From Hyalella azteca (taxonomy: Eukaryota; Arthropoda; Malacostraca; Amphipoda; Hyalellidae), in NCBI RefSeq assembly GCF_000764305.2, contig NW_025946654.1, positions 248,001 to 312,000 on the forward strand: a stretch of 64,000 nucleotides of DNA. Direction: 5' to 3'. The position numbers and the translations under genes were made by a program. The stretch's first letter is position 1. Each line of letters opens with the position of its first letter. Below are positions 1 through 64,000 of this stretch, one piece after another. The notes under the pieces were generated by a model, which was not told the origin of the DNA, made no database searches, and saw only the letters and a program-made list of their open reading frames with translations.

Positions 1-81
1 CGGCACGCGAGGTCCCACGTACAGCCTCGTCGCCACGCGACTGGAGGCCGACGTCGGGAGGCCGAGATAATATCGCAGCAG
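1..81 (+). other. possible partial exon at window edge
   Basis: The first 81 bases are far more GC-rich than what follows and end in CAGCAG followed by GTGAAT, a fair splice donor. Two forward frames are open from the window edge to that donor. Composition and one splice motif are the only support. It could also be a chance GC-rich patch. Confidence 0.2.
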
Positions 82-404
82 GTGAATTTGCCGTGCATGC
101 ACGCGTCAAATGCAGCTGATTAGCCCGGCAATGAGGCGTGAGTTTTGTATCCTGGAAAATAATAATTTTCAGACATTGAGTGAAATATTGAGGCATGAGT
201 TTTGTATGCTCTGATGTTGCTGCTGAAAGTTTTGACCCAAGAGAATTTCGCAACACAGATCATTTAAAACGCCCAGGCGCGTGTCTGGGTAACTATGTTC
301 ATTGAGTTTAATATTGAGGTTACAAAAACCTAGAGACTTTACATTTTGTGTCGTCGTAGCCATAGAAATCTTAATAAGATGCTAGCTATTCTTTCATAAT
401 TTTT

Positions 405-1030
405 AGCAGCGGATTCAAATTCACGTTTCATTCGTAACGGCATGCGTCGTGAATGTATTCTGTCTTCTTATTCTGTCTTACCATTACCATTATTCTGCCT
501 TTAGAACTTTAATACAGGTCTTAAGGTCTCAAAGTCATGGTCTTGCAGTTACCGGTATAACTGTGTACTCAATTATTGTAGGTACCTGGATGATAATGAC
601 ACTTGACTCAATAAAAATTCAACGTGAGATTCAGAAAAAGTATAATATCGAGGATTGAATTTGACTTTTCTTTCTGTTAATTGCAAATCTGACATAATTC
701 AGTTACAAAAATAAGTTCAATTTTAATCCGCATCCCGTTCCTGAAGCTTTTTTTTTCAAACGAATTTTCGTAGTCACTATAGACTAAAAATTTTACTAGT
801 TTTAACTTATCTCAATCACAATCGAAACACAGCAATTTAGTAAGGAATTGTACAAATGTACACGGGCAGCAGGATTGATATTGTTAAAGAAAACACATGA
901 AAGGAAAACGAATGCATGCCCATGTCAAATTACAAAAATTATATTTCAGTACTTTGCATTGAGTAATGATGACCCGCTAAAAAAATCGGGTGCTGTTTCT
1001 GTGCACCATTGCTTTCTGCATGCATTCGTC
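405..1030 (+). repeat. dispersed repeat, copy 1
   Basis: This segment is homologous to 2,094-2,835 with clear divergence and several indels. Shared landmarks are the GCGGATTCAAATTCACG motif at its start and the stretch around CGAATGCATGCCCATG at its end. Short ORFs inside are not conserved in frame between the copies, so I see no gene. Confidence 0.75.
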
Positions 1031-1458
1031 GTCGCCAAATAATTCATTTCGGAGCGCTGCCTTAATGCGCGGAACGGATACCCATGACGCGGACAGCACT
1101 AATGAGCATCGTAGCCGTGCCGCTGATTGTGGTCTATTGACCATCTGCAAACTTCTGGAGGTTCAGCTCATCGTTCTAGGTGTTATTTCATCGACACGAT
1201 TAAATGTCGAAGCCATGATGTTTTCGGTAGTTTCCATAGGGATGGTTTAATTTATGCTCAACAAATTTTAAAATGAGGCAGAGGAATTATTTCGCTGGAG
1301 GAATCATTTCGTGTTCAAGGAACATGTATTTTATGAGAACAACTTGACATCCGACGCATCCATGATTACTGTCATAGTTCCACTAATCACCATGATTGCT
1401 GGACTTTGAGACTTTCATCTAGTCACTCTCTAACATTAAAAATGCATTTATAATTTAA

Positions 1459-1522
1459 GCCAGCGGATTCTAATTCACGTTTCATTCGCAACGGCATGCA
1501 TCGTGAATGTATTCTGTGTTCT
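1459..1522 (+). repeat. third copy of the repeat's left end
   Basis: About 60 bases starting GCGGATTCTAATTCACG match only the left ends of the repeats at 405 and 2,094. The rest of the repeat is missing, so this is a truncated copy or a terminal motif shared by an unclassified element. Confidence 0.6.
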
Positions 1523-2093
1523 TGATAAACTTTATAGAAATACTAGTGCAAAAAGAACATTATGATGCTAGTCCCGCATTGACAAGTGTAATAACGCATA
1601 TTCATATTTAAAGGGATTTTGGTGGACTCAATTTCATTCTGATGTCGCTCTTGTTTTATTACAACACTTCTCTTTAACTTCACTTCTTGTTGCTTGTTAG
1701 TCTACTACAAATCTTATAATCGATATTTAACACACTTCTACCTGTCCAATCGATCTGAAATTTTGTCGGAGACAATGCTTGAATCAATTGACAGAATAAA
1801 TAATTTGAAAAATTAAAAAGATTTGCAAAATTAAACAAAAATGTAACAAATAATTTTCAAATAATAGAAAATAAAATACGAAATTAATTGTATATGCATG
1901 CGTAACATCAGAGACACAGGCCTCTTTAGAAGTGTTGTCTTTAAAAAGTTTTTTTAAGCGCATATTTTTATTATAGATGTAAATACATAACCAATGTTTG
2001 TGTGCATCGCATACGGTATTTCAATGCTGAAATGGTTTAAATTTTGATAAAACATCGCTCTTCATAATATTCCTACTTGCTTTTTCATGATTC

Positions 2094-2835
2094 AAAACAG
2101 CGGATTTAAATTCACGTTTTATTACTAACGGCATGCGTTGCGAATGTATTCTAACTTCGTATTCTATCTTTACAACTTTAACTTTGCAATTTTCTTATGG
2201 GGCCATACTTTCAAAACTCGCTAAGTGAACGTAAGTACTTACGCTCTATTTTCTCGTTTATGATTGGTGGATTTTGCTTGAAAGCCCGTCATTGATTGGC
2301 TGATGAACTTACGATCTCTTAACTTTTTTTGAAAGTATGGGCCCCGGTCTCTAAGTCATGGTCTTGCAGTTATCGGTATTACTGTACTCAATTATTGTAC
2401 CTGAATGATATTGAAATTTGATTCAATCAAAATCCAATGTGAAATTCAGAGAATATTGAGGACTGACTTTGACTTTTTTTAACTGCAAATCTGACACAAT
2501 TCAGTTGAAAAAATTAAATTTTGATCGGTATGCCGACCCTGATTTTCTAATTCAGACGAATTGTTGGAGTCACTATAACAACTACGTTTGTTGTATCTCT
2601 GTTGTTTTGACTACGTGATTGTTGTATCTCAATCACAATCGAAACAAAGCAATTCAGTAGGGAATAATGCAAATATACACGGGCGGCAGGATCGATTGGT
2701 AAAGAAAACATGTGAAAAGAAAACGAATGCATGCCCATGCCAAATTACGAAAATTATATTTCAGTACATTGCATTGAATAATGTTGACCGGCTAAAAGGA
2801 ATTGGTGCTTTTTCTGTGCAGCAATTTGTCTGTAT
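2094..2835 (+). repeat. dispersed repeat, copy 2, split by a short inverted-repeat element
   Basis: Homologous to 405-1,030 but interrupted by the 147-bp inverted-repeat element at 2,199-2,345. Homology resumes right after it, near GTCATGGTCTTGCAGTT, so copy 1 approximates the empty site. No coding potential is conserved. Confidence 0.75.
2199..2345. mobile_element. MITE-like element, about 147 bp
   Basis: The ends form a terminal inverted repeat: GGGGCCATACTTTCAAAA on the left, and TTTTGAAAGTATGGGCCCC on the right, which is its reverse complement with a one-base indel. The middle has no ORF and includes a small palindrome around CGTAAGTACTTACG. Absence from the paralogous copy at 405-1,030 supports insertion. 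Superfamily and target-site duplication are not clear. Confidence 0.65.
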
Positions 2836-5800
2836 TTCTTGATTTGCCTTTACAATAGAACATTACCTTAACCTGAATTAGCCTAACCTAACATGATATT
2901 TCGCATATAGGATCAAAATTAGATGGTTTGATTCTTCATTCAAAATTTTCAGCGAATTACTAAATAAATACGTTTATTTTATAAATGTAAGAAAAACGTT
3001 TGAACTTTAAAATTGAATGCACTACTCTTATTTGTCTAAAAAATTACTCTCCGTGACCATTATTCTTGTTAATGCGTCTCTAAGTAACTGTCATGATCAC
3101 TTTAAATCCACAAAAGTTGTGATATTTTGGTAGAAATCGAGTAATTTTCTTACGCAAGCCCTATTAATCACTAATATTTTTCTAGTTTATCACAAATTTA
3201 CGAACTATATTTAATTTTCACTCATAACACGCGTTTTCCTATGACGCTGCTGTGGTTATATAACACTATCAATAATAACACTATAAAACATTAACAAACA
3301 CAATTGGTACGCAAAATGTTTCGTGTATATCACAATTATGAAAAAAAATATTTTTACGTAGAGAAAAACGATTTTTCCTGCCACGAGCTGGAATAACAAT
3401 CAGTTTTTTTGCGCTTCCCCTTTTTATTCTATCTCCTTTATTTCTCCGGCAGCGAGTTGGATGATCGATTTGAAATTATTTCTTTTCCAATTTAAAGCCC
3501 CATTATTTATTATTATTTATTTTCCCATTATTTAATTATTCCTTTTCGTATTTAGACACATTACTCCACTTGTACTGGATAATTCAAAATAGGGTTTTAT
3601 AAGAAACAAGCATTCCTTCACTCTTCAGAGACTCCGATGACCTAACTTCTGATAGCGATACTGTGTAAGTGGAACAATATTGGTAATGGTTATAAAACAA
3701 CTGTAGCTCAGTAGAAATTTCTTCAGTTTTTATTTAAATGAGGTTCAAGGATCAAATTTGAAGTCAACTTCGTTTCTGGCTATTAATTGAACGGTGTGGA
3801 CAAGGTTTTCTTGGTTGTGTCTCCAATATAAAGAAATTGAGGCAGCTGCCGGGTCGTCAGCGTATACGTGAAACGCACGTAAGTTATGCCCCGTCGCCTC
3901 GGTTTTGTTCTGAAGTAGAAAAGAAAAATACTCTTAAATTGCTGCTTATAAAGAAATATAAATAACTAATTAGCATTACAAAATAGTGTTTCATTAAAAA
4001 TTGAATAACTCTATAGGCGTCTAATTCACATCATACATTCCTCATTAGTTGCACCTTTAAACAAAACAAAGAACCACCTCGTATCAATTAAAACTTCATC
4101 AAAAACTTAGTTTAAAAAAAGTGGGGGGCGCGCTGCCCCACGTTACCCTAAATACTATTTAGTCTACGAACGTTATCAAAGGTTCAGTGGTTTAATGTTT
4201 AACTGCTCACTTCGCTGTCGAAACTCGATTTTGAACTTATCACAAATATGTTGAGAGCCCAATAATGGCTTATTGTTACATCTTAATTTTTTATACGAGG
4301 CAGATCTTACCAAATTGATGTCAAAATATTCAGATAACAGCGCTTCAAATTATCGAGAATCAGCAAATACTATAATTAGTGTCTGATATTTTGCAAATAG
4401 ATGTTAGTCATTCATTCTTGGACGACACAAGGGTGATTGTTCACACGGATGAAAATTTCTATCAGTTCCCCACATTCGTTAGGAAAATAACGAAAACTTC
4501 AGCTATGAGTCACGTAGTAGGTGAGTAAATCATGTGTCATGAGATGGGCCACTTTTGTCCTTAATCTGTTCGATTAACCCGAAAAATTTTTCAACGATTC
4601 GATCGATTAACCCGATTAACCCAAAAAAAAGCTTCACTTAACATCCAGTTAGGTAGATCGATGCGATCAACAAAAATCCATTTAATTATAGGCAACAGTC
4701 ATTAGAAAATATTTAATTGTAATCAAAAGTTCTCAAGGGATGATAAAGCATGGCACCAACATTTGAATAAGATAATTATCTTTGTTGCTAAATTAGTAAA
4801 AGGAGTCAGTCTTGTCCTGCATTATTCAATTAAATATTTTTAGTATAGTTATACATGAGTATATAGAGTCAAACAGCGAGTAGTGTTCAACTGTGCATGA
4901 GGCGTGTTAAATGATAGCGCGAACTACGAGCGTGTTAAATGATAGGGGTTGTGTAATCCATTTTCAGAAGGAATGTCCATTGAATTACATTCATTCATTG
5001 CTATCTGTTCCATGTACTGTGCTGTGTGACAGGGCCTAACATTGATAAAATCCTGCTTAGGAACTTTCTTTGTTGAACTTGTGTTGTGATTTTAATCGAA
5101 CCATGAGGCATTTTTTCTTCTCATCTTGACCAGCGTGCAGTGTCTGTTGTAATGTTTTCTTTTTTTTAGACTAATTCAAAGTTCTAAAATGTTAGATTCT
5201 TCAATGGGAATTTGGCTTTGAAATTTATTTAGTTTCCATGTGATTAACTGGTGATAAAAAGCTATCAAAATCTACAGGCGCCTCATTAGGTTTTCCGTTG
5301 AGATTTCTGTATATTTTAGGGAGATATTAGTTTCTTCAGTGTATACTTCTAAACGAAGTTCGTGGTAATTAATGCCCATGAGCTACCGCGGTTCTAATTT
5401 TCACGCGTGTCGTGTTTTATTTTTATTAAGTGAATTCAAAGTATTAAGTATTGCGAGCAATCAAAATCTTCGGATGAAAAACAAAATAATATCTCTAAAG
5501 CAATCGTGATTATTATTTGATGACATTGATTCTGAGCAACAATCGCATAAATGACATTGATATATCTATCCATGTTTTTCAATGTTCGTTCCCAGAAGTC
5601 ATGTGCGACACTAAGAAATTCTCAGCAGCACTGCACAGGTTCCACTTAAAAGGCCCCGACAATGGTTGAATTAATAATAATATTAATTAATATTAATTCA
5701 ACCATGGCCCCGACCGCGGTAGAGTTTCGTTCTCGACTAACATTTTTGTCGAGAACTGCAGACGCTCGCTGCTCTTGTCAACAGTTTGTCGACAGATGAG

Positions 5801-7116
5801 GGCTGCTAATGACTCTGCTGCTTGCCGATTCCTTAAAGAAATGTATTGAGCCAATTTAGCTTGAGTTAAGTATTTTTTATCTTGTTAGGATTTGGAATTT
5901 TTTTCATCAAGTAATTTGATTGAGAAATGGAGATAATATATAAAACAATATATAAGTAGCATTGCAATCTCGTATAAAATTTCATAGACGCATAATCTCA
6001 AAGAACAATATTCAGTAAAAACTAAACTTGTAAAATAGTGCTGTAAAACTCACTATTTGATCATTTAATGAAGGCTCGCGCTATGAATTCTTGGACTACC
6101 GTAAAAGAAATTCCATTGATCGCTGAACGAAGGACGATGACAAGACATTAAGATGTTCGTAAGGGCATATCAAAATACTGGAGAAAATTATACCCGACAG
6201 AAATGAAATGATGTACGAGGATAATGCATCGAATTTTTAATAATAGATATCCACTACTGACAGCGCTAGATACATTGAACTTACACATTGACGTTCAACT
6301 TATGAATATGATTTGAACAAACTTACGTTCAGCACTAAACAATCATTATTATAATAACAGATTTTTTAGAAATATATTTCCTCATTCATCTTATTTTAAT
6401 ATCTCACCTCATACCTATAATTGCAATCCTATATATTCTCACACTTTTCTTGTATTATGACATATATTTTTCAATATAATAAGCCGACAGGAACAGAATA
6501 AAACAATAAATGAAAATTAATCATTCATAATACTGGTGAAATACTGCTGCCCAAAAATTTGAGTGATTGTAGGCGAACGAACACTCAAGTAGCCAAGATA
6601 CATACAACATATTTGATGCCAGAAGAAAATATAAGCAAATAGAATCAATAATTTCATGTTAAGGTTTAAGGTCAATTTCAACGCCATCGTAATTACCCAT
6701 AAGATTGAGAATCCCAGCCTCACATTAAATTCCCCAATATCGCCTAAAAATTACTCTAACACAACAAATACGTATATCCCAGCGTGCAAGTAAATTACTA
6801 CATTGTTGTAAGTTTTCAACTTACCTCAATTTCCAACGTAAACTACTCAAATCTCAGCTGATTACCGCACTGCTGTAGGTCCTCACATGGACGTAACTCT
6901 CGCATCGTCGTAAATTCTCATATCTCTTTAAATATATACGACACAGCTGACCAGTAACAATAAATGAGTTTACTTTAATTTCCATAACATCAAAATACTC
7001 AGCCCCTTCCAAACTGAATTTTTTTTAAATTACGCCGCTTCGACCATCTTACCATGATGTGAACGCGAGATATTATTAGTGTGATTATTATCTTCAACTT
7101 TTATGGTACTCTTCAA
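2836..7116. other. gene-poor AT-rich stretch downstream of UNC80
   Basis: I see no coding exon with supported splice sites here. It holds AT-rich sequence, a short CCTAACCTAAC run near 2,885, three loose copies of CGATTAACCC near 4,570-4,620, and small inverted repeats near 5.7 kb. On the minus strand the part nearest 7.1 kb would hold the UNC80 3' UTR. Its polyadenylation site cannot be fixed from sequence. Confidence 0.5.
5652..5714. repeat. hairpin flanked by a 9-bp direct repeat
   Basis: ATGGTTGAATTAATA (5,662-5,676) and its exact reverse complement (5,691-5,705) form a 15-bp stem. The stem is bracketed by GGCCCCGAC at 5,652-5,660 and 5,706-5,714. The arrangement resembles a tiny insertion with target duplication or a templated-repair scar. 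Another 9-bp stem, GTTCTCGAC/GTCGAGAAC, lies at 5,729-5,756. Confidence 0.6.
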
Positions 7117-7120
7117 TTTT

Positions 7121-7283
7121 GACATGGAGCAAAACTTGGTGGAATTTCGCATCAAATTCTACATGGAGTAAAACTTGGTGGAGTTTCACATCAAATTCTA
7201 CATGGAGTAAAACTTGGTGGAACTTCACATCAAATTCTACATGGAGTAGAACTTGGTGGAACTTCGCATCAAATTCTACATGG
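7121..7283 (-). repeat. 39-bp tandem array starting at the UNC80 stop codon
   Basis: About four and a half units of 39 bp. On the minus strand each unit begins with TTCTACTCCATGTAG, that is the last codons FYSM plus the stop, and continues into 3' UTR. The unit length is a multiple of three, which is why the plus strand shows a long but meaningless Trp/Ser-rich reading frame. Confidence 0.85.
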
Positions 7284-7482
7284 AGTAGAACTGAGTGGCC
7301 GCGGAGCTCTGCAGTTCAATTTGTCCCATTTTGAACTGTAGCCTCTTGAGCCAGACGTGGAGACTATGGGGGGAGTGCAGTAGAGGCGTCCAGAGAGGCA
7401 GGAGCCTTGTCAGGACGGTCGAGCCACACTCCTGCAGCGCCTCCAGCAGCGACAAGAAGTGCAGACTCACCATCTCACCCAA
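7276..7482 (-). CDS. UNC80: UNC80 x26 (5' part) joined to terminal exon x27, with stop
   Basis: On the minus strand an acceptor (CGTCAG) at 7,483 opens a frame with LGEMVSLHF and LEALQECGST, typical of the UNC80 C-terminal region. It continues without break into the conserved terminal peptide around QFKMGQIELQSS and ends FYSM-stop at 7,276. Compared with the second x26 at 9,350-9,475, the last four codons and the donor of x26 are missing: sequence passes from CTGCACTCCCCCCAT straight into AGTCTCCACG. Either this is a fused exon, or the pyrimidine-rich x26 remnant ending CCCCATAG acts as the acceptor of x27 and x26 is taken from 9.4 kb. UNC80 links UNC79 and the NALCN channel in the neuronal membrane complex. 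Confidence 0.8.
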   Translation of the reverse strand: MGEMVSLHFLSLLEALQECGSTVLTRLLPLWTPLLHSPHSLHVWLKRLQFKMGQIELQSSAATQFYSM

Positions 7483-7705
7483 CTGACGGCATTCAGTTCA
7501 CAATATTTAACACTGAATATGAATGAAATACATATTTTCATTTCACGCATATCTGAACCCTCCAGAAAACCTTAATATACTCCGTTAATTTCTATTTTGT
7601 TCTTCGTCTCCTGGTAGGTGAAGAAAATAAATTTTGGTTTACAATTTCATAGTGTTTTTAGCCAACCTCTTGTAGAAAAAATCCTCTACTCGACAAGTTA
7701 AAAAA

Positions 7706-7886
7706 TATATAACTCAGAACTCACTGCAGTGAATGACAAAGAGCGAATTTTCTCGTCGACGAAAACGTGAAGTCACGGACGGACGGACAGAGAGACGGAC
7801 GGACGGACAGACGGACAGGCAGACAGACGGACGGACGGACATGGTGAGCACAATAGTGCATTTTTCCATAAATGAGAAAAGGCGCT
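7706..7886 (+). mobile_element. short dispersed element with (ACGG)n core, copy 1
   Basis: One of four related insertions (also 31.7, 43.8 and 50.1 kb). They share a left end around ACTCACTGCAGTGA, an internal CGACGAAAACGTGA block, a variable GGAC/ACGG microsatellite and a right end around CATAAATGAG and GCGCTAAAAAT. The paralogous site near 9,690 lacks it and reads straight through an A-run, so insertion is into AAAAA(T). No ORF is conserved. Confidence 0.75.
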
Positions 7887-9171
7887 AAAAATGGGACTGC
7901 CATATAGATTAAGCGACGTGCAGCTTCTAAAACCTGTAAATGTACAGCTAATCGCTACCTTTGAAATTTACTAGCCTTGTTTTCTCCCTTTTTGGAGAAT
8001 TACTTTAGTTCAAACTTTAAATTAATACAAATGTATAATCATAGCCAAAGATACTCTTAATATATAATGTTTGGGATCCTAGAATGTATCTATAAACAGA
8101 ACTAAACAATCAACATAAACAGAACTAGAATTGCTTTATAATGAAGATAAATCAATGCAAACAACACTTTATTTGTACAGAACATAACATCAGAGCATAT
8201 AAAATTCTTTCAATATTTTTGTCATTCAACTCCCACCATTTCTATTACAAAAAATATCGAAATCTATAAATGAATTGGATTTTCGAAAGAGGGAAAGGAA
8301 AAATGACAAACTTTTCCACCTGTAAAATTTACAGAAATAATATACTATCATCCACAAACTCTACAATTATGAAGCAAACTAATAATATTTACATATCTAC
8401 TTCAACAATGGCTACTGTTAATATTCCTACAGACAATGCCAAAATTAATCGAACTAAAATTACACCAACGATGGTCATGACAAAGATGACTGAAATTACA
8501 ATTTTTGCGTGAATGATATACAGAAAAAACGAGCACTGATTTTAAATGCATGAAAAATTCTGATGAGACTAACTAGTAATAATTATATAAGATGTTTGCA
8601 TACAAAATATGAATAATGCAAAAGATGCCATTAGCAATTATTTTGCACCGCGTTTGGTGGATTCAAAGTTAAATTATGGCTGACACATTCTTCACTTTCG
8701 CTCGTGAGCTGTAACAATTTTTATCAATATGGACCAAAATAACTTGAAATTTGACAAGAGCTTCATCAGAGGAAGGGCATTAGGGCATGCAGGGCAATTT
8801 GCTAAGGGCATTGATTCAAATGTTATATCAGTGCCAGCAATTAAAAAATGGCAAAATATTGTTTCCATGCCATGAAGCGTTTCCGGCGAATAAGTTTACT
8901 TCTTCATATTCTTATAATCGATCCGTTCAACGACTTATAAATAAATTGCTGATGTTGGGAGCTGAAGAAGCCGTTGTAGTAATTGGCAGGAGGAAATCGT
9001 TGACAAATATTGAAGAATATTTTCTTAAATTTATTCTTATGAGGAAAGTATGATAGGTTCAAGAAATGACATGATAATGAAATTTAAAAATATCAATCGT
9101 CAGCTATGGAAAGATCGGGTTCCAAAGGCTGGACATCTTGTGAATCAAGTCACGAAAAGTTCAAGAATCGG

Positions 9172-9305
9172 CAACAGGCCATGGGCCTATTTCTTCAATG
9201 CCGACACTTCTATTCTATTATATTATATGATGTTTATGATGTTTATGATGTTTATGAACAGGCCATGGGCCTATTTCTTCAATGCCGACACTTCTATTCT
9301 ATTAT
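9172..9305 (+). repeat. short direct repeat with ATGATGTTT core
   Basis: A 49-bp segment starting CAACAGGCCATGGGCC occurs at about 9,172 and again at about 9,256, separated by several units of ATGATGTTT. It lies in the duplicated non-coding region beside the second x26. Confidence 0.7.
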
Positions 9306-9349
9306 AAGTCAACCTAATCTTGTTCACAAGTCAGGCAGTTGAGGCCCAC

Positions 9350-9475
9350 CTTGCCGTGATGGGGGGAGTGCAGTAGAGGCGTCCAGAGAGGCAGGAGCCT
9401 TGTCAGGACGGTCGAGCCACACTCCTGCAGCGCCTCCAGCAGCGACAAGAAGTGAAGACTCACCATCTCACCCAA
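9350..9475 (-). CDS. UNC80: UNC80 x26, complete copy
   Basis: A 126-bp, 42-codon exon, phase 0 at both ends. The acceptor is CGTCAG and the donor is GGCAAG followed by GTGGGC. The peptide has LEALQECGSTVLTRLLPLW and ends SPHHGK. It follows x25 in phase. It is the intact counterpart of the truncated x26 at 7.4 kb, identical at the protein level over the shared part. Confidence 0.8.
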
Positions 9476-10876
9476 CTGACGGCATCAGTTTACAATATTT
9501 AACACTGAATATAAATGAAATACATATTTTCATTTAACTCATATCTGAATCCTTCAGAAAGCCTTAATATACTCCGTTAATTTCTATTTTGTTCTTCGTC
9601 TCCTGGTAGGTGAAGAAAATAAACTTTGGTCTACTACTTCAGAATATTTTTATTCAACCTCTTGTAGACAGAAATCCTCAACTTAATCAGTAAAAAAATG
9701 GGACTGTCATATAGATTAAACGACGTGCAGCTTCTAAAACTTGTAAATGTACAGCTAATCGCTACCAAAACAAGTCGAGAGCTAAGAAGCTAGTCGGCAC
9801 AAAGCATAATACAATTAATAAGAAAACAGGATGCAGCTTCAATAAATGCAAGTCTCCACAAGCTCTTATATAGAATCACTTCATTATTGTTTATTCATCC
9901 ATCAGCCACCTGCAGTTCATGTTATGATTCAAACCGACAGACGCCAATTTATAACACCAACTTTGAAATTTACTAGCCTTATTTTCTCTCCGTTTGGAGA
10001 ATTCCTTTGATTCAAACTTCGAATTAATACAAATGAAGAAGCATAGCCAAAGATACTCTTAATATATAATGGTTGGAATCCTAGAATGTATCTATAAACC
10101 GAATTAAACAATCAACATAAACAGAACAAGAATTGCTTCATAATGAAGATAAATGAATGCAAATGGCACTTCATTTGTACAGAACATCAGAGCATAGAAA
10201 ATTCTTGCAATATTTTTGTCATTCAACTCCCACCATTTCTATTGAAAAAAATATCGAAATCTATAAATGAATTGGAAAGAAGGTAAGGAAAAATGACGAA
10301 CTTTTCTTACTGCAGTATTCACAAAAATAATAGGGTACTATCATCCACAACCTCTACAATTGCGATGTGAACAAATATTATTTACATATCTACTTAAACA
10401 ATGGCTACTGTTAATATTCCTACAGACAATGACAAATATTAATTAAACTAAAATTACACCAACGATGGTCATGACAAAGATGACTGAAATTACAATTTTT
10501 GTTTGAATAATATACAGAAAAAACGAGCACTGATTACAAATGCATGAAAAATTCTGATGAAACCAACTAGCAATAATTATATAAGATCTTTGCATTCAAA
10601 ATATGAATAATGCAAAAGATGCCATTAGCAATTATTTTGCGCTGCGTTTGGTGGATTCAAAGTTAAATTATGGCTGACACATTCTTCACTTTCGCTGGTA
10701 AGCTGTAACAATTTTTATCAATATGGACCAAAATAACTTGAAATTTTACAAGAGCTTCATCAGAGGAAGGGCTTTAGGGCATGCAGGGCAATTTGCTAAG
10801 GGCATTGATTCAAATGTTATATCAGTGCTAGCAATTAAAAAATTTCAAAATATTGTTTCCATGCCATGAAGCGTTT

Positions 10877-11582
10877 GTGGTGATTTGCACTAGTATTACT
10901 CTTGAATGTCATAATTACTTTTATTAAACCTTCAAACTCGTGGTTATCGACCTCTGTAACAATATATTGCTTAATTGTCTTGATCTCGATTACGTATTTC
11001 GGATTTCATCAATTTCACTTTGAACCATTATAAAAATATGCAGTAGTTAATCAATTTTGAGCACCAATAACACTCGTGCTATTACTGAATGATGAAGTTT
11101 AGTAAATGTCGAAATTATTTTATGTTAAATCGTACCAGAAAATATTGTGAAATTTCTAAGAATGCCAGTGGAGAACCATCTGCCAATCGCGCATCGGGTA
11201 GCTAAGTCATTTTCTAGACGGCGCCGTGGGGTGAACATCTACTAAGGGGTAAGCTGCTAAGTTCTTCACTGGAATTAAATTCTTTTAATGCAATTGAGTA
11301 TTCCAGGTAGCCGAAATGAATAAATTGCTAAATTGTGTTTTATATTCTTTTGATATTGTTACTCCAATATGTTCATGTCATGTTTGTATTCTAATGACCA
11401 ACCGCCCGCAGGTGTTGGTCGTGCCGTCATTCTTCATCCCATCAATAAACACACAGAACCTTCATATTCGTTACTCCATCCTACTTGATACATATTTTCT
11501 ACAATCAATTAAGGAAGAGGGACGGCGAAATCTTATTCATTTCCGACCTTTTAAGAAAACCAAAACCCTCTTCCTAAATGTT
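10877..11582. other. segment present in only one of the two tandem copies
   Basis: About 700 bp interrupts the second copy between GAAGCGTTT and the TTCCGGCGAATAAG block that are contiguous in the first copy near 8,880. It has a 92-codon plus-strand ORF with no recognisable domain. No terminal repeats are evident, so insertion here and deletion in the first copy are both possible. Confidence 0.5.
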
Positions 11583-12728
11583 TCCGGCGAATAAGCTTAC
11601 TTCTTCATATTCCTAAATAGATCCGTTCAACGACTTATAAATGAATTGCTGATGTTGGGAGCTGAAGAAATCGTTTTAGTAATTGGCAGGAGGAAATTGT
11701 TCACGAATATGGAAGAATATTTTCTTAAGTTTATTCTTATGAGGAAAGTATGACAGATTCAGGAAATGACATGATAATGAAATTTAAAAATATGTGTAAA
11801 ATCCATCAATTTTTCAGAAGTCTGATTAATTACTTTAAAATTAAATTATTAAAGCAAGATGCTACGTTCCTCGACCACGATAAGCAATGCGAACGGTCGA
11901 GCAACAAACATGTATTCTAAATTATATGATAATAATCTAATATAAGTGCAAAGTCGTACATATTACTGTACTGTAATATTGTTCGTACAAAATACTGTTA
12001 GGCATGCTAAAGTTCAAGAGGAAGGCAATTGGTAATTAACGCTACCTGCAGGGACTCGTTTTCCTGTGGAGACAAATCAGGGTTAATGGGTTGCTACTGG
12101 CATCGAGGGTTATATATAACAGCAATTTTAACGTGACTTTTCTCTTGCAGACTATTATACGTAAATGAAATTAAGGTATAAATAATACGTGCGTGTTTCA
12201 ATTGACAGTGCAACACGAACTTTCAGCTTAAAATTGTGTTGTGAACACAAATATTAGTTTATTTAAATAAATACTGAATAAGTGTTTGCAGAATAAGCCC
12301 ATCGGTAAAATGTCTGTACAATACTAATCATTTAACATTTAACGACAAATTAATACTAAATACCATGAGTAGCCTTACGCACGTAGTCCTCTTACAGTAA
12401 TCCAGCCTTATTGTTAAAAAGGTAATAATTTATTAATAATTAGGGGAAACGAAAAAAACACACTCAACAAAAACAGGCTATTAAAAAAAGTTGTACTAGT
12501 GCATACTCTACTGGAAGAATGTATGTAGTATTCAAACATATCTTAATGAGACACTCGTGACGGGCTGAACAAACAGTTAAGGTACGGGATGAAAGGTATC
12601 ACTTAATTGTTATCATCATTAACAAATAATGAACCATCTTTTCGTCTGCAAAATCAAATGAGAATAATATAAGGCATGATAAGATTTACGAACAATATGA
12701 AGCAAAATGGAGGTTATACTTGGATGAA

Positions 12729-12853
12729 AAAGGTCGTGAATGTGGCATGAATGTGGCGTGAATGTGGCATGAATGTGGCATGAATGTGGCGTGAATGTGG
12801 CATGAATGTGGCATGAATGTGGCATGAATGTGGCATGAATGTGGCATGAATGC
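12729..12853. repeat. 11-bp minisatellite next to the x25 donor
   Basis: About eleven units of ATGAATGTGGC, some with a C-to-G or one-base change. On the minus strand the array starts about six bases inside the intron after the x25 donor. Reading frames through it give His/Cys-rich repeats with no biological meaning. Confidence 0.85.
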
Positions 12854-12859
12854 ACTCAC

Positions 12860-12994
12860 AACTTTAGAGTGCGAGACGAGCTGTAGGATGGATGGCGTGA
12901 CCTTAGCCCAGAAGTCTGTGAGCAACGCGCACGTGGAGTTGTAGACGTCGGTACCTGGAGTACCTGCGTTCTGCTCCAGGTACACCGTCCACAC
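12860..12994 (-). CDS. UNC80: UNC80 x25
   Basis: A 45-codon exon, phase 0/0. Acceptor GTCTGCAG, donor AAAGTT followed by GTGAGT. The peptide begins VWTVYLEQ and has LTDFWAKVTPSILQLVSHSK, matching the UNC80 region just before the C-terminal helices. The first 14 exon bases and about 34 upstream intron bases are duplicated just upstream (13,000-13,075). In the upstream copy the AG has become TG, so it should not be used. Confidence 0.85.
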
Positions 12995-13075
12995 CTGCAG
13001 ACACCCCACAGTCTTCAACACATGGTCTATACACCGTCCACACCAGCAGACACCCCACAGTCTTACACACATGGT
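12981..13075 (-). repeat. 48-bp tandem duplication over the x25 acceptor
   Basis: Two copies of a unit containing CAGACACCCCACAGTC plus the first 14 bases of x25. Only the exon-proximal copy keeps the AG. Confidence 0.8.
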
Positions 13076-13432
13076 CTATCACGCGGCGTCTTTGCTATTG
13101 TATTTCAACTGGCGCACGCGGGGTTTGCATTATGCACGATTCTTTCCAGTTAATGTCTTCAAGGGTGTTCATGCCCAGGGTAATATTTAATATTTAGCGG
13201 GGCTATCTGGCATACGTAGAGCTTGTGTTTTTCAATAGAAAGAAAATTTAATTAATGCAGCAATAACGCATTATAAGCTTGGTAGCAGTTATTACGAGTA
13301 CGAACTGTGTTTGCAGTGAAATATATTTCCGTAAAGGGCCACTGGATCAAATTAGCTTTATGTATCAAGTTCATGGAGCAAAATACTTCAGTGGTGCTAA
13401 AAAAATATGATTCAGTCAGCACGGTTAGTCAC

Positions 13433-13516
13433 CTGGGATAGGATGAAGGCGAGGAAGAGGGACGACATGTTGATGACGGACGCCTTGGACTGCTCGGGGA
13501 AGCCCGACAAGATCAC
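13433..13516 (-). CDS. UNC80: UNC80 x24
   Basis: A 28-codon exon, phase 0/0, with acceptor TCGTCAG and donor ATCCCAG followed by GTGACT. The peptide VILSGFPEQSKASVINMSSL runs into LFLAFILSQ, a hydrophobic stretch well conserved in the family, and joins x25 (VWTVYLEQ) without a phase break. Only one copy exists in the window. Confidence 0.85.
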
Positions 13517-13704
13517 CTGACGAACATCCATACTATTTAGAACTTTTGTGATTGTATGCATATTGAATTTCTCAGTTTGATCAAGATGCTTAAATATTTT
13601 GGTTCTACATTTAGCAGCGGCTCTGGGCAGCCACTGCTTTGCAGCGCTCTGTTCAGTGACAAGAATTTGCTTGGCTGTTGACAGATTTGTGGAAAAAATG
13701 AAGA

Positions 13705-13822
13705 AAGTTAAGGTTTCAGCAATGTATACGGTTTCAGCAATGCATACGGTTTCTGCAATTTATACGGTTTCAGCAATGTATGTGGTTTCAGCAATGTATA
13801 CGATTTCAGCAATGTATTTATG
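13705..13822. repeat. 18-bp minisatellite
   Basis: Six to seven units of about 18 bp related to TTTCAGCAATGTATACGG. It lies in the intron between x24 and x23. Frames through it are repeats of SAMYTV, not a protein. Confidence 0.85.
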
Positions 13823-13904
13823 TCCCATCAGCTTTGGCTGACTATCAGATGATAGTGAGCTTGCAGTGCGATGGGATTGACAGGCGGTCGAATGATAGGA
13901 CGGT

Positions 13905-14245
13905 TATGGAGGTCCAGTTCATGGGGTTTATCAGAGTGTCAGCGGCAATTGATAAGTCCGGTGTCGGCTTGGTGTGTCCATGTCCGGGGTTACAGGTCCA
14001 GTTCATGGGGGTTATCAGAGTATCAGCGGCAATTGATGGGTCCGGTGTCGGCTTGGTGTGTCCATGTCCGGGGTTACAGGTCCAGTTCATGGGGGTTATC
14101 AGAGTATCAGCGGCAATTGATAGGTCCGGTGTCGGCTTGGTGTGTTGTCCAGGGTTACAGGTCCAGTTCATGGGGGTTATCAGAGTATCAGCGGCAATTG
14201 ATAGGTCCGGTGTCGGCTTGGTGTGTCCATGTCTAGGGTTACAGG
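13905..14245. repeat. 84-bp minisatellite, four units
   Basis: Units start GGTCCAGTTCATGGGG at 13,911, 13,995, 14,079 and 14,160. Because 84 is divisible by three, both strands show open frames of more than 100 codons. The paralogous intron at 32.87-33.03 kb has fewer and shorter units, so the copy number varies. Confidence 0.9.
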
Positions 14246-14888
14246 GCTTGAGTTGCCTCTCTCGGTTGCCAAATCTTCTGCAACATCGCGTTCTCCTTCT
14301 CAACTGCGTTGCCACTCGCGGCATGCGAGGTTCACGAGATGAGGGTCAAGTCTAAACTTTTTGGATTACATTGGAGCGGGAAACTAATACGTCTGAACAC
14401 TTAAAGGTCTCTGCCAGCGGGTACGGTTCGTGGACGATTGAAACAACCAATGATGATGTTCAGGCCGAGCTTCACTTAAGAAACTTGCGATAATTACTTG
14501 TAAATTTCAAAATCAATTGCACCTAAGAAGTCCAGATAACGTAGAAAGTTAACACAGCAATCATGGGCACAACAATTGGTATGATGAAGTCGCTCCCTAA
14601 TAGAGATAGACTACATCCGAGAACAGTTCGGCTAGAACATTTTTCTCCGCAGTCGTCTGTCGAGGAGTGCGGCGGCTTCAAACCTAGTGCACAAAGCGAG
14701 GCCAATATCTGGTCGTTAAAATATGATGTTATGTACCTTATATATGTAGCAAACAAACGCCGAAAACACAACAATATTACCAAAAAGTGAGATCTTGAAT
14801 TGCGAGGAAATGAAAAAAAAAGAAGTATATATATTCGTTCACTTGAGCAATTAATTAAAGGAAACTAACATCTGAAGATCCAACAACA

Positions 14889-14975
14889 AAATATATATAT
14901 CAGTTATATATCAGTATATATCAGTTATATCAATTATATATCTGATATATCAGTTATATATCAGTATATAACAAA
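14889..14975. repeat. AT-rich (TATATCAGT)n tract
   Basis: A tandem tract of TATATCAG-like units in the x24-x23 intron. The paralogous position near 33.68 kb has almost none of it. Otherwise 14,250-15,080 is ordinary intron. Confidence 0.75.
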
Positions 14976-15089
14976 ATATTTACTGGATTAAAAACCCTTC
15001 ATGATTGAAAAGGGCGCTGTATTCAAGAATAAACGGATATTAAGATAAATACGATGCAGTCTGTATTAGAAGTTCTAGATGTAAAATAC

Positions 15090-15255
15090 CTGAATGTGGT
15101 CAGCGATGTGGCAGGAGGCGTCAGGTGGTACAGGCATGCACACAGATGGTATGCTGGTACCAGTACCCGTCTGGTTGCAGGTATGCAGGAGTGACCCAAC
15201 CAGCAGCCATGACAGTAGCCTGATGTGGCTTACGCAGTCCAGAAACTCTTTTTGC
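15090..15255 (-). CDS. UNC80: UNC80 x23, copy 1
   Basis: A 166-bp exon with acceptor TTTTTCCAG and donor CATTCAG followed by GTATTT. One base completes a Gly codon left by x22, then QKEFLDCVSHIRLLSWLLVG and a serine/proline-rich tail ending CHIADHIQ. The hydrophobic helix and the HIADH end are UNC80 hallmarks. The protein-level sequence matches the second copy at 33.8 kb. Confidence 0.88.
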
Positions 15256-15519
15256 CTGGAAAAAGTCGAGTCTGGTCAATTTTGTAAATACGCTTATTTT
15301 AAATCCACCACAGCCGTTATATTTGGAATTGAAAATTTAAATTTTCTTGCCGTACGTAGTCTGTCGAATGGCGTCATTTCTTTCTAATTTTAATTAGCCA
15401 CGTAAAAGTATTCAGATGACTAGACAAGACTCTAAAATAAATATGACGGTAGGTGTAGTCTTCAACCAAAAATGACAGATATTTTAGAGGTAAATGAGAT
15501 CAGACTGCCTCGTTTCTGG

Positions 15520-15600
15520 GAAGTGGGCGGGTTGTTCAGCCACGGAAAATATTTATTGAAGAACCTCGTATCTTATTTTAGACTTAATTGAGACAAAACT
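15520..15600 (-). repeat. duplicated fragment of x22 downstream of its donor
   Basis: About 50 bases of the 3' part of x22 (minus strand, around ATTTTCCGTGGCTGAACAAC) recur in the following intron, just past the donor, without a donor of their own. The same arrangement is seen near 34.24-34.29 kb. Confidence 0.7.
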
Positions 15601-15603
15601 CAC

Positions 15604-15758
15604 CCTTGTTGCATGGCAGTGGGCGGGTTGTTTAGCCACGGAAGATATTTATTGAAGAACCTCGTATCTCTTGCGTGGCCACGGCTGATCTCCAGCGAGA
15701 GGTACTGCGCTATGCCGGCCTTCAGGAGCCCGCCTATGGTGTCTTGGTTCAGGCCACT
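15604..15758 (-). CDS. UNC80: UNC80 x22, copy 1
   Basis: A 155-bp exon, phase 0 in, phase 2 out. Acceptor AAGCAG, donor CAAGG followed by GTGAGT. It encodes SGLNQDTIGGLLKAGIAQYL and later LPWLNNPPTAMQQG, the most diagnostic UNC80 peptide in the window. It joins x23 to give a continuous AMQQGQKEFLDCV. Confidence 0.92.
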
Positions 15759-16193
15759 CTGCTTATCAATCAAGAAATAATCATTATTAATATATAGGGA
15801 GATAAAATTATACAATAGATAGATAAAATAATCAAAAATAGATTTTTGGAACGGGGAAAGAATTTATAATGTACACTTATTATGCATATATTCTATTGAG
15901 AGATGTGATTATTATTTTCTTGTTTGTAGAGGGTTCACAGTAGAAATGGAGTTATTAAATTGTGACATTCTATTCATAGGAGTAGTGTATCGATATTCAG
16001 TCGACGACAGTTCCACTGATGAACTATAATACTGACCAGAAAGTTATATTTTAATTGACTTCTCTCTTTGAATTTCATGATGAACAACGAAAGAAATAAA
16101 TTTATATCAGGTAAGAGGCAAAACAGTGACTAAAAATGCACATAATTAAAAGTAATAACAGTAATAGAGACATGTAGAGATCATGATGGCGAC

Positions 16194-16367
16194 CTTTATC
16201 TTGGTGAGCGTGTGGACGTCTGCGATGAAGTCCATAATGTCGCTGATGTAGGAGGCGCGGATGCACTCAGCCACCAGCGTCGAAGTTTGTGGACTCAGAG
16301 GATCTGTGCCCGAGGGGCTTGTCGTCACGTCCAGTACAGGGTTGGGGCCAATACTTCCGCCATTATC
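16194..16367 (-). CDS. UNC80: UNC80 x21, copy 1
   Basis: A 58-codon exon, phase 0/0. The acceptor follows a T-run and reads CTGAAG. The donor is weak: AAGATAAAG followed by GTCGCC. The peptide begins DNGGSIGPNP and contains LVAECIRASYISDIMDF and LTKIK. The acceptor and first 29 exon bases are repeated twice more upstream. Confidence 0.82.
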
Positions 16368-16590
16368 CTTCAGAAAAAAAATTTATTAACAATTACCATC
16401 AAGTGAAACCATGCAGCACTTGGGTTGGGGCCAATACTTCCGCCATTATCCTTCAGGAGAAACATTTATTAACAATTACCATCAAGTGAAACCATGCAGC
16501 ACTTGGGTTGGGGCCAATACTTCCGTCATTGTCCTTTGAGAATTACCGTAATTACTGCCATCATTGTGATTTAAAAATAAACGCGTATCA
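16339..16590 (-). repeat. 83-bp array over the x21 acceptor, three units
   Basis: Units begin at about 16,339, 16,422 and 16,505. Each holds on the minus strand a pyrimidine-rich stretch, an AAG acceptor and the first bases of x21 (GATAATGGCGGAAG or a variant). The paralogous site at 35.1-35.2 kb has two, the second more decayed. Confidence 0.85.
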
Positions 16591-16772
16591 TGAATTACCG
16601 TTAGGTTTTGGCGTGGCATCATGAGGTATTTGGGTTGGACAAATAATTCCGCTATTGTCATTGAAAAAAGAAAGCGCACCACTAATGGCCGTCAGATTTT
16701 GGTATTGTATCATGCGGCTCTTAGATTGGTGACAATATTCTCTATATTGTTCATTTAGGTAATCATTCTCAC

Positions 16773-16847
16773 CGTGAGGTATCGATATGATGTGGTAACC
16801 TGTGCACGGTACATCCAGTTCCTGTCAACCCACCTTTGCACCACACA
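16773..16847 (-). CDS. UNC80: UNC80 x20, copy 1
   Basis: A 25-codon exon, phase 0/0, ending TACCTCACG before GTGAGA. The peptide is CVVQRWVDRNWMYRAQVTTS then YRYLT, a conserved UNC80 segment. The acceptor is taken as TTGAAG. An AAG a few codons downstream is an alternative, so the 5' edge is approximate. Confidence 0.8.
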
Positions 16848-17255
16848 CTTCAATTGTGCCATACATTAGAATATCTGGAATTTGTGTCGATAGATTCAGG
16901 TATTACTTAAGAAAGTTTTAAAATGTAAAGTTCGGATATCCAATCTTAAAGAGAGCATAGAGAAGATAATAGTCTAACAGTTGGGTATGCTCCAAAGTAT
17001 TCAAAGAAATATGAATAAAATAACAAATAAAGGAATTAAGTTGACGAGCTAGCAGACTTCGTGGATATGTCTGGACATTTAGAAAAGTATTATTGAAAGA
17101 GTTAACAAAGATACTGCACATGTAATACGTTATTATAACTCATAAAAGAGTGAAAATTTAGTGCAACCAGAAACACGTGTCATAAGAACCTTACAGTGAA
17201 GGTCCGCACGATTGGAATCGTTTTTAGATTTATCTTCATTAACCTTTAGGATCAC

Positions 17256-17372
17256 CTTCAGCATTAAAAACATGAACATGACCAAGTTGCTGTCAGGTAA
17301 AGTAACCTTGAATTTCAGCGCTTGGATAAGTTCCAGCGCCATCATGCGAGCCAGGAACAGCTTGTCGCGCTC
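17256..17372 (-). CDS. UNC80: UNC80 x19, intact copy
   Basis: A 39-codon exon, phase 0/0, acceptor TTAACAG, donor CTGAAG followed by GTGATC. The peptide ERDKLFLARMMALELIQALK and the following LPDSN are strongly UNC80-like. It joins x18 (CTKTFPK) and x20 in phase. The copy at 35.9-36.0 kb is disrupted, so this appears to be the usable one. Confidence 0.88.
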
Positions 17373-17663
17373 CTGTTAAATAAACCTCAAAATGTACTTA
17401 CATTCATGATAATTTTTTATATTTTGCGATCGATATACTGAAATTTAACAATATTTTTCCAAGAGTATATATACGTTCTATCTATTTTCACAATATTTCT
17501 TCCAGCTGTACGCAAAATATTCTAATGTTAACTACATCGAAAATTTCAGTTTTGATGATTGTATAAATTAAAGCATATTGTTCAATTATACACAGGCCAA
17601 TCTCCTCTCCCGGATTGGATCATCAATTTCCGAGAGTAGAGTCCATCCTGGAATTTTTGTTCG

Positions 17664-17664
17664 N
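17664..17664. other. single N at a copy breakpoint
   Basis: Left of the N the sequence matches 36,180-36,302, upstream of x19. Right of it the sequence matches about 41,525 onward, between x13 and x12. The N therefore joins two non-adjacent parts of the gene and probably marks a contig join. Confidence 0.8.
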
Positions 17665-17955
17665 ATACGCCATTTAATGTCCGCTTCAGCTCTGACTTTT
17701 AAGCGTAGCTTGCACGTTCAGTATGACTAGGCTTGGCCTCCCTTTCTCATACTCCAAGGTGACCATAAAGTCAGAAAGGAAATTCTAACCACAAGCCAAT
17801 TTTGATCGGGTGGCCAAGCTAACCCGGAATAACTTAAGGCCGAATGTAGTGACTTCTTCTGTGCAGAAACCTAGGCGGTCGCCAAATTTTATTAGGGAGA
17901 ATTTAAAAGCAAAGCAAAGAAAATAGCAAGGAAATTCACCATTTCTTATAAAATA

Positions 17956-18188
17956 CTTAAAAAAACTTTTTAAAAAGCACATTTTTCTTGTGGACTAAAA
18001 AGTAGAAAATGAATTATGGCTCGCCGCAAAAAACGTGGGTACGTTCACCATCAAATTTCCAAAATTCGTGTGTTGTGTGCTTCTCGCTTTAATCATAAAT
18101 TTGCCCGACCCACGTTTTTTGGGGCGAGCCATAATTTATTTTCTACTTTTTAGTCCACAAGAAAAACGTGTTTTTTTTAAGTTTTTTT
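17956..18188. mobile_element. foldback element, copy 1
   Basis: Arms of about 70 bp are near-perfect reverse complements: the left contains GTGGACTAAAAAGTAGAAAA and the right TTTTCTACTTTTTAGTCCAC, with GGCTCGCC/GGCGAGCC further in. The central loop is about 80 bp. A second copy is at 41.80-42.04 kb. No transposase is encoded. MITE-like. Confidence 0.8.
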
Positions 18189-18880
18189 AATGTATTTTAT
18201 TTTCTCTTTTTTAGTCCTACATAATATTCATTTTAATTCAGTTGGCCACGCAAATGCACGAAAGAAAATTCTTTTCGAAGTTCTGTAGAAAATTGTATTC
18301 GAGAGGATACATTGGTGAATGTAATTTCATTTCATTTCATGCACCTATTGAATAAATTCCACGCATTTCATTGAATAAATACGCCTGGAAACGTGCAACA
18401 AATTATTGATTATTGTATTGTCATCGGGAGCTGAGCTTCCCTAAAAGTTTCAGAGCGCTAGCTAGCGGGAAAGTTGGTGAAATATCGATTGCAAGATTTG
18501 ATCATCACAGACGGACACGAAAGCGAGCTATGAAAAACGTGGTAATAAAGGAAACGTTTCGGAGTCTAGCTACATCGTCAGTTCAAAACCTGAAACACAG
18601 GTACAAACAATAAGCAAATACATTCACATTATAGCACAAATCGTCAAATGACTTTTTCCTTTATAATAAATGGTGAATTTTTTGGCTATTTTCTTTGCTT
18701 TTAAATTCTTGATAAACTTGCGATTTAAGTGATTACGATCAAGTGATCGTAATATTTTCGTTAGGGATTTTTAATGCTGTTATTTTGTTTCTTCTACGTT
18801 TAGACCTTAATTACTCAGCATTTGTTGCTTAATAACACTTTTTACGTCATTGGCGTCATTGCAAGTTCTATTTCACTCAC

Positions 18881-19081
18881 CTGTCGTACCATTGTTAGCT
18901 TCGCTGTTGCCTGCTGTCCAGCCGCCGAACGCCTGCCAGACGCGCTCGATGATCGAGTGCTGCTTCTCGGTGCCAGCCTCACCGGCGTCCAGCAGCCGCT
19001 CTGGCGTCGGCATTTCTAGTCTCGGCGACGGCAAATCCACGGACGTCGAACTCGGGCTGCAGTCAATGGCAACCGGTGAAC
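18881..19081 (-). CDS. UNC80: UNC80 x12, copy 1
   Basis: A 201-bp exon, acceptor TTGCCAG, donor ACGACAG followed by GTGAGT. It joins x11 through a split Gly codon. The peptide is acidic and serine-rich: SPVAIDCSPSSTSVDLPSPR, then a helix around QHSIIERVWQAFGGW. Assignment to UNC80 rests on phase and order, since this part of the family is variable. The copy at 22.25 kb has lost the donor. Confidence 0.65.
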
Positions 19082-19264
19082 CTGGCAATGCGGTTGTAAT
19101 GCAGCATTATTTTATCATAGGTTTGCCAAGATGGGCAATATTGATAGAAATAATTGATTGCTTTTTGGTTAAGGCTTGTCCAGCTTGTATAACAGAACAC
19201 GTTATTTCAAGAGCAGAGATCAAACTACAACCATTGAGTATCTATATTTCCTTGTGTCGCTCAC

Positions 19265-19397
19265 CAACAGTGATGAGATCCATCATGGAGAGAGGGGATG
19301 GAGGGGAGCAAATGGATGCTCCTGGGGGGATCAGCGCAGTGGGGGAGGTGGGTGGGGGACCAGAAATGCTTACTTCTGCTGCGTCAGCCATTTTTAC
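19265..19397 (-). CDS. UNC80: UNC80 x11, copy 1
   Basis: A 133-bp exon, phase 0 in and 1 out. Acceptor TTCAGCTCCAG before GTAAAAATGG, donor ACTGTTG followed by GTGAGC. It encodes VKMADAAEVSISGPPPTSPT and a second proline-rich stretch ending MMDLITV. Low complexity, so the assignment comes from phase and from conservation in the second copy. Confidence 0.62.
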
Positions 19398-19620
19398 CTG
19401 GAGCTGAATAAAGCAGATATTGATTATGGTTCTGGAACTGAGTTATAAGAGGGTGCACAAATATCAGTACGCAAGACAACAAAACTGAACATTTGAGTTG
19501 GTAGTAACTGTTTTCAACTTCATATAACAATCACTAGAAGAACAAGTTTTTCTTTGATAACAGTTTCCTTTAGTTCTAACCCCCACACCCTTTATTCCCT
19601 GCCCACCCTAAGGCCCTCAC

Positions 19621-19886
19621 TTCACTAGCAGTTGCCATGCGCAGTCCAGACTCAGCAATAACGCCCTGCTCCGCGCCACCGTAGCCAACGCCCGCCACAA
19701 CAAATCCTCCTTTGTTGGCTTGAGGATGCGGGGTATGAGTAAGATGAGTGTGGTGATGAGTGTGGTGCTCGGAACAGGTAGTGGTGGCGTCATACATGAC
19801 TGTGGTGAGGTCAGTGGTGCTGGAGCACACTGTCGTCGCCTCGATGCCAGACTCCTCGCTGTAGTCGGGGGGCGCCGCGCCCGCTG
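19621..19886 (-). CDS. UNC80: UNC80 x10, copy 1
   Basis: The open segment ends GCTAGTGAA before GTGAGG. The protein has PPDYSEESGIEATTVC, a histidine run near HHTHHHTHLTHTPH, and a glycine-rich stretch. The 5' edge is uncertain: CTGCAG at 19,887 looks best, but the ACTACAG a few codons in is also possible, and the phase from x9 does not settle it. A second full copy is at 23 kb and a truncated one at 42.3 kb. Confidence 0.6.
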
Positions 19887-20223
19887 CTGCAGACGCGCAC
19901 CAACAAAACATCGCCGCTTGAGTGTCATCAACGCATGGCACCATGCAAGAAAATGGCGCCATGCAAGAAAATTACGCATTTTCCACTAACGCATGGCGCC
20001 ATGCAAGAATATTACGCATTTTCCACTACCAAAATAGCAATAACTTATCAAAAGGTTGCGCACACGTTTGAAGTGCTCGAGGAGAAAAATGCACCTAGTT
20101 GATACGGAAAGATAGGATAGGTAGATTTTGGCAATAATAATACAATTTTTAAACTACTCCAGATGGAAAAATAGATTTATTAATACTATTAATATTAACT
20201 AAGCAACGTATTTTTCAATGGAC

Positions 20224-20331
20224 CTCGCACTGTAGACGAGCTTCACCTTCTTTTGACGAGCGCTCAGGCCGGACGGGGAAGTCGGCGCTGTTCTGCACGA
20301 AGACATTCCCCGTGGGGGTCAAAACTGCCTC
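20224..20331 (-). CDS. UNC80: UNC80 x9, copy 1
   Basis: A 36-codon open segment kept in four places (also 23.6, 30.7 and 42.7 kb). The frame that stays open contains GNVFVQNSVDFPVRPERSSK and ends RLQCE before a weak GTCCAT donor. The acceptor is taken as TTGAGAG to fit phase 0 after x8, but GAGGCAG is possible. Conservation in four copies supports coding. The family match is not independent. Confidence 0.5.
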
Positions 20332-20869
20332 CTCTCAAGCTTATATTTATACCCAAATTATATCGTTACAGTCAATATGTCAAAGTTTTCAAGAGGACTG
20401 AAATCTTCTCAATCATTGCAGGAAAGTTATTGAAATTTTTCCCCCATTCTTGTATGTAGTTTTTTAATGCTTCACAAAAATGGTCCAGTCGGGCCGAATC
20501 TCATACAAAATATACAGTGACTGAATATAAAATTATTCGCTAAAGAATTCTCTCGCATCTTATTACAAGTTTAGTTTCATTTTTCACAGGTTTCCTCGGT
20601 TTATTATACTGAATTAAATAATTTAATTAGCAAGTTTCTCATCAAATAACTCCTTGATTATTTTATTACTGCCAAATATTACCTCAATATTCTTATCACT
20701 TATCTAAAGTTTCACCGGATTAGTATCTAAAAGACGTAGACTGAAATTTGGATGGTATTTTTATCAACTAATTTATCAAATGAATGGATATACTAAATGT
20801 TCGAAATAATTATAAATAATAAAAATAATCACAGCATAAGATGATATAACATCAAAAGAACTCAATGAC

Positions 20870-20975
20870 GGCCTCTCGCTTACATTGTTGCTCTCGCCGG
20901 ACGCCTCCCAGGCCTCCTATGTTCGAAATAATTATAAATAATAAATATAATCACAGCATAAGATAAGATAACATC
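20870..20975 (-). pseudogene. 3' scrap of UNC80 x8 with donor
   Basis: Only the last few dozen bases of x8 plus the GTAAGC donor and following intron are present. The sequence then switches at about 20,975 to the x13-acceptor repeat. This is a block junction, not an exon that could be used. Confidence 0.7.
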
Positions 20976-21200
20976 AGTTAGAGGTAACCTGACGAAGTTC
21001 AGTGGCTGCACCGAAAATAGAGTGATTAGTTAGAGGTAACCTGACGAAGTTCAGTGGCTGCACCGAAAATAAAGTAATTAATTAGAGGTAACGTACCTGA
21101 CGAAGTTCAGTGGCTGCACCCAAAATAAAGTAATTAATTAGAGGTAACCTCATGAAGTTCAGTGGCTGCACCGAAAATGAAGTAATTAATTAGAAGTTCA
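20975..21200 (-). repeat. x13-acceptor array without x13, four units
   Basis: About four units of roughly 60 bp related to TTAGAGGTAACCTGACGAAG. On the minus strand each carries GAACTTCGTCAG before GTTACC, the acceptor context of x13. The exon itself is absent here. Decayed related units continue to about 21,340. Confidence 0.8.
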
Positions 21201-22248
21201 GTAACTGAGATTGAATAAAACTAAGTAATTAGTGACATCCTGACAATGCCCAGTGGCTGGGCCAGATGGAAAGTTATTAATTAGTGGTTATCCGACGAAT
21301 TTAGTGGCAGGGCCTGAATGAATATGAATAATTAGTCATAACCAGATGGACTACAGTGCCGGGACCTGAAGGGAAGTAAGTATTCAATGATACTCATCCA
21401 GCAGATTAAGTATCCCGCGCCAAAGTTTAGCAGTCGTTTAAGAATGTTTAATGTTTGTAATATTGATGAGAAGAGAATATACGGGAAATTCCACAGTGTT
21501 GGTTTTCTTCTCCAACCGCTTCCAACCACTTCCAAAAGCCTATCACACCCTCTTTACCATCCAAAAATTCTTAAAATAATTTGTTGCAATCCTGACTAAA
21601 TGGGTGCCGCCTAGGACTCAGGGAATACGTATATCAGCCACTTGAAGTCCGCTTCTGCTCCGAGTTCAAAGGGTAGCTTGCCCGTTCAGTGTGACTCGGC
21701 TTGGACTCCCGTTCTCATACTGCAAGGTGACTATAAAGCCAGAAAGGAAATTCAAACCACAAGCCGATTTTGATCGGGTGGCCAAGCTGAACCAGAATAA
21801 CTTGAGGCCGAATGTAGTGACTTAGTCCGTGCAAAAACTAGGCGGTCCCCGAATTTTGTTAGGGAGAATTTAAAAATAAAGAAAATAGCCAGAAAATTCA
21901 CCATTTATTATCAAGGGAAAAGTTTCGGAGTCTAGCTCTATTGTCAGTTAAAAACTTGAAACACAGGTACAAACAATTGACAAATAAATTCACATTGATG
22001 CATATCGTCCAATTCCGTTTTCCTTTATACGAAATGGTGAAATTTCGGGCTATTTTCTTTGCTTTTAAATTCTTGATAAACTTGCGATTTAAGCAGTCAA
22101 GTGATCTTAATACTTTTGTTAGGGATTTTTAATATTGTTATTTTGTTTTTTTCTACGTCTAGACCTTATAATTTCACAGCATTTATTGCTTTACAACACT
22201 TTTTACGTCATTGTCATTGCAAGTTCCATTCCACTCAGCTGTCTCAGT

Positions 22249-22448
22249 TGTCGTACCATTGTTAGCTTCGGTGTTGCCCGCTGTCCAGCCGCCGAAAGCC
22301 TGCCAGACGCGCTCGATGATCGAGTGCTGCTTCTCGGCGCCAGCCTCACCGGCGTCCAGCAGCCGCTCTGGCGTCGGCATTTCTAGTCTCGGCGACGGCA
22401 AATCCACTGACGTCGAACTCGGGCTGCAGTCAATGGCAACCGGTGAAC
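22249..22448 (-). pseudogene. UNC80 x12, copy 2, donor lost
   Basis: The reading frame matches x12 at 18.9 kb almost perfectly, but the donor region changed from ACGACAGGTGAGTG to ACGACAACTGAGACAGCTGA. No GT stands at or near the old site, so normal splicing is not expected. The acceptor is intact. Confidence 0.65.
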
Positions 22449-22630
22449 CTGGCAATGCGGTTGTAATGTAACATTATTTTATCATAGGTTAGATAAGATG
22501 GGAAATATTGATACAATAATTGATTGCTCATTTGTTAAGGCCTTTCCAGCTTGTATAATAGAACACGTTATTTCAAGAGTATAGATCAAACTACAACCAT
22601 TGAATATCTTTATTTCCTTGTGTCTCTCAC

Positions 22631-22769
22631 CAACAGTGATGAGATCCATCATGGAGAGAGGGGATGGAGGGGAGCAAATGGATGCTCCTGGGGGGAGCAA
22701 CGCAGTGGGGGAGGTGGGTGGGGGACCAGAAATGCTTACTTCTGATGCGTCAGCCATTTTTACTTGGAC
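22631..22769 (-). CDS. UNC80: UNC80 x11, copy 2, with shifted acceptor
   Basis: The same exon as at 19.3 kb, but the old CCAG acceptor reads CCAAG. An AG six bases upstream (TATTCAG) restores the frame and adds two residues, Val-Gln, before VKMADASEVS. The donor is GTGAGA instead of GTGAGC. Otherwise the protein is nearly unchanged. Confidence 0.6.
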
Positions 22770-22986
22770 CTGAATAAAGCAGATATTGATTATGGTTCTG
22801 AAGCGAGTTATAAGAGGGTGCACAAATATCAGTTCGCAAGGCATCAAAACTGAACATTTGAGTTTGTAGCATCTTTTTTTCAACTTCATATAACAATCAC
22901 TAAAATAACGAATTTTTCTTTGCGAACAGTTTCCTTTAATTCTAGCCCCCACACCCTTCATCCCCTGCCCACCCTAAGGCCCTCAC

Positions 22987-23252
22987 TTCACTAGCAGTTG
23001 CCATGCGCAGTCCAGACTCAGCAATAACGCCCTGCTCCGCGCCACCGTAGCCAACGCCCGCCACAACAAATCCTCCTTTGTTGGCTTGAGGATGCGGGGT
23101 ATGAGTAAGATGAGTGTGGTGATGAGTGTGGTGCACGGAACAGGTAGTGGTGGCGTCATACATGACTGTGGTGAGGTCAGTGGTGCTGGAGCACACTGTC
23201 GTCGCCTCGATGCCAGACTCCTCGCTGTAGTCGGGGGGCGCCGCGCCCGCTG
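22987..23252 (-). CDS. UNC80: UNC80 x10, copy 2
   Basis: Full-length counterpart of 19,621-19,886 with the same donor (GTGAGG) and one or two amino-acid changes. An 18-bp unit, AATGGCGCCATGCAAGAA, is repeated three times just upstream on the transcript (23,299-23,362). The other full copy has about two such units there. Confidence 0.6.
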
Positions 23253-23592
23253 CTGCATACGCGCACCAACAAAACATCGCCGCTTGAGTATCATCAACGC
23301 ATGGCGCCATGCAAGAAAATGGCGCCATGCAAGAAAATGGCGCCATGCAAGAAAATGGCGCATTTTCCACTACCAAAATAGCTATAACTTATCATAAGGT
23401 TGCACACACGTTTGAAGTGCTCGAGGAGAAAAATGCACCTACTTGACATGGGTTGATGCAAAACGATTAATTTTTGTTGAAAATATAGGATAAACTTTGG
23501 CAATAATAATACAATTTTTAAACTACTCCAGATGGAAGAAAAGATTTAATTATGCTATTAATATTAACTAAGCAACGTATTTTTCAATGGAC

Positions 23593-23700
23593 ATCGCACT
23601 GTAGACGAGCTTCACCTTCTTTTGACGAGCGCTCAGGTCGGACGGGGAAGTCGACGCTGTTCTGCACGAAGACATTCCCCGTGGGGGTCAAAACTGCCTC
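23593..23700 (-). CDS. UNC80: UNC80 x9, copy 2
   Basis: 108 bp, the same open frame as at 20.2 kb. The last codon changed (TGCGAT before GTCCAT rather than TGCGAG), which further weakens an already weak donor. Confidence 0.48.
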
Positions 23701-24231
23701 CTCTCAAGCTTATATTTATACCCAAATTATATCGTTACAGTCAATATGTCAAAGTTTTCAAGAGGACTGAGATCTTCTCAATTATTGCAGGAAAGTTGTT
23801 AATGGAATTTCTCCCCGATTCTTGTATGTAGTTTATTAAGGCTTCACAAAAATGGTCCAGTCGGGCCGATTCTCACACAAAATTCCAGTGACTAAATTTA
23901 AAATCATTCGCTAAAGAATTTTCTCGCATCTTATTGCAAGTTTAGTTTCATTATTTCACAGTTTTTCTCGGTTTATTATACTGAGTTAAATAATTTAATA
24001 AGCAAGTTTCTCATCAAATAACTTCTTGATTATTTTATTACTGCCAAATATTGCCTCAATTTACTGGCCACAAATCTAAAATTCCAACGGATTAGTGTCT
24101 ATAAGACGTAACATGAAATTTTAATAGTATTTTTTATCAATTAATTTATCAAATGTATGGATATACAAAATGTTCGAAATAATTAGAAATAATAAAAATA
24201 ATCACAGCATAAGATAAGATAACATCAAAAG

Positions 24232-24410
24232 AACTCATTGAAGGCCTCACGCTTACATTGTTGCTCTCGCCCGTCGCCTCCCAGGCATCATATGTTCGAA
24301 ATAATTATATATAATAAATTTAATCACAGCATAAGATAAGATAACATAAAAAGAACTCATTGACGACCTCTCGCTTACATTGTTGCTCTCGCCGGACGCC
24401 TCCCAGGCCT
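24232..24410 (-). repeat. tandem duplication over the x8 donor
   Basis: The last bases of x8 plus the GTAAGC donor and about 60 bp of intron appear twice, at 24,353-24,410 (attached to the exon) and 24,232-24,290. The unit is about 120 bp. The 43-kb copy has the same arrangement. Confidence 0.8.
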
Positions 24411-24727
24411 CCGAGTCTTCCTCAATGCAGATCTCGAAGGCAAGTTTTGTGGCCGCCCTCGAGATGTTAAAATCGCTCGACGAATCAGTCGACGTGCTCG
24501 ACGAGAGCCAATATGACGTGGATGAACGCTGTGACGAGCCACTGGATTTAGGAGTGGATGAACTGACGTGGGTCTGGACGAGGGCGCGTCGTCCTAAAGC
24601 TTCCTTTAAGGACGACATCGTCTCGTCGCCGTCTCCAGGAGTTTCTCTCCTGAGTCCCTGGAGCGCCTGTTCGCTCAGCCGCTGCAGGCCAGAGTCGTCG
24701 TCGTCTGCAAGCTCCGCATTGTGAATC
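24379..24727 (-). CDS. UNC80: UNC80 x7 and x8 fused without an intron
   Basis: In the other copies x7 and x8 are separated by about 800 bp. Here they run together in one open frame of 116 codons: IHNAELADDDDSGLQRLSEQ through LQGLRRETPGDGDETMSSLK to the serine-rich end and the GTAAGC donor. The join drops the last part of x7 with its donor and the first bases of x8 with its acceptor, yet stays in frame. It is an imprecise but in-frame loss of the intron region, not a reverse-transcribed exact intron loss. Confidence 0.7.
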
Positions 24728-25530
24728 CTGCCGTGGAGTTTCAGTCCAACATTTTCTCGCCGAAAAATGATGCAATGACACTATATAAAATTGCAGTTTT
24801 AATAATTATTTGATAAGTGAAATTTGTTATATTTAAAATTTAATAAGTATAAAATAATTATTTGGTGTTAATACTAGGAATGCTTATATCAAATTTGGCC
24901 TATCAACTGTTTGCACGTTAGTATGATTGCTATTGAGAAGGGAGGCCGTTTTCGTGAAATTAGTCCCAAGGTTGCGTTACTTCGCAAGATGAAATTTGTA
25001 TGAATTATTGCCGCTATTAGCACCAAGCAATTTAAAACTTATTCTCTTCTTAAATAACAAAAATGTTCGTGCATTTTTATTTCATATATGTTAGTTCCGT
25101 GACATGAAACATTCCCAATGAAAGGCAACTCGTGCCACTTGGCTGGAATGTCAGCCGTTTATTATCATACTTGACAATGATTCAATCGCTTTACATGAAG
25201 TAGGTTAAACATAGGTAATAATGGTGCAGTCAATTAGATTAGTTTCGCTAATAAGATTTAATTTATGACGTCACTTTCTTACTTGTACAGGTTGCATGTG
25301 TTTTAAGGGAAATATCACGCAATAAAGAGGATATGAAGAGGAAATTGATAAGTGCAACCTTCAGTGCAACTCCACGATGATGAACAGTTAATCTGTTGCT
25401 CTATACGTGGGATGGTAACGGTATTTTATTATCAAGTATATTTTATTATTAGTGATGACGATGAAGTATGGAAATGATGTTGAGATCAAGTGTGAGTGAG
25501 GTAAATTTCAAGGGTAATATTTGCACGCAC

Positions 25531-25733
25531 TTGACCGTAAAGGAGTCGTCAAAAGCTTGTATCTGCGACGCCATGACTGACGTGACCGCCGTGGACGAGT
25601 CTCTGACGTGGGGCGTTGGTGCCGAGATTTCTTTGGCAACCGCAAACTGCACGTCTTCTGTGCTGCACGTCTCGGCTTTCAGCTCACCTTCGTCAGGCAG
25701 CGTCTTGAGGCAGTCGGCGTCGTACCAAATGTC
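25531..25733 (-). CDS. UNC80: UNC80 x6, copy 2
   Basis: 203 bp, acceptor AACAACAG, donor GTCAA followed by GTGCGT. It encodes DIWYDADCLKTLPDEGELKA and later VRDSSTAVTSVMASQIQAF. The protein is identical to the copy at 45.7 kb while the flanking introns differ visibly. It joins x7 through a split Lys codon. Confidence 0.75.
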
Positions 25734-25929
25734 CTGTTGTTTTCGTAGCTTCGTCAATAATTCGTTTTAAGCGTAATTAATTAATTGATATTTGCGAAAG
25801 TATCGTAGTTGATTGATCGCAGTTCAGCTAGTAATGCCATTAATTAATTGTGCCTTAGGCCCGTATGTTGATAATTAATCATTATTCAAGCAAGCATCAT
25901 CCTTTATTTTTGGTATTCTATTCAAGGTC

Positions 25930-26880
25930 GACATTTTTGTCTTTTTTCGCGACTAAGATCAAATTCCTAAGCTACACGTGGCCTTAGAACTCAATTCAGT
26001 TTTGACGTTCACCTGCGAATTTGGGCTAAATCAGTCTTCGCCCTTCCTCGATATACTCGTGCAAGTAGAAGATGCAATGTTCGTCGCTAAAGTTTACCGA
26101 CAACCTTCAGACGTCGGAAGAGTTCTGAACGAAGCAAGCGAATGTCCCCAGCGATACAAAACCATCACTTTTCGCGCCCTAATACTTAGGGGCATTTAAA
26201 ACCTGTACATCGGCCAGTAACTTGAGAACTGAACTCCAGACCTGCAAGCAAATTCTGGTAAACAACGTTTATGCGACTAAAACTATCGACAGCGAAATCT
26301 CAAACTATCGACCACGTCAAACCAAACGGACAATGAACCAAATATTCAACAAAAGTATTCTAACAATTTCTTACCAAAAACAGATGACTGAAGGCCACAA
26401 AACAGACGAAAGAGTCCTCAAATAAATTTTGCTGAATAACATTTGAAGCGCAACCGAAGCCGACCGAATCAAACTCCTGATTTATTATAAAAACATTAAA
26501 CTCAAGAATTTAATAATGAAAAATAATTCATGCACAAAGTCGGGTCCATTACAAGAAAGTAATGTTATTTACAAATATTCCTGCCACAAAAAAGGTAGTA
26601 GACTTCCCAGAACGTGAATTTCATTGGCTTGACCAGCACGACTTTGAGCCGCCGCCTAACATGCCACCTTCAGACCAGAGGACCGAAGAACCACATGAGA
26701 GAGGCTCATAATGAGACCCTCACTCGCGCGACGTTGGAGACCCACACCAGAATCATCATGAGATGCCCAGACGCCACAAGACTGGCCATAGCTGAGGCTC
26801 TCATCATCAAGCAGGAGTCTCCAGCTATTAATTTGCAAACTACCGGATTTGTCAGGACGTTGAAACTGTTCTCGTAATTT
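25930..26880 (+). mobile_element. Penelope-like retroelement remnant, copy 1
   Basis: Opposite to UNC80. Reading-frame pieces in order: a reverse-transcriptase C-terminal part with SPFLDILVQVEDAMFV and ASECPQRYKT, a linker near LRTELQTCKQ, and a GIY-YIG-type end with LSRRLTCHLQTRGPKNHMRE and ending VRTLKLFS. Stops and frameshifts separate them and the N-terminal half is absent, so it is dead. The same remnant sits in the same intron at 46.08-47.03 kb, so insertion predates the block duplication. Confidence 0.8.
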
Positions 26881-28010
26881 AAGCTATGATTTCAATCTGT
26901 GTCCATAATACCCTTTGTTTGTACTAATGTCATTTCAAAATTTTAATTTCAAGTGTTGCAAAACTCTTTCCTTATTTGATTACGAATGAAGTTTCATCCG
27001 AAACGTCGTTAATTACAATAAAATGTCGCTTGGAAACCTGATATTTAAATTTTCAAACTCTGAACTGTCACCACTGGGTCAGTTATTTTACACTGGGCCA
27101 GTTGGCTGTTTTTGAATTTTCAATTCCTATCAAAAGCCTAATTCGCCAAATAGAGAAAAACAATAAGAAAATCGTCAATAAGAAATACTCTCTGGTCTTC
27201 AATGAAACCTGCATTAAAGAACAACTTTTGCCAAAGTACACCAATGGTATTATATGCAAGCGTATTTTCTACTTAATCCTGATTAATAAAATACTTCATT
27301 GTAATTTTATCAAGATTACAAGTACACTTGAGCCGTAAATCTTAGCAATAAATCCGTACTTCTGGGGCCGAATCCTCCTGCGCCTCTTCGCTGAAAGAGG
27401 CGTTCAGCTGCACTTTTGCGCTGCCATAGAAACGATCAAATATTCATGTTAAATTATAATAATGGAAGCATGAAAGTTCATTTTGGTGCTTAAAAGAGAC
27501 TAATAAATATGACTACTGAAATTGATTTATTTACTCAAGATATTTTATTCATTAAATGACTCCTCCCGGTCACCAGAATAATTGGCAATGTAGACAGGAT
27601 TGAGCTCAGTATCTAATTATCTACATTGAAAATATATATTATCATATACATATATTGTAAACAATAATCGAATAAGGTTCTTATAACAAAACAAGTAATT
27701 TAAAATATCACTTTCATAAGTCATGTATTGTTTTTCAATTATCACAATGGTTAAATTGAACAACGAGTTACAGAAGTAGAATAATCGATCATGTATTATA
27801 ATTAAATGTTAGCTGACTACAAATCATCTATAGCCGTGGACGTGGACGATATAAATATGCTTTTAAAATACTATGTTTCCATTACACGGAGCAAAGAATA
27901 ATTTTATTCAATAACAATAATAATGAATAACACATTCCTGGTGTATTAATGTAATATTTATGTTATATTTATATTTATATGACTTTCAAGAACTCTGAAA
28001 AAAAATGATT
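26881..28010. other. intron between x6 and x5, no gene seen
   Basis: AT-rich, aligned throughout with 47,031-48,075 apart from a small extra piece near 27,050-27,110. No supported exon. The x5 and x6 phases do not match directly, so a small exon could be hidden here, but I cannot point to it. Confidence 0.5.
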
Positions 28011-28016
28011 GCTCAC

Positions 28017-28251
28017 CAGCCGTCTTGTCCGGTGACGATTGTCGCCACGACTGGGGCGTAAGTTTCCCCTTCTTCTGGGGATAAAACCTGGGTGAGGACG
28101 AGCTCAGGAGCGTCCCCACGACTACCCTCGCTGGGGGGAAGAGGCGTTGTTTCGTCCCCGGCAGCTGGGGCACCAATGCCCGCCGTGGGGCTCCTGTCTC
28201 CCCCCTCATCCACGGTATCCACGTCCCCACCCAACGAGCCCAGGCTCGTCT
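28017..28251 (-). CDS. UNC80: UNC80 x5, copy 2
   Basis: 235 bp, acceptor GGGGATCAG, donor GGCTG followed by GTGAGC. The acidic peptide starts TSLGSLGGDVDTVDEGGDRS and ends VVATIVTGQDG. It joins x4 in phase through a split Glu codon. The 48-kb copy differs by a few amino acids in the middle. Confidence 0.68.
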
Positions 28252-28363
28252 CTGATCCCCAATTTTGGGGCGAATCGAGCGAAAAAAATTAGAGGTTTTC
28301 CTGAATTTTAGGCTGACATCAGGAAATATTGGTAAATTTTGAATGCTTGTTCAGCAACTCGAT

Positions 28364-28510
28364 GGTACCTCTCCTCTAGGGTAATACACTAAGGAGGAAA
28401 TATTACCCTGATAACCACTATTACAACCGCTGGATGGTACCTCACCTCTAGGGTAATATTACCCTGATAACCACTATTACAATCACTGGATGGTACCTCA
28501 CCTCTAGGGT
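28364..28510 (-). repeat. 57-bp array over the x4 donor, three units
   Basis: GGTACCTCACCTCTAGGGTA (plus strand) occurs in three spaced copies. On the transcript each holds the x4 end and donor, CTAGAG before GTGAGG. The outermost is mutated to GAGAGG. The 48.4-kb copy has two and the 49.9-kb copy one to two. Confidence 0.85.
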
Positions 28511-28643
28511 AATGAATTGAAGATGTGGTGACGGCTGTGGTGTGGTCCACACGGCATCTGTGGTAGTGGCGGTCCAGAGTGTTGAGTGTGATGAGCACCA
28601 GACTCACCACCTGCCCCTTCAGGTAGCTCTCGTCGCAGTCAAA
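28502..28643 (-). CDS. UNC80: UNC80 x4, copy 3
   Basis: 142 bp, acceptor TTGGCCAG after a T-rich tract, donor CTAGAG followed by GTGAGG. It encodes FDCDESYLKGQVVSLVLITL and NTLDRHYHRCRV. Phase 0 in, phase 1 out, consistent with x3 and x5. Confidence 0.78.
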
Positions 28644-29064
28644 CTGGCCAAGGTGCACAAAAATGATGCTATACGGCAGCTTTATTTCGAGGGACATGAA
28701 ACGAGCACAATTTTTGCTCGTTGCGTGATTTATTTTTTAATTGAAACAATAATAAATTAGTGTACTTACATAATTTTATGCAAGCCTTGAAAACTCTTTT
28801 GCAAGTTCTCCTTAATATTACGTTATTATTATTTTGTTTCTGCAGTTTAAACGAATACATGGAACAAATTTTCCATACTGCGAAAATAAGAAAGGGGCAC
28901 ACAATCTATTAGCACTTTTGGCAATAATATTTCCGTTGTTTAATATCAAAAAGAGTGGCGTCTACGGGAAAATTATTATTAAAAATATGACAAATAACGA
29001 TATTCAGATATTTCCTAACGAAATGAACACTATTAATAATTAATATTTTTGACAAGGAAGTCAC

Positions 29065-29185
29065 CTTATAGAGGATGGTGAGTGTGGAGGTAAGCCAAGC
29101 CTTCCTGATGGTTGGTTGCAGCATCCAGAGACTGTACGTGGGTTGCCGCAAGTCCTGAACCTTGTGGACTGCAGGACTGAACTGC
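29065..29185 (-). pseudogene. UNC80 x3, 3' half only
   Basis: The exon starts at TTCAGTCCTGCAGTCC instead of upstream. Before it is intron sequence that belongs next to x13 (matching 40,262 onward). The junction reads TATATTGCAG, which itself resembles an acceptor. The donor is kept. This is the edge of the duplicated block. Confidence 0.75.
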
Positions 29186-29468
29186 AATATAAATTAGCCC
29201 AAGAGCAATATTTAAATTTAACTAAAATAACGACAGATTAATAGACGGAATCTACGTACGACAAGATGCTGGTAAATTATTGGAAAAGGTTTGCAATTTG
29301 TCTCTACATCAGCATCTGAGAACTGCTGAGAGCTTAGCGATAAAAAGTATACTCATTTAATAATAAGAGACAGAAAGTTACTGCAGCCATTTTCAGTTTT
29401 CTCGATTTAATTTTTTAAACTTCAAAATTGACTGTATAAATACGCAATATAACCGTTGACTTCATTAC

Positions 29469-29697
29469 CTATAACCGAAGACACGCTCTGCACAGTTTCG
29501 GCATCCCTTTTGTCGACAGAAACTCGGTAGTTGACAACGGTGGTTTTGTCTTTACCCAAATACGGTAAGACGGCCTTGCCGTGGCTGACGGCCTGAAGGT
29601 CTGTCGTCTGCCGAGGGCTCAGAGGTCCTGTTGATTTGTCCTCAACTGAGGGAGTCTCGCACAACTTTCTTTCTGGCTTTTGACCATCACTGATAAC
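29469..29697 (-). CDS. UNC80: UNC80 x13, copy 2
   Basis: 229 bp, acceptor TTCGTCAG, donor GTTATAG followed by GTAATG. It encodes VISDGQKPERKLCETPSVED and a tail VVNYRVSVDKRDAETVQSVS. Same length as the copy at 40.6 kb with several amino-acid differences. Family assignment is from order and phase. Confidence 0.62.
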
Positions 29698-29850
29698 CTG
29701 ACGAAGTTCAGCGGCTGCACCGAAATTAAAGTAATTAATTAGAGGTAACACGACGAAGTTCAGTGACTGCACCGGAAATAAAGTAATTAATTAGAGGTAA
29801 CACGACGAAGTTCAGTGGCTGCAGTGAAAATAATGTAATTAATTAGAAGT
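29698..29850 (-). repeat. x13-acceptor array, about three units
   Basis: Units of about 58-60 bp, each with GAAGTTCAG and the reverse complement of the x13 acceptor. Same family as at 20.98 kb (four units) and 40.79 kb (six units). Confidence 0.85.
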
Positions 29851-30590
29851 AACCTGTCGAGGTTCAGTAACTGAGATTGAATAAAACTAAGTAATTAGTG
29901 ATATCATGACAATACCTAGTGGCTGGACCGGATGGAAAGTCATTAATTAGTGGTTATCTTACGTATTTAGTGGCAGGGCCTGAATGAAAATAAATAATTA
30001 GCCATACCCAGATGGACTACAGTGCCGGGACCTTAAGGGAAGTAGGTATTTAATGATACTCCAAATACGCCTAGCAGATCAAGTAACGCGCTCCAGAGTT
30101 TAGCAGTCGTGAGGAATGTTTATCGTTTGTAATATTGCTGGGTAGTAAATCTACGGGAAATTCTACAATGTTGGTTTTCTTCTACAACCACTTCCAAAAG
30201 CCTATCACACCCTCTTTACCATACAAAAATTCTTAAAATAATTTGTTACAATCCCGACCAATGGGTGCCGCCTAGGACTCAGGAAATACGTATATCAGCC
30301 ACATGAAGTCCGCTTAGGCGCTGAGTTCAAAGAGTAGCTTGCACGTTCAGTTTGACTCGGCTCGGCCTCCCGTTCTCATACTGCAAGGTGACAATAAAGC
30401 CAGAAAGGAAATTCTAACCACAAGCCGATTTTGATCGGGTGGCCAAGCAGACCCAGAATAACTTAAGGCCGAATGTAGTGACTTCTTCTGTGCAGAAACC
30501 TAGGCGGTCCCAAAATTTTGTTAGGGAGAATTTAAAATCAAAGAAAATAGCCAGAAAATTCACCATTTCTTATAAAGGATAACGTTTCGG

Positions 30591-30591
30591 N
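30591..30591. other. single N at a copy breakpoint
   Basis: Left of the N the sequence matches the stretch before x12; right of it, the stretch between x10 and x9. In other copies about 1.5-2 kb with x12, x11 and x10 lies between. The N probably hides that loss or marks a contig join. Confidence 0.8.
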
Positions 30592-30709
30592 ATATGGAGA
30601 GATAGGATAGACTTTGGCAATAATAGTACAATTTTTAAACTACTCCAGATGGAATGAAAGATTTAATTATACTATTAATATTAACTAAGCAACGTATTTT
30701 TCACTGGAC

Positions 30710-30817
30710 CTCGCACTGTAGACGAGCTTCACCTTCTTTTGACGAGCGCTCATGCCGGACGGGGAAGTCGACGCTGTTCTGCACGAAGACATTCCCCGTG
30801 GGGGTCAAAACTGCTTC
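30710..30817 (-). CDS. UNC80: UNC80 x9, copy 3
   Basis: 108 bp, the same frame as at 20.2 kb, ending RLQCE before GTCCAG. The first codon is GAA rather than GAG, a silent change. Confidence 0.48.
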
Positions 30818-31373
30818 CTCTCAAGCTTATATTTATCCCCAAATTATATCGTTACAGTCACTATGTCTAAGTTATCAAGAGGACTGAAATATTCTCAATT
30901 ATTGCTGGAAAGTTGTTAATGGAATTTCTCCCCGATTCTTGTATGTAGTTTATTAATGTTTCACAAAAATGGTCCAGTCGGGCCGATTCTCACACAAAAT
31001 TCCAGTGACTAAATTTAAAATCATTCGCTAAATAATTTTCTCGCATCTTATTGCAAGTTTAGTTTCATTATTTCACAGTTTTTCTCGGTTTATTATACTG
31101 AGTTAAATAATTTAATAAGCAAGTTTCTCATCAAATAACTTCTTGATTATTTTATTACTGCCAAATATTGCCTCAATTTACTGGCCACAAATCTAAAATT
31201 CCAACGGATTAGTGTCTAAAAGACGTAACATGAAATTTTAATAGTATTTTTTATCAATTAATTTATCAAATGTATGGATATACAAAATGTTCGAAATAAT
31301 TAGAAATAATAAAAATAATCACAGCATAAGATAAGATAACATAAAAAGAACTCATTGAAGGCCTCTCGCTTAC

Positions 31374-31653
31374 ATTTTTACTCTCGCCGGACCCCTCCCA
31401 GGCCTCAGGATCTTCCTCAATGCAGATCTCGAAGGCAAGTTTTGTGGCCGCCCTCGAGATGTTAAAATCGCTCGACGAATCAGTCGACGTGCTCGACGAG
31501 AGCCAATATGACGTGGATGAACGCTGTGACGAGCCACTGGATTTAGGAGTGGATGAACTGACGTGGGTCTGGACGAGGGCGCGTCGTCCTAAAGCTTCCT
31601 TTAAGGACGACATCGTCTCGTTGCCATCTCCAGGAGTTTCGGACAGCGCGTTG
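31374..31653 (-). CDS. UNC80: UNC80 x8, copy 2
   Basis: 280 bp, acceptor CGTGTAG, donor GTAAGC. It encodes NALSETPGDGDETMSSLKEA, then a serine-rich stretch, then FNISRAATKLAFEICIEEDP. Phase 2 in (after x7), phase 0 out. Ends SGESKN where other copies have SGESNN. Confidence 0.72.
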
Positions 31654-31710
31654 CTACACGAATGTTATTAGTTTCCATTTGTTAACAAATTATTTTTTTT
31701 AAAAGACGTT

Positions 31711-31870
31711 TTTTTAGCGCATTTCCTCATTTATGGAAAAATGTCCTATTGTGCTCGTCATGTCCGTACTTCCGTCCGTCCGTCCATCTGTCCGTTACTT
31801 CATGTTTTCGTCGATTTTGAGAAAATGCCATCTCTGTCACTCATGCAGTGAGTACTGAGTTATATTTTTT
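31711..31870 (-). mobile_element. ACGG-core dispersed element, copy 2
   Basis: Reverse orientation relative to the copy at 7.7 kb: starts TTTAGCGCATTTCCTCATTT, then a CGTC/TCCG microsatellite, then the TCGTCGATTTTGAGAAAATG block and an A/T-rich end. It sits about 60 bp upstream of the x8 acceptor on the transcript, in the same place as the 43.8-kb copy. Confidence 0.7.
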
Positions 31871-32457
31871 ACATAATCTATTAATGAGTTATTATCAACT
31901 TAATTTTGACTTGTGTAAGAATATGATCAAAAATTTGGATTGTAAATTTAAATATATTTTTCTAGAAATTGGAACTGATTTGCTTATCTAGCAGGTTAGC
32001 CCGTAGTTTAAGAAGATTGATTATTTCGGAAATTTTAGAATACCGTTATCTCGAAATCCTGTTAATCGGATTAAAGCTAATTAGGCTAATACTAGAAATT
32101 TCTTATCAAAGCTACATTTTACATACTCATAGGATTCCCATCTGATATACGTTATGACATGCGAAAACACTTTATATCTGTCCTCAAATTAATCATTTAT
32201 TCAAAATAATTTAATTTCAATTTCAATCAATCCCTTCCTTTCACTTTTGCAATGCATTTCTATTATTTCCGCCTGGGAATAAAATTTCAGGTCAAGGTAA
32301 TATCTCGATAAGTTGCTGACGACAAAGAGACGTAAGCGGAGCTTGGGGATATTATATAATATTTAGTAATATGCACGTCAATAATACACGGAGGAAGAGG
32401 CGGGCGAGGCAGCGGTGTATATATTACATGCATATGACATATAACACACTATAACAC

Positions 32458-32619
32458 CTGGAAGAAGAGGCAGGAGAGGCTGCGGTTGAGGCAGAAGTAG
32501 ACGCCTGAGTCGAGTCGTGCGCAGTCGCAGAGAATCTGCTCCTGAGTCCCTGGAGCGCCTGTTCGCTCAGCCGCTGCAGGCCAGAGTCGTCGTCGTCTGC
32601 AAGCTCCGCATTGTGAATC
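32458..32619 (-). CDS. UNC80: UNC80 x7, copy 2
   Basis: 162 bp, acceptor CACGGCAG, donor CTTCCAG followed by GTGTTA. It encodes IHNAELADDDDSGLQRLSEQ and a Ser/Ala-rich end, ASTSASTAASPASSS. It joins x8 through a split Ser codon. A single extra partial donor unit lies near 32,391-32,420. Confidence 0.72.
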
Positions 32620-32865
32620 CTGCCGTGGAGTTTCAGTCCAACATTTACTCGCCGAAAAATGATACAATGACACTATATGAAATTGCAGTTTTAATAATTA
32701 TTTTATAAGTGAAATTTGTTATATTTAAAATTTAATAAGTATAAAATAAGTATTTTGTGTTGATACTAGGAGTGCTTATATCAAATTTGGCCTATCAGAT
32801 GCTTGCATGTTAGGATGGTTGCTATTGAGAAGGGAGGCCGTCTTCCTAAAATTGGTCCCAAGGCA

Positions 32866-33145
32866 TGATAGGTCCGGTGTCGGCTTGGTGTGTCCATGTC
32901 CAGGGTTACAGGTCCAGTTCATGGGGGTTATCAGAGTATCAGCGGCAATTGATAGGTCCGGTGTCGGCTTGATGACCGGACCGGTCCGTGTATCCGGTAT
33001 CGGCTTTGAGTGTCCATGTCTAGGGTTACTGGGCTTGAGTTGCCTCTCTCGGTTGCCAAATCTTGTGCTACCGCGCGTTCTCCTTCTCAACTGCGTTGAC
33101 ACGCGTGACATGCGAGGTTCACGAGATGAGGGTCAAGTCTAAACT
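32866..33145. other. block junction into the x24-x23 intron
   Basis: At about 32,866 the sequence changes from the intron upstream of x7 (matching about 45,080) to the 84-bp minisatellite region of the x24-x23 intron (matching about 14,130 onward). There is no N here. Confidence 0.75.
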
Positions 33146-33801
33146 TTTTGGATTACATTGTAGCGGGAAACTACTACGTCTGAACACTTAAAGGTCTCTG
33201 CCAGCGGATACGGTTCGTGGACGATTGAAACAACCAATGATGATGTTCAGGCCAAGCTTCACTTAAGAAACTTGCGATAATTACTTGTAAATTGCAAAAT
33301 CAATTGCACTTAAGAAGTCCAGATAACGTAGAAAGTTAACACAGCAATCATGGGCACAACAATTGGTATGATGAAGTCGCTCCCTATAATAGAGATAGAC
33401 TACATCCGAGAACAGTTCGGCTAGTACATTTTTCTCCGCAGTCGTCTGTCGAGGAGTGCGGCGGCTTCAAACCTAGTACACAAAGCGAGGCCAATATCTG
33501 GGCGTTAAAATATGATGTTATGTACCTTATATATGTAGAAAACAAACGCCGAAAACACAACAATATTACCAAAAAGTGAGATCCTGAATTGCGAGAAAAT
33601 GAAAAAAAAGAATACATATTAGTTCACTTGAGCAGTTATTTAAAGGAAACTAACATCTGAAGATCCAACAACCAAGTATATAAAAAAATATTTACTGGAT
33701 TAAAAACCCTACATGATTGAAAAGGGCGCTGTATTCAAGAATAAACTGATATTAAGATAAATACGATGCAGTCTATATTAGAAGTTCTAGATGTAAGATA
33801 C

Positions 33802-33967
33802 CTGAATGTGGTCAGCGATGTGGCAGGAGGCGTCAGGTGGTACAGGCATGCACACAGATGGTATGCTGGTACCAGTACCCGTCTGGTTGCAGGTATGCAG
33901 GAGTGACCCAACCAGCAGCCATGACAGTAGCCTGATGTGGCTTACGCAGTCCAGAAACTCTTTTTGC
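33802..33967 (-). CDS. UNC80: UNC80 x23, copy 2
   Basis: 166 bp, the same splice sites and the same protein as 15,090-15,255 (QKEFLDCVSHIRLLSWLLVG onward). Flanking introns differ by substitutions and indels. Confidence 0.86.
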
Positions 33968-34310
33968 CTGGAAAAAGTCGAGTCTTGTCAATTTTGCAAA
34001 TACGCTTATTTTAAATCTACCACAGCCGTTATATTTGGAAGTGAAAAATTATATTTTCTTGCCGTAACCTGGCGAATGACGTAGTTTCTCTTCAATTTCG
34101 ATTGGACATGTAAATGTATTCAGATGACTAGACAAGGTTCTCCAATATATATGACAATGGGTGTGATCTTCAACCAAAAATGACAGATATTTTAGAGGTA
34201 AATGAGACCAGACTCTCTTGTTTCTGGGAAATCGGCGGGTTGTTCAGCCACCTACATGCATATTGAAGAACCTCGTATCTTATTTTAGACTTAATTGAGA
34301 CAAAACTCAC

Positions 34311-34465
34311 CCTTGTTGCATGGCAGTGGGCGGGTTGTTCAGCCACGGAAGATATTTATTGAAGAACCTCGTATCTCTTGCGTGGCCACGGCTGATCTCC
34401 AGCGAGAGGTACTGCGCTATGCCTGCCTTCAGGAGCCCGCCTATGGTGTCCTGGTTCAGGCCACT
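34311..34465 (-). CDS. UNC80: UNC80 x22, copy 2
   Basis: 155 bp, the same protein as 15,604-15,758 (GLNQDTIGGLLKAGIAQYLS), with only scattered base changes. Donor GTGAGT, acceptor AAGCAG. Confidence 0.88.
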
Positions 34466-34958
34466 CTGCTTTTCAGCCAAGAAATAATCATTGCTAATAT
34501 CTAGGGAAAATAACATTATACAATATGGATAACATTATACAATAGGGAGATAACATACATAGGGAGATAACATTATACATTAGATAGATAAAATAATCAA
34601 CAATACATTTTTGGAACGGGGAAGGAATTCATAATGTGCACTTATTATGCATATATTCAACTGGGTGATGTGATTATTCTTCTCTTCTTTTTTGAGTGTT
34701 CACAGTAGAAATGGAGTTATTCAACTGCGACATTCTATTCATAGGAGTCGTGTATCGATATTCATTCGACGACAGTTCCAATGATGAACTATATTACTGA
34801 CCAGAAAGTTATATCTTAATTCACTTCCATCTTCGAATTTCATGATGGACAACGAAAGAAAGAAACTTATATCAGGTTAGAGGCGAATCAGTTTCTAAAA
34901 ATGCACTTAATTATGAATAATAACAGTAATAGCGAGATGTTGAGATCATGATGGCGAC

Positions 34959-35132
34959 CTTTATCTTGGTGAGCGTGTGGACGTCTGCGATGAAGTCCAT
35001 AATGTCGCTGATGTAGGAGGCGCGGATGCACTCAGCCACCAGCGTCGAAGTTTGTGGACTCAGAGGATCTGTGCCCGAGGGGCTTGTCGTCACGTCCAGT
35101 ACAGGGTTGGGGCCAATACTTCCGCCATTATC
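34959..35132 (-). CDS. UNC80: UNC80 x21, copy 2
   Basis: 174 bp, phase 0/0, the same peptide as the first copy. Upstream it has only one extra, decayed 83-bp unit, where copy 1 has two. Confidence 0.8.
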
Positions 35133-35453
35133 CTTCAGGAGAAAACATTTAATAACAATTACCATCCGGTTTATATGTGAAACCATGCAGCACTTGGGTT
35201 TAGGCCAATAATCTTGCCAGTGTCCTTTAGAAATTACCGTAATAACTCCTATCATTATCATTTAAAAAAGAAACGCGTATCATGAATTACCGTTAGGTTT
35301 TGGCGAGGTATTGGGTTGGACAAATACTTCCGCCATTGTCATTGAAAGAAGAAGGCCCGCCACTAATGGCCGTCAGATTTTGGCATTTTATCATGTGGCT
35401 CTTAGATTGGTGCCAATATTCTCTATATTGTTCATTTAAGTAATCATTCTCAC

Positions 35454-35528
35454 CGTGAGGTATCGATATGATGTGGTAACCTGTGCACGGTATACCCAGT
35501 TCCTGTCAACCCACCTCTGCACCACACA
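35454..35528 (-). CDS. UNC80: UNC80 x20, copy 2
   Basis: 25 codons; a Met-to-Val change (NWVYRAQVTT) relative to copy 1. The donor GTGAGA is intact. Here GTGGTGCAG offers a better alternative acceptor than in copy 1. Confidence 0.78.
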
Positions 35529-35879
35529 CTTTAATTGTGCAATACTTTTAGCTAGAGTATCTGGAATATCTGTCTCTAGATTCAGTTGAATGTGATCCAA
35601 AATATACAAACGAAATTTGAATAACATAACAAATAAAGGAATTAAGTTGACGAGCTAGCAGTAGCAGACTTTGTGAATATGTCTGGACATATAGAAAAGT
35701 ATTATGGAAAGAGTTAAAATAGATACTGCACATGCAATACGTTATTATAAATCATTAAAAAGTGAAAATTTTGTGCATCTGGAAACACGTATCATAAGAA
35801 CCTCATAGAATAGGTCCGCACAATTGGGACCGTTTTTAGATTTACTCTCATTAACCTTTAGGGTAACCTGCATTATTAG

Positions 35880-36012
35880 TTAGATGAACATGACCAAGTT
35901 GCTGTCAGGTAAAGTAACCTTGAATAATTATGTCAGGTAAAGTAACCTTGAATTTCAGCGCTTGGATAAGTTCCAGCGCCATCATGCGAGCCAGGAACAG
36001 CTTGTCGCGCTC
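35880..36012 (-). pseudogene. UNC80 x19, copy 2, frameshifted
   Basis: The exon starts normally with ERDKLFLARMMALELIQALK, but a 28-base tandem duplication of TTCAAGGTTACTTTACCTGA follows and shifts the frame into a TGA. The 3' end also diverges from the good copy and has an in-frame stop. It could be rescued only by a donor at TTCAAG followed by GTTACT, which would drop conserved residues. Confidence 0.7.
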
Positions 36013-36671
36013 CTGTTAAATAAACATGAAAATGTACTTACATGTACAATAATTTTTCATATTTCGCGATCGATATATTGAAATTCAACAATATTTTTTG
36101 CTAGAGTACTCTCAATCTATCTATTGTCATAATATTTCTTCCAGCTGTACGCAAAATATTCTAATGTTAACTGCATCGAAAATTTTAGTTTTGATGATTG
36201 TATAAATTAAAGCATATTGTTAAATTATACACAGGCCAATCTCCTCTCCCGGATTGGATCATCACTTTCCGAGAGTAGAGTCCATCCTGGAATTTTTGTT
36301 TGTACTCAATACTCAATTTGGGGGCAAAAACTCAATTTTGACAATCAGCAAAATTTGAATCGTGGTAATCAATTATGCTTCTGCCATAATAGAAAACGAC
36401 ACACAAACATATTTGGAGTTGCTAAATACTTTAGGAATTCTATTTCAGTCGCAGAATAACTTAAATATATATATTTAAAGAAAATTTACTAGGGCAATTA
36501 TAATTATTTTATCTGTGCCACCAGACATCTTCGTTCAGTAGAGAAATGATTCATACAATAGATTCAGCATATCGCATGATCCGACTCTTTGAAACATTTA
36601 GAATTCAATAATATATTTTAAAAGAAATATTTCACTTGTCTGAGGCCGGTGTAGCTCCAAATAAATATTAC

Positions 36672-36782
36672 CTTAGGAAACGTCTTGGTGCACAGGATGG
36701 CGAGGTCTGCTACGAGGCGATACTGAACAGGCGCCTTGCGCAGTCCAAACACGACGGCTTTGGAAACTGGTTCAAGGATGTT
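36672..36782 (-). CDS. UNC80: UNC80 x18, with three in-frame acceptors
   Basis: 37 codons from the innermost acceptor, phase 0/0, donor CCTAAG followed by GTAATA. The peptide NILEPVSKAVVFGLRKAPVQ continues through LVADLAILCTKTFPK and joins x19. The 33-bp unit CTTCAG plus AACATCCTTGAACCAGTT occurs three times, so starts at 36,782, 36,815 or 36,848 are all in frame and would add 0, 11 or 22 residues. Confidence 0.82.
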
Positions 36783-36868
36783 CTGAAGAACACAGGAAAC
36801 TGGTTCAAAGATGTTCTGCAGAACACAGGAAACTGGTTCAAGGATGTTCTGAAGAACAAAAGCAACGC
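36770..36868 (-). repeat. 33-bp array over the x18 acceptor, three units
   Basis: Each unit has its own pyrimidine-rich run and CAG (GTTCTTCAG or GTTCTGCAG) before AACATC. The multiple-of-three length keeps the frame. Confidence 0.9.
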
Positions 36869-37405
36869 TGAGGAATTAAGTGTAAGGGTATCGATGTGGC
36901 TGAATGGCATCAATCGAATCGGTGGGTAATAATGGACGAGTTAAACAGTAATTTTAATTGCATATAAACTGATAGACGAAAATGAATACTTAACTTAGAA
37001 TACTTAAAGCAATGTCCTCACATTAAGTAAATGTATAATGTTCTTTATGGATCTTCAATTCAGTTTCTTTTGATTATTATGCATCGAGAGGGAGACTTTA
37101 ACCCATGTACCGTGAGAAGAGAATAATCGGGAATGAAGCTCACTTGTGAAACTGTAATGCAATATTCTACGTGATGGTCCTGAATTTCCCGTAACAGAAT
37201 GTTTACGTGCAATCGTTGAATGGAAGAGGAGTATCCCATAAAATTGTAAGGATTTCAAGATTTAATATTGTCATATACTTGATATCAAACAGTTCGCACT
37301 GAAAATCGACTGAAAATTTAGTCTGCACTGAATTTTCTTCAGTAATCGTTATCGGAATCGGAACATGTCAGTCATCAGTAAGTCACAATGCAAGGCACGT
37401 CTCAC

Positions 37406-37645
37406 CTTGTGCACGGATATGCCAGGTATGCGCAAGAAGGCGCAGATGAGTCTAAGCAAGGGATTGGCGTCCTCGAGTATATCGAAGACGTCGATGAGCT
37501 TGCGTATGAACGTCTCGAAGAGACTGAACGGGAAGGTGCCGGGTGCTGGGGCGGCCTCCTGGAACGCGCATTCCATGTAGCACGCCAGGTTGCTCACGGC
37601 AAGCGTGATCGTGTCAGCCGGCAGCTCTTTGCGCTCGTTCAGATT
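37406..37645 (-). CDS. UNC80: UNC80 x17
   Basis: An 80-codon exon, phase 0/0, acceptor TACCCAG, donor CACAAG followed by GTGAGA. It encodes NLNERKELPADTITLAVSNL, ACYMECAFQEA, and a helical repeat-like stretch with FIRKLIDVFDILEDANPLLR and LRIPGISVHK. Consistent with the helical (HEAT/armadillo-like) architecture reported for UNC80. Only one copy in the window. Confidence 0.88.
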
Positions 37646-37942
37646 CTGGGTAGAAATTAATTAGAAATTTGCTGAGTTCATTTCAGTTTTTGACGGAAAT
37701 TGGCATAGTATTTTAATGTTAGTTGATAGAATAGTTAGGAACTTTTTGAAATTTTATGGACGACCATGAAAAATTGGTCATACTCGTTTAGGTTCTGGTG
37801 TGAAAAACCATGTAATAATTTCCTACGTGTGTGCCTCATGAGCCTCCACTGTCGTTTAGGACTCACACCGCAAGACGTTAAAATATAATTGTTGAGCAAC
37901 ATCAACAATGTTATACGTAAGAGATTTTTCTTAAACCCTCAC

Positions 37943-38192
37943 CGACAAGAGTGACTGCACTGGCGCCGTGGAGTTTAATTCGTTAAAGTCGGCGAGCGCC
38001 TTAGCGAGCGCGCGGAAGAGCTTCTGCCGATTTTCCTCCTCGATTTTGGTGATGAAAATCTGGTAGAATATCTGGTTGGGTGCGAGTTGGTGCAGCACAC
38101 AACGGAGGAACTGACCAGCAATGCTGGTAGAGGAGCCGGGCAAGTGGACGTTTGAAGTGTTCTGCCAGGAATACAACTCGTGCGATGACACT
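37943..38192 (-). CDS. UNC80: UNC80 x16
   Basis: 250 bp, acceptor CGGGCAG, donor TTGTCG followed by GTGAGG. It encodes ELYSWQNTSNVHLPGSSTSI, then FLRCVLHQLAPNQIFYQIF and a long charged helix to PVQSLLS. VHLPGS and RCVLHQLAPN are strong family signatures. It joins x15 through a split Arg codon. Confidence 0.9.
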
Positions 38193-38199
38193 CTGCCCG

Positions 38200-38780
38200 C
38201 AAAAACAAGGTATGTGTCAGGGACAATGTTAATACTGTCCCTGGATACTTCCTCATTGATATCTTCCTTGTTGAAAGATAATCTCCTTCATTGCGATATG
38301 TTTATAAACATATCTTTGTTCGCCTTCCCTGTTCATCAAGTCACGTTCTTGGTGACGTCAAATGGCGAAGCTATATATAAGCTCTGTCTCGAGCGATTAA
38401 CCTCAGTCTTGGGCGAAGACCGCTGTCGGTATACCTCTGCTCCTGTCCATGTCAAACAAGACAGTAACCTAAATTAACGTCTGTCCAGAATACGACCACG
38501 CGTATATACTCCATGACAGATCCGTATTTCAACTGGATGCCGAAGACATCAATGTTAAAGCTCTAACTCACGCTATATCACGTGAGCTCTAACTCACGCT
38601 ACAAGCGGACCAACCCTCAGGTCTTACTTAATTACCATCATGCAAAAGGTTCACAGAAAAGCAACTTCTTACATATGTAATGGTATTATAACGTTATATT
38701 TATACGGTTAGTAATAGTAGAACATTTAAAATAATGTTCATTAATATTGATATTGATGCGTAATGGGAGCTGGGATGCTG
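38200..38780. other. intron between x16 and x15
   Basis: No exon seen. It contains an exact short repeat, GAGCTCTAACTCACGCTA, near 38,560 and 38,584, and otherwise unique sequence. Confidence 0.5.
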
Positions 38781-38783
38781 CAC

Positions 38784-38924
38784 CTGGCGACGGCATGAAG
38801 CATGCGCGGGAGTAGGGGTGCGGACAGCGCGGGGTTGCGGTGCACGAAGGTGGAGAGAACGATGATGCATAACCCCAGGTCATCGTTGGAGAACTCCTCG
38901 ATGGCCTCACCACACTCCAGGCAC
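38784..38924 (-). CDS. UNC80: UNC80 x15
   Basis: 141 bp, donor GCCAG followed by GTGCAG, acceptor GAGCAG (an alternative three bases upstream keeps the frame). It encodes CLECGEAIEEFSNDDLGLCI and FVHRNPALSAPLLPRMLHAV. The CGEAIE and NDDLGLCIIVL blocks are family signatures. Confidence 0.9.
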
Positions 38925-39054
38925 CTGCTCACCACCGCCGTATATTACATTCAATACCATATAAACTGCCATAAATATAAACGTATATATAACAATATAT
39001 AAACGTATATAAACTGCCATACTCAAAACGCCTTAGTAACGGTACACCAAGTTC

Positions 39055-39480
39055 ATGCCAACACACCTGTGCACCACACTCCCAGCCCACCAACCTGTGC
39101 ACCACACTCCCAGCCCACCAACCTGTGCACCACACTCCCAGCCCACTCACCTGTGCACCACACACTCCCTGCCCACTCACCTGTGCACCATACACTCCTC
39201 GCCCACTCACCTATGCACCATACACTCCCTGCCCACTCACCTGTGCACCATACACTCTCTGCCCACACACCTGTGCACCACACATTCCCTGCCCACTCAC
39301 ATGTCCACCACACACTCCTCGCCCACTCACCTGTGCACCATACACTCCCTGCCCACTCACATGTCCACCACACACTCCTCGCCCACTCACCTGTGCACCA
39401 CACACTCCTCGCCCACTCACCTGTGCACAACACACTCCCTGCCCACTCACCTGTGCACCATACACTCCTCGCCCACTCGC
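39055..39480 (-). repeat. 30-bp array of splice donors after x14, about 14 units
   Basis: On the minus strand the unit is close to GTGAGTGGGCGAGGAGTGTG plus TGGTGCACAG. Each unit boundary recreates GTGCACAG|GTGAGT, a consensus U1 site. Most units keep it; a few read ACATGTGAGT or GTGTGT. The array is derived from the last bases of x14. Passing the first donor brings an immediate in-frame TGA (CAC AGG TGA). Confidence 0.9.
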
Positions 39481-39535
39481 ATGCTCGACTGCTTGGTAGC
39501 GGAGGGCGGAGGTCCGCTCGACACAGAATCTCCAT
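39451..39535 (-). CDS. UNC80: UNC80 x14
   Basis: About 85 bp, ending GTGCACAG before the first GTGAGT of the array. The peptide runs GDSVSSGPPPSATKQSSMRV then GEECMVH and joins CLECGEAIEE of x15 through a split Arg codon. The 5' edge is chosen to fit phase 1 from x13; the GGAG acceptor there is poor and preceded by hairpins, so it is uncertain. Confidence 0.6.
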
Positions 39536-39542
39536 CTCCGTT

Positions 39543-39617
39543 TTTTGCGCCGTTTTACGCTCGGCGCAAAATGATTTGATTAGCTGATGAACATTTTTCA
39601 TCAGCTAATCAAATCAA
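39543..39617. repeat. two adjacent perfect hairpins
   Basis: TTTTGCGCCG (39,543-39,552) pairs with CGGCGCAAAA (39,562-39,571). TGATTTGATTAGCTGATGAA (39,572-39,591) pairs with its exact reverse complement at 39,598-39,617 around a six-base loop. They abut each other and lie just upstream of x14 on the transcript. Confidence 0.85.
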
Positions 39618-39619
39618 AG

Positions 39620-40550
39620 ATGTTTCAAAAAGAACACCCTTTTTCATAATCGAACAATTAATTGAAACATCGATGTAGGCAACATAGTACCGTCGTATTC
39701 AACGAGGAGTATGTAAATGTTCTAGAAAAATCTCGGCAACGGCGCTCGTTTTACGAACTGCGCTGGAATCGACGGTTTTGTCCGCGCTATGGTCCAGCAA
39801 AACCGGCAAGTTTTAATTGCGAATGAGGTTGAAAAGATGTATTTTAAAGTACAAATTTTAAGTTGAAACTCGAATGCGAAATTATAGAATTGTACAATGA
39901 AGACATCATAACAACATTTGCATCGAATATAAAGATAACAAAAAAGAAGACGAGTAAACAGAGAACCAAAATTGTATATCGCAAATGAACATTCACTCAA
40001 AAATTATTTAAAAAAGAAAGCTAAATCTGTGACTATTCCAAAAATCTTACCGTGTCGAAGAAGGAAAAATGTTCTCCGTTTTTTGAGTAGCTGACACCGA
40101 TGAACCAGCCTTACTAGAGCCGATGTTCACGATCTCTGTGACGGTGATAATAAAGAATGACTTCATTAGGCAATATTCGCGAAAATTATGCCCTGTCTTT
40201 TTTATATATACGCTGCATAGAATATAATAATTCTCTTATCCTGGTCTGGTTTTTTATCAAACATATAAATTAGCCCAATAGCAATATTCAAATTTAACTA
40301 AAATAATGGAAGATTAATAGAAGGAATCTATGTACGATAAGATGCTAGTAATTCAATGGAAAAGGCTTGCTACTTGTCTCTACATGTGCACACCTCAGAA
40401 ATGCTGAAGGCTTAGCGATAAAAAATACTCATTTGATAATAAGAGATAGAAAGTTACTTCAGCCAATGAGCACACATTTTTCAGTTTTTTCGATTTAATT
40501 TTTTAAACTTAAAAATTGACAGGATAAATACGTGATATAACCGTTGACTT
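39620..40550. other. intron between x14 and x13
   Basis: No supported exon. From 40,262 the sequence matches 29,186 onward, which places the block junction at the 3' half of x3 in that copy. Confidence 0.5.
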
Positions 40551-40556
40551 CTTTAC

Positions 40557-40785
40557 CTATGACCGAAGACACGCTTTGCACAGTTTCGGCATCACTTTTG
40601 TCGATAGAAACTCGGTAGTTGACAACGGTGGTTTTGTCTTTACCCAAATACGGTAAGACGGCCTTGCCGTGGCTGACGGCCTGAAGGTCTGTCGTCTGCC
40701 GAGGGCTTAGAGGTCCTCTCAATTTTTCCTCAACTGAGGGGGTCTCGCACAACTTTTTTTCTGGCTTTTGACCATCGCTGATAAC
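40557..40785 (-). CDS. UNC80: UNC80 x13, copy 1
   Basis: 229 bp, acceptor TTCGTCAG, donor GTCATAG followed by GTAAAG. It encodes VISDGQKPEKKLCETPSVEE and later KAVLPYLGKDKTTVVNYRV. Phase 1 out, which fits x14. The phase from x12 (1) does not fit its phase 0 start, so an exon between them may be missing or unseen. Confidence 0.65.
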
Positions 40786-41095
40786 CTGACGAAGTTCAGT
40801 GGCTGCACCGGAAATAAAGTAATAAATTAGAGATAACCTGACGAAGTTCAGTGGCTGCACCGGAAATAAAGTAATTAATTAGAGATAACCTGACGAAGTT
40901 CAGTGGCTGCACCGGAAATAAAGTAATTAATTAGAGGTAACCCGACGAAGTTCAGTGGCTGCACCGGAAATAAAGTAATTAATTAGAGGTAACCCGACGA
41001 AGTTCAGTGAATGCACCGGAAATAAAGTAATTAATTAGAGGTAACACGTCGAAGTTCAGTGGCTGCACTGAAAATAAAGTAATTACTTAGAAGTA
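40786..41095 (-). repeat. x13-acceptor array, about six units
   Basis: Units of about 58-60 bp, each with GACGAAGTTCAGTGGCTGCA on the plus strand. On the minus strand each recreates GAACTTCGTCAG or close to it before GTTA. The longest of three arrays of this type in the window. Confidence 0.88.
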
Positions 41096-41797
41096 ACCTG
41101 TCAAGGTTCAGTAACTGAGATTGAATAAAACTAAGTAATTAGTGATATCCTGACAATACCTAGTGGCTGGACCAGATGGAAAGTTATTAATTAGTGGTTA
41201 TCTTACTTATTTAGTGGCAGGGCCAGAATGAAAATAACTAATTAGTCATACCCAGGCGGACTACAGTGCCGGGACCTGAAGGAAGTAGGTATTTCATGAT
41301 ACTCATCCAGCAGATTAAGTAACGCTCTCCAAAGTTTAGCAGTCGATAGGAATGTTTAACGTTTGTAATATTGATGAGTAGTGAATCTACCGGAAATTCC
41401 ACAATGTTGGTTCTACAACCACTACCAAGAGCATATCACACCCTCTTTACCATACAAAAATTCTTAAATAATTTTTTGCAATCCCGACTAAATGGGTGCC
41501 GCCTAGGACTCAGGAAATACGTATATCAGCCATTTAATGTCCGCTTCAGCTCTGACTTTTAAGCGTAGCTTGCACGTTCAGTATGACTAGGCTTGGCCTC
41601 CCTTTCTCATACTCCAAGGTGACAATAAAGTCAGAAAGGAAATTCTAACCACAAGCCAATTTTGATCGGGTGGCCAAGCTAACCCAGAATAACTTAAGGC
41701 CGAATGTAGTGACTTCTTCTGTGCAGAAACCTAGGCGGTCGCCAAATTTTATTAGGGAGAATTTAAAAGCAAAGAAAATAGCAAGGAAAATACTTAG

Positions 41798-42035
41798 AAA
41801 AAACTTAAAAAAAGCACGTTTTTCTTGTGGACTAAAAAGTAGAAAATGAATTATGGCTCGCCCCAAAAAACGTGGGTTGGGCTGTACGTTCACCATCAAA
41901 TTTCCACAATTCGTGTGTTGTGTGCTTCTCGCTTTAATCATAAATTTGCCCGACCCACGTTTTTTGGGGCGAGCCATAATTTATTTTCTACTTTTTAGTC
42001 CACAAGAAAAACGTGTTTTTAAAAAAGTTTTTTTA
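41798..42035. mobile_element. foldback element, copy 2
   Basis: Same as the element at 17.96 kb, with arms carrying ACTAAAAAGTAGAAAATGAA and GGCTCGCCCCAAAAAACGTG. An extra partial arm follows at about 42,040-42,085. Frames on both strands start MARPKKRG because the arms are inverted copies; they are not genes. Confidence 0.82.
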
Positions 42036-42273
42036 GGTAATTTATTTTCTACTTTTTAGTCCACAAGAAAAACGTGTTTTTTTTAAGTTTTTTTAATGTA
42101 TTTTATTTTCTCTTTTTTAGTCCTACATAATATTCATTTTAATTCAGTTGGCCACGCAAATGCACGAAAGAAAATTCTTTTCGAAGTTCTGTAGAAAATT
42201 GTATTCGAGAGGATACATTGGTGAATGTAATTTCATTTCATTTCATGCACCTATTGAATAAATTCCACGCATT

Positions 42274-42440
42274 ATGCTCGGAACAGGTAGTGGTGGCGTC
42301 ATACATGACTGTGGTGAGGTCAGTGGTGCTGGAGCACACTGTCGTCGCCTCGATGCCAGACTCCTCGCTGTAGTCGGGGGGCGCCGCGCCCGCTGCTGCA
42401 TACGCGCACCAACAAAACATCGCCGCTTGAGTGTCATCAA
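42274..42440 (-). pseudogene. UNC80 x10, 5' half only
   Basis: The x10 frame is present from its start through YDATTTCSEH and then stops at a junction with TTCCACGCATT, sequence that elsewhere (18,370) lies before x12. A deletion of about 1.4 kb relative to the 18-20-kb copy has removed x12, x11 and the x10 3' half with its donor. Confidence 0.75.
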
Positions 42441-42699
42441 CGCATGGCGCCATGCAAGAAAATTACGCATTTTCCACTAACAAAATAGCTATAACTTATC
42501 ATAAGGTTGCGCACACGTTTGAAGTGCTCCTGGAGAAAAATGCACCTACTTGACATGGGTTGATGCAAAACGATTAATTTTTGTTGAAGTGATAGTATAG
42601 CCTTTGGCAATAATAGTACAAACTTGAAACTACTCCAGATGTAAGAATAGATTTATTAATACTATTAATATTAACTAAACAACGTATTTTTCAATGGAC

Positions 42700-42797
42700 C
42701 TCGCACTGTAGACGAGCTTCACCTTCTTTTGATGAGCGCTCAGGTCGGACGGGGAAGTCGACGCTGTTCTGCACGAAGACATTCCCCGTGGGGGTTA
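42700..42797 (-). pseudogene. UNC80 x9, copy 4, acceptor region replaced
   Basis: The frame GNVFVQNSVDFPVRPERSS is kept, but upstream of GACCCCCACGG the normal AACTGCCTCCTCTC (plus) is replaced by AATCACTAAATTAA. The usual acceptor is gone; a TTTAG nearby could substitute in frame. Confidence 0.5.
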
Positions 42798-43453
42798 AAT
42801 CACTAAATTAAATTATATCACTACAGTCACTATGTCAAAGTTTTCAAGAGGACTGAAATATTCTCAATCATTGCAGGAAAGTTGTTAATGGAATTTCTCC
42901 CCAATTCTTGTGTGTAGTTTAGCAATGCTCCACAAAATATCCAGCGACTGAATTTGAAAGCATTCGCTAAAGAATTTTCTCGCATCTTATTACAAGTTTA
43001 GTTTCATTATTTCACAGTTTTTCTCGGTTTACAATGCTGAATTAAATAATGTAATCAACAAGTTTCTCATCAAGTAACTTATTGATTATTTTATTACTGC
43101 CAAATATTGCTTTAATTTGTTGACCACTTATCTAAAATTTCACCGTATTAGTGTATAAAAACGTAGACTGAAATTTTAATAAAATTTTTTATCAATAAAT
43201 ATATCAAATGAATGATACTCACTAAATGTTGGAAATAATACTAAATGTTCGAAATAATTATAAATAATAAATATAATCACAGCATTAGACAAGATAACAT
43301 AAAAAGAACTCATTGAAGGCCTCACGCTTTCATTGTTACTCTCGCCGGACGCCCCCCAGGCCTCCTATGTTTGAAATAATTATAAATAATAAATATAATC
43401 ACAGCATAAGATAAGATAACATCAAAAGAACTCATTGAAGGCCTCTCGCTTAC

Positions 43454-43733
43454 ATTGTTGCTTTCGCCGGACGCCTCCCAGGCCTCCGGATCTTCCTCAA
43501 TGCAGATCTCGAAGGCAAGTTTTGTGGCCGCCCTCGAGATGTTAAAATCGCTCGACGAATCAGTCGACGTGCTCGACGAGAGCCAATATGACGTGGATGA
43601 ACGCTGTGACGAGCCACTGGATTTAGGAGTGGATGAACTGACGTGGGTCTGGACGAGGGCGCGTCGTCCTAAAGCTTCCTTTAAGGACGACATCGTCTCG
43701 TCGCCGTCTCCAGGAGTTTCAGACAGCGCGTTG
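43454..43733 (-). CDS. UNC80: UNC80 x8, copy 1
   Basis: 280 bp, acceptor CGTGCAG, donor GTAAGC. NALSETPGDGDETMSSLKEA through the serine-rich region to EDPEAWEASGESNN. The end and donor are duplicated once at 43,305-43,365. An ACGG-type element sits about 60 bp upstream of the acceptor. Confidence 0.75.
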
Positions 43734-43792
43734 CTGCACGAATGTTGTTAGTTTCCATTTGTTAACAAATTATTTTCTTTTAAAAGACGCAT

Positions 43793-43950
43793 TATAGCGC
43801 ATTTTCTCATTTATGGAAAAATGCCCTATTGTTCTTGTCATGTCCGTACTTCCGTCCGTCCGTTCATCTGTCCGTAACTTCACGTTTTCGTCGATTTCGA
43901 GAAAATGCCATCTCTGTCACTCACTGCAGTGAGTACTGAGTTATATTTTT
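43793..43950 (-). mobile_element. ACGG-core dispersed element, copy 3
   Basis: Same insertion site and orientation as the copy at 31.7 kb, with a different microsatellite length. Presence in both block copies shows it predates this duplication. Confidence 0.72.
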
Positions 43951-44282
43951 TACATAATCCATTAATGAGTTATTATCAACTGAATTTTGATTTGTGTAAG
44001 AACACGATTCAAAATTTGGATAGTAGATATAAATAAAATTTTCTAGAAATTGGAACAGATTTGCTTATCTAGCAGAATAGCTCGTAGTTTAAGAGGATTG
44101 ATAATTTCGGAAATTTTAGAATACCGTTAACTGGAAATCCTGTTATTAGGAATAAAGCTAATTAGGTTAATACCAGCAATTTCTTATTAAAGCTACATTT
44201 TACATACTCATAGGATTCCCATCTGACACACGTTAAAACATGCGAAAAAACTTTATATCTGTCCTTAAAATTAATTATATAT

Positions 44283-44550
44283 TCCATATGACAAATAACA
44301 CGCTAATAACACCTGGAAGAAGAGGCAGGTGAGGCAGCGGTGTATATATTATATACATATGACACATAACACTAATAACACCTGGAAGAAGAGGCGGGTG
44401 AGGCAGCGGTGTATATATTACATGCATACAACAAATAACACGCTATAACACCTGGAAGAAGAGGCAGGTGAGGCAGCGGTGTATATATTACATGAATATA
44501 ACAAATAACACACTATAACACCTGGAAGAAGAGGCGGGTGAGGCTGCGGT
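44283..44550 (-). repeat. 60-65-bp array over the x7 donor, four units
   Basis: ACACCTGGAAGAAGAGGC (plus) recurs four times at about 60-bp spacing. On the transcript each unit carries the x7 end CTTCTTCCAG and the GTGTTA donor intact. Intervening parts have TGTATATATTA spacers. Confidence 0.88.
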
Positions 44551-44683
44551 TGAGGCAGAAGTAGACGCCTGAGTCGAGTCGTGCGCAGTCGCAGAGAATC
44601 TGCTCCTGAGTCCCTGGAGCGCCTGTTCGCTCAGCCGCTGCAGGCCAGAGTCGTCGTCGTCTGCAAGCTCCGCATTGTGAATC
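44522..44683 (-). CDS. UNC80: UNC80 x7, copy 1
   Basis: 162 bp, the same protein as 32,458-32,619. A foldback element lies 13-14 bp upstream of the exon start, so the acceptor keeps only AACTCCACGGCAG of its native context. Confidence 0.68.
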
Positions 44684-44696
44684 CTGCCGTGGAGTT

Positions 44697-44868
44697 TAAA
44701 TAATAGTTTTATAACAGTTATATCCAGGGCAACCTAGGGGAACCTACTTAATTGAGAGTTGATTGCATTGGTTGCTAGAAAAAAAGGCTCCCAGTAGAAA
44801 TACGTGCAATAAAGTAGGTTCCCCCAGGTTGCCCTGGATTTAACTGTTATAAAACTGTTATGTAATTA
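44697..44868. mobile_element. foldback element beside the x7 acceptor
   Basis: Arms at 44,705-44,749 and 44,812-44,856 are 45-bp reverse complements with two mismatches, starting AGTTTTATAACAGTTA. The copies at 24.7 and 32.6 kb read straight through (GGAGTTTCAGTCCAAC), so this copy has gained the element. Confidence 0.8.
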
Positions 44869-44869
44869 A

Positions 44870-45590
44870 GTCCAACATTTACTCGTCGAAAAATGATACA
44901 ATGACACTATATAAAACTGCAGTTTTAATAAGTATTTGATAAGTAGAACTTGTTATATTTAAAATTTAATAAGTATAAAATAAGTATTTAGTGTTAATAC
45001 TAGGAGTGCTTATATCAAATTTGGCCTATCAACTGTTTGCACGTTAGTATGGTTGCTATTGAGAAGGGAGGCCGTCTTGCTAAAATTGGTCCCAATGACA
45101 ATTAAGGCTGCGTTACTTCGCAAGATGAAAGTTTAGTGAATTATTGCAGCTATTTAGCACCCAGCCAATTTAAAAATTATTCTCTTTTTAAGTAACAAAA
45201 ATGCTCATCCCTTTTTGTTTTAGATTTGTTAGTTCCGTGATTTGAAACTTTCTCAATTAAAGGCAACTCGTGCCACTTGTCTGGAATGTCAGCCGTTTAT
45301 TATCATACGTGACAATGATTCAATCACTTAACAGGAAGTAGGTTAAACATAGGTAATAATGGTGCAGTCAATTAGATTAGTTTGGCTAGTAAGATTTGAT
45401 TTATGACGTCACTTTCTTGCTTGTATAGGCTGCATGTGTTTTAAGGGAAATATCACGCAATAAAGCGGATATGAAGAGGAAATTGATAAGTGCAACCTTC
45501 AGTGCAACTCCATTTGCACGATGATGAACAGTTAATCTGTTGCTCTATACGCGGGATGGTAACGGTATTTTATTATTAAGTGTATTTTAT
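44870..45590. other. intron between x7 and x6
   Basis: Matches 24,760-25,450 and, in its first part, 32,640-32,860. No exon seen. Confidence 0.5.
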
Positions 45591-45674
45591 TATTAGTGAC
45601 GACTATGAAGTATGGAAATGATGTTGAGATCAAGTGTGAGTGAGGTAAATTTCAAGGGTAATATTTGCACGCAC

Positions 45675-45877
45675 TTGACCGTAAAGGAGTCGTCAAAAGC
45701 TTGTATCTGCGACGCCATGACTGACGTGACCGCCGTGGACGAGTCTCTGACGTGGGGCGTTGGTGCCGAGATTTCTTTGGCAACCGCAAACTGCACGTCT
45801 TCTGTGCTGCACGTCTCGGCTTTCAGCTCACCTTCGTCAGGCAGCGTCTTGAGGCAGTCGGCGTCGTACCAAATGTC
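45675..45877 (-). CDS. UNC80: UNC80 x6, copy 1
   Basis: 203 bp, same protein and splice sites as 25,531-25,733 (DIWYDADCLKTLPDEGELKA). It joins x7 as FTVK|IHNAEL. Confidence 0.77.
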
Positions 45878-46079
45878 CTGTTGTTTTCGCAGCTTCGTCA
45901 ATAATTCGTTTTAATCGTAATTAATTAATTGATATATGCGAAAGTATCTTAGTCGATTGATCGCAATTCAGCCAGTAAGCCAATTTATTAATCGCACCTT
46001 AGGCCGGCATCTTGATATATAATTAATCGTAATTCGAGCAAGCATCGACATTTATTTATGGTATTCTATTTATCGACGA

Positions 46080-47030
46080 AATTTTTGTCCTTGTTCGCGA
46101 CGAAGATCCCATGCCTGAGCTACGCGTGGCCTTAGAACTCAATTCACTTTTGACGTTCACCTGCGAATCTTGGCTAAATCAGACATTGCCCTTCCTCGAT
46201 ATACACGTGCAAGTAGAAGATACAATGTTTGTCACTAAAGTTTACCGAAAACCTGTAGACGTGTAAAGAGTACTGAACGAAGCAAGTGAATGTCCCCAGC
46301 GATACAAAACCAGCACTATTCGCGCCCTAATACATAGGGGCATTTAAAACCTGTACATCCGCCAGTGACTTGAGAACTGAACTCCAGACCTGCGAGCAAA
46401 TTCTGGTAAACAACGGCTATGCGAATAAAACTATCGACAGCGAAATCTCAAACTATCGACCACGTCCAAGCCAAACGGACAATGAACCAATATCCAACAA
46501 AAGTATTATAACAATTTATTACCAAAACCAGATGACTGAAGGCCACAAGACAGACGAAAGAGTCCTCAAATAAATTGCGCTGAAAAACATCAGAAGCACA
46601 ATCGAAGCAAACCGAATCAAATTCCTGATTTACTATAAAAACATGAAACTCAAGAATATAAAAATTAAAAAAATAATTCATGCAAATAGCCGGGTCCATT
46701 ACAAGAAACTAATGTTATTTACAAATATTCCTGCCACAAAGAAGGTTGTAGACTTCTCCAGAACGTAAATTACATCGGTTTGACCAGCACGACTTTGAGC
46801 CGCCGCCTAACATGCCACCTCCAGACCGGAGGACCGAAGAACCACATGAGAGAGGCTCATAATGAGACCCTTACTCGCGCGACGTTGGAGACCCACACCA
46901 GAATCATCATGAGATGCCCAGACGCCACAAGACTGGCCATAGCTGAGGCTCTCATTATCAAACAGGAGTCTTCAGCTATTAATTTGCAAACTACCGGACT
47001 TGTCAGGACGTTGAAACTGTTCTCGTAATT
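46080..47030 (+). mobile_element. Penelope-like retroelement remnant, copy 2
   Basis: Paralogous to 25.93-26.88 kb, with its own stops. Pieces with LPFLDIHVQVEDTMFVTKVY and ASECPQRYKTSTIRALIHRG are closer to a canonical reverse transcriptase than in copy 1, followed by the GIY-YIG-like end. Non-functional. Confidence 0.8.
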
Positions 47031-48075
47031 TATGCTTTGATTTCAATCTGTATCCATAATATCTTTGTTTGTACAAACGTTTCAAAATTTCAAATTCAAG
47101 TGCTGCAAAACTCTTCCCATACTTGATTATGAATGAAGATCCATTAGAAACGTCGTAAATGATAATGAAATGTCCCTTGGAAACCTGATATTTGAGTTTT
47201 CAATTCCTATCAAGAGCCTAATTCGCCGAATAGAGAAAAACAATAAGAAAATTGTCAATAAGAAATACTCTCTAGTCTTCAATGAAACCTGCATTAAAAA
47301 CAACGTATGCCAAACTTCACCAATGGTATTATATGCAAGCATATTTTCTTACTTAATTCTGATTAATAAAATACTCCATTGTAATTTTATCAAGATTACA
47401 AGTACACTTGAGCCGTAAATCTTATCAATAAATCCATACTTCTGGGGCCGAATCCTCCTGCGCCTCTTCGTTGAAAGAGGCGTTCAGCTGCACTTTGGCG
47501 CTGCCATGGAAACGATCAAATATTCATGTTAAATTATAATAATGGAAACATGAAAGTTTATTTCGGTGCTTAAAAAAGACTAATAAATATGACTACTGAA
47601 ATTAATTTATTTACTCAAGATATTTAATTTCATTAAATGACTCCTCCCAATCACCAGAATAATTGGCGATGTGGGCATGATTGAGCTCAGTATCTAATTA
47701 TCTACATTGAATATACACTGTCCATCATATACATATATTGTAAACAATAGTCGGATATGATTCTTATAACAAAACAAGTAATTTAAAAGATCACTTCCAT
47801 AAGTCATGCATTGTTTTCCAATTATCACAATGGTTAAATTGAACAACAAGTTACAGTAGTAGAATAATCGATCATGTATTATAATTTAATGTTAGCAAAC
47901 TACAAATCGTCTATAGCCGTGGACGTGGACGATATAAATATGCTTTTAAAATACTATGTTTCCATCACACGGAGCATAAAATAATTCCATTCAATATCAA
48001 TAATAATGAATAACACATTCTTGGTACATTTATGTAATTAGCCAAAAACGTTCAAAAACTCAGAAAAAATGATTG
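47031..48075. other. intron between x6 and x5
   Basis: Aligned with 26,881-28,010. No exon or RNA gene recognised. Confidence 0.5.
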
Positions 48076-48080
48076 CTCAC

Positions 48081-48315
48081 CAGCCGTCTTGTCCGGTGAC
48101 GATTGTCGCCACGACTGGGCCGTAAGTTTCCCCTTCTTCTGGGGATAAAACCTGGGTGAGGACGAGCTCAGGAGCGTCCCCACGACTACCCTCGCTGGGG
48201 GGAAGACGCACCGTTTCGTCCCTGGCAGCTAGGGCACCAATGCCCGCCGTGGGGCTCCGGTCTCCCCCCTCATCCACGGTATCCACGTCCCCACCCAACG
48301 AGCCCAGGCTCGTCT
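48081..48315 (-). CDS. UNC80: UNC80 x5, copy 1
   Basis: 235 bp; TSLGSLGGDVDTVDEGGDRS to VVATIVTGQDG. It differs from copy 2 at a few residues (ALAARDETVR against APAAGDETTP). Phase 1 in, phase 2 out; x6 starts in phase 0, so the x5-x6 join is unresolved. Confidence 0.68.
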
Positions 48316-48510
48316 CTGATCCCCAATTTTGGGGCGAATCGAGCGAGAAAAATTAGAGGTTTTCCTGAGTTTTTAGGCTGACTTCAGGAAATATTGGTAA
48401 CTTTTAAATGCTTGTTTAGCAACTCGATGGTACCTCTCCTCTAGGGTAATACACTAAGGAGAAAATATTACCCTGATAACCTCTCTTACAACCACTGGAT
48501 GGTACCTCAC

Positions 48511-48652
48511 CTCTAGGGTAATGAATTGAAGATGTGGTGACGGCTGTGGCGTGGTCCACACGGCATCTGTGGTAGTGACGGTCCAGAGTGTTGAGTGTGA
48601 TGAGCACCAGACTCACCACCTGTCCCTTCAGGTAGCTCTCGTCGCAGTCAAA
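48511..48652 (-). CDS. UNC80: UNC80 x4, copy 2
   Basis: 142 bp, acceptor TTGGTCAG, donor CTAGAG followed by GTGAGG. Same protein as the other copies except one residue. The nearby upstream intron is undisturbed, unlike the 49.9-kb copy. Confidence 0.8.
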
Positions 48653-49279
48653 CTGACCAAGGTGCACAAAAATGATGCTATACGGCAGCTGTATTTTGAG
48701 GGTCGTAAGACATGCACAAATTTTGCTCGTTGCGAGATAGATTTCTTTAATTGAAACAATAATTTAGGTTATTTACATAATTTTATGCGAGCTTGAAAAC
48801 TATTTAGCAAGTTTTCCCGAATATTACGTTATTATTATTTTGTTTCTGCATTTTAAGTAAATACACGGAGCAAATTTTCCACACTGTAAAAAAAAGGAGC
48901 GCAATCTATGGGCACTTTCGGCAATATATATTTCCGTTATTTAATATCAAAAAGAGCGGCGTTTACAGGAAAATTTACATTAAAATTATGACAAACAGCG
49001 ATCTTCAGATATTTCCTAACGATATGCACTGTGCAGATTTGATGTTCACAACTCTCGTCCGAACCATAACGTGCCTTACGCAAGCCCATGCACACGATAG
49101 CAACACGTCGCGTTAGTATCTGTTTTATCGGTATCAGACGAAGTCATCCAGATCTTGCTCTCTCTGTGTTGTCAGTATACGTGCCGTGTTACCCATTGTG
49201 TTTCAGTACCAGCTGTGCCCCGTCGGATTACTCGTACATGCACAATATTAATTATTAATATTTTTGACAAGGAAGTCAC

Positions 49280-49502
49280 CTTATAGAGGATGGTGAGTGT
49301 GGAGGTGAGCCAAGCCTTCCTGATGGTTGGTTGCAGCATCCAGAGACTGTACGTGGGTTGCCGCAAGTCCTGAACCTTGTGGACTGCAGGACTGAACTGC
49401 AACACCGGCACGATGATAGCGATGATCTTCTTAGCCATCAGGAAATTGTGGTCCAAAACGTGCGCTAAATTTCCTATGAATGAATTGAACACCGGCGACG
49501 CT
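49280..49502 (-). CDS. UNC80: UNC80 x3, copy 2
   Basis: 223 bp, acceptor CTTGCAG, donor TATAAG followed by GTGACT. It encodes ASPVFNSFIGNLAHVLDHNF and QPTYSLWMLQPTIRKAWLTS. It joins x2 through a split Arg codon and x4 in phase 0. Confidence 0.85.
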
Positions 49503-49938
49503 CTGCAAGCAGGATTACGAACCAATGGATAATTTCATGCTCTATTGTTATGAAAAATATAAATCATATTATGCGTGACGTTAAAGTTGATGTTTGATTG
49601 TATTTTTCACTGATAAGAGCAACTTTTGATAGTTTAATGTTAAGGCTGCGTACGAAGAAACTTCAGACTTTAAAAGTTAGGCGGCCTTTAGTTCGACATT
49701 GTTGAAAGAGAAACTTTTGAGTTTTTTAATTGTAATAAAACTATTAAATGTAAAAAAAAGAGTTCGAATGGAATGATGCAGCCATTATGCCGGCGATTGG
49801 CAGGATTAACTGAGAACCATTGCCTGAGTTTGGCAGGGCTGAAATAGAACCATTACCTGAGTACACCTCTAGGGTAATACGCTAAGGAGGAAATATTACC
49901 CTGATAACCTCTCTTACAACCACTGGATGGTACCTCAC

Positions 49939-50080
49939 CTCTAGGGTAATGAATTGAAGAGGTGGTGACGGCTGTGGTGTGGTCCACACGACATCTGTGG
50001 TAGTGACGGTCCAGAGTGTTGAGTGTGATGAGCACCAGACTCACCACCTGTCCCTTCAGGTAGCTCTCGTCGCAGTCAAA
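49939..50080 (-). CDS. UNC80: UNC80 x4, copy 1, element inserted beside the acceptor
   Basis: 142 bp with intact frame and donor. A 158-bp ACGG-type element is inserted about 20 bp upstream of the acceptor, so only TTTTTGTGCACCTTGGTCAG of the native context remains and the branch point must come from the element. Use of this copy is doubtful. Confidence 0.6.
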
Positions 50081-50101
50081 CTGACCAAGGTGCACAAAAA
50101 T

Positions 50102-50259
50102 ACAACTCAGTACTCACTGCAGTGAGTGACAGAGAGCGCATTCTCTCAAAATCGACGAAAACGTGACGTCACAGACAGACGGACGGACGGACGGACGGAC
50201 AGACGGACGGACATGACGAGCACACTAGCGCCTTTTTCCCATAAATGAGGAAATGCGCT
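50102..50259 (+). mobile_element. ACGG-core dispersed element, copy 4, with target duplication
   Basis: Flanked by AAAAAT at 50,096-50,101 and 50,260-50,265. The empty site at 48,668 reads CACAAAAATGATGC. Starts ACAACTCAGTACTCACTGCA (a palindrome, ACTCACTGCAGTGAGT, lies within) and ends AAATGCGCT. This copy gives the clearest element boundaries. Confidence 0.82.
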
Positions 50260-50664
50260 AAAAATGATGCTCTACGGGAGCTGTATTTCGAGGGTCGTAA
50301 AACGTGCACAATTTTTGCTCATTGCATGATAGATTTCTTTAATTGAAACAATAATTTAGGGTATTTGCATAATTTTATGCGAGCCTTGAAAACTATTTAG
50401 CAAGTTCTCCCAAATACTGCGTTATTATTGTTTTGTTTATGCAGTTTAAACAAATACATGAAGCAAATTTTCCATACTGCGAAAATAAAAATGGGGCACA
50501 CAATCTATTAGCACTTTAAGCAATAATATTTCCGTTGTTTAATATCAAAAAGAGCGGCGTCTACGGGAAAATTTACATTAAAATTATGACAAACAGCGAT
50601 ATCCAGATATTTTCTAACGATATGCACACTATTAATTATAAATATTTTTTGACCAGGAAGTCAC

Positions 50665-50887
50665 CTTATAGAGGATGGTGAGTGTGGATGTGAGCCAAGC
50701 CTTCCTGATGGTTGGTTGCAGCATCCAGAGACTGTACGTGGGTTGCCGCAAGTCCTGAACCTTGTGGACTGCAGGACTGAACTGCAACACCGGCACGATG
50801 ATAGCGATGATCTTCTTAGCCATCAGGAAATTGTGGTCCAAAACGTGCGCTAAATTTCCTATGAATGAATTGAACACCGGCGACGCT
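50665..50887 (-). CDS. UNC80: UNC80 x3, copy 1
   Basis: 223 bp, same protein as 49,280-49,502. Acceptor GTTGCAG, donor TATAAG followed by GTGACT. Nearest copy to x2. Confidence 0.85.
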
Positions 50888-51147
50888 CTGCAACGAGGAT
50901 TACGAACCAAGGGATTATTTAAGGCTCTATTGTTATGAAAAATATTAATAATATTTATACGTTTCAGCTGAAGTTTGATTGTATTTTTCGCTGTTAAGAG
51001 TGCCTTTCGATTGTTTAAAGTTAAGGCTGCGTACGAAGAAACTTCAGATTAGTTCGACATTGTTGAAAGAGAAGCTTCTGAGTTTTTAATGGTAATAAAA
51101 CTATTAGACGTAAAAAAGGGTTCGAATGGAATGCTGCAGCCATTACA

Positions 51148-51235
51148 CCTGAGTTTGGCAGGGCTGACAGAGAACCATTACCTGAGTTTGGCAGGGCTGA
51201 CAGAGAACCATTACCTGAGTTTGGCAGGGCTGAAA
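51148..51235 (-). repeat. 33-bp array over the x2 donor, three units
   Basis: CCTGAGTTTGGCAGGGCTGA repeats at 33-bp spacing. On the transcript two units carry AAACTCAG before GTAATG, at 51,214 and 51,181; the outer unit has GTGTAATG. Reading past the first donor meets a TAA at once. Decayed units also lie near 49,800-49,860. Confidence 0.88.
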
Positions 51236-51339
51236 GAGAAGTTTTTCTCGATGGTGCTGAAGCCCATGAGTCCTGCCACGTGACGAAGGACGGCATCAAT
51301 TGACTTCACGCCGCCTTTCTCCTCTTCAAGGCCGCCAGC
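51215..51339 (-). CDS. UNC80: UNC80 x2
   Basis: 125 bp, acceptor TGGCTCCAG, donor CTCAG followed by GTAATG. It encodes AGGLEEEKGGVKSIDAVLRH then VAGLMGFSTIEKNFSFSPAK, and joins ASPVFNSF of x3. Phase 0 in, phase 2 out. Confidence 0.82.
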
Positions 51340-51449
51340 CTGGAGCCAAATGCAGCATTTGCTATATTAATTGAGATAATACTTGGCTCCTGACGAGCAA
51401 TTAAAATCAAGATGTTACTCAGCACCAGTCTAGATATTTTTGTTAAGAT

Positions 51450-51757
51450 AATGTTTTGCTACTGTCGAGCTGTATTTACTAAGATATCGTTGTTAAGTAA
51501 GGAAATGCTATGAAACTATCATCAAGTGGCCGCACAAAGAACGCTGTTTGTTAAGATATTGTTTTGCTACTGTTGAGCTGTATTTATTAAGATATCGTTG
51601 TTAAGTAAGGAAATGCTATGAAACTATCATCAAGTGGCCGCACAAAGAACGCTGTTTGTTAAGATATTGTTTTGCTACTGTCGAGCTGTATTTATTAAGA
51701 TATCGTTGTTAAGTAAGGAAATGCTATTAAACTATCAAGTGGCCGCACAAAGAACGC
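51450..51757 (-). repeat. about 114-bp array abutting the x1 donor, three units
   Basis: Units carry TTGCTACTGTCGAGCTGTAT and AAGTGGCCGCACAAAGAACG. The array starts at the x1 donor on the transcript (GTGCGTTCTTTG). The two distal units read AGCGTTCTTTG and have no GT donor. Confidence 0.85.
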
Positions 51758-51759
51758 AC

Positions 51760-51956
51760 GTGCTGCGGCTGAGCCAGGAACTGCATGAAGAGAAACACGA
51801 GCAAATGCAGCGTATCTCTGTCGGTCTCCTCGAGCTCCATGGCTTTCTGTAGTCTCTGTATCATCGTGTCACTGCCGGCAGCCTCCTTAGCAGCGCCTGC
51901 TGCGGCCACCACGGAGCTCAGTCCTCCGGTCATGAACCCGCCGCTCTCAGGGTTAG
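51760..51956 (-). CDS. UNC80: UNC80 x1 (first exon visible)
   Basis: 197 bp, acceptor GATGCACAG, donor CAGCAC followed by GTGCGT. It encodes an alanine/glycine-rich start, then MIQRLQKAMELEETDRDTLH and LVFLFMQFLAQPQH. The TDRDTLH-LVFLFMQFL block is a strong UNC80 signature. Phase 1 in, so more exons lie upstream outside the window. Confidence 0.85.
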
Positions 51957-52044
51957 CTGTGCATCCAGTTATAGCATTCATTTTAATCGCGTCAAGGGAA
52001 GTTAACTGCGGTTTGTGGGTTATTCTAGGTAGGATAAAGTAAGT

Positions 52045-53325
52045 ATTTTCCTTAATTGCATCACGCTAATGATACGGCAGAAATATTTATTGCAGGATAA
52101 AATCGTGCTGTATATATCTTTGTGCAGTATGAAATAGTTTATTTCTAGATTAAAATAGTAATTATAGTAGAGCAGTGTAAGGAAAATTTTGTATAGAAAT
52201 CCCTGAGTTAACTTTAGAATTTATTAGCAAGATCATGGAATTTAAATTCCTTATTTTCTCACACGGAATAAATTAACTTGAGATGTGTGTCGCAAAATTA
52301 TTTGGGATTCAATAATTTTATACAATTATAGTCAGCAATAAGGCTACAATAACTAACAATGAAAATGAGAACATTCAAGATTTATTGCATCGTAATGTAC
52401 TCGAAACCTAAATTTGAGATTTGATTTAAAATTTTTTACTCAATATGAATGTTTCTTTGCACTTGCATGCATGATTATTTTTATCTAATTTCACGAGTTA
52501 ATCTACATCTTGATCTAAACCCTCCCATATTTATATACGTGGGACATGAATCTATTACTGGCTATTATATATATGTATATATATAACTGAAACACTGTAC
52601 AATTCTTTAGAGTAATATTTCACATAAGAGAAAACAGCCTTAGATTCCCTAATATAACCAACCAAAATATATATGCCTTAAATTATAAAAAAAATTCTAC
52701 CAAATATTCAAATAGAGACAAAATCACGTGCTTTAATCCATATTCGTAAAAAATATTGAGTAACACCACGTGAAGTTCATGAAATATTTAATATAAACAC
52801 ATTTTAGATTATACGCTATTAATATACATGAAAGTTGTTGAATTCACGATTGGTGAGCTAGAGTTTTCACCTGCTAAAAAAAAGACTTTTGAAGAAGCAA
52901 ACGAAGATGTTTGTTTATTTCTTGAATCGAGTAATAAGAATCGAGCTTCTCATCAGCCTTGCATACGATTAACAGATTATTTTATGCCATAAATAAAAAG
53001 AAAGGACAAAATTGTTTACTATTGACAATAAAGCGATACAAGTGAAGTTATTTTTTAAAAAAGATAGTAACAACGCACTGAAGGATACCAAAGCACATGA
53101 TCTGCCTTTATTGCCTTATAATCAAAGCTTCTTATATATAAGTAAAGAAAGCAAGCAAATACGATAGAGAGAAGGTCGAGCAATATGCAGTAAATATGCA
53201 ATATATTTGGGCAATAATCGCAATTCTCCCTCAGGCAGCAAGCTAGGACCAAATGAAAAAAGTATTATAATAATAATAATCTACAGAAATGCGCTATGCA
53301 TGGGTAACTAATGTATGATGTTTTT
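52045..53325. other. AT-rich stretch upstream of x1
   Basis: No exon or RNA gene seen. There is a TATATATG tract near 52,565-52,590. It is probably UNC80 intron if the N-terminal exons lie beyond the window. Confidence 0.4.
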
Positions 53326-53336
53326 GGCCCGTGCAG

Positions 53337-53549
53337 ATGTTGATCAAAGTATGCAGAAAGTTATATGCTCTGATGTTATAATCATTGATAGAGATCCTAA
53401 AAGGCAAGCATTGCTAAGCGAGCGGCAATTCACTGAGATGAGCCACAACGTACGAACGATGCACCTCTACGAACACCATTTCAATCAGATAGACGGAAAA
53501 CTGAAGAAAATTATCCCAATATACGGGACGAAGACCTTTGATGCTGCAG
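53337..53549 (+). CDS. unidentified conserved exon, copy 1
   Basis: Plus strand, opposite to UNC80. Acceptor GCCCGTGCAG, donor GATGCTGCAG followed by GTACC. 213 bp, phase 1 at both ends, 71 codons' worth. The peptide includes DVIIIDRDPKRQALLSERQF, NVRTMHLYEHHFNQIDGKLK and KIIPIYGTKTFD. I do not recognise the family. The second copy differs at one base only. Without the splice the frame ends in TGA at 53,575. Confidence 0.5.
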
Positions 53550-54958
53550 GTACCTTGATACGCAGAGTGAATTGAAACTGGGCAGGTATGTTGATGCGCC
53601 CGAAAAAAAGAAGCACTTCATAAAATTGTGGCAAAAATTGTAGGAATGGAACAAAGTTCTAACTTGGTTTGCGTAGAAAATGCTAAAAATCGTGGAGATT
53701 CATTAACTAACCGTGAAATTGCAGAGATCATCAAATTTTGTATAAAATTTAAATTTAGGAAACTTTCGATCCTTGGAAATTTATTTCGAAGACAGTGATA
53801 AAGTTTCTGTGAGAATATCTACGACCTGTGAATCGTTCGATAAATATTTTAGAACAGAGCATAAAAGAAATATGTGTTTATCGTATGAACGGAAAATGCG
53901 AATTTAAATACAAATTCCAAGTTGCAAATGAAATAGGCAAACGAAGGAAAAATACTAGAAACGAAGTTGGAGGGACAAGCCAGTAAAATATAAAGAAACC
54001 CGGAAATGCGTTGTACCGAATTCATCAGCTAACATGTTCGTAAATCCGAAATTTATTGGATTGCTTCGTAAGGGGAAACCTAAATTAAAATGAAGAGATT
54101 ATTCGGGAAGAATTTATGCTCTGAGTTAAAGCAATAATTTTAAGTGATAGAATGTGCGTAGACATGTGCTATTATTCGAAACTTAATGAAGAGAAGAAGA
54201 AAATCAGACGAAGAAGAGATGTGCAGAGCAACAGAAAATGAATATAAGGAGCTGACGTTCATGCAAAACCGTGGATGAGCATAAATATAGGTAGCAACCG
54301 AGAGAAATAAGATTTGAGGCTAATACAAAGCTGCCAGAAATACATTAACTGCTAGCTGTAACATTGAGTATATATTGATAAAGTGAAAGACTGTACATCA
54401 TCGATTACTTAGTATTTTTGAAAACGTTTCACGAAGCGTACATGCTTAATATTAGTTCGATCATTCACGTAAGATTCCCCTAAATGTGCAGCGAATGTAG
54501 TGAGTAAAGAATGTGTCGAAAGAAAACACTTTTGGAACGAAGCAATGACGCATGGAATACGGGAAAAATATATATAAATGCAGAAATAGTCTGATAAAAA
54601 CAATTTCAACTGTCTGGATAACTAAACTATCCAGTTGAATTCGTCGGTTATTCAGTAGAATAATTGAGCTAAATCCCTCTTGAATATAACGATAATGAAG
54701 CAATTACTTAAGAAAATAACAGGAACGAATAAGAAATTCTAAAAATGTAAGAAATTTTTGTTTGAGGAAAAATTATTAGCATGTTAAATAAAATTATACA
54801 ACGTTTTGAGAATGAAAGACGAGTCGAGAAATGTGCAAGAATGTTGTGATTTCCGGTACTATATATTTCTTATTTCAATATTTGTATTTAGAATCAAATA
54901 AAACAAAATATTCATCATTCACAAAATCGTTTGCTATTTCTTTCCAGATAATATAAAA

Positions 54959-55138
54959 ATGTTGAAGGGTTTAACATTCATTTCCTTTGGAATAATTTTT
55001 TTCAGGACATTCATGTTCCTCTCTACGGACGGTTTACCTGCGCTGTCATGTGAAGGCGGCGACTTCAAGAGCTTCCCGTCTAACGCGTTCATGTTTCACA
55101 GAGAAACATGTTCTTTTGCTCGGCAAATTGTCCATTAA
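54959..55138 (+). CDS. uncharacterised 59-codon ORF, copy 1
   Basis: Starts MLKGLTFISFGIIFFRTFMF, a hydrophobic start that could be a signal peptide or anchor, then a short tail with Cys in SCEGGDF and ETCSFARQ. A good acceptor-like TTTCTTTCCAG precedes the ATG by 11 bases. Five of 59 residues differ from copy 2, including one Cys. It may be an exon or a chance ORF. Confidence 0.3.
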   Translation: MLKGLTFISFGIIFFRTFMFLSTDGLPALSCEGGDFKSFPSNAFMFHRETCSFARQIVH

Positions 55139-55259
55139 CTTTTTTTGTCGGGATAAAATGAGTAATATAAATATATTATCTGAATACCTTATAGCGCAGC
55201 GAAAAACTTCCTGTTTTTCATGGTGTACTAATTATTTTAGAAGCGTTTGAGTGTACATA

Positions 55260-58200
55260 TGGATGACCTTTCCGCGTAAAAAAGATACGTACACCTTTAA
55301 GAAGCAATTTTACCTTGAGAATAAAGTTTGCGAAGGGAATTCACAAGCAATCAGTATAATTTCGTAAATCAAAAATTTGAAGTGTGACGTTCTAAATTGC
55401 TCTCCTTTTGCTTTTACTGAGACGGCAAAGCTCCGCCATAATATCTAGACTCAAAAGTTCAATTCAAACTTTACTGTTACGTGACACATTTTCTCATTAT
55501 TGTCCGGTTAGTAGCGCCTGACAGTATAAAGACTATCCTGCCATCGGTAATATATTAAAAAATATGAAACTAAACTAAACTCATACGAATAGATGAATAT
55601 TACAGACAATGTAAATGAATTTAGATTAAAGTTGTTGGAAAAAGCATTTTCCACATGCTTCATTAAGCTTGAATATCTGGACTTGTTTTGTGTTGTAAAA
55701 TTAGTAAACGGAAACTGTAGGTTGTTGAGAGGATAGCCGGAGAGTCAGTTGGAGGAGACACGTGGCGCCGAATACACAGATTACTATAGCTTCCTGATAC
55801 GCTAGCCCTTTTACGTGTCCAGTGTCCGAACTATTTAATATAAGCTATATAGTCCTAAATGAACTTCTGTTAAAACCGATTTGTGACTAATTGTATTAAC
55901 CTACTTCGTGAATAAAGCTATTGAACTTAACGTCTGCAAGTGCCCTTTCCAAATTCGTGATTAATTATAGAATCAACAGTTAGACAACGCAATGTACTAA
56001 AGAACGATCACTATAGGCCTATATGCGGTGCCTCAGCTGATGCGGCAGCTGACAGGCCCGACAAAGTGAAAATAGAGCAAGCAAAGAAACTATCCACGTA
56101 TAAAGCTTGTAAGGAGCAAACGCATGTAAGAGTAGAATAAGAGAAGACAACAACGAAGTACTGACGTACGAAGACACGGATGAGAAAACATGGACATGGA
56201 GGAACGAAGCACAACACTCGTGGAGTCACGAACAACACGGATAAAAATAAACAATTATATAGAATAATTTAGGCACACTTTGCAAGAAAATTAGCGATAA
56301 ACGAAACATGGCATCAACTTATTATAAAAATAGAATTTCGTTTTCAAAATTAAATTCATTTTCATCAAATTAGAAAAATTTATAGAAACTTAAAACATTT
56401 TAAACTATTGTATAAATTCAATAACCAACGCACAAATCCACACAAACGAAACTATAAAAAGTATCACAAAATTTTCAAGAAAATTTTTGAAATGATAAAG
56501 TACGCTTACAAGTAGACGGGAGAAAAGCTGGTCATTTAGGTGCAGAAGCCTCAAGCGTTAAAAACTAGCAAACTACGAATAAGAACTGTGATAAAATATC
56601 TACAGATATGTACCCGCAACAATGTCTATGAAGTAAGCCTCAAAGAGTTTACAGGGGATTGTGCATAGTCCCTTTATAGTATAGTCTGCAAGCAAGAAAA
56701 CACACGAGGTCACACATGGCACGAAAGCGAAACACTTCACTTCACCACAGTGAAAAATTATGGCCGAATTTACGCCAACTGTCACCCATAATACGGCCAT
56801 ATTTTTCATTGGGTGAAGGTATTTCAACCTGCAAAAAGTCATGGCTGAATCTGGGAGGTTTCATCATCGTCCAATTAACGGCTATAATTATTGCATGAAT
56901 GTTTTCTGTTGGGCATTGGCAAAATACTCGACAAAAACATAGAAGAATTATGAGTGGCCGATAGTCGGACAATGTGTGGCCACCGATCCTCCTGCCATGA
57001 TTTCCAGCATGGTTGAGGCAGATTGTGTATTTTAGGCGGCACAATTAACTCAATGGCACCACAAAAAGACGTCACATGTAAAGGTTAAACAGGATATCCT
57101 CGATAGCTGTTTCTATAACTCCAATTGTAAATCATTGAAAATTATCGACGGCTGATCATCGGCCACCGAACAGTGGGACTTGATTTTTAATGTGCTGGCA
57201 GCTTACTCTCAGCTTGTTATAATAGACACATCGCGTTCAGGCACAAGCAATGTAAATCGGTATTTCCATGTGAATAAAGTTGCCTCTAACATTGGACTTA
57301 GTGCTTGGTGCACATTTAGGCAGCAATAAATAGGTTATTTACAATTTTTATTGCTCCTAGTTTTCGATCGATGATTATACCTGACCGGCGATCAGAGATA
57401 CGACACGAGACACTGTCGGTCTCAGGTCCGAACGAAGCCGGACCTTGATATCATTCACACTGAAACTGATCAAGATAATTTACAGTGAAAGTAATAACCA
57501 GAGGCCAAACGACTCTGACACATCGATGAATTGATATGTAAAAATTCAATTGAAATAAAAAATGTTTTTATGTGCTTGAACGCAAAGGGTCCACATACTT
57601 TTTTGCACTCTAGGAAGGCATTTGAATTGCCAAACCTCGAGGAAGAGAAAGAGAGAGAGAACTCTAGATCTAACTACGTAGTAGCGGTGCAAAAGTAAGG
57701 CATCAACAGAGCTTAATTAAAAATATAATGGAATGAAGCAGAAGAGGAAGATGAAGTTGTTTAAATTTATCTCAGTCAATGTGAAGAAAGGTCTTTAATT
57801 TTAGAATAAGGCAATATTTGGCATTAGAGTTGAAGAACGAAACATATTCGTGATATATAAAAATGTAAATTTATTTAGGATTTATTTATAATAGGATTAA
57901 TTTATCTTGTTAATAATGAGTTTTATAAATGATGAAATTCGATCAAAGAAAATAAAATAAAAAATTATCTATGCTAACAATAGAATGCAGAGCGCATTTG
58001 CCTGCATAGAAAATTCAACTTGGGCAAAATTAAAATAATTTTATGAGAGAAAATTCATTATTGAATATCAACACCTGAAAAAATACAGCCTTCTGGTCTC
58101 AGCGATGCTGCCCCATCATAAAGATTAGTATTACTAAGACAATTCGATAATTCGGAACATCAACAATTTTGCCAAGGTGCTGAAAATATTTGACTTCGAA

Positions 58201-58850
58201 TTTTCCTAATTCCTTCCTTATTGAAAAATAAATTATTACAATCCGCTAATTTGAATCTGAAGATAAACCAGATTATTTGTCAGGAGGATAAACTAAATTA
58301 TGTCTGTAATCTTTTAACACAAATTCATCATAATTGATGTGAAATATTTCTCTGCCTGTCATTTATGGCACACCCTTTATTAAATCATTTCAATAAATCA
58401 CGGTGGAAAATAACCAAATATTTCGTATTAAGTTAAGTTGACACAATTTATTTCAAGGAAGGACATTACCAGATTTTCAATATTACTAACATTTACTATG
58501 TAGAAGGCATGAAAAAATTTACAGATTGCACGAAAATTCGTGAACCAGTCAATAGATTATATGCAACATGGCTGGCATTATTTTGAAACCTAGCAAGAGA
58601 ATTAAATGTAAACAAGTATCGACTGGGGGAATTTAATTCAATTATTCATCATAAAATATTTACTATCAACGTTTCTGATTCACGGTTGCTTCTTGAACCG
58701 ACGCAATTCAACGTGAGGTATTTGAAGCCATAATTGTTATCTAATGATCTTTTGAGCCAATTACCCTGTTTGATGGTAATTGGTCCTGAGGGTAATCAGT
58801 CCCGACTGAACTTAGTCCTGATTGAAGGTAATTGATCCTGCCTAAGAGTA
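55260..58850. other. no recognised gene; rest of block copy 1 and spacer
   Basis: Short ORFs near 56.0-56.2 and 56.6-57.1 kb recur in the second block, but on both strands and without splice support, so they look like shared non-coding sequence. 57,750-58,850 is unique AT-rich spacer with several GGTAATTGGTCCTGA-like short repeats near 58,770-58,850. Confidence 0.4.
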
Positions 58851-58861
58851 ATCCCGTGCAG

Positions 58862-59074
58862 ATGTTGATCAAAGTATGCAGAAAGTTATATGCTCTGATG
58901 TTATAATCATTGATAGAGATCCTAAAAGGCAAGCATTGCTAAGCGAGCGGCAATTCACTGAGATGAGCCACAACGTACGAACGATGCACCTCTACGAACA
59001 CCATTTCAATCAGATAGACGGAAAACTGAAGAAAATTATCCCAATATACGGGACGAAGACCTTTGATACTGCAG
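58862..59074 (+). CDS. unidentified conserved exon, copy 2
   Basis: 213 bp, phase 1/1, acceptor CCCGTGCAG, donor GATACTGCAG followed by GTACC. One base differs from the exon at 53,337 (Ala to Thr), whereas the sequence right after the donor differs at several percent or more. Equal length, equal phase and tandem order fit an alternative-exon pair. Confidence 0.5.
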
Positions 59075-60496
59075 GTACCTTGATACGCAGAGTGAATTGA
59101 AACTGGGCAGGTACGTTGGTACTCTCAAAAAAAAGAGGCACTTCATAAAATTATGGCAACGTGGAATGGTTGTGCAAAAATAGTGGGAATGGAACAAAGT
59201 TCAAACTTGGTTTGCGTAAAAAATGCTAAAAATCGTGGAGATTCATTAACTAACCGTGAGATTGCGGAAATCATCAAATTTTGTATAAAATTTAAATTCA
59301 GGAAACTTTCGATGCCTGGAAATTTATTTTGAAGACAGCGAAAAAGTTTCTGCGAGAATATCTAACACCTGTGCACCGTTCAATAAATATTTTAGAACAG
59401 AACATACAAGAAATATGTGTTTATCGTAGGGACTGAAAATACGAATTTGAATACTAATTCCGATTTACAAATGAAATGGGCAGATGAAGGAAAAAATATT
59501 AGAAACGAAGTTTGAAGCAAGTAAAAAATAAAGAAACCCGGAAAATGCGTTGTACCGAATTCATCAGGAAACATGTTCGTAAATCCGAAATTTATTGGAT
59601 TGTTTCGTAAGGGGAAACCTAAATTAAAATGAAGAGATTTTTCGCGAAGAAATTATGCTCTGAGTTGAAGCAATAATTTTCAGTGACAGAATATGAGTAG
59701 ACATGTGCTATTAATCGAAACTTAATGAAGAGAAGAAGGAAATCAGATGAAGAAGAGATGTGCAGAGCAACAGAAAATGAATATAAGGAGCTGACATTCA
59801 TGAATAACATGGATGAGCATAAATATAGGTACCAATCGAGAGATATAAGATTTGAAGCATATACAAAGCTGCTAGAAATACATTAACTGCTAGCTGTAAC
59901 ATTGAGTATATATTGCTGAAGTGAATGACTGTACATCATCGATTACTTAGTATTTTTGAATAAGTTTTACGAAGCGTACATGCTTAATATTAGTTCGATC
60001 ATTGACGTAAGATTCCCCTAAATGTGCAGTGAATGTAGTGAGTAAAGAATGTGTCGAAAGAAAACACTTTCGGAAAGAAGCAATGAAGCATGGAACACTG
60101 GAAAATTATTATATAAATGCAGGAATAAACTGATAAAAAACAATTTCAACTGTCTGGAAAACTAAACTATTCAGTTGAACTCGTCGATTATTCAGTAGGG
60201 TAATTGAGCTAAATCCTTCTTGACAATTACGACAATGAAGCAATTTCTGATAAAAATACCAGGAACGAATGAGAAATTCTAAAAATGTAAGAAGTTTTTG
60301 TTTAAGGAAAAATTATTAGCATGTGAAATAAAAGTATACAACGTTTTGAGAATGAAAGACGAGTCGAAAAACGTGCAAGAATGGTTTGATTTCCGATACT
60401 ATTTTTCGTTCCAATACTTGGATGTTAGATTCAAATAAAACAAAATATTCATTATTCACAAAATTATTTTTTATTTTTTTCCCAGATTATATAAAC

Positions 60497-60676
60497 ATGT
60501 TGAATGGTTTAGCATTCATTTCCTTGGTAATACTTTTTTTCAGGACATTCATGTTCCTCCATACGGACGGTTTAACTGCGCTGTCATGTGAAGGCGGTGA
60601 CTTCAAGTGCTTCTCGTCTAACGCGTTCATGTTTCACAGAGAAACATGTTCTTTTGCTCGGCAAATTGTCCAATAA
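60497..60676 (+). CDS. uncharacterised 59-codon ORF, copy 2
   Basis: MLNGLAFISLVILFFRTFMF then a short tail with SCEGGDFKCF and ETCSFARQIVQ. Same length and frame as 54,959-55,138, which suggests some constraint, but the changes are mainly amino-acid altering. Confidence 0.3.
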   Translation: MLNGLAFISLVILFFRTFMFLHTDGLTALSCEGGDFKCFSSNAFMFHRETCSFARQIVQ

Positions 60677-62779
60677 CTTTTTTTGTCGGGACAAAATGGG
60701 TAATATAAATATATTGTCAGAATACCTTACAAAACAGAAAACAAATTCCTTGTTTTTCATGATATACTAATTATTTTTGAAGCGTGTGTACATATATTTT
60801 TTGAGTGTACATATGGATGACCTTTCCGCGTAAAAAAGATACGTACACCTATAAGAAGCAATTTTCCCTTGGGAATAAAAGTTTGCGAAGGGAATTCACA
60901 AGCAATCTGTATAATTTTGTAACTAAAAAATTGGAGTTGGACGTTCTAAATTGCTCTCCTTTTGCTTTTACTGAGACAGCAAAGCTCCGCCATAATATCT
61001 AGACTCAAAAGTTCAATACAAACTTTACTGCTATGTGCTACATTTTCTCATCATTGTCCGGTTAGTAGCGCCTGACATTATAAAGACTATCCTGCCATCG
61101 GTAATATATTTAAAAATATGAAACAAAACTAAATTCATACGAATTGATGAATATTACAGACAATGTATATGAATTCAGATAAAAGTGAAATAGAGCAAGC
61201 AAAGAAACTATCCGCGGATAAAGCTTGTAAGGAGCAAACGCATGGAAGAGAAGAATAAGAGGAGAAGACAACAACGAAGTACTGACGTACGAAGACACGG
61301 ATGAGAAAACATGGACATGGAGGAACGAAGCACAACACTCGTGGAGTCACGAACAACACGGATAAAAATAAACAATTATATAGAATAATTTAGGCACACT
61401 TTGCAAGAAAATTAGCGATAAACGAAACATGGCATCAACTTATTATAAAAATAGAATTTCGTTTTCAAAATTAAATTCATTTTCATCAAATTAGAAAAAT
61501 TTATAGAAACTTAAAACATTTTAAACTATTGTATAAATTCAATAACCAACGCACAAATCCACACAAACGAAACTATAAAAAGTATCACAAAATTTTCAAG
61601 AAAATTTTTGAAATGATAAAGTACGCTTACAAGTAGACGGGAGAAAAGCTGACCATTTAGGTGCAGAAGCCTCAAGCGTTAAAAACTAGCAAACTACGAA
61701 TAAGAACTGTGATAAAATATCTACAGATATGTACCCGCAACAATGTCTATGAAGTAAGCCTCAAAGAGTTTACAGGGGATTGTGCATAGTCCCTTTATAG
61801 TATAGTCTGCAAGCAAGAAAACACACGAGGTCACACATGGCACGAAAGCGAAACACTTCACTTCACCACAGTGAAAAATTATGGCCGAATTTACGCCAAC
61901 TGTCGCCCATAATGCGGTCATGTTTTTCATTAGGTGAAGATATTTCTACCTGCAAAAAGCCATGGCTGGATGTGGGAGGTTTCATCATCGTCCAATAAAC
62001 GGCTATCATCATTGCATGCATGTTTTCTGTCGGGCATTGGCGCAATACTCGACAAAAACATAGAAGAATTATGAGTGGCCGATAGTCGGACAATGTGTGG
62101 CCACCGATCCTCCTGCCAAGATTTCCAGCATGGTTGAGGCAGATTGTGTATTTTAGGCGGCACAATTAACTCAATGGCACCACAAAAAGACGTCACATGT
62201 AAAGGTTAAACAGGATATCCTCGATAGCTGTTTCTATAACTCCAATTGTAAATCATTTAAAATTATCGATCGCTGATCATCGGTCACCGAACAGTGGGAC
62301 TGGATTTTTAATGTGCTGGCAGCTCACTCTTAGCTTGTTATAAAAGACACATCGCGTTCAGGCACAAGCAATGTAAATCGGTATTTCCAAGTAAATAACG
62401 TTGCCTCTAACATTGGACTTGGTGCTTGGTGCACATCTAGGCAGCAATAAATAGGTTATTTACAATTATACCAGACCGGCGATCAGAGATACGACACGAA
62501 ACACTGTCGGTCTCAGGTCCGAACGAAGCCGGGCCTTGATATCATTCACACTGAAACTGATCAAGATAATTTACAGAGAAAGTTATAAACCAAGGCCAAA
62601 TGACTCCTACAAATCGAGGAATTGATATGTGAAAATTCAATTAAAATAAAAAATGTTTTTATGTGCTTGAACGCAAAGGTCCACATATTTTTCTGCACTC
62701 TAGGAAGGCATTTGAATTGCCAAACCTCGAGGAAGAGAAAGAGAGAGAACTCTAGATCTAACTACGTAGTAGCGGTGCA

Positions 62780-64000
62780 GTTTCACTAAATAAGTAATCA
62801 GAAATGTGTGGTGAAACTCTAAGGCAAAAAAACAAACTATATTTCACGAGTTTTAAATTCATAGAAAACATATTTTGTGAACACGTGGACTTATGGTGAA
62901 GAATGATAGCTTTCAAGCAATACGAGAAAAACCAGAGCTAGAGGACACAAAATAGTTACAAGTACGAATGTTAAATGAAATACCTAGAATATGAGTCTAT
63001 TGGAACTTCATGACCGTAATTTTTGAAGGAAACTCTTATATGTTGGCTAAAGATTTGAAAAATAATCGAAAATACTGCTTTGTTACAAAAAATATGTAAT
63101 CAATTTTCATCGTATTGCTTGAACGCAATAATTGTAGTCACTGGTAGGTATCAAAGCACAGCGTTAAAAGAGAAGACGATTAAATAGAGGGCAAATCATA
63201 TTGTATGATACATGATGGTGAAATTGACAGTGAAGACTTCAAAAATTATTAAAACGTATAATTTTATCCATGTTTCAAGTGACAGGTGAGTATGGCAAAT
63301 TGAAACTGAGTAAATACTAATGATTTCTAGTGACAGCTGTGTATGGTCAATTGAAACTGGAGTAAAGACTAATGGTTTTTAGTGACAGCTGTGTATGGTC
63401 AATTGAAACTGGAGTAAAGACTTATGGTTTCTAGNTGACTGTCGGCTGAACTAATGCGCGTCATAATAAAAGCGTAGATAAAGTAACGGCGTCCGCTGTG
63501 GATAAATAACATGACGGAGGCAACTTCAATCCAGTATTCATGCTTGTTAGTGGCTTAAGGAATTTATTTAGAGGATAATTTAGTTTAGAGAACAAAACAA
63601 GGAACAATATTGAGACCAACAAACAAGGAACAGGAAGAAAGCCGACAAACAAGGGATAGGAAGGATGCCAACTAATAAGGAACAGGAAGAAAGCCATCAA
63701 ACAATAAAGCGCAACGTAACAGATGGATTGTGCGATAAGCTGCATGAATGGTGAGGGTGATGACTGTAAAATTTGTGATGACACGATAATGAAAATAGCA
63801 ATCAATTTGGGGACGGAGATTGTGCAGCAATTTAACGTCACAGAAAATTAGCTGATTGTTTTCCAGCCCAAGTTGAAAATGATGTGAGAACTGCTCATAC
63901 AATTCCCAACTACTGAGTGCTGGACAACTGTTGAAATATGAGGGATGACTTGGCATCCCCACATTTTAGGCTCAATTAAATGTCATGATATGATTAATTC
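62780..64000. other. window end, repeats and a single N
   Basis: Three units of about 57 bp around GTGACAGCTGTGTATGGTCA occupy 63,279-63,434 and end at an N (63,435). A looser GGAACAGGAAGAAAGCC repeat lies at 63,600-63,700. Minus-strand ORFs of about 100 codons overlap it without domain or splice support. No gene called. Confidence 0.5.

Follow-up and report, generated by a model that had tools for sequence, protein, structure and literature searches.

Exon edges of the UNC79 gene of Hyalella azteca were found to be covered by tandem arrays about twice as often as expected by chance, an excess that is real but not overwhelming. The stretch analysed, hereafter the window, is 64,000 nucleotides long. 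The arrays are probably best regarded as abundant, mostly neutral young minisatellites, located preferentially near exons, in an amphipod genome with a high rate of tandem duplication.

Tandem arrays on the exon edges of UNC79

The gene, encoded on the minus strand, had been named UNC80 in the initial annotation. This identity was ruled out, as solved UNC79 chains were matched with an E value of 2e-32 and crustacean UNC79 proteins matched too; the earlier exon numbering was likewise off. Matches to UNC79 proteins run in order along the gene, and the amino-terminal exons were located in order at C4601:314-342 kb, outside the window. Pfam scan of the whole window in two forward frames gave no match, the gene being on the opposite strand.

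Arrays were called by TRF and edges were taken from the exon model of this analysis, giving 78 edges in the window, that is, 77 splice sites and the stop codon. The following arrays were detected at or near exon edges.

7122..7292 (-), stop codon array, 39 bp, 4.4 copies; TRF
12737..12852 (-), 11-bp array starting 8 nt into the intron past the x24 donor (12860); site not repeated; TRF
12981..13079 (-), x24 acceptor (edge 12994) array, 49 bp; AG lost in the extra copy; TRF
16339..16536 (-), x20d acceptor (edge 16367) array, 83 bp; TRF
24170..24408 (-), x8d donor (edge 24379), 122-bp duplication; TRF
28399..28513 (-), x4c donor (edge 28502) array, 56 bp; TRF
29700..29950 (-), x12c acceptor (edge 29714) array, 52 bp; TRF
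35903..35953 (-), x19 internal 28-bp tandem duplication, frame-shifting; absent in x19d (17256-17372)
36762..36858 (-), x18 acceptor (edge 36848) array, 33 bp; three in-frame AG/AACATC; TRF
39056..39478 (-), x14 donor (edge 39451) array, 30 bp, about 14 copies; TRF
40782..41198 (-), x12 acceptor (edge 40802) array, 52 bp; copy number higher than at x12c; TRF
43221..43487 (-), x8 donor (edge 43454), 122-bp duplication; GT lost in the extra copy; TRF
44285..44550 (-), x7 donor (edge 44522) array, 70 bp; TRF
51147..51240 (-), x2 donor (edge 51215) array, 33 bp; TRF
51439..51757 (-), 108-bp array starting 3 nt past the x1 donor (edge 51760); site not repeated; TRF

At nearly every site named in the initial annotation a TRF array was thus confirmed. 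Its x13 acceptor array of about 60 bp corresponds either to the x12 acceptor array (52 bp) or to a 61-bp array at 41977-42123 that touches no placed edge, and its 28-bp repeat at x19 is present, but lies inside the exon and is missing from the other copy of x19.

The initial annotation had proposed a comparison of array overlap with randomised positions, and in this comparison the overlap was above chance. In the part of the window occupied by the gene, 12 of 29 TRF arrays cover an edge against 6.8 expected, with p 0.009 when arrays were rotated and 0.019 when they were placed independently. With edges as the unit of counting, 12 were covered against 7.5-7.7 expected (p 0.053-0.066), and after the TRF score was lowered to 30, 12 of 53 arrays covered an edge against 7.9 (p 0.066). 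When block copies were collapsed, 8 of 16 arrays covered an edge in one count (4.6 expected, p 0.049) and 7 of 16 in the other (3.6 expected, p 0.038). The chance background is high because arrays occupy 4,481 of the 44,840 bp that the gene takes up in the window (10%). The expectation that minisatellites placed at random would not settle on splice sites is therefore unsupported, about seven matches being obtained by chance placement, and the claim that about half of the exon boundaries carry arrays was too high, 12 of 78 edges being 15%. Arrays also cluster around exons: 23 of the 29 arrays in the window lie within 120 nt of an edge, against 14.4 expected (p 0.0005).

Repeated exon blocks and copy number

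The window is a mosaic of repeated exon blocks, the order of which cannot yield the UNC79 exons in sequence. A single linear exon order without repeats was not obtained in the window, which we ascribe to the assembly. Exons x3-x9, x12 and x19-x22 are repeated, x10 and x11 were located solely downstream of x12-x22, and the x13-x18 stretch gave one full match in the assembly among the matches listed.

14206..36300, x19d-x22d (14206-17661) repeated as x19-x22 (32993-36300)
24740..49402, x3c-x6c (24740-29187) repeated as x3b-x6 (44866-49402)
17664, single N at block boundary, read as an assembly join
30591, single N at block boundary, read as an assembly join

Judging from the sequence, the mosaic most likely represents interleaved haplotype contigs. 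Identity was 94.7-100% for 12 of 13 exon pairs (87% for the x19 pair) and 85-96% for 22 of the 26 300-bp flanks of exon pairs, the remaining four being lower; coding constraint in both copies with diverging introns is the pattern of haplotype contigs. A similar situation, with homologous contigs in a heterozygous amphipod assembly, is described for Parhyale, for which allelic contigs of 70-95% identity were assembled separately and mate-pair scaffolding was performed with SSPACE (PMC5111886). According to that description, contigs at least 95% identical were set aside before scaffolding. In the window, some exons are present in three copies, beyond what two haplotypes explain. Of nine single Ns, 340090 in C4601 and 61208 in C2432 are clearly flanked by duplicated sequence and 211486 shows a match of 66 bp, and none was found at the remaining six; therefore, the Ns alone are no proof of allelic joins.

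Copy number differs between homologous copies at x4, x7, x8, x12, x19, x20 and the stop-codon array, indicating that the arrays are young. Of the three copies of exon x4, one has a donor array called by TRF, and single units were observed at x7c (32458), at the third x8 exon copy (donor 31374; 122-bp unit) and at the homologous x20 acceptor (35132; 83-bp unit). On contig C2432, the stop-codon array has 5.4 units in one copy of the last exon, and no such array was found in the other. The Trinorchestia UNC79 protein has one unit where the x18 array has several. As in minisatellites (VNTRs), tandem units of about 10-100 bp were found, a few being longer (108-139), and copy number varies between homologous copies within the assembly.

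The held-out half of UNC79 and the myosin genes

The edge excess recurred, more weakly, in the held-out half of UNC79 (C4601:314500-342500), which lies outside the window. In this region, with 37 edges, 9 of 27 arrays lie on an edge where 5.5 were expected (p 0.08-0.10), splice sites are reiterated up to 8 times, and 17 of the 27 arrays lie within 120 nt of an edge against 10.5 expected (p 0.026). For both halves pooled, 21 of 56 arrays were on edges against 12.4 expected (p 0.004). Among the 40 arrays close to an edge, 21 cover it, with 19.2 expected (p 0.33). Under an exon-sparing null, with at most 60 nt of exon covered, 19 of 54 arrays matched an edge against 6.2 expected (p < 1e-5), and with proximity added the count was 19 of 38 against 12.7 (p 0.02), which exceeds what proximity alone explains. 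Among arrays with best-scoring periods of at least 30 bp, 21 of 37 were on edges against 10.6 (p 0.0002), a cut picked after the period lists had been viewed; the data were likewise in view when the exon limits (40, 60 and 90 nt) were set.

Extension to other genes of the genome, also suggested in the initial annotation, gave a divided result for the myosin genes. The plain test indicated no excess (8 of 46 arrays against 7.1 expected, p 0.41), again as chance placement would have it, whereas excess was observed for periods of at least 30 bp, both with the 90-nt exon limit (7 of 22 against 3.2, p 0.03) and with the 60-nt limit (6 of 20 against 1.6, p 0.003). All eight covered myosin edges are acceptors, with 47 acceptors and 45 donors examined (p 0.006), and this bias is unpredicted by neutral tolerance.

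Origin and meaning of the edge arrays

We propose that a high background of tandem duplication in this genome would generate young minisatellites, preferentially close to exons, in introns that would predate the arrays. Whenever a unit crosses an exon edge, the splice site would be repeated into the intron. Such edge duplications would be tolerated because the original exon-end site stays unmoved and the extra copies are removed with the intron; we infer neutrality and splicing at the outer site. Arrays occupying exons would be purged by selection, leaving edge-crossing arrays that stop slightly inside the exon, and their copy number then drifts, as the unequal counts at homologous edges show. 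As a guess, the proximity to exons might come from more breakage or slippage at the step between GC-rich exon and AT-rich intron.

A possible, still tentative, alternative is that exon-intron junctions are true hotspots, duplicated in many genes of the genome at several times the intron rate by a mutational process such as breakage at the GC step, R-loops or stalled transcription. The excess under the exon-sparing null and that of the long-period arrays point in this direction, together with the reiterated acceptors of the myosin genes and their excess at long periods and under the exon limit. The Trinorchestia UNC79 protein agrees with it as well, carrying five 21-residue units that end at the x11 acceptor, an edge free of arrays in the window. 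Against such a process, the plain myosin test was without excess, the UNC79 excess fades once exon proximity is given, and unit ends are widely scattered, the part lying in the exon ranging from 7 to 87 nt when the uncertain n2 edges are left out, with nothing singling the site out. That junctions genome-wide are tandem-duplication hotspots, with sites continually reiterated into the introns of many genes, is in our judgement doubtful. Retention of the extra sites by selection, as spares or for alternative splicing, is unlikely. The splice site itself is reiterated at 18 edges, and 57 of the 63 extra copies keep GT or AG, with pooled identity of 0.952 for the dinucleotide against 0.873 at the other 22 positions. 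For donors, 39 of 40 extra copies retain each GT base, above the five preceding bases (34 to 37) and the five following (29 to 34), and x18 has three in-frame acceptors that leave the reading frame open. The difference was gone once averaged by site, identity being 0.909 for the extra GT or AG and 0.905 for the nearest ten bases, since the long arrays on the x14, n7 and n3b donors account for the pooled difference. Besides, the AG of acceptors survives in 21 of 23 copies, no better than neighbouring bases, extension of the exon at x2 or x14 meets an immediate in-frame stop (AGG TAA, AGG TGA), and copy number is not maintained between copies. The selection for spare sites raised in the initial annotation is thus unsupported.

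It is very improbable that the edge arrays are assembly artefacts, namely unmerged contig overlaps. Two single Ns do fall on block boundaries, at least three of the nine are situated within tandem arrays or between them (311435, 327985, 340090), and block ends fall inside arrays in 20 of 85 cases against 8.5 expected, a count that is partly circular, since copy-number differences alone would break alignments. The units of edge arrays are nevertheless mostly several percent apart, the x14 array is distant from any N, and the 122-bp x8 duplication is found at the same place in two diverged copies, by which a pure artefact is ruled out. Scarcely credible is intron gain through tandem duplication of AGGT-containing sequence, another suggestion of the initial annotation. 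Some units do have CAG/GT at the junction (x2, x7, x14), and two of 20 introns (x12-x13 and x14-x15) reach end-to-end scores within the highest 5% for mismatched pairs. Over all 20 introns, however, donor-side and acceptor-side sequences are not copies (mean score 13.2 against 12.9 in mismatched ends), by which intron gain was ruled out; the arrays stand at one intron end, and at the same edge the homologous exon copies carry one unit. A duplication bias towards AGGT was likewise rejected, AGGT being at background level in array units away from edges (5 of 35 against 3.9), as it is in those outside the gene (3 of 21, with 2.9 expected).

Minisatellites over splice sites are already known in other genes and species; here 18 reiterated sites are found in one gene, and some in others. 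For the related amphipod T. longiramus, tandem repeats are reported to make up 6.18% of the genome (PMC7062882). For human genes located in segmental duplications, De Grassi and Ciccarelli (2009; PMC2812944) described internal tandem repeats that are variable and lie at exon-intron boundaries, and as in that report, minisatellite units of about 30 bp cross the boundaries and vary between duplicated copies. The human work surveyed many genes and drew on transcripts for support, 27 intron modifications being kept after inspection, whereas our 18 sites come from a single gene and from sequence alone. In the accounts of intron gain by tandem duplication in potato RdRp (PMC4974935) and Drosophila (PMC2891723), splice signals are carried along by the duplication as they are here, and that of potato likewise crosses an intron-exon boundary; unlike these cases, UNC79 shows no new intron, its extra units lying within introns of which homologous copies have a single unit.

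The repeated exon blocks of this assembly are a caution that such blocks should be taken for true gene structure only with long reads. If junctions are truly duplication-prone, this species would show how splice-site choice handles many equal sites and how splicing responds to the copy number of a site. If they are true hotspots, they would provide a standing supply of alternative sites and material for intron sliding.

Tandem arrays and the edges of UNC79 exons

The minus-strand exons of the window, which the initial annotation had assigned to UNC80, were found to match UNC79 instead (PDB chains, E 2e-32; crustacean UNC79 proteins), and the closest protein is P0001 of the amphipod Trinorchestia longiramus. 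UNC79 is a partner of the NALCN channel. On the same contig (C4601, of a 519-Mb assembly, with the window at 248001-312000), the amino-terminal UNC79 exons (n2, n3 and so on) follow in order upstream, at about 314-342 kb. Edges of the window exons (x1, x2 and so on; suffixes b to d mark repeated copies) were placed by P0001 homology, GT/AG and phase, giving 77 splice sites and the stop codon with repeated copies counted; edges that could not be placed were omitted, the x14 acceptor and the donors of x9 among them. Edges of the amino-terminal half were placed with a crab protein, and some are less certain than those of the window. A GC donor (CAG/GCAAGT) apparently closes both n11 copies (C4601:325960 and 325392).

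Arrays were taken from TRF (score at least 50, period at least 9, overlapping rows merged). Between 7,100 and 51,940 of the window, 29 arrays totalling 4,481 bp were detected, and 12 covered an edge against 6.8 by random placement (p 0.009-0.019); 14 lay within 8 nt of an edge (7.5 by random placement; p 0.003-0.007). Coverage was also in excess under GC-matched placement (12 versus 7.5, p 0.03) and after block copies were collapsed in either of two ways (8 of 16 versus 4.6, p 0.049; 7 of 16 versus 3.6, p 0.038). The strength of the excess depends on the count chosen, since p was weakened both by counting edges (12 of 78 covered versus 7.5-7.7 expected, p 0.053-0.066) and by lowering the TRF score threshold to 30 (12 of 53 arrays versus 7.9, p 0.066). 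In the amino-terminal half, with 37 edges, 9 of 27 arrays covered an edge versus 5.5 (p 0.08-0.10), two of the nine arrays being those at the n2 acceptor and its duplicate, of uncertain position; pooled with the window, the count was 21 of 56 versus 12.4 (p 0.004). The initial observation, that tandem arrays lie on or beside about half of the exon edges, is correct in nature but exaggerated in extent. Of the arrays named there, two repeat no splice site, that at x1 being flush with the edge and that at x19 lying inside the exon.

Reiterated sites and block duplication

Eighteen reiterated edges were compared, 11 in the window and the seven of the amino-terminal half listed here; 16 are distinct, x8/x8d and x12/x12c being block copies.

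n3b donor: reiterated site, 8 copies
n7 donor: reiterated site, 7 copies
n5, n10, n17 and n18 acceptors: reiterated sites
n19 donor: reiterated site

GT or AG was intact in 57 of the 63 extra site copies. Unit number varied between homologous copies: 2, 1 and 3 at the x4 edge (counted by search core), 2, 1 and 2 at x8, 6 versus 3 at x12, and differing also at x7 and x20. The stop-codon array has 4.4 units in the window, and 5.4 and none called in the copies on another contig, C2432. P0001 carries five 21-residue units ending at the start of exon x11, an edge free of arrays in the window; from this protein we infer that a Trinorchestia acceptor would lie at the end of the units.

In a self-comparison of the window, pieces as long as 2.5 kb aligned, most of them at 82-100% identity, and exons x3-x9, x12 and x19-x22 are present two or three times. 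Among the 40 of 319 candidates scored, the x13-x18 stretch had one full match in the assembly, almost all the rest being copies of an interspersed repeat, and x10-x11 could be located nowhere but downstream of x12-x22; no linear transcript can therefore hold all exons in order. Two block boundaries each carry a single N, which some scaffolders write for a predicted overlap. C2432 holds a second, diverged and itself rearranged version of the UNC79 3' end, in which the last exon, fused in the window, is complete. The block mosaic is probably the product of haplotype contigs interleaved by the scaffolder; to account for the exons present three times, either more than two haplotypes or a degree of genuine duplication is required.

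Since exon copy pairs are more alike (12 of 13 at 94.7-100% identity) than their flanks (22 of 26 at 85-96%), constraint appears to have acted on both block copies. The x6, x20 and x22 pairs are identical over 203, 174 and 166 bases, synonymous sites included, while adjoining introns differ by 4-15%, a constraint stronger than we can explain. A second tandem block duplication (53328-57691 and 58853-62779, 90-97% identity) lies in the long intron that precedes x1. Upstream, n11 and n2-n3 each occur twice in succession (C4601:325392-326083 and 340354-341908), and for n3 and n11 the aligned protein does not differ between the two copies. Both block copies of the x5-x6 intron hold element remains on the plus strand (45.9-47.2 kb and 25.9-26.9 kb), which we take to be Penelope-like; one of four open frames tested matches GIY-YIG (E 0.0028, below the curated cut-off). 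An interspersed repeat of about 350 bp (38215-38568; at least 39 other assembly copies, 77-84% identity) has one end no more than about 25 nt from the x16 acceptor.

Myosin genes and the origin of the arrays

Myosin-head exons of the same genome (30 loci merged into 16 pieces, 70,416 bp, 53 of 90 listed exon matches, 92 edges placed automatically) showed no plain excess of edge coverage, 8 of 46 arrays covering an edge versus 7.1 expected (p 0.41). All eight covered edges were acceptors (p 0.006), each with at least one additional copy of the site sequence, indicating that splice-site arrays are not peculiar to UNC79. On C3480 (70706-73952, minus strand), one myosin exon (profile 376-436) stands in five consecutive copies, resembling mutually exclusive exon clusters.

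Arrays crowd exon neighbourhoods, 23 of the 29 in the window lying within 120 nt of an edge versus 14.4 expected. Given exon proximity, 21 of 40 pooled UNC79 arrays covered an edge versus 19.2 (p 0.33). With at most 60 nt of exon coverage allowed, a limit set with the data in view, the counts were 19 of 38 versus 12.7 (p 0.02) under the proximity condition and 19 of 54 versus 6.2 (p <1e-5) without it. The best-scoring period was at least 30 in every edge-covering UNC79 array, the n7 array having a basic unit of 29. By a cut of 30 set post hoc, arrays of longer period covered an edge in 21 of 37 cases versus 10.6 (p 0.0002), and those of shorter period in 0 of 19 versus 1.8 expected; for myosin arrays of period at least 30, coverage was 7 of 22 versus 3.2 (p 0.03) when up to 90 nt of exon could be covered and 6 of 20 versus 1.6 (p 0.003) at 60 nt, limits likewise set with the data in view.

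The causes offered initially were not supported. Duplication favouring AGGT should enrich this motif in units away from edges, where it occurred in 5 of 35 (3.9 expected), and in 3 of 21 outside the gene (2.9 expected). Intron gain by tandem duplication would leave the two ends of an intron alike; ends of 20 introns scored 13.2 versus 12.9 for mismatched ends, with two of the 20 in the top 5%. As for selection for spare sites, pooled identity was higher for extra dinucleotides (0.952) than for other positions (0.873), but this gap comes from long donor arrays, and the site average was 0.909 versus 0.905 for the nearest ten bases. The exon-intron junction may itself be a duplication hotspot, a less probable reading; abundant, young and mostly neutral tandem duplication near exons is the most economical cause of the reiterated splice sites.
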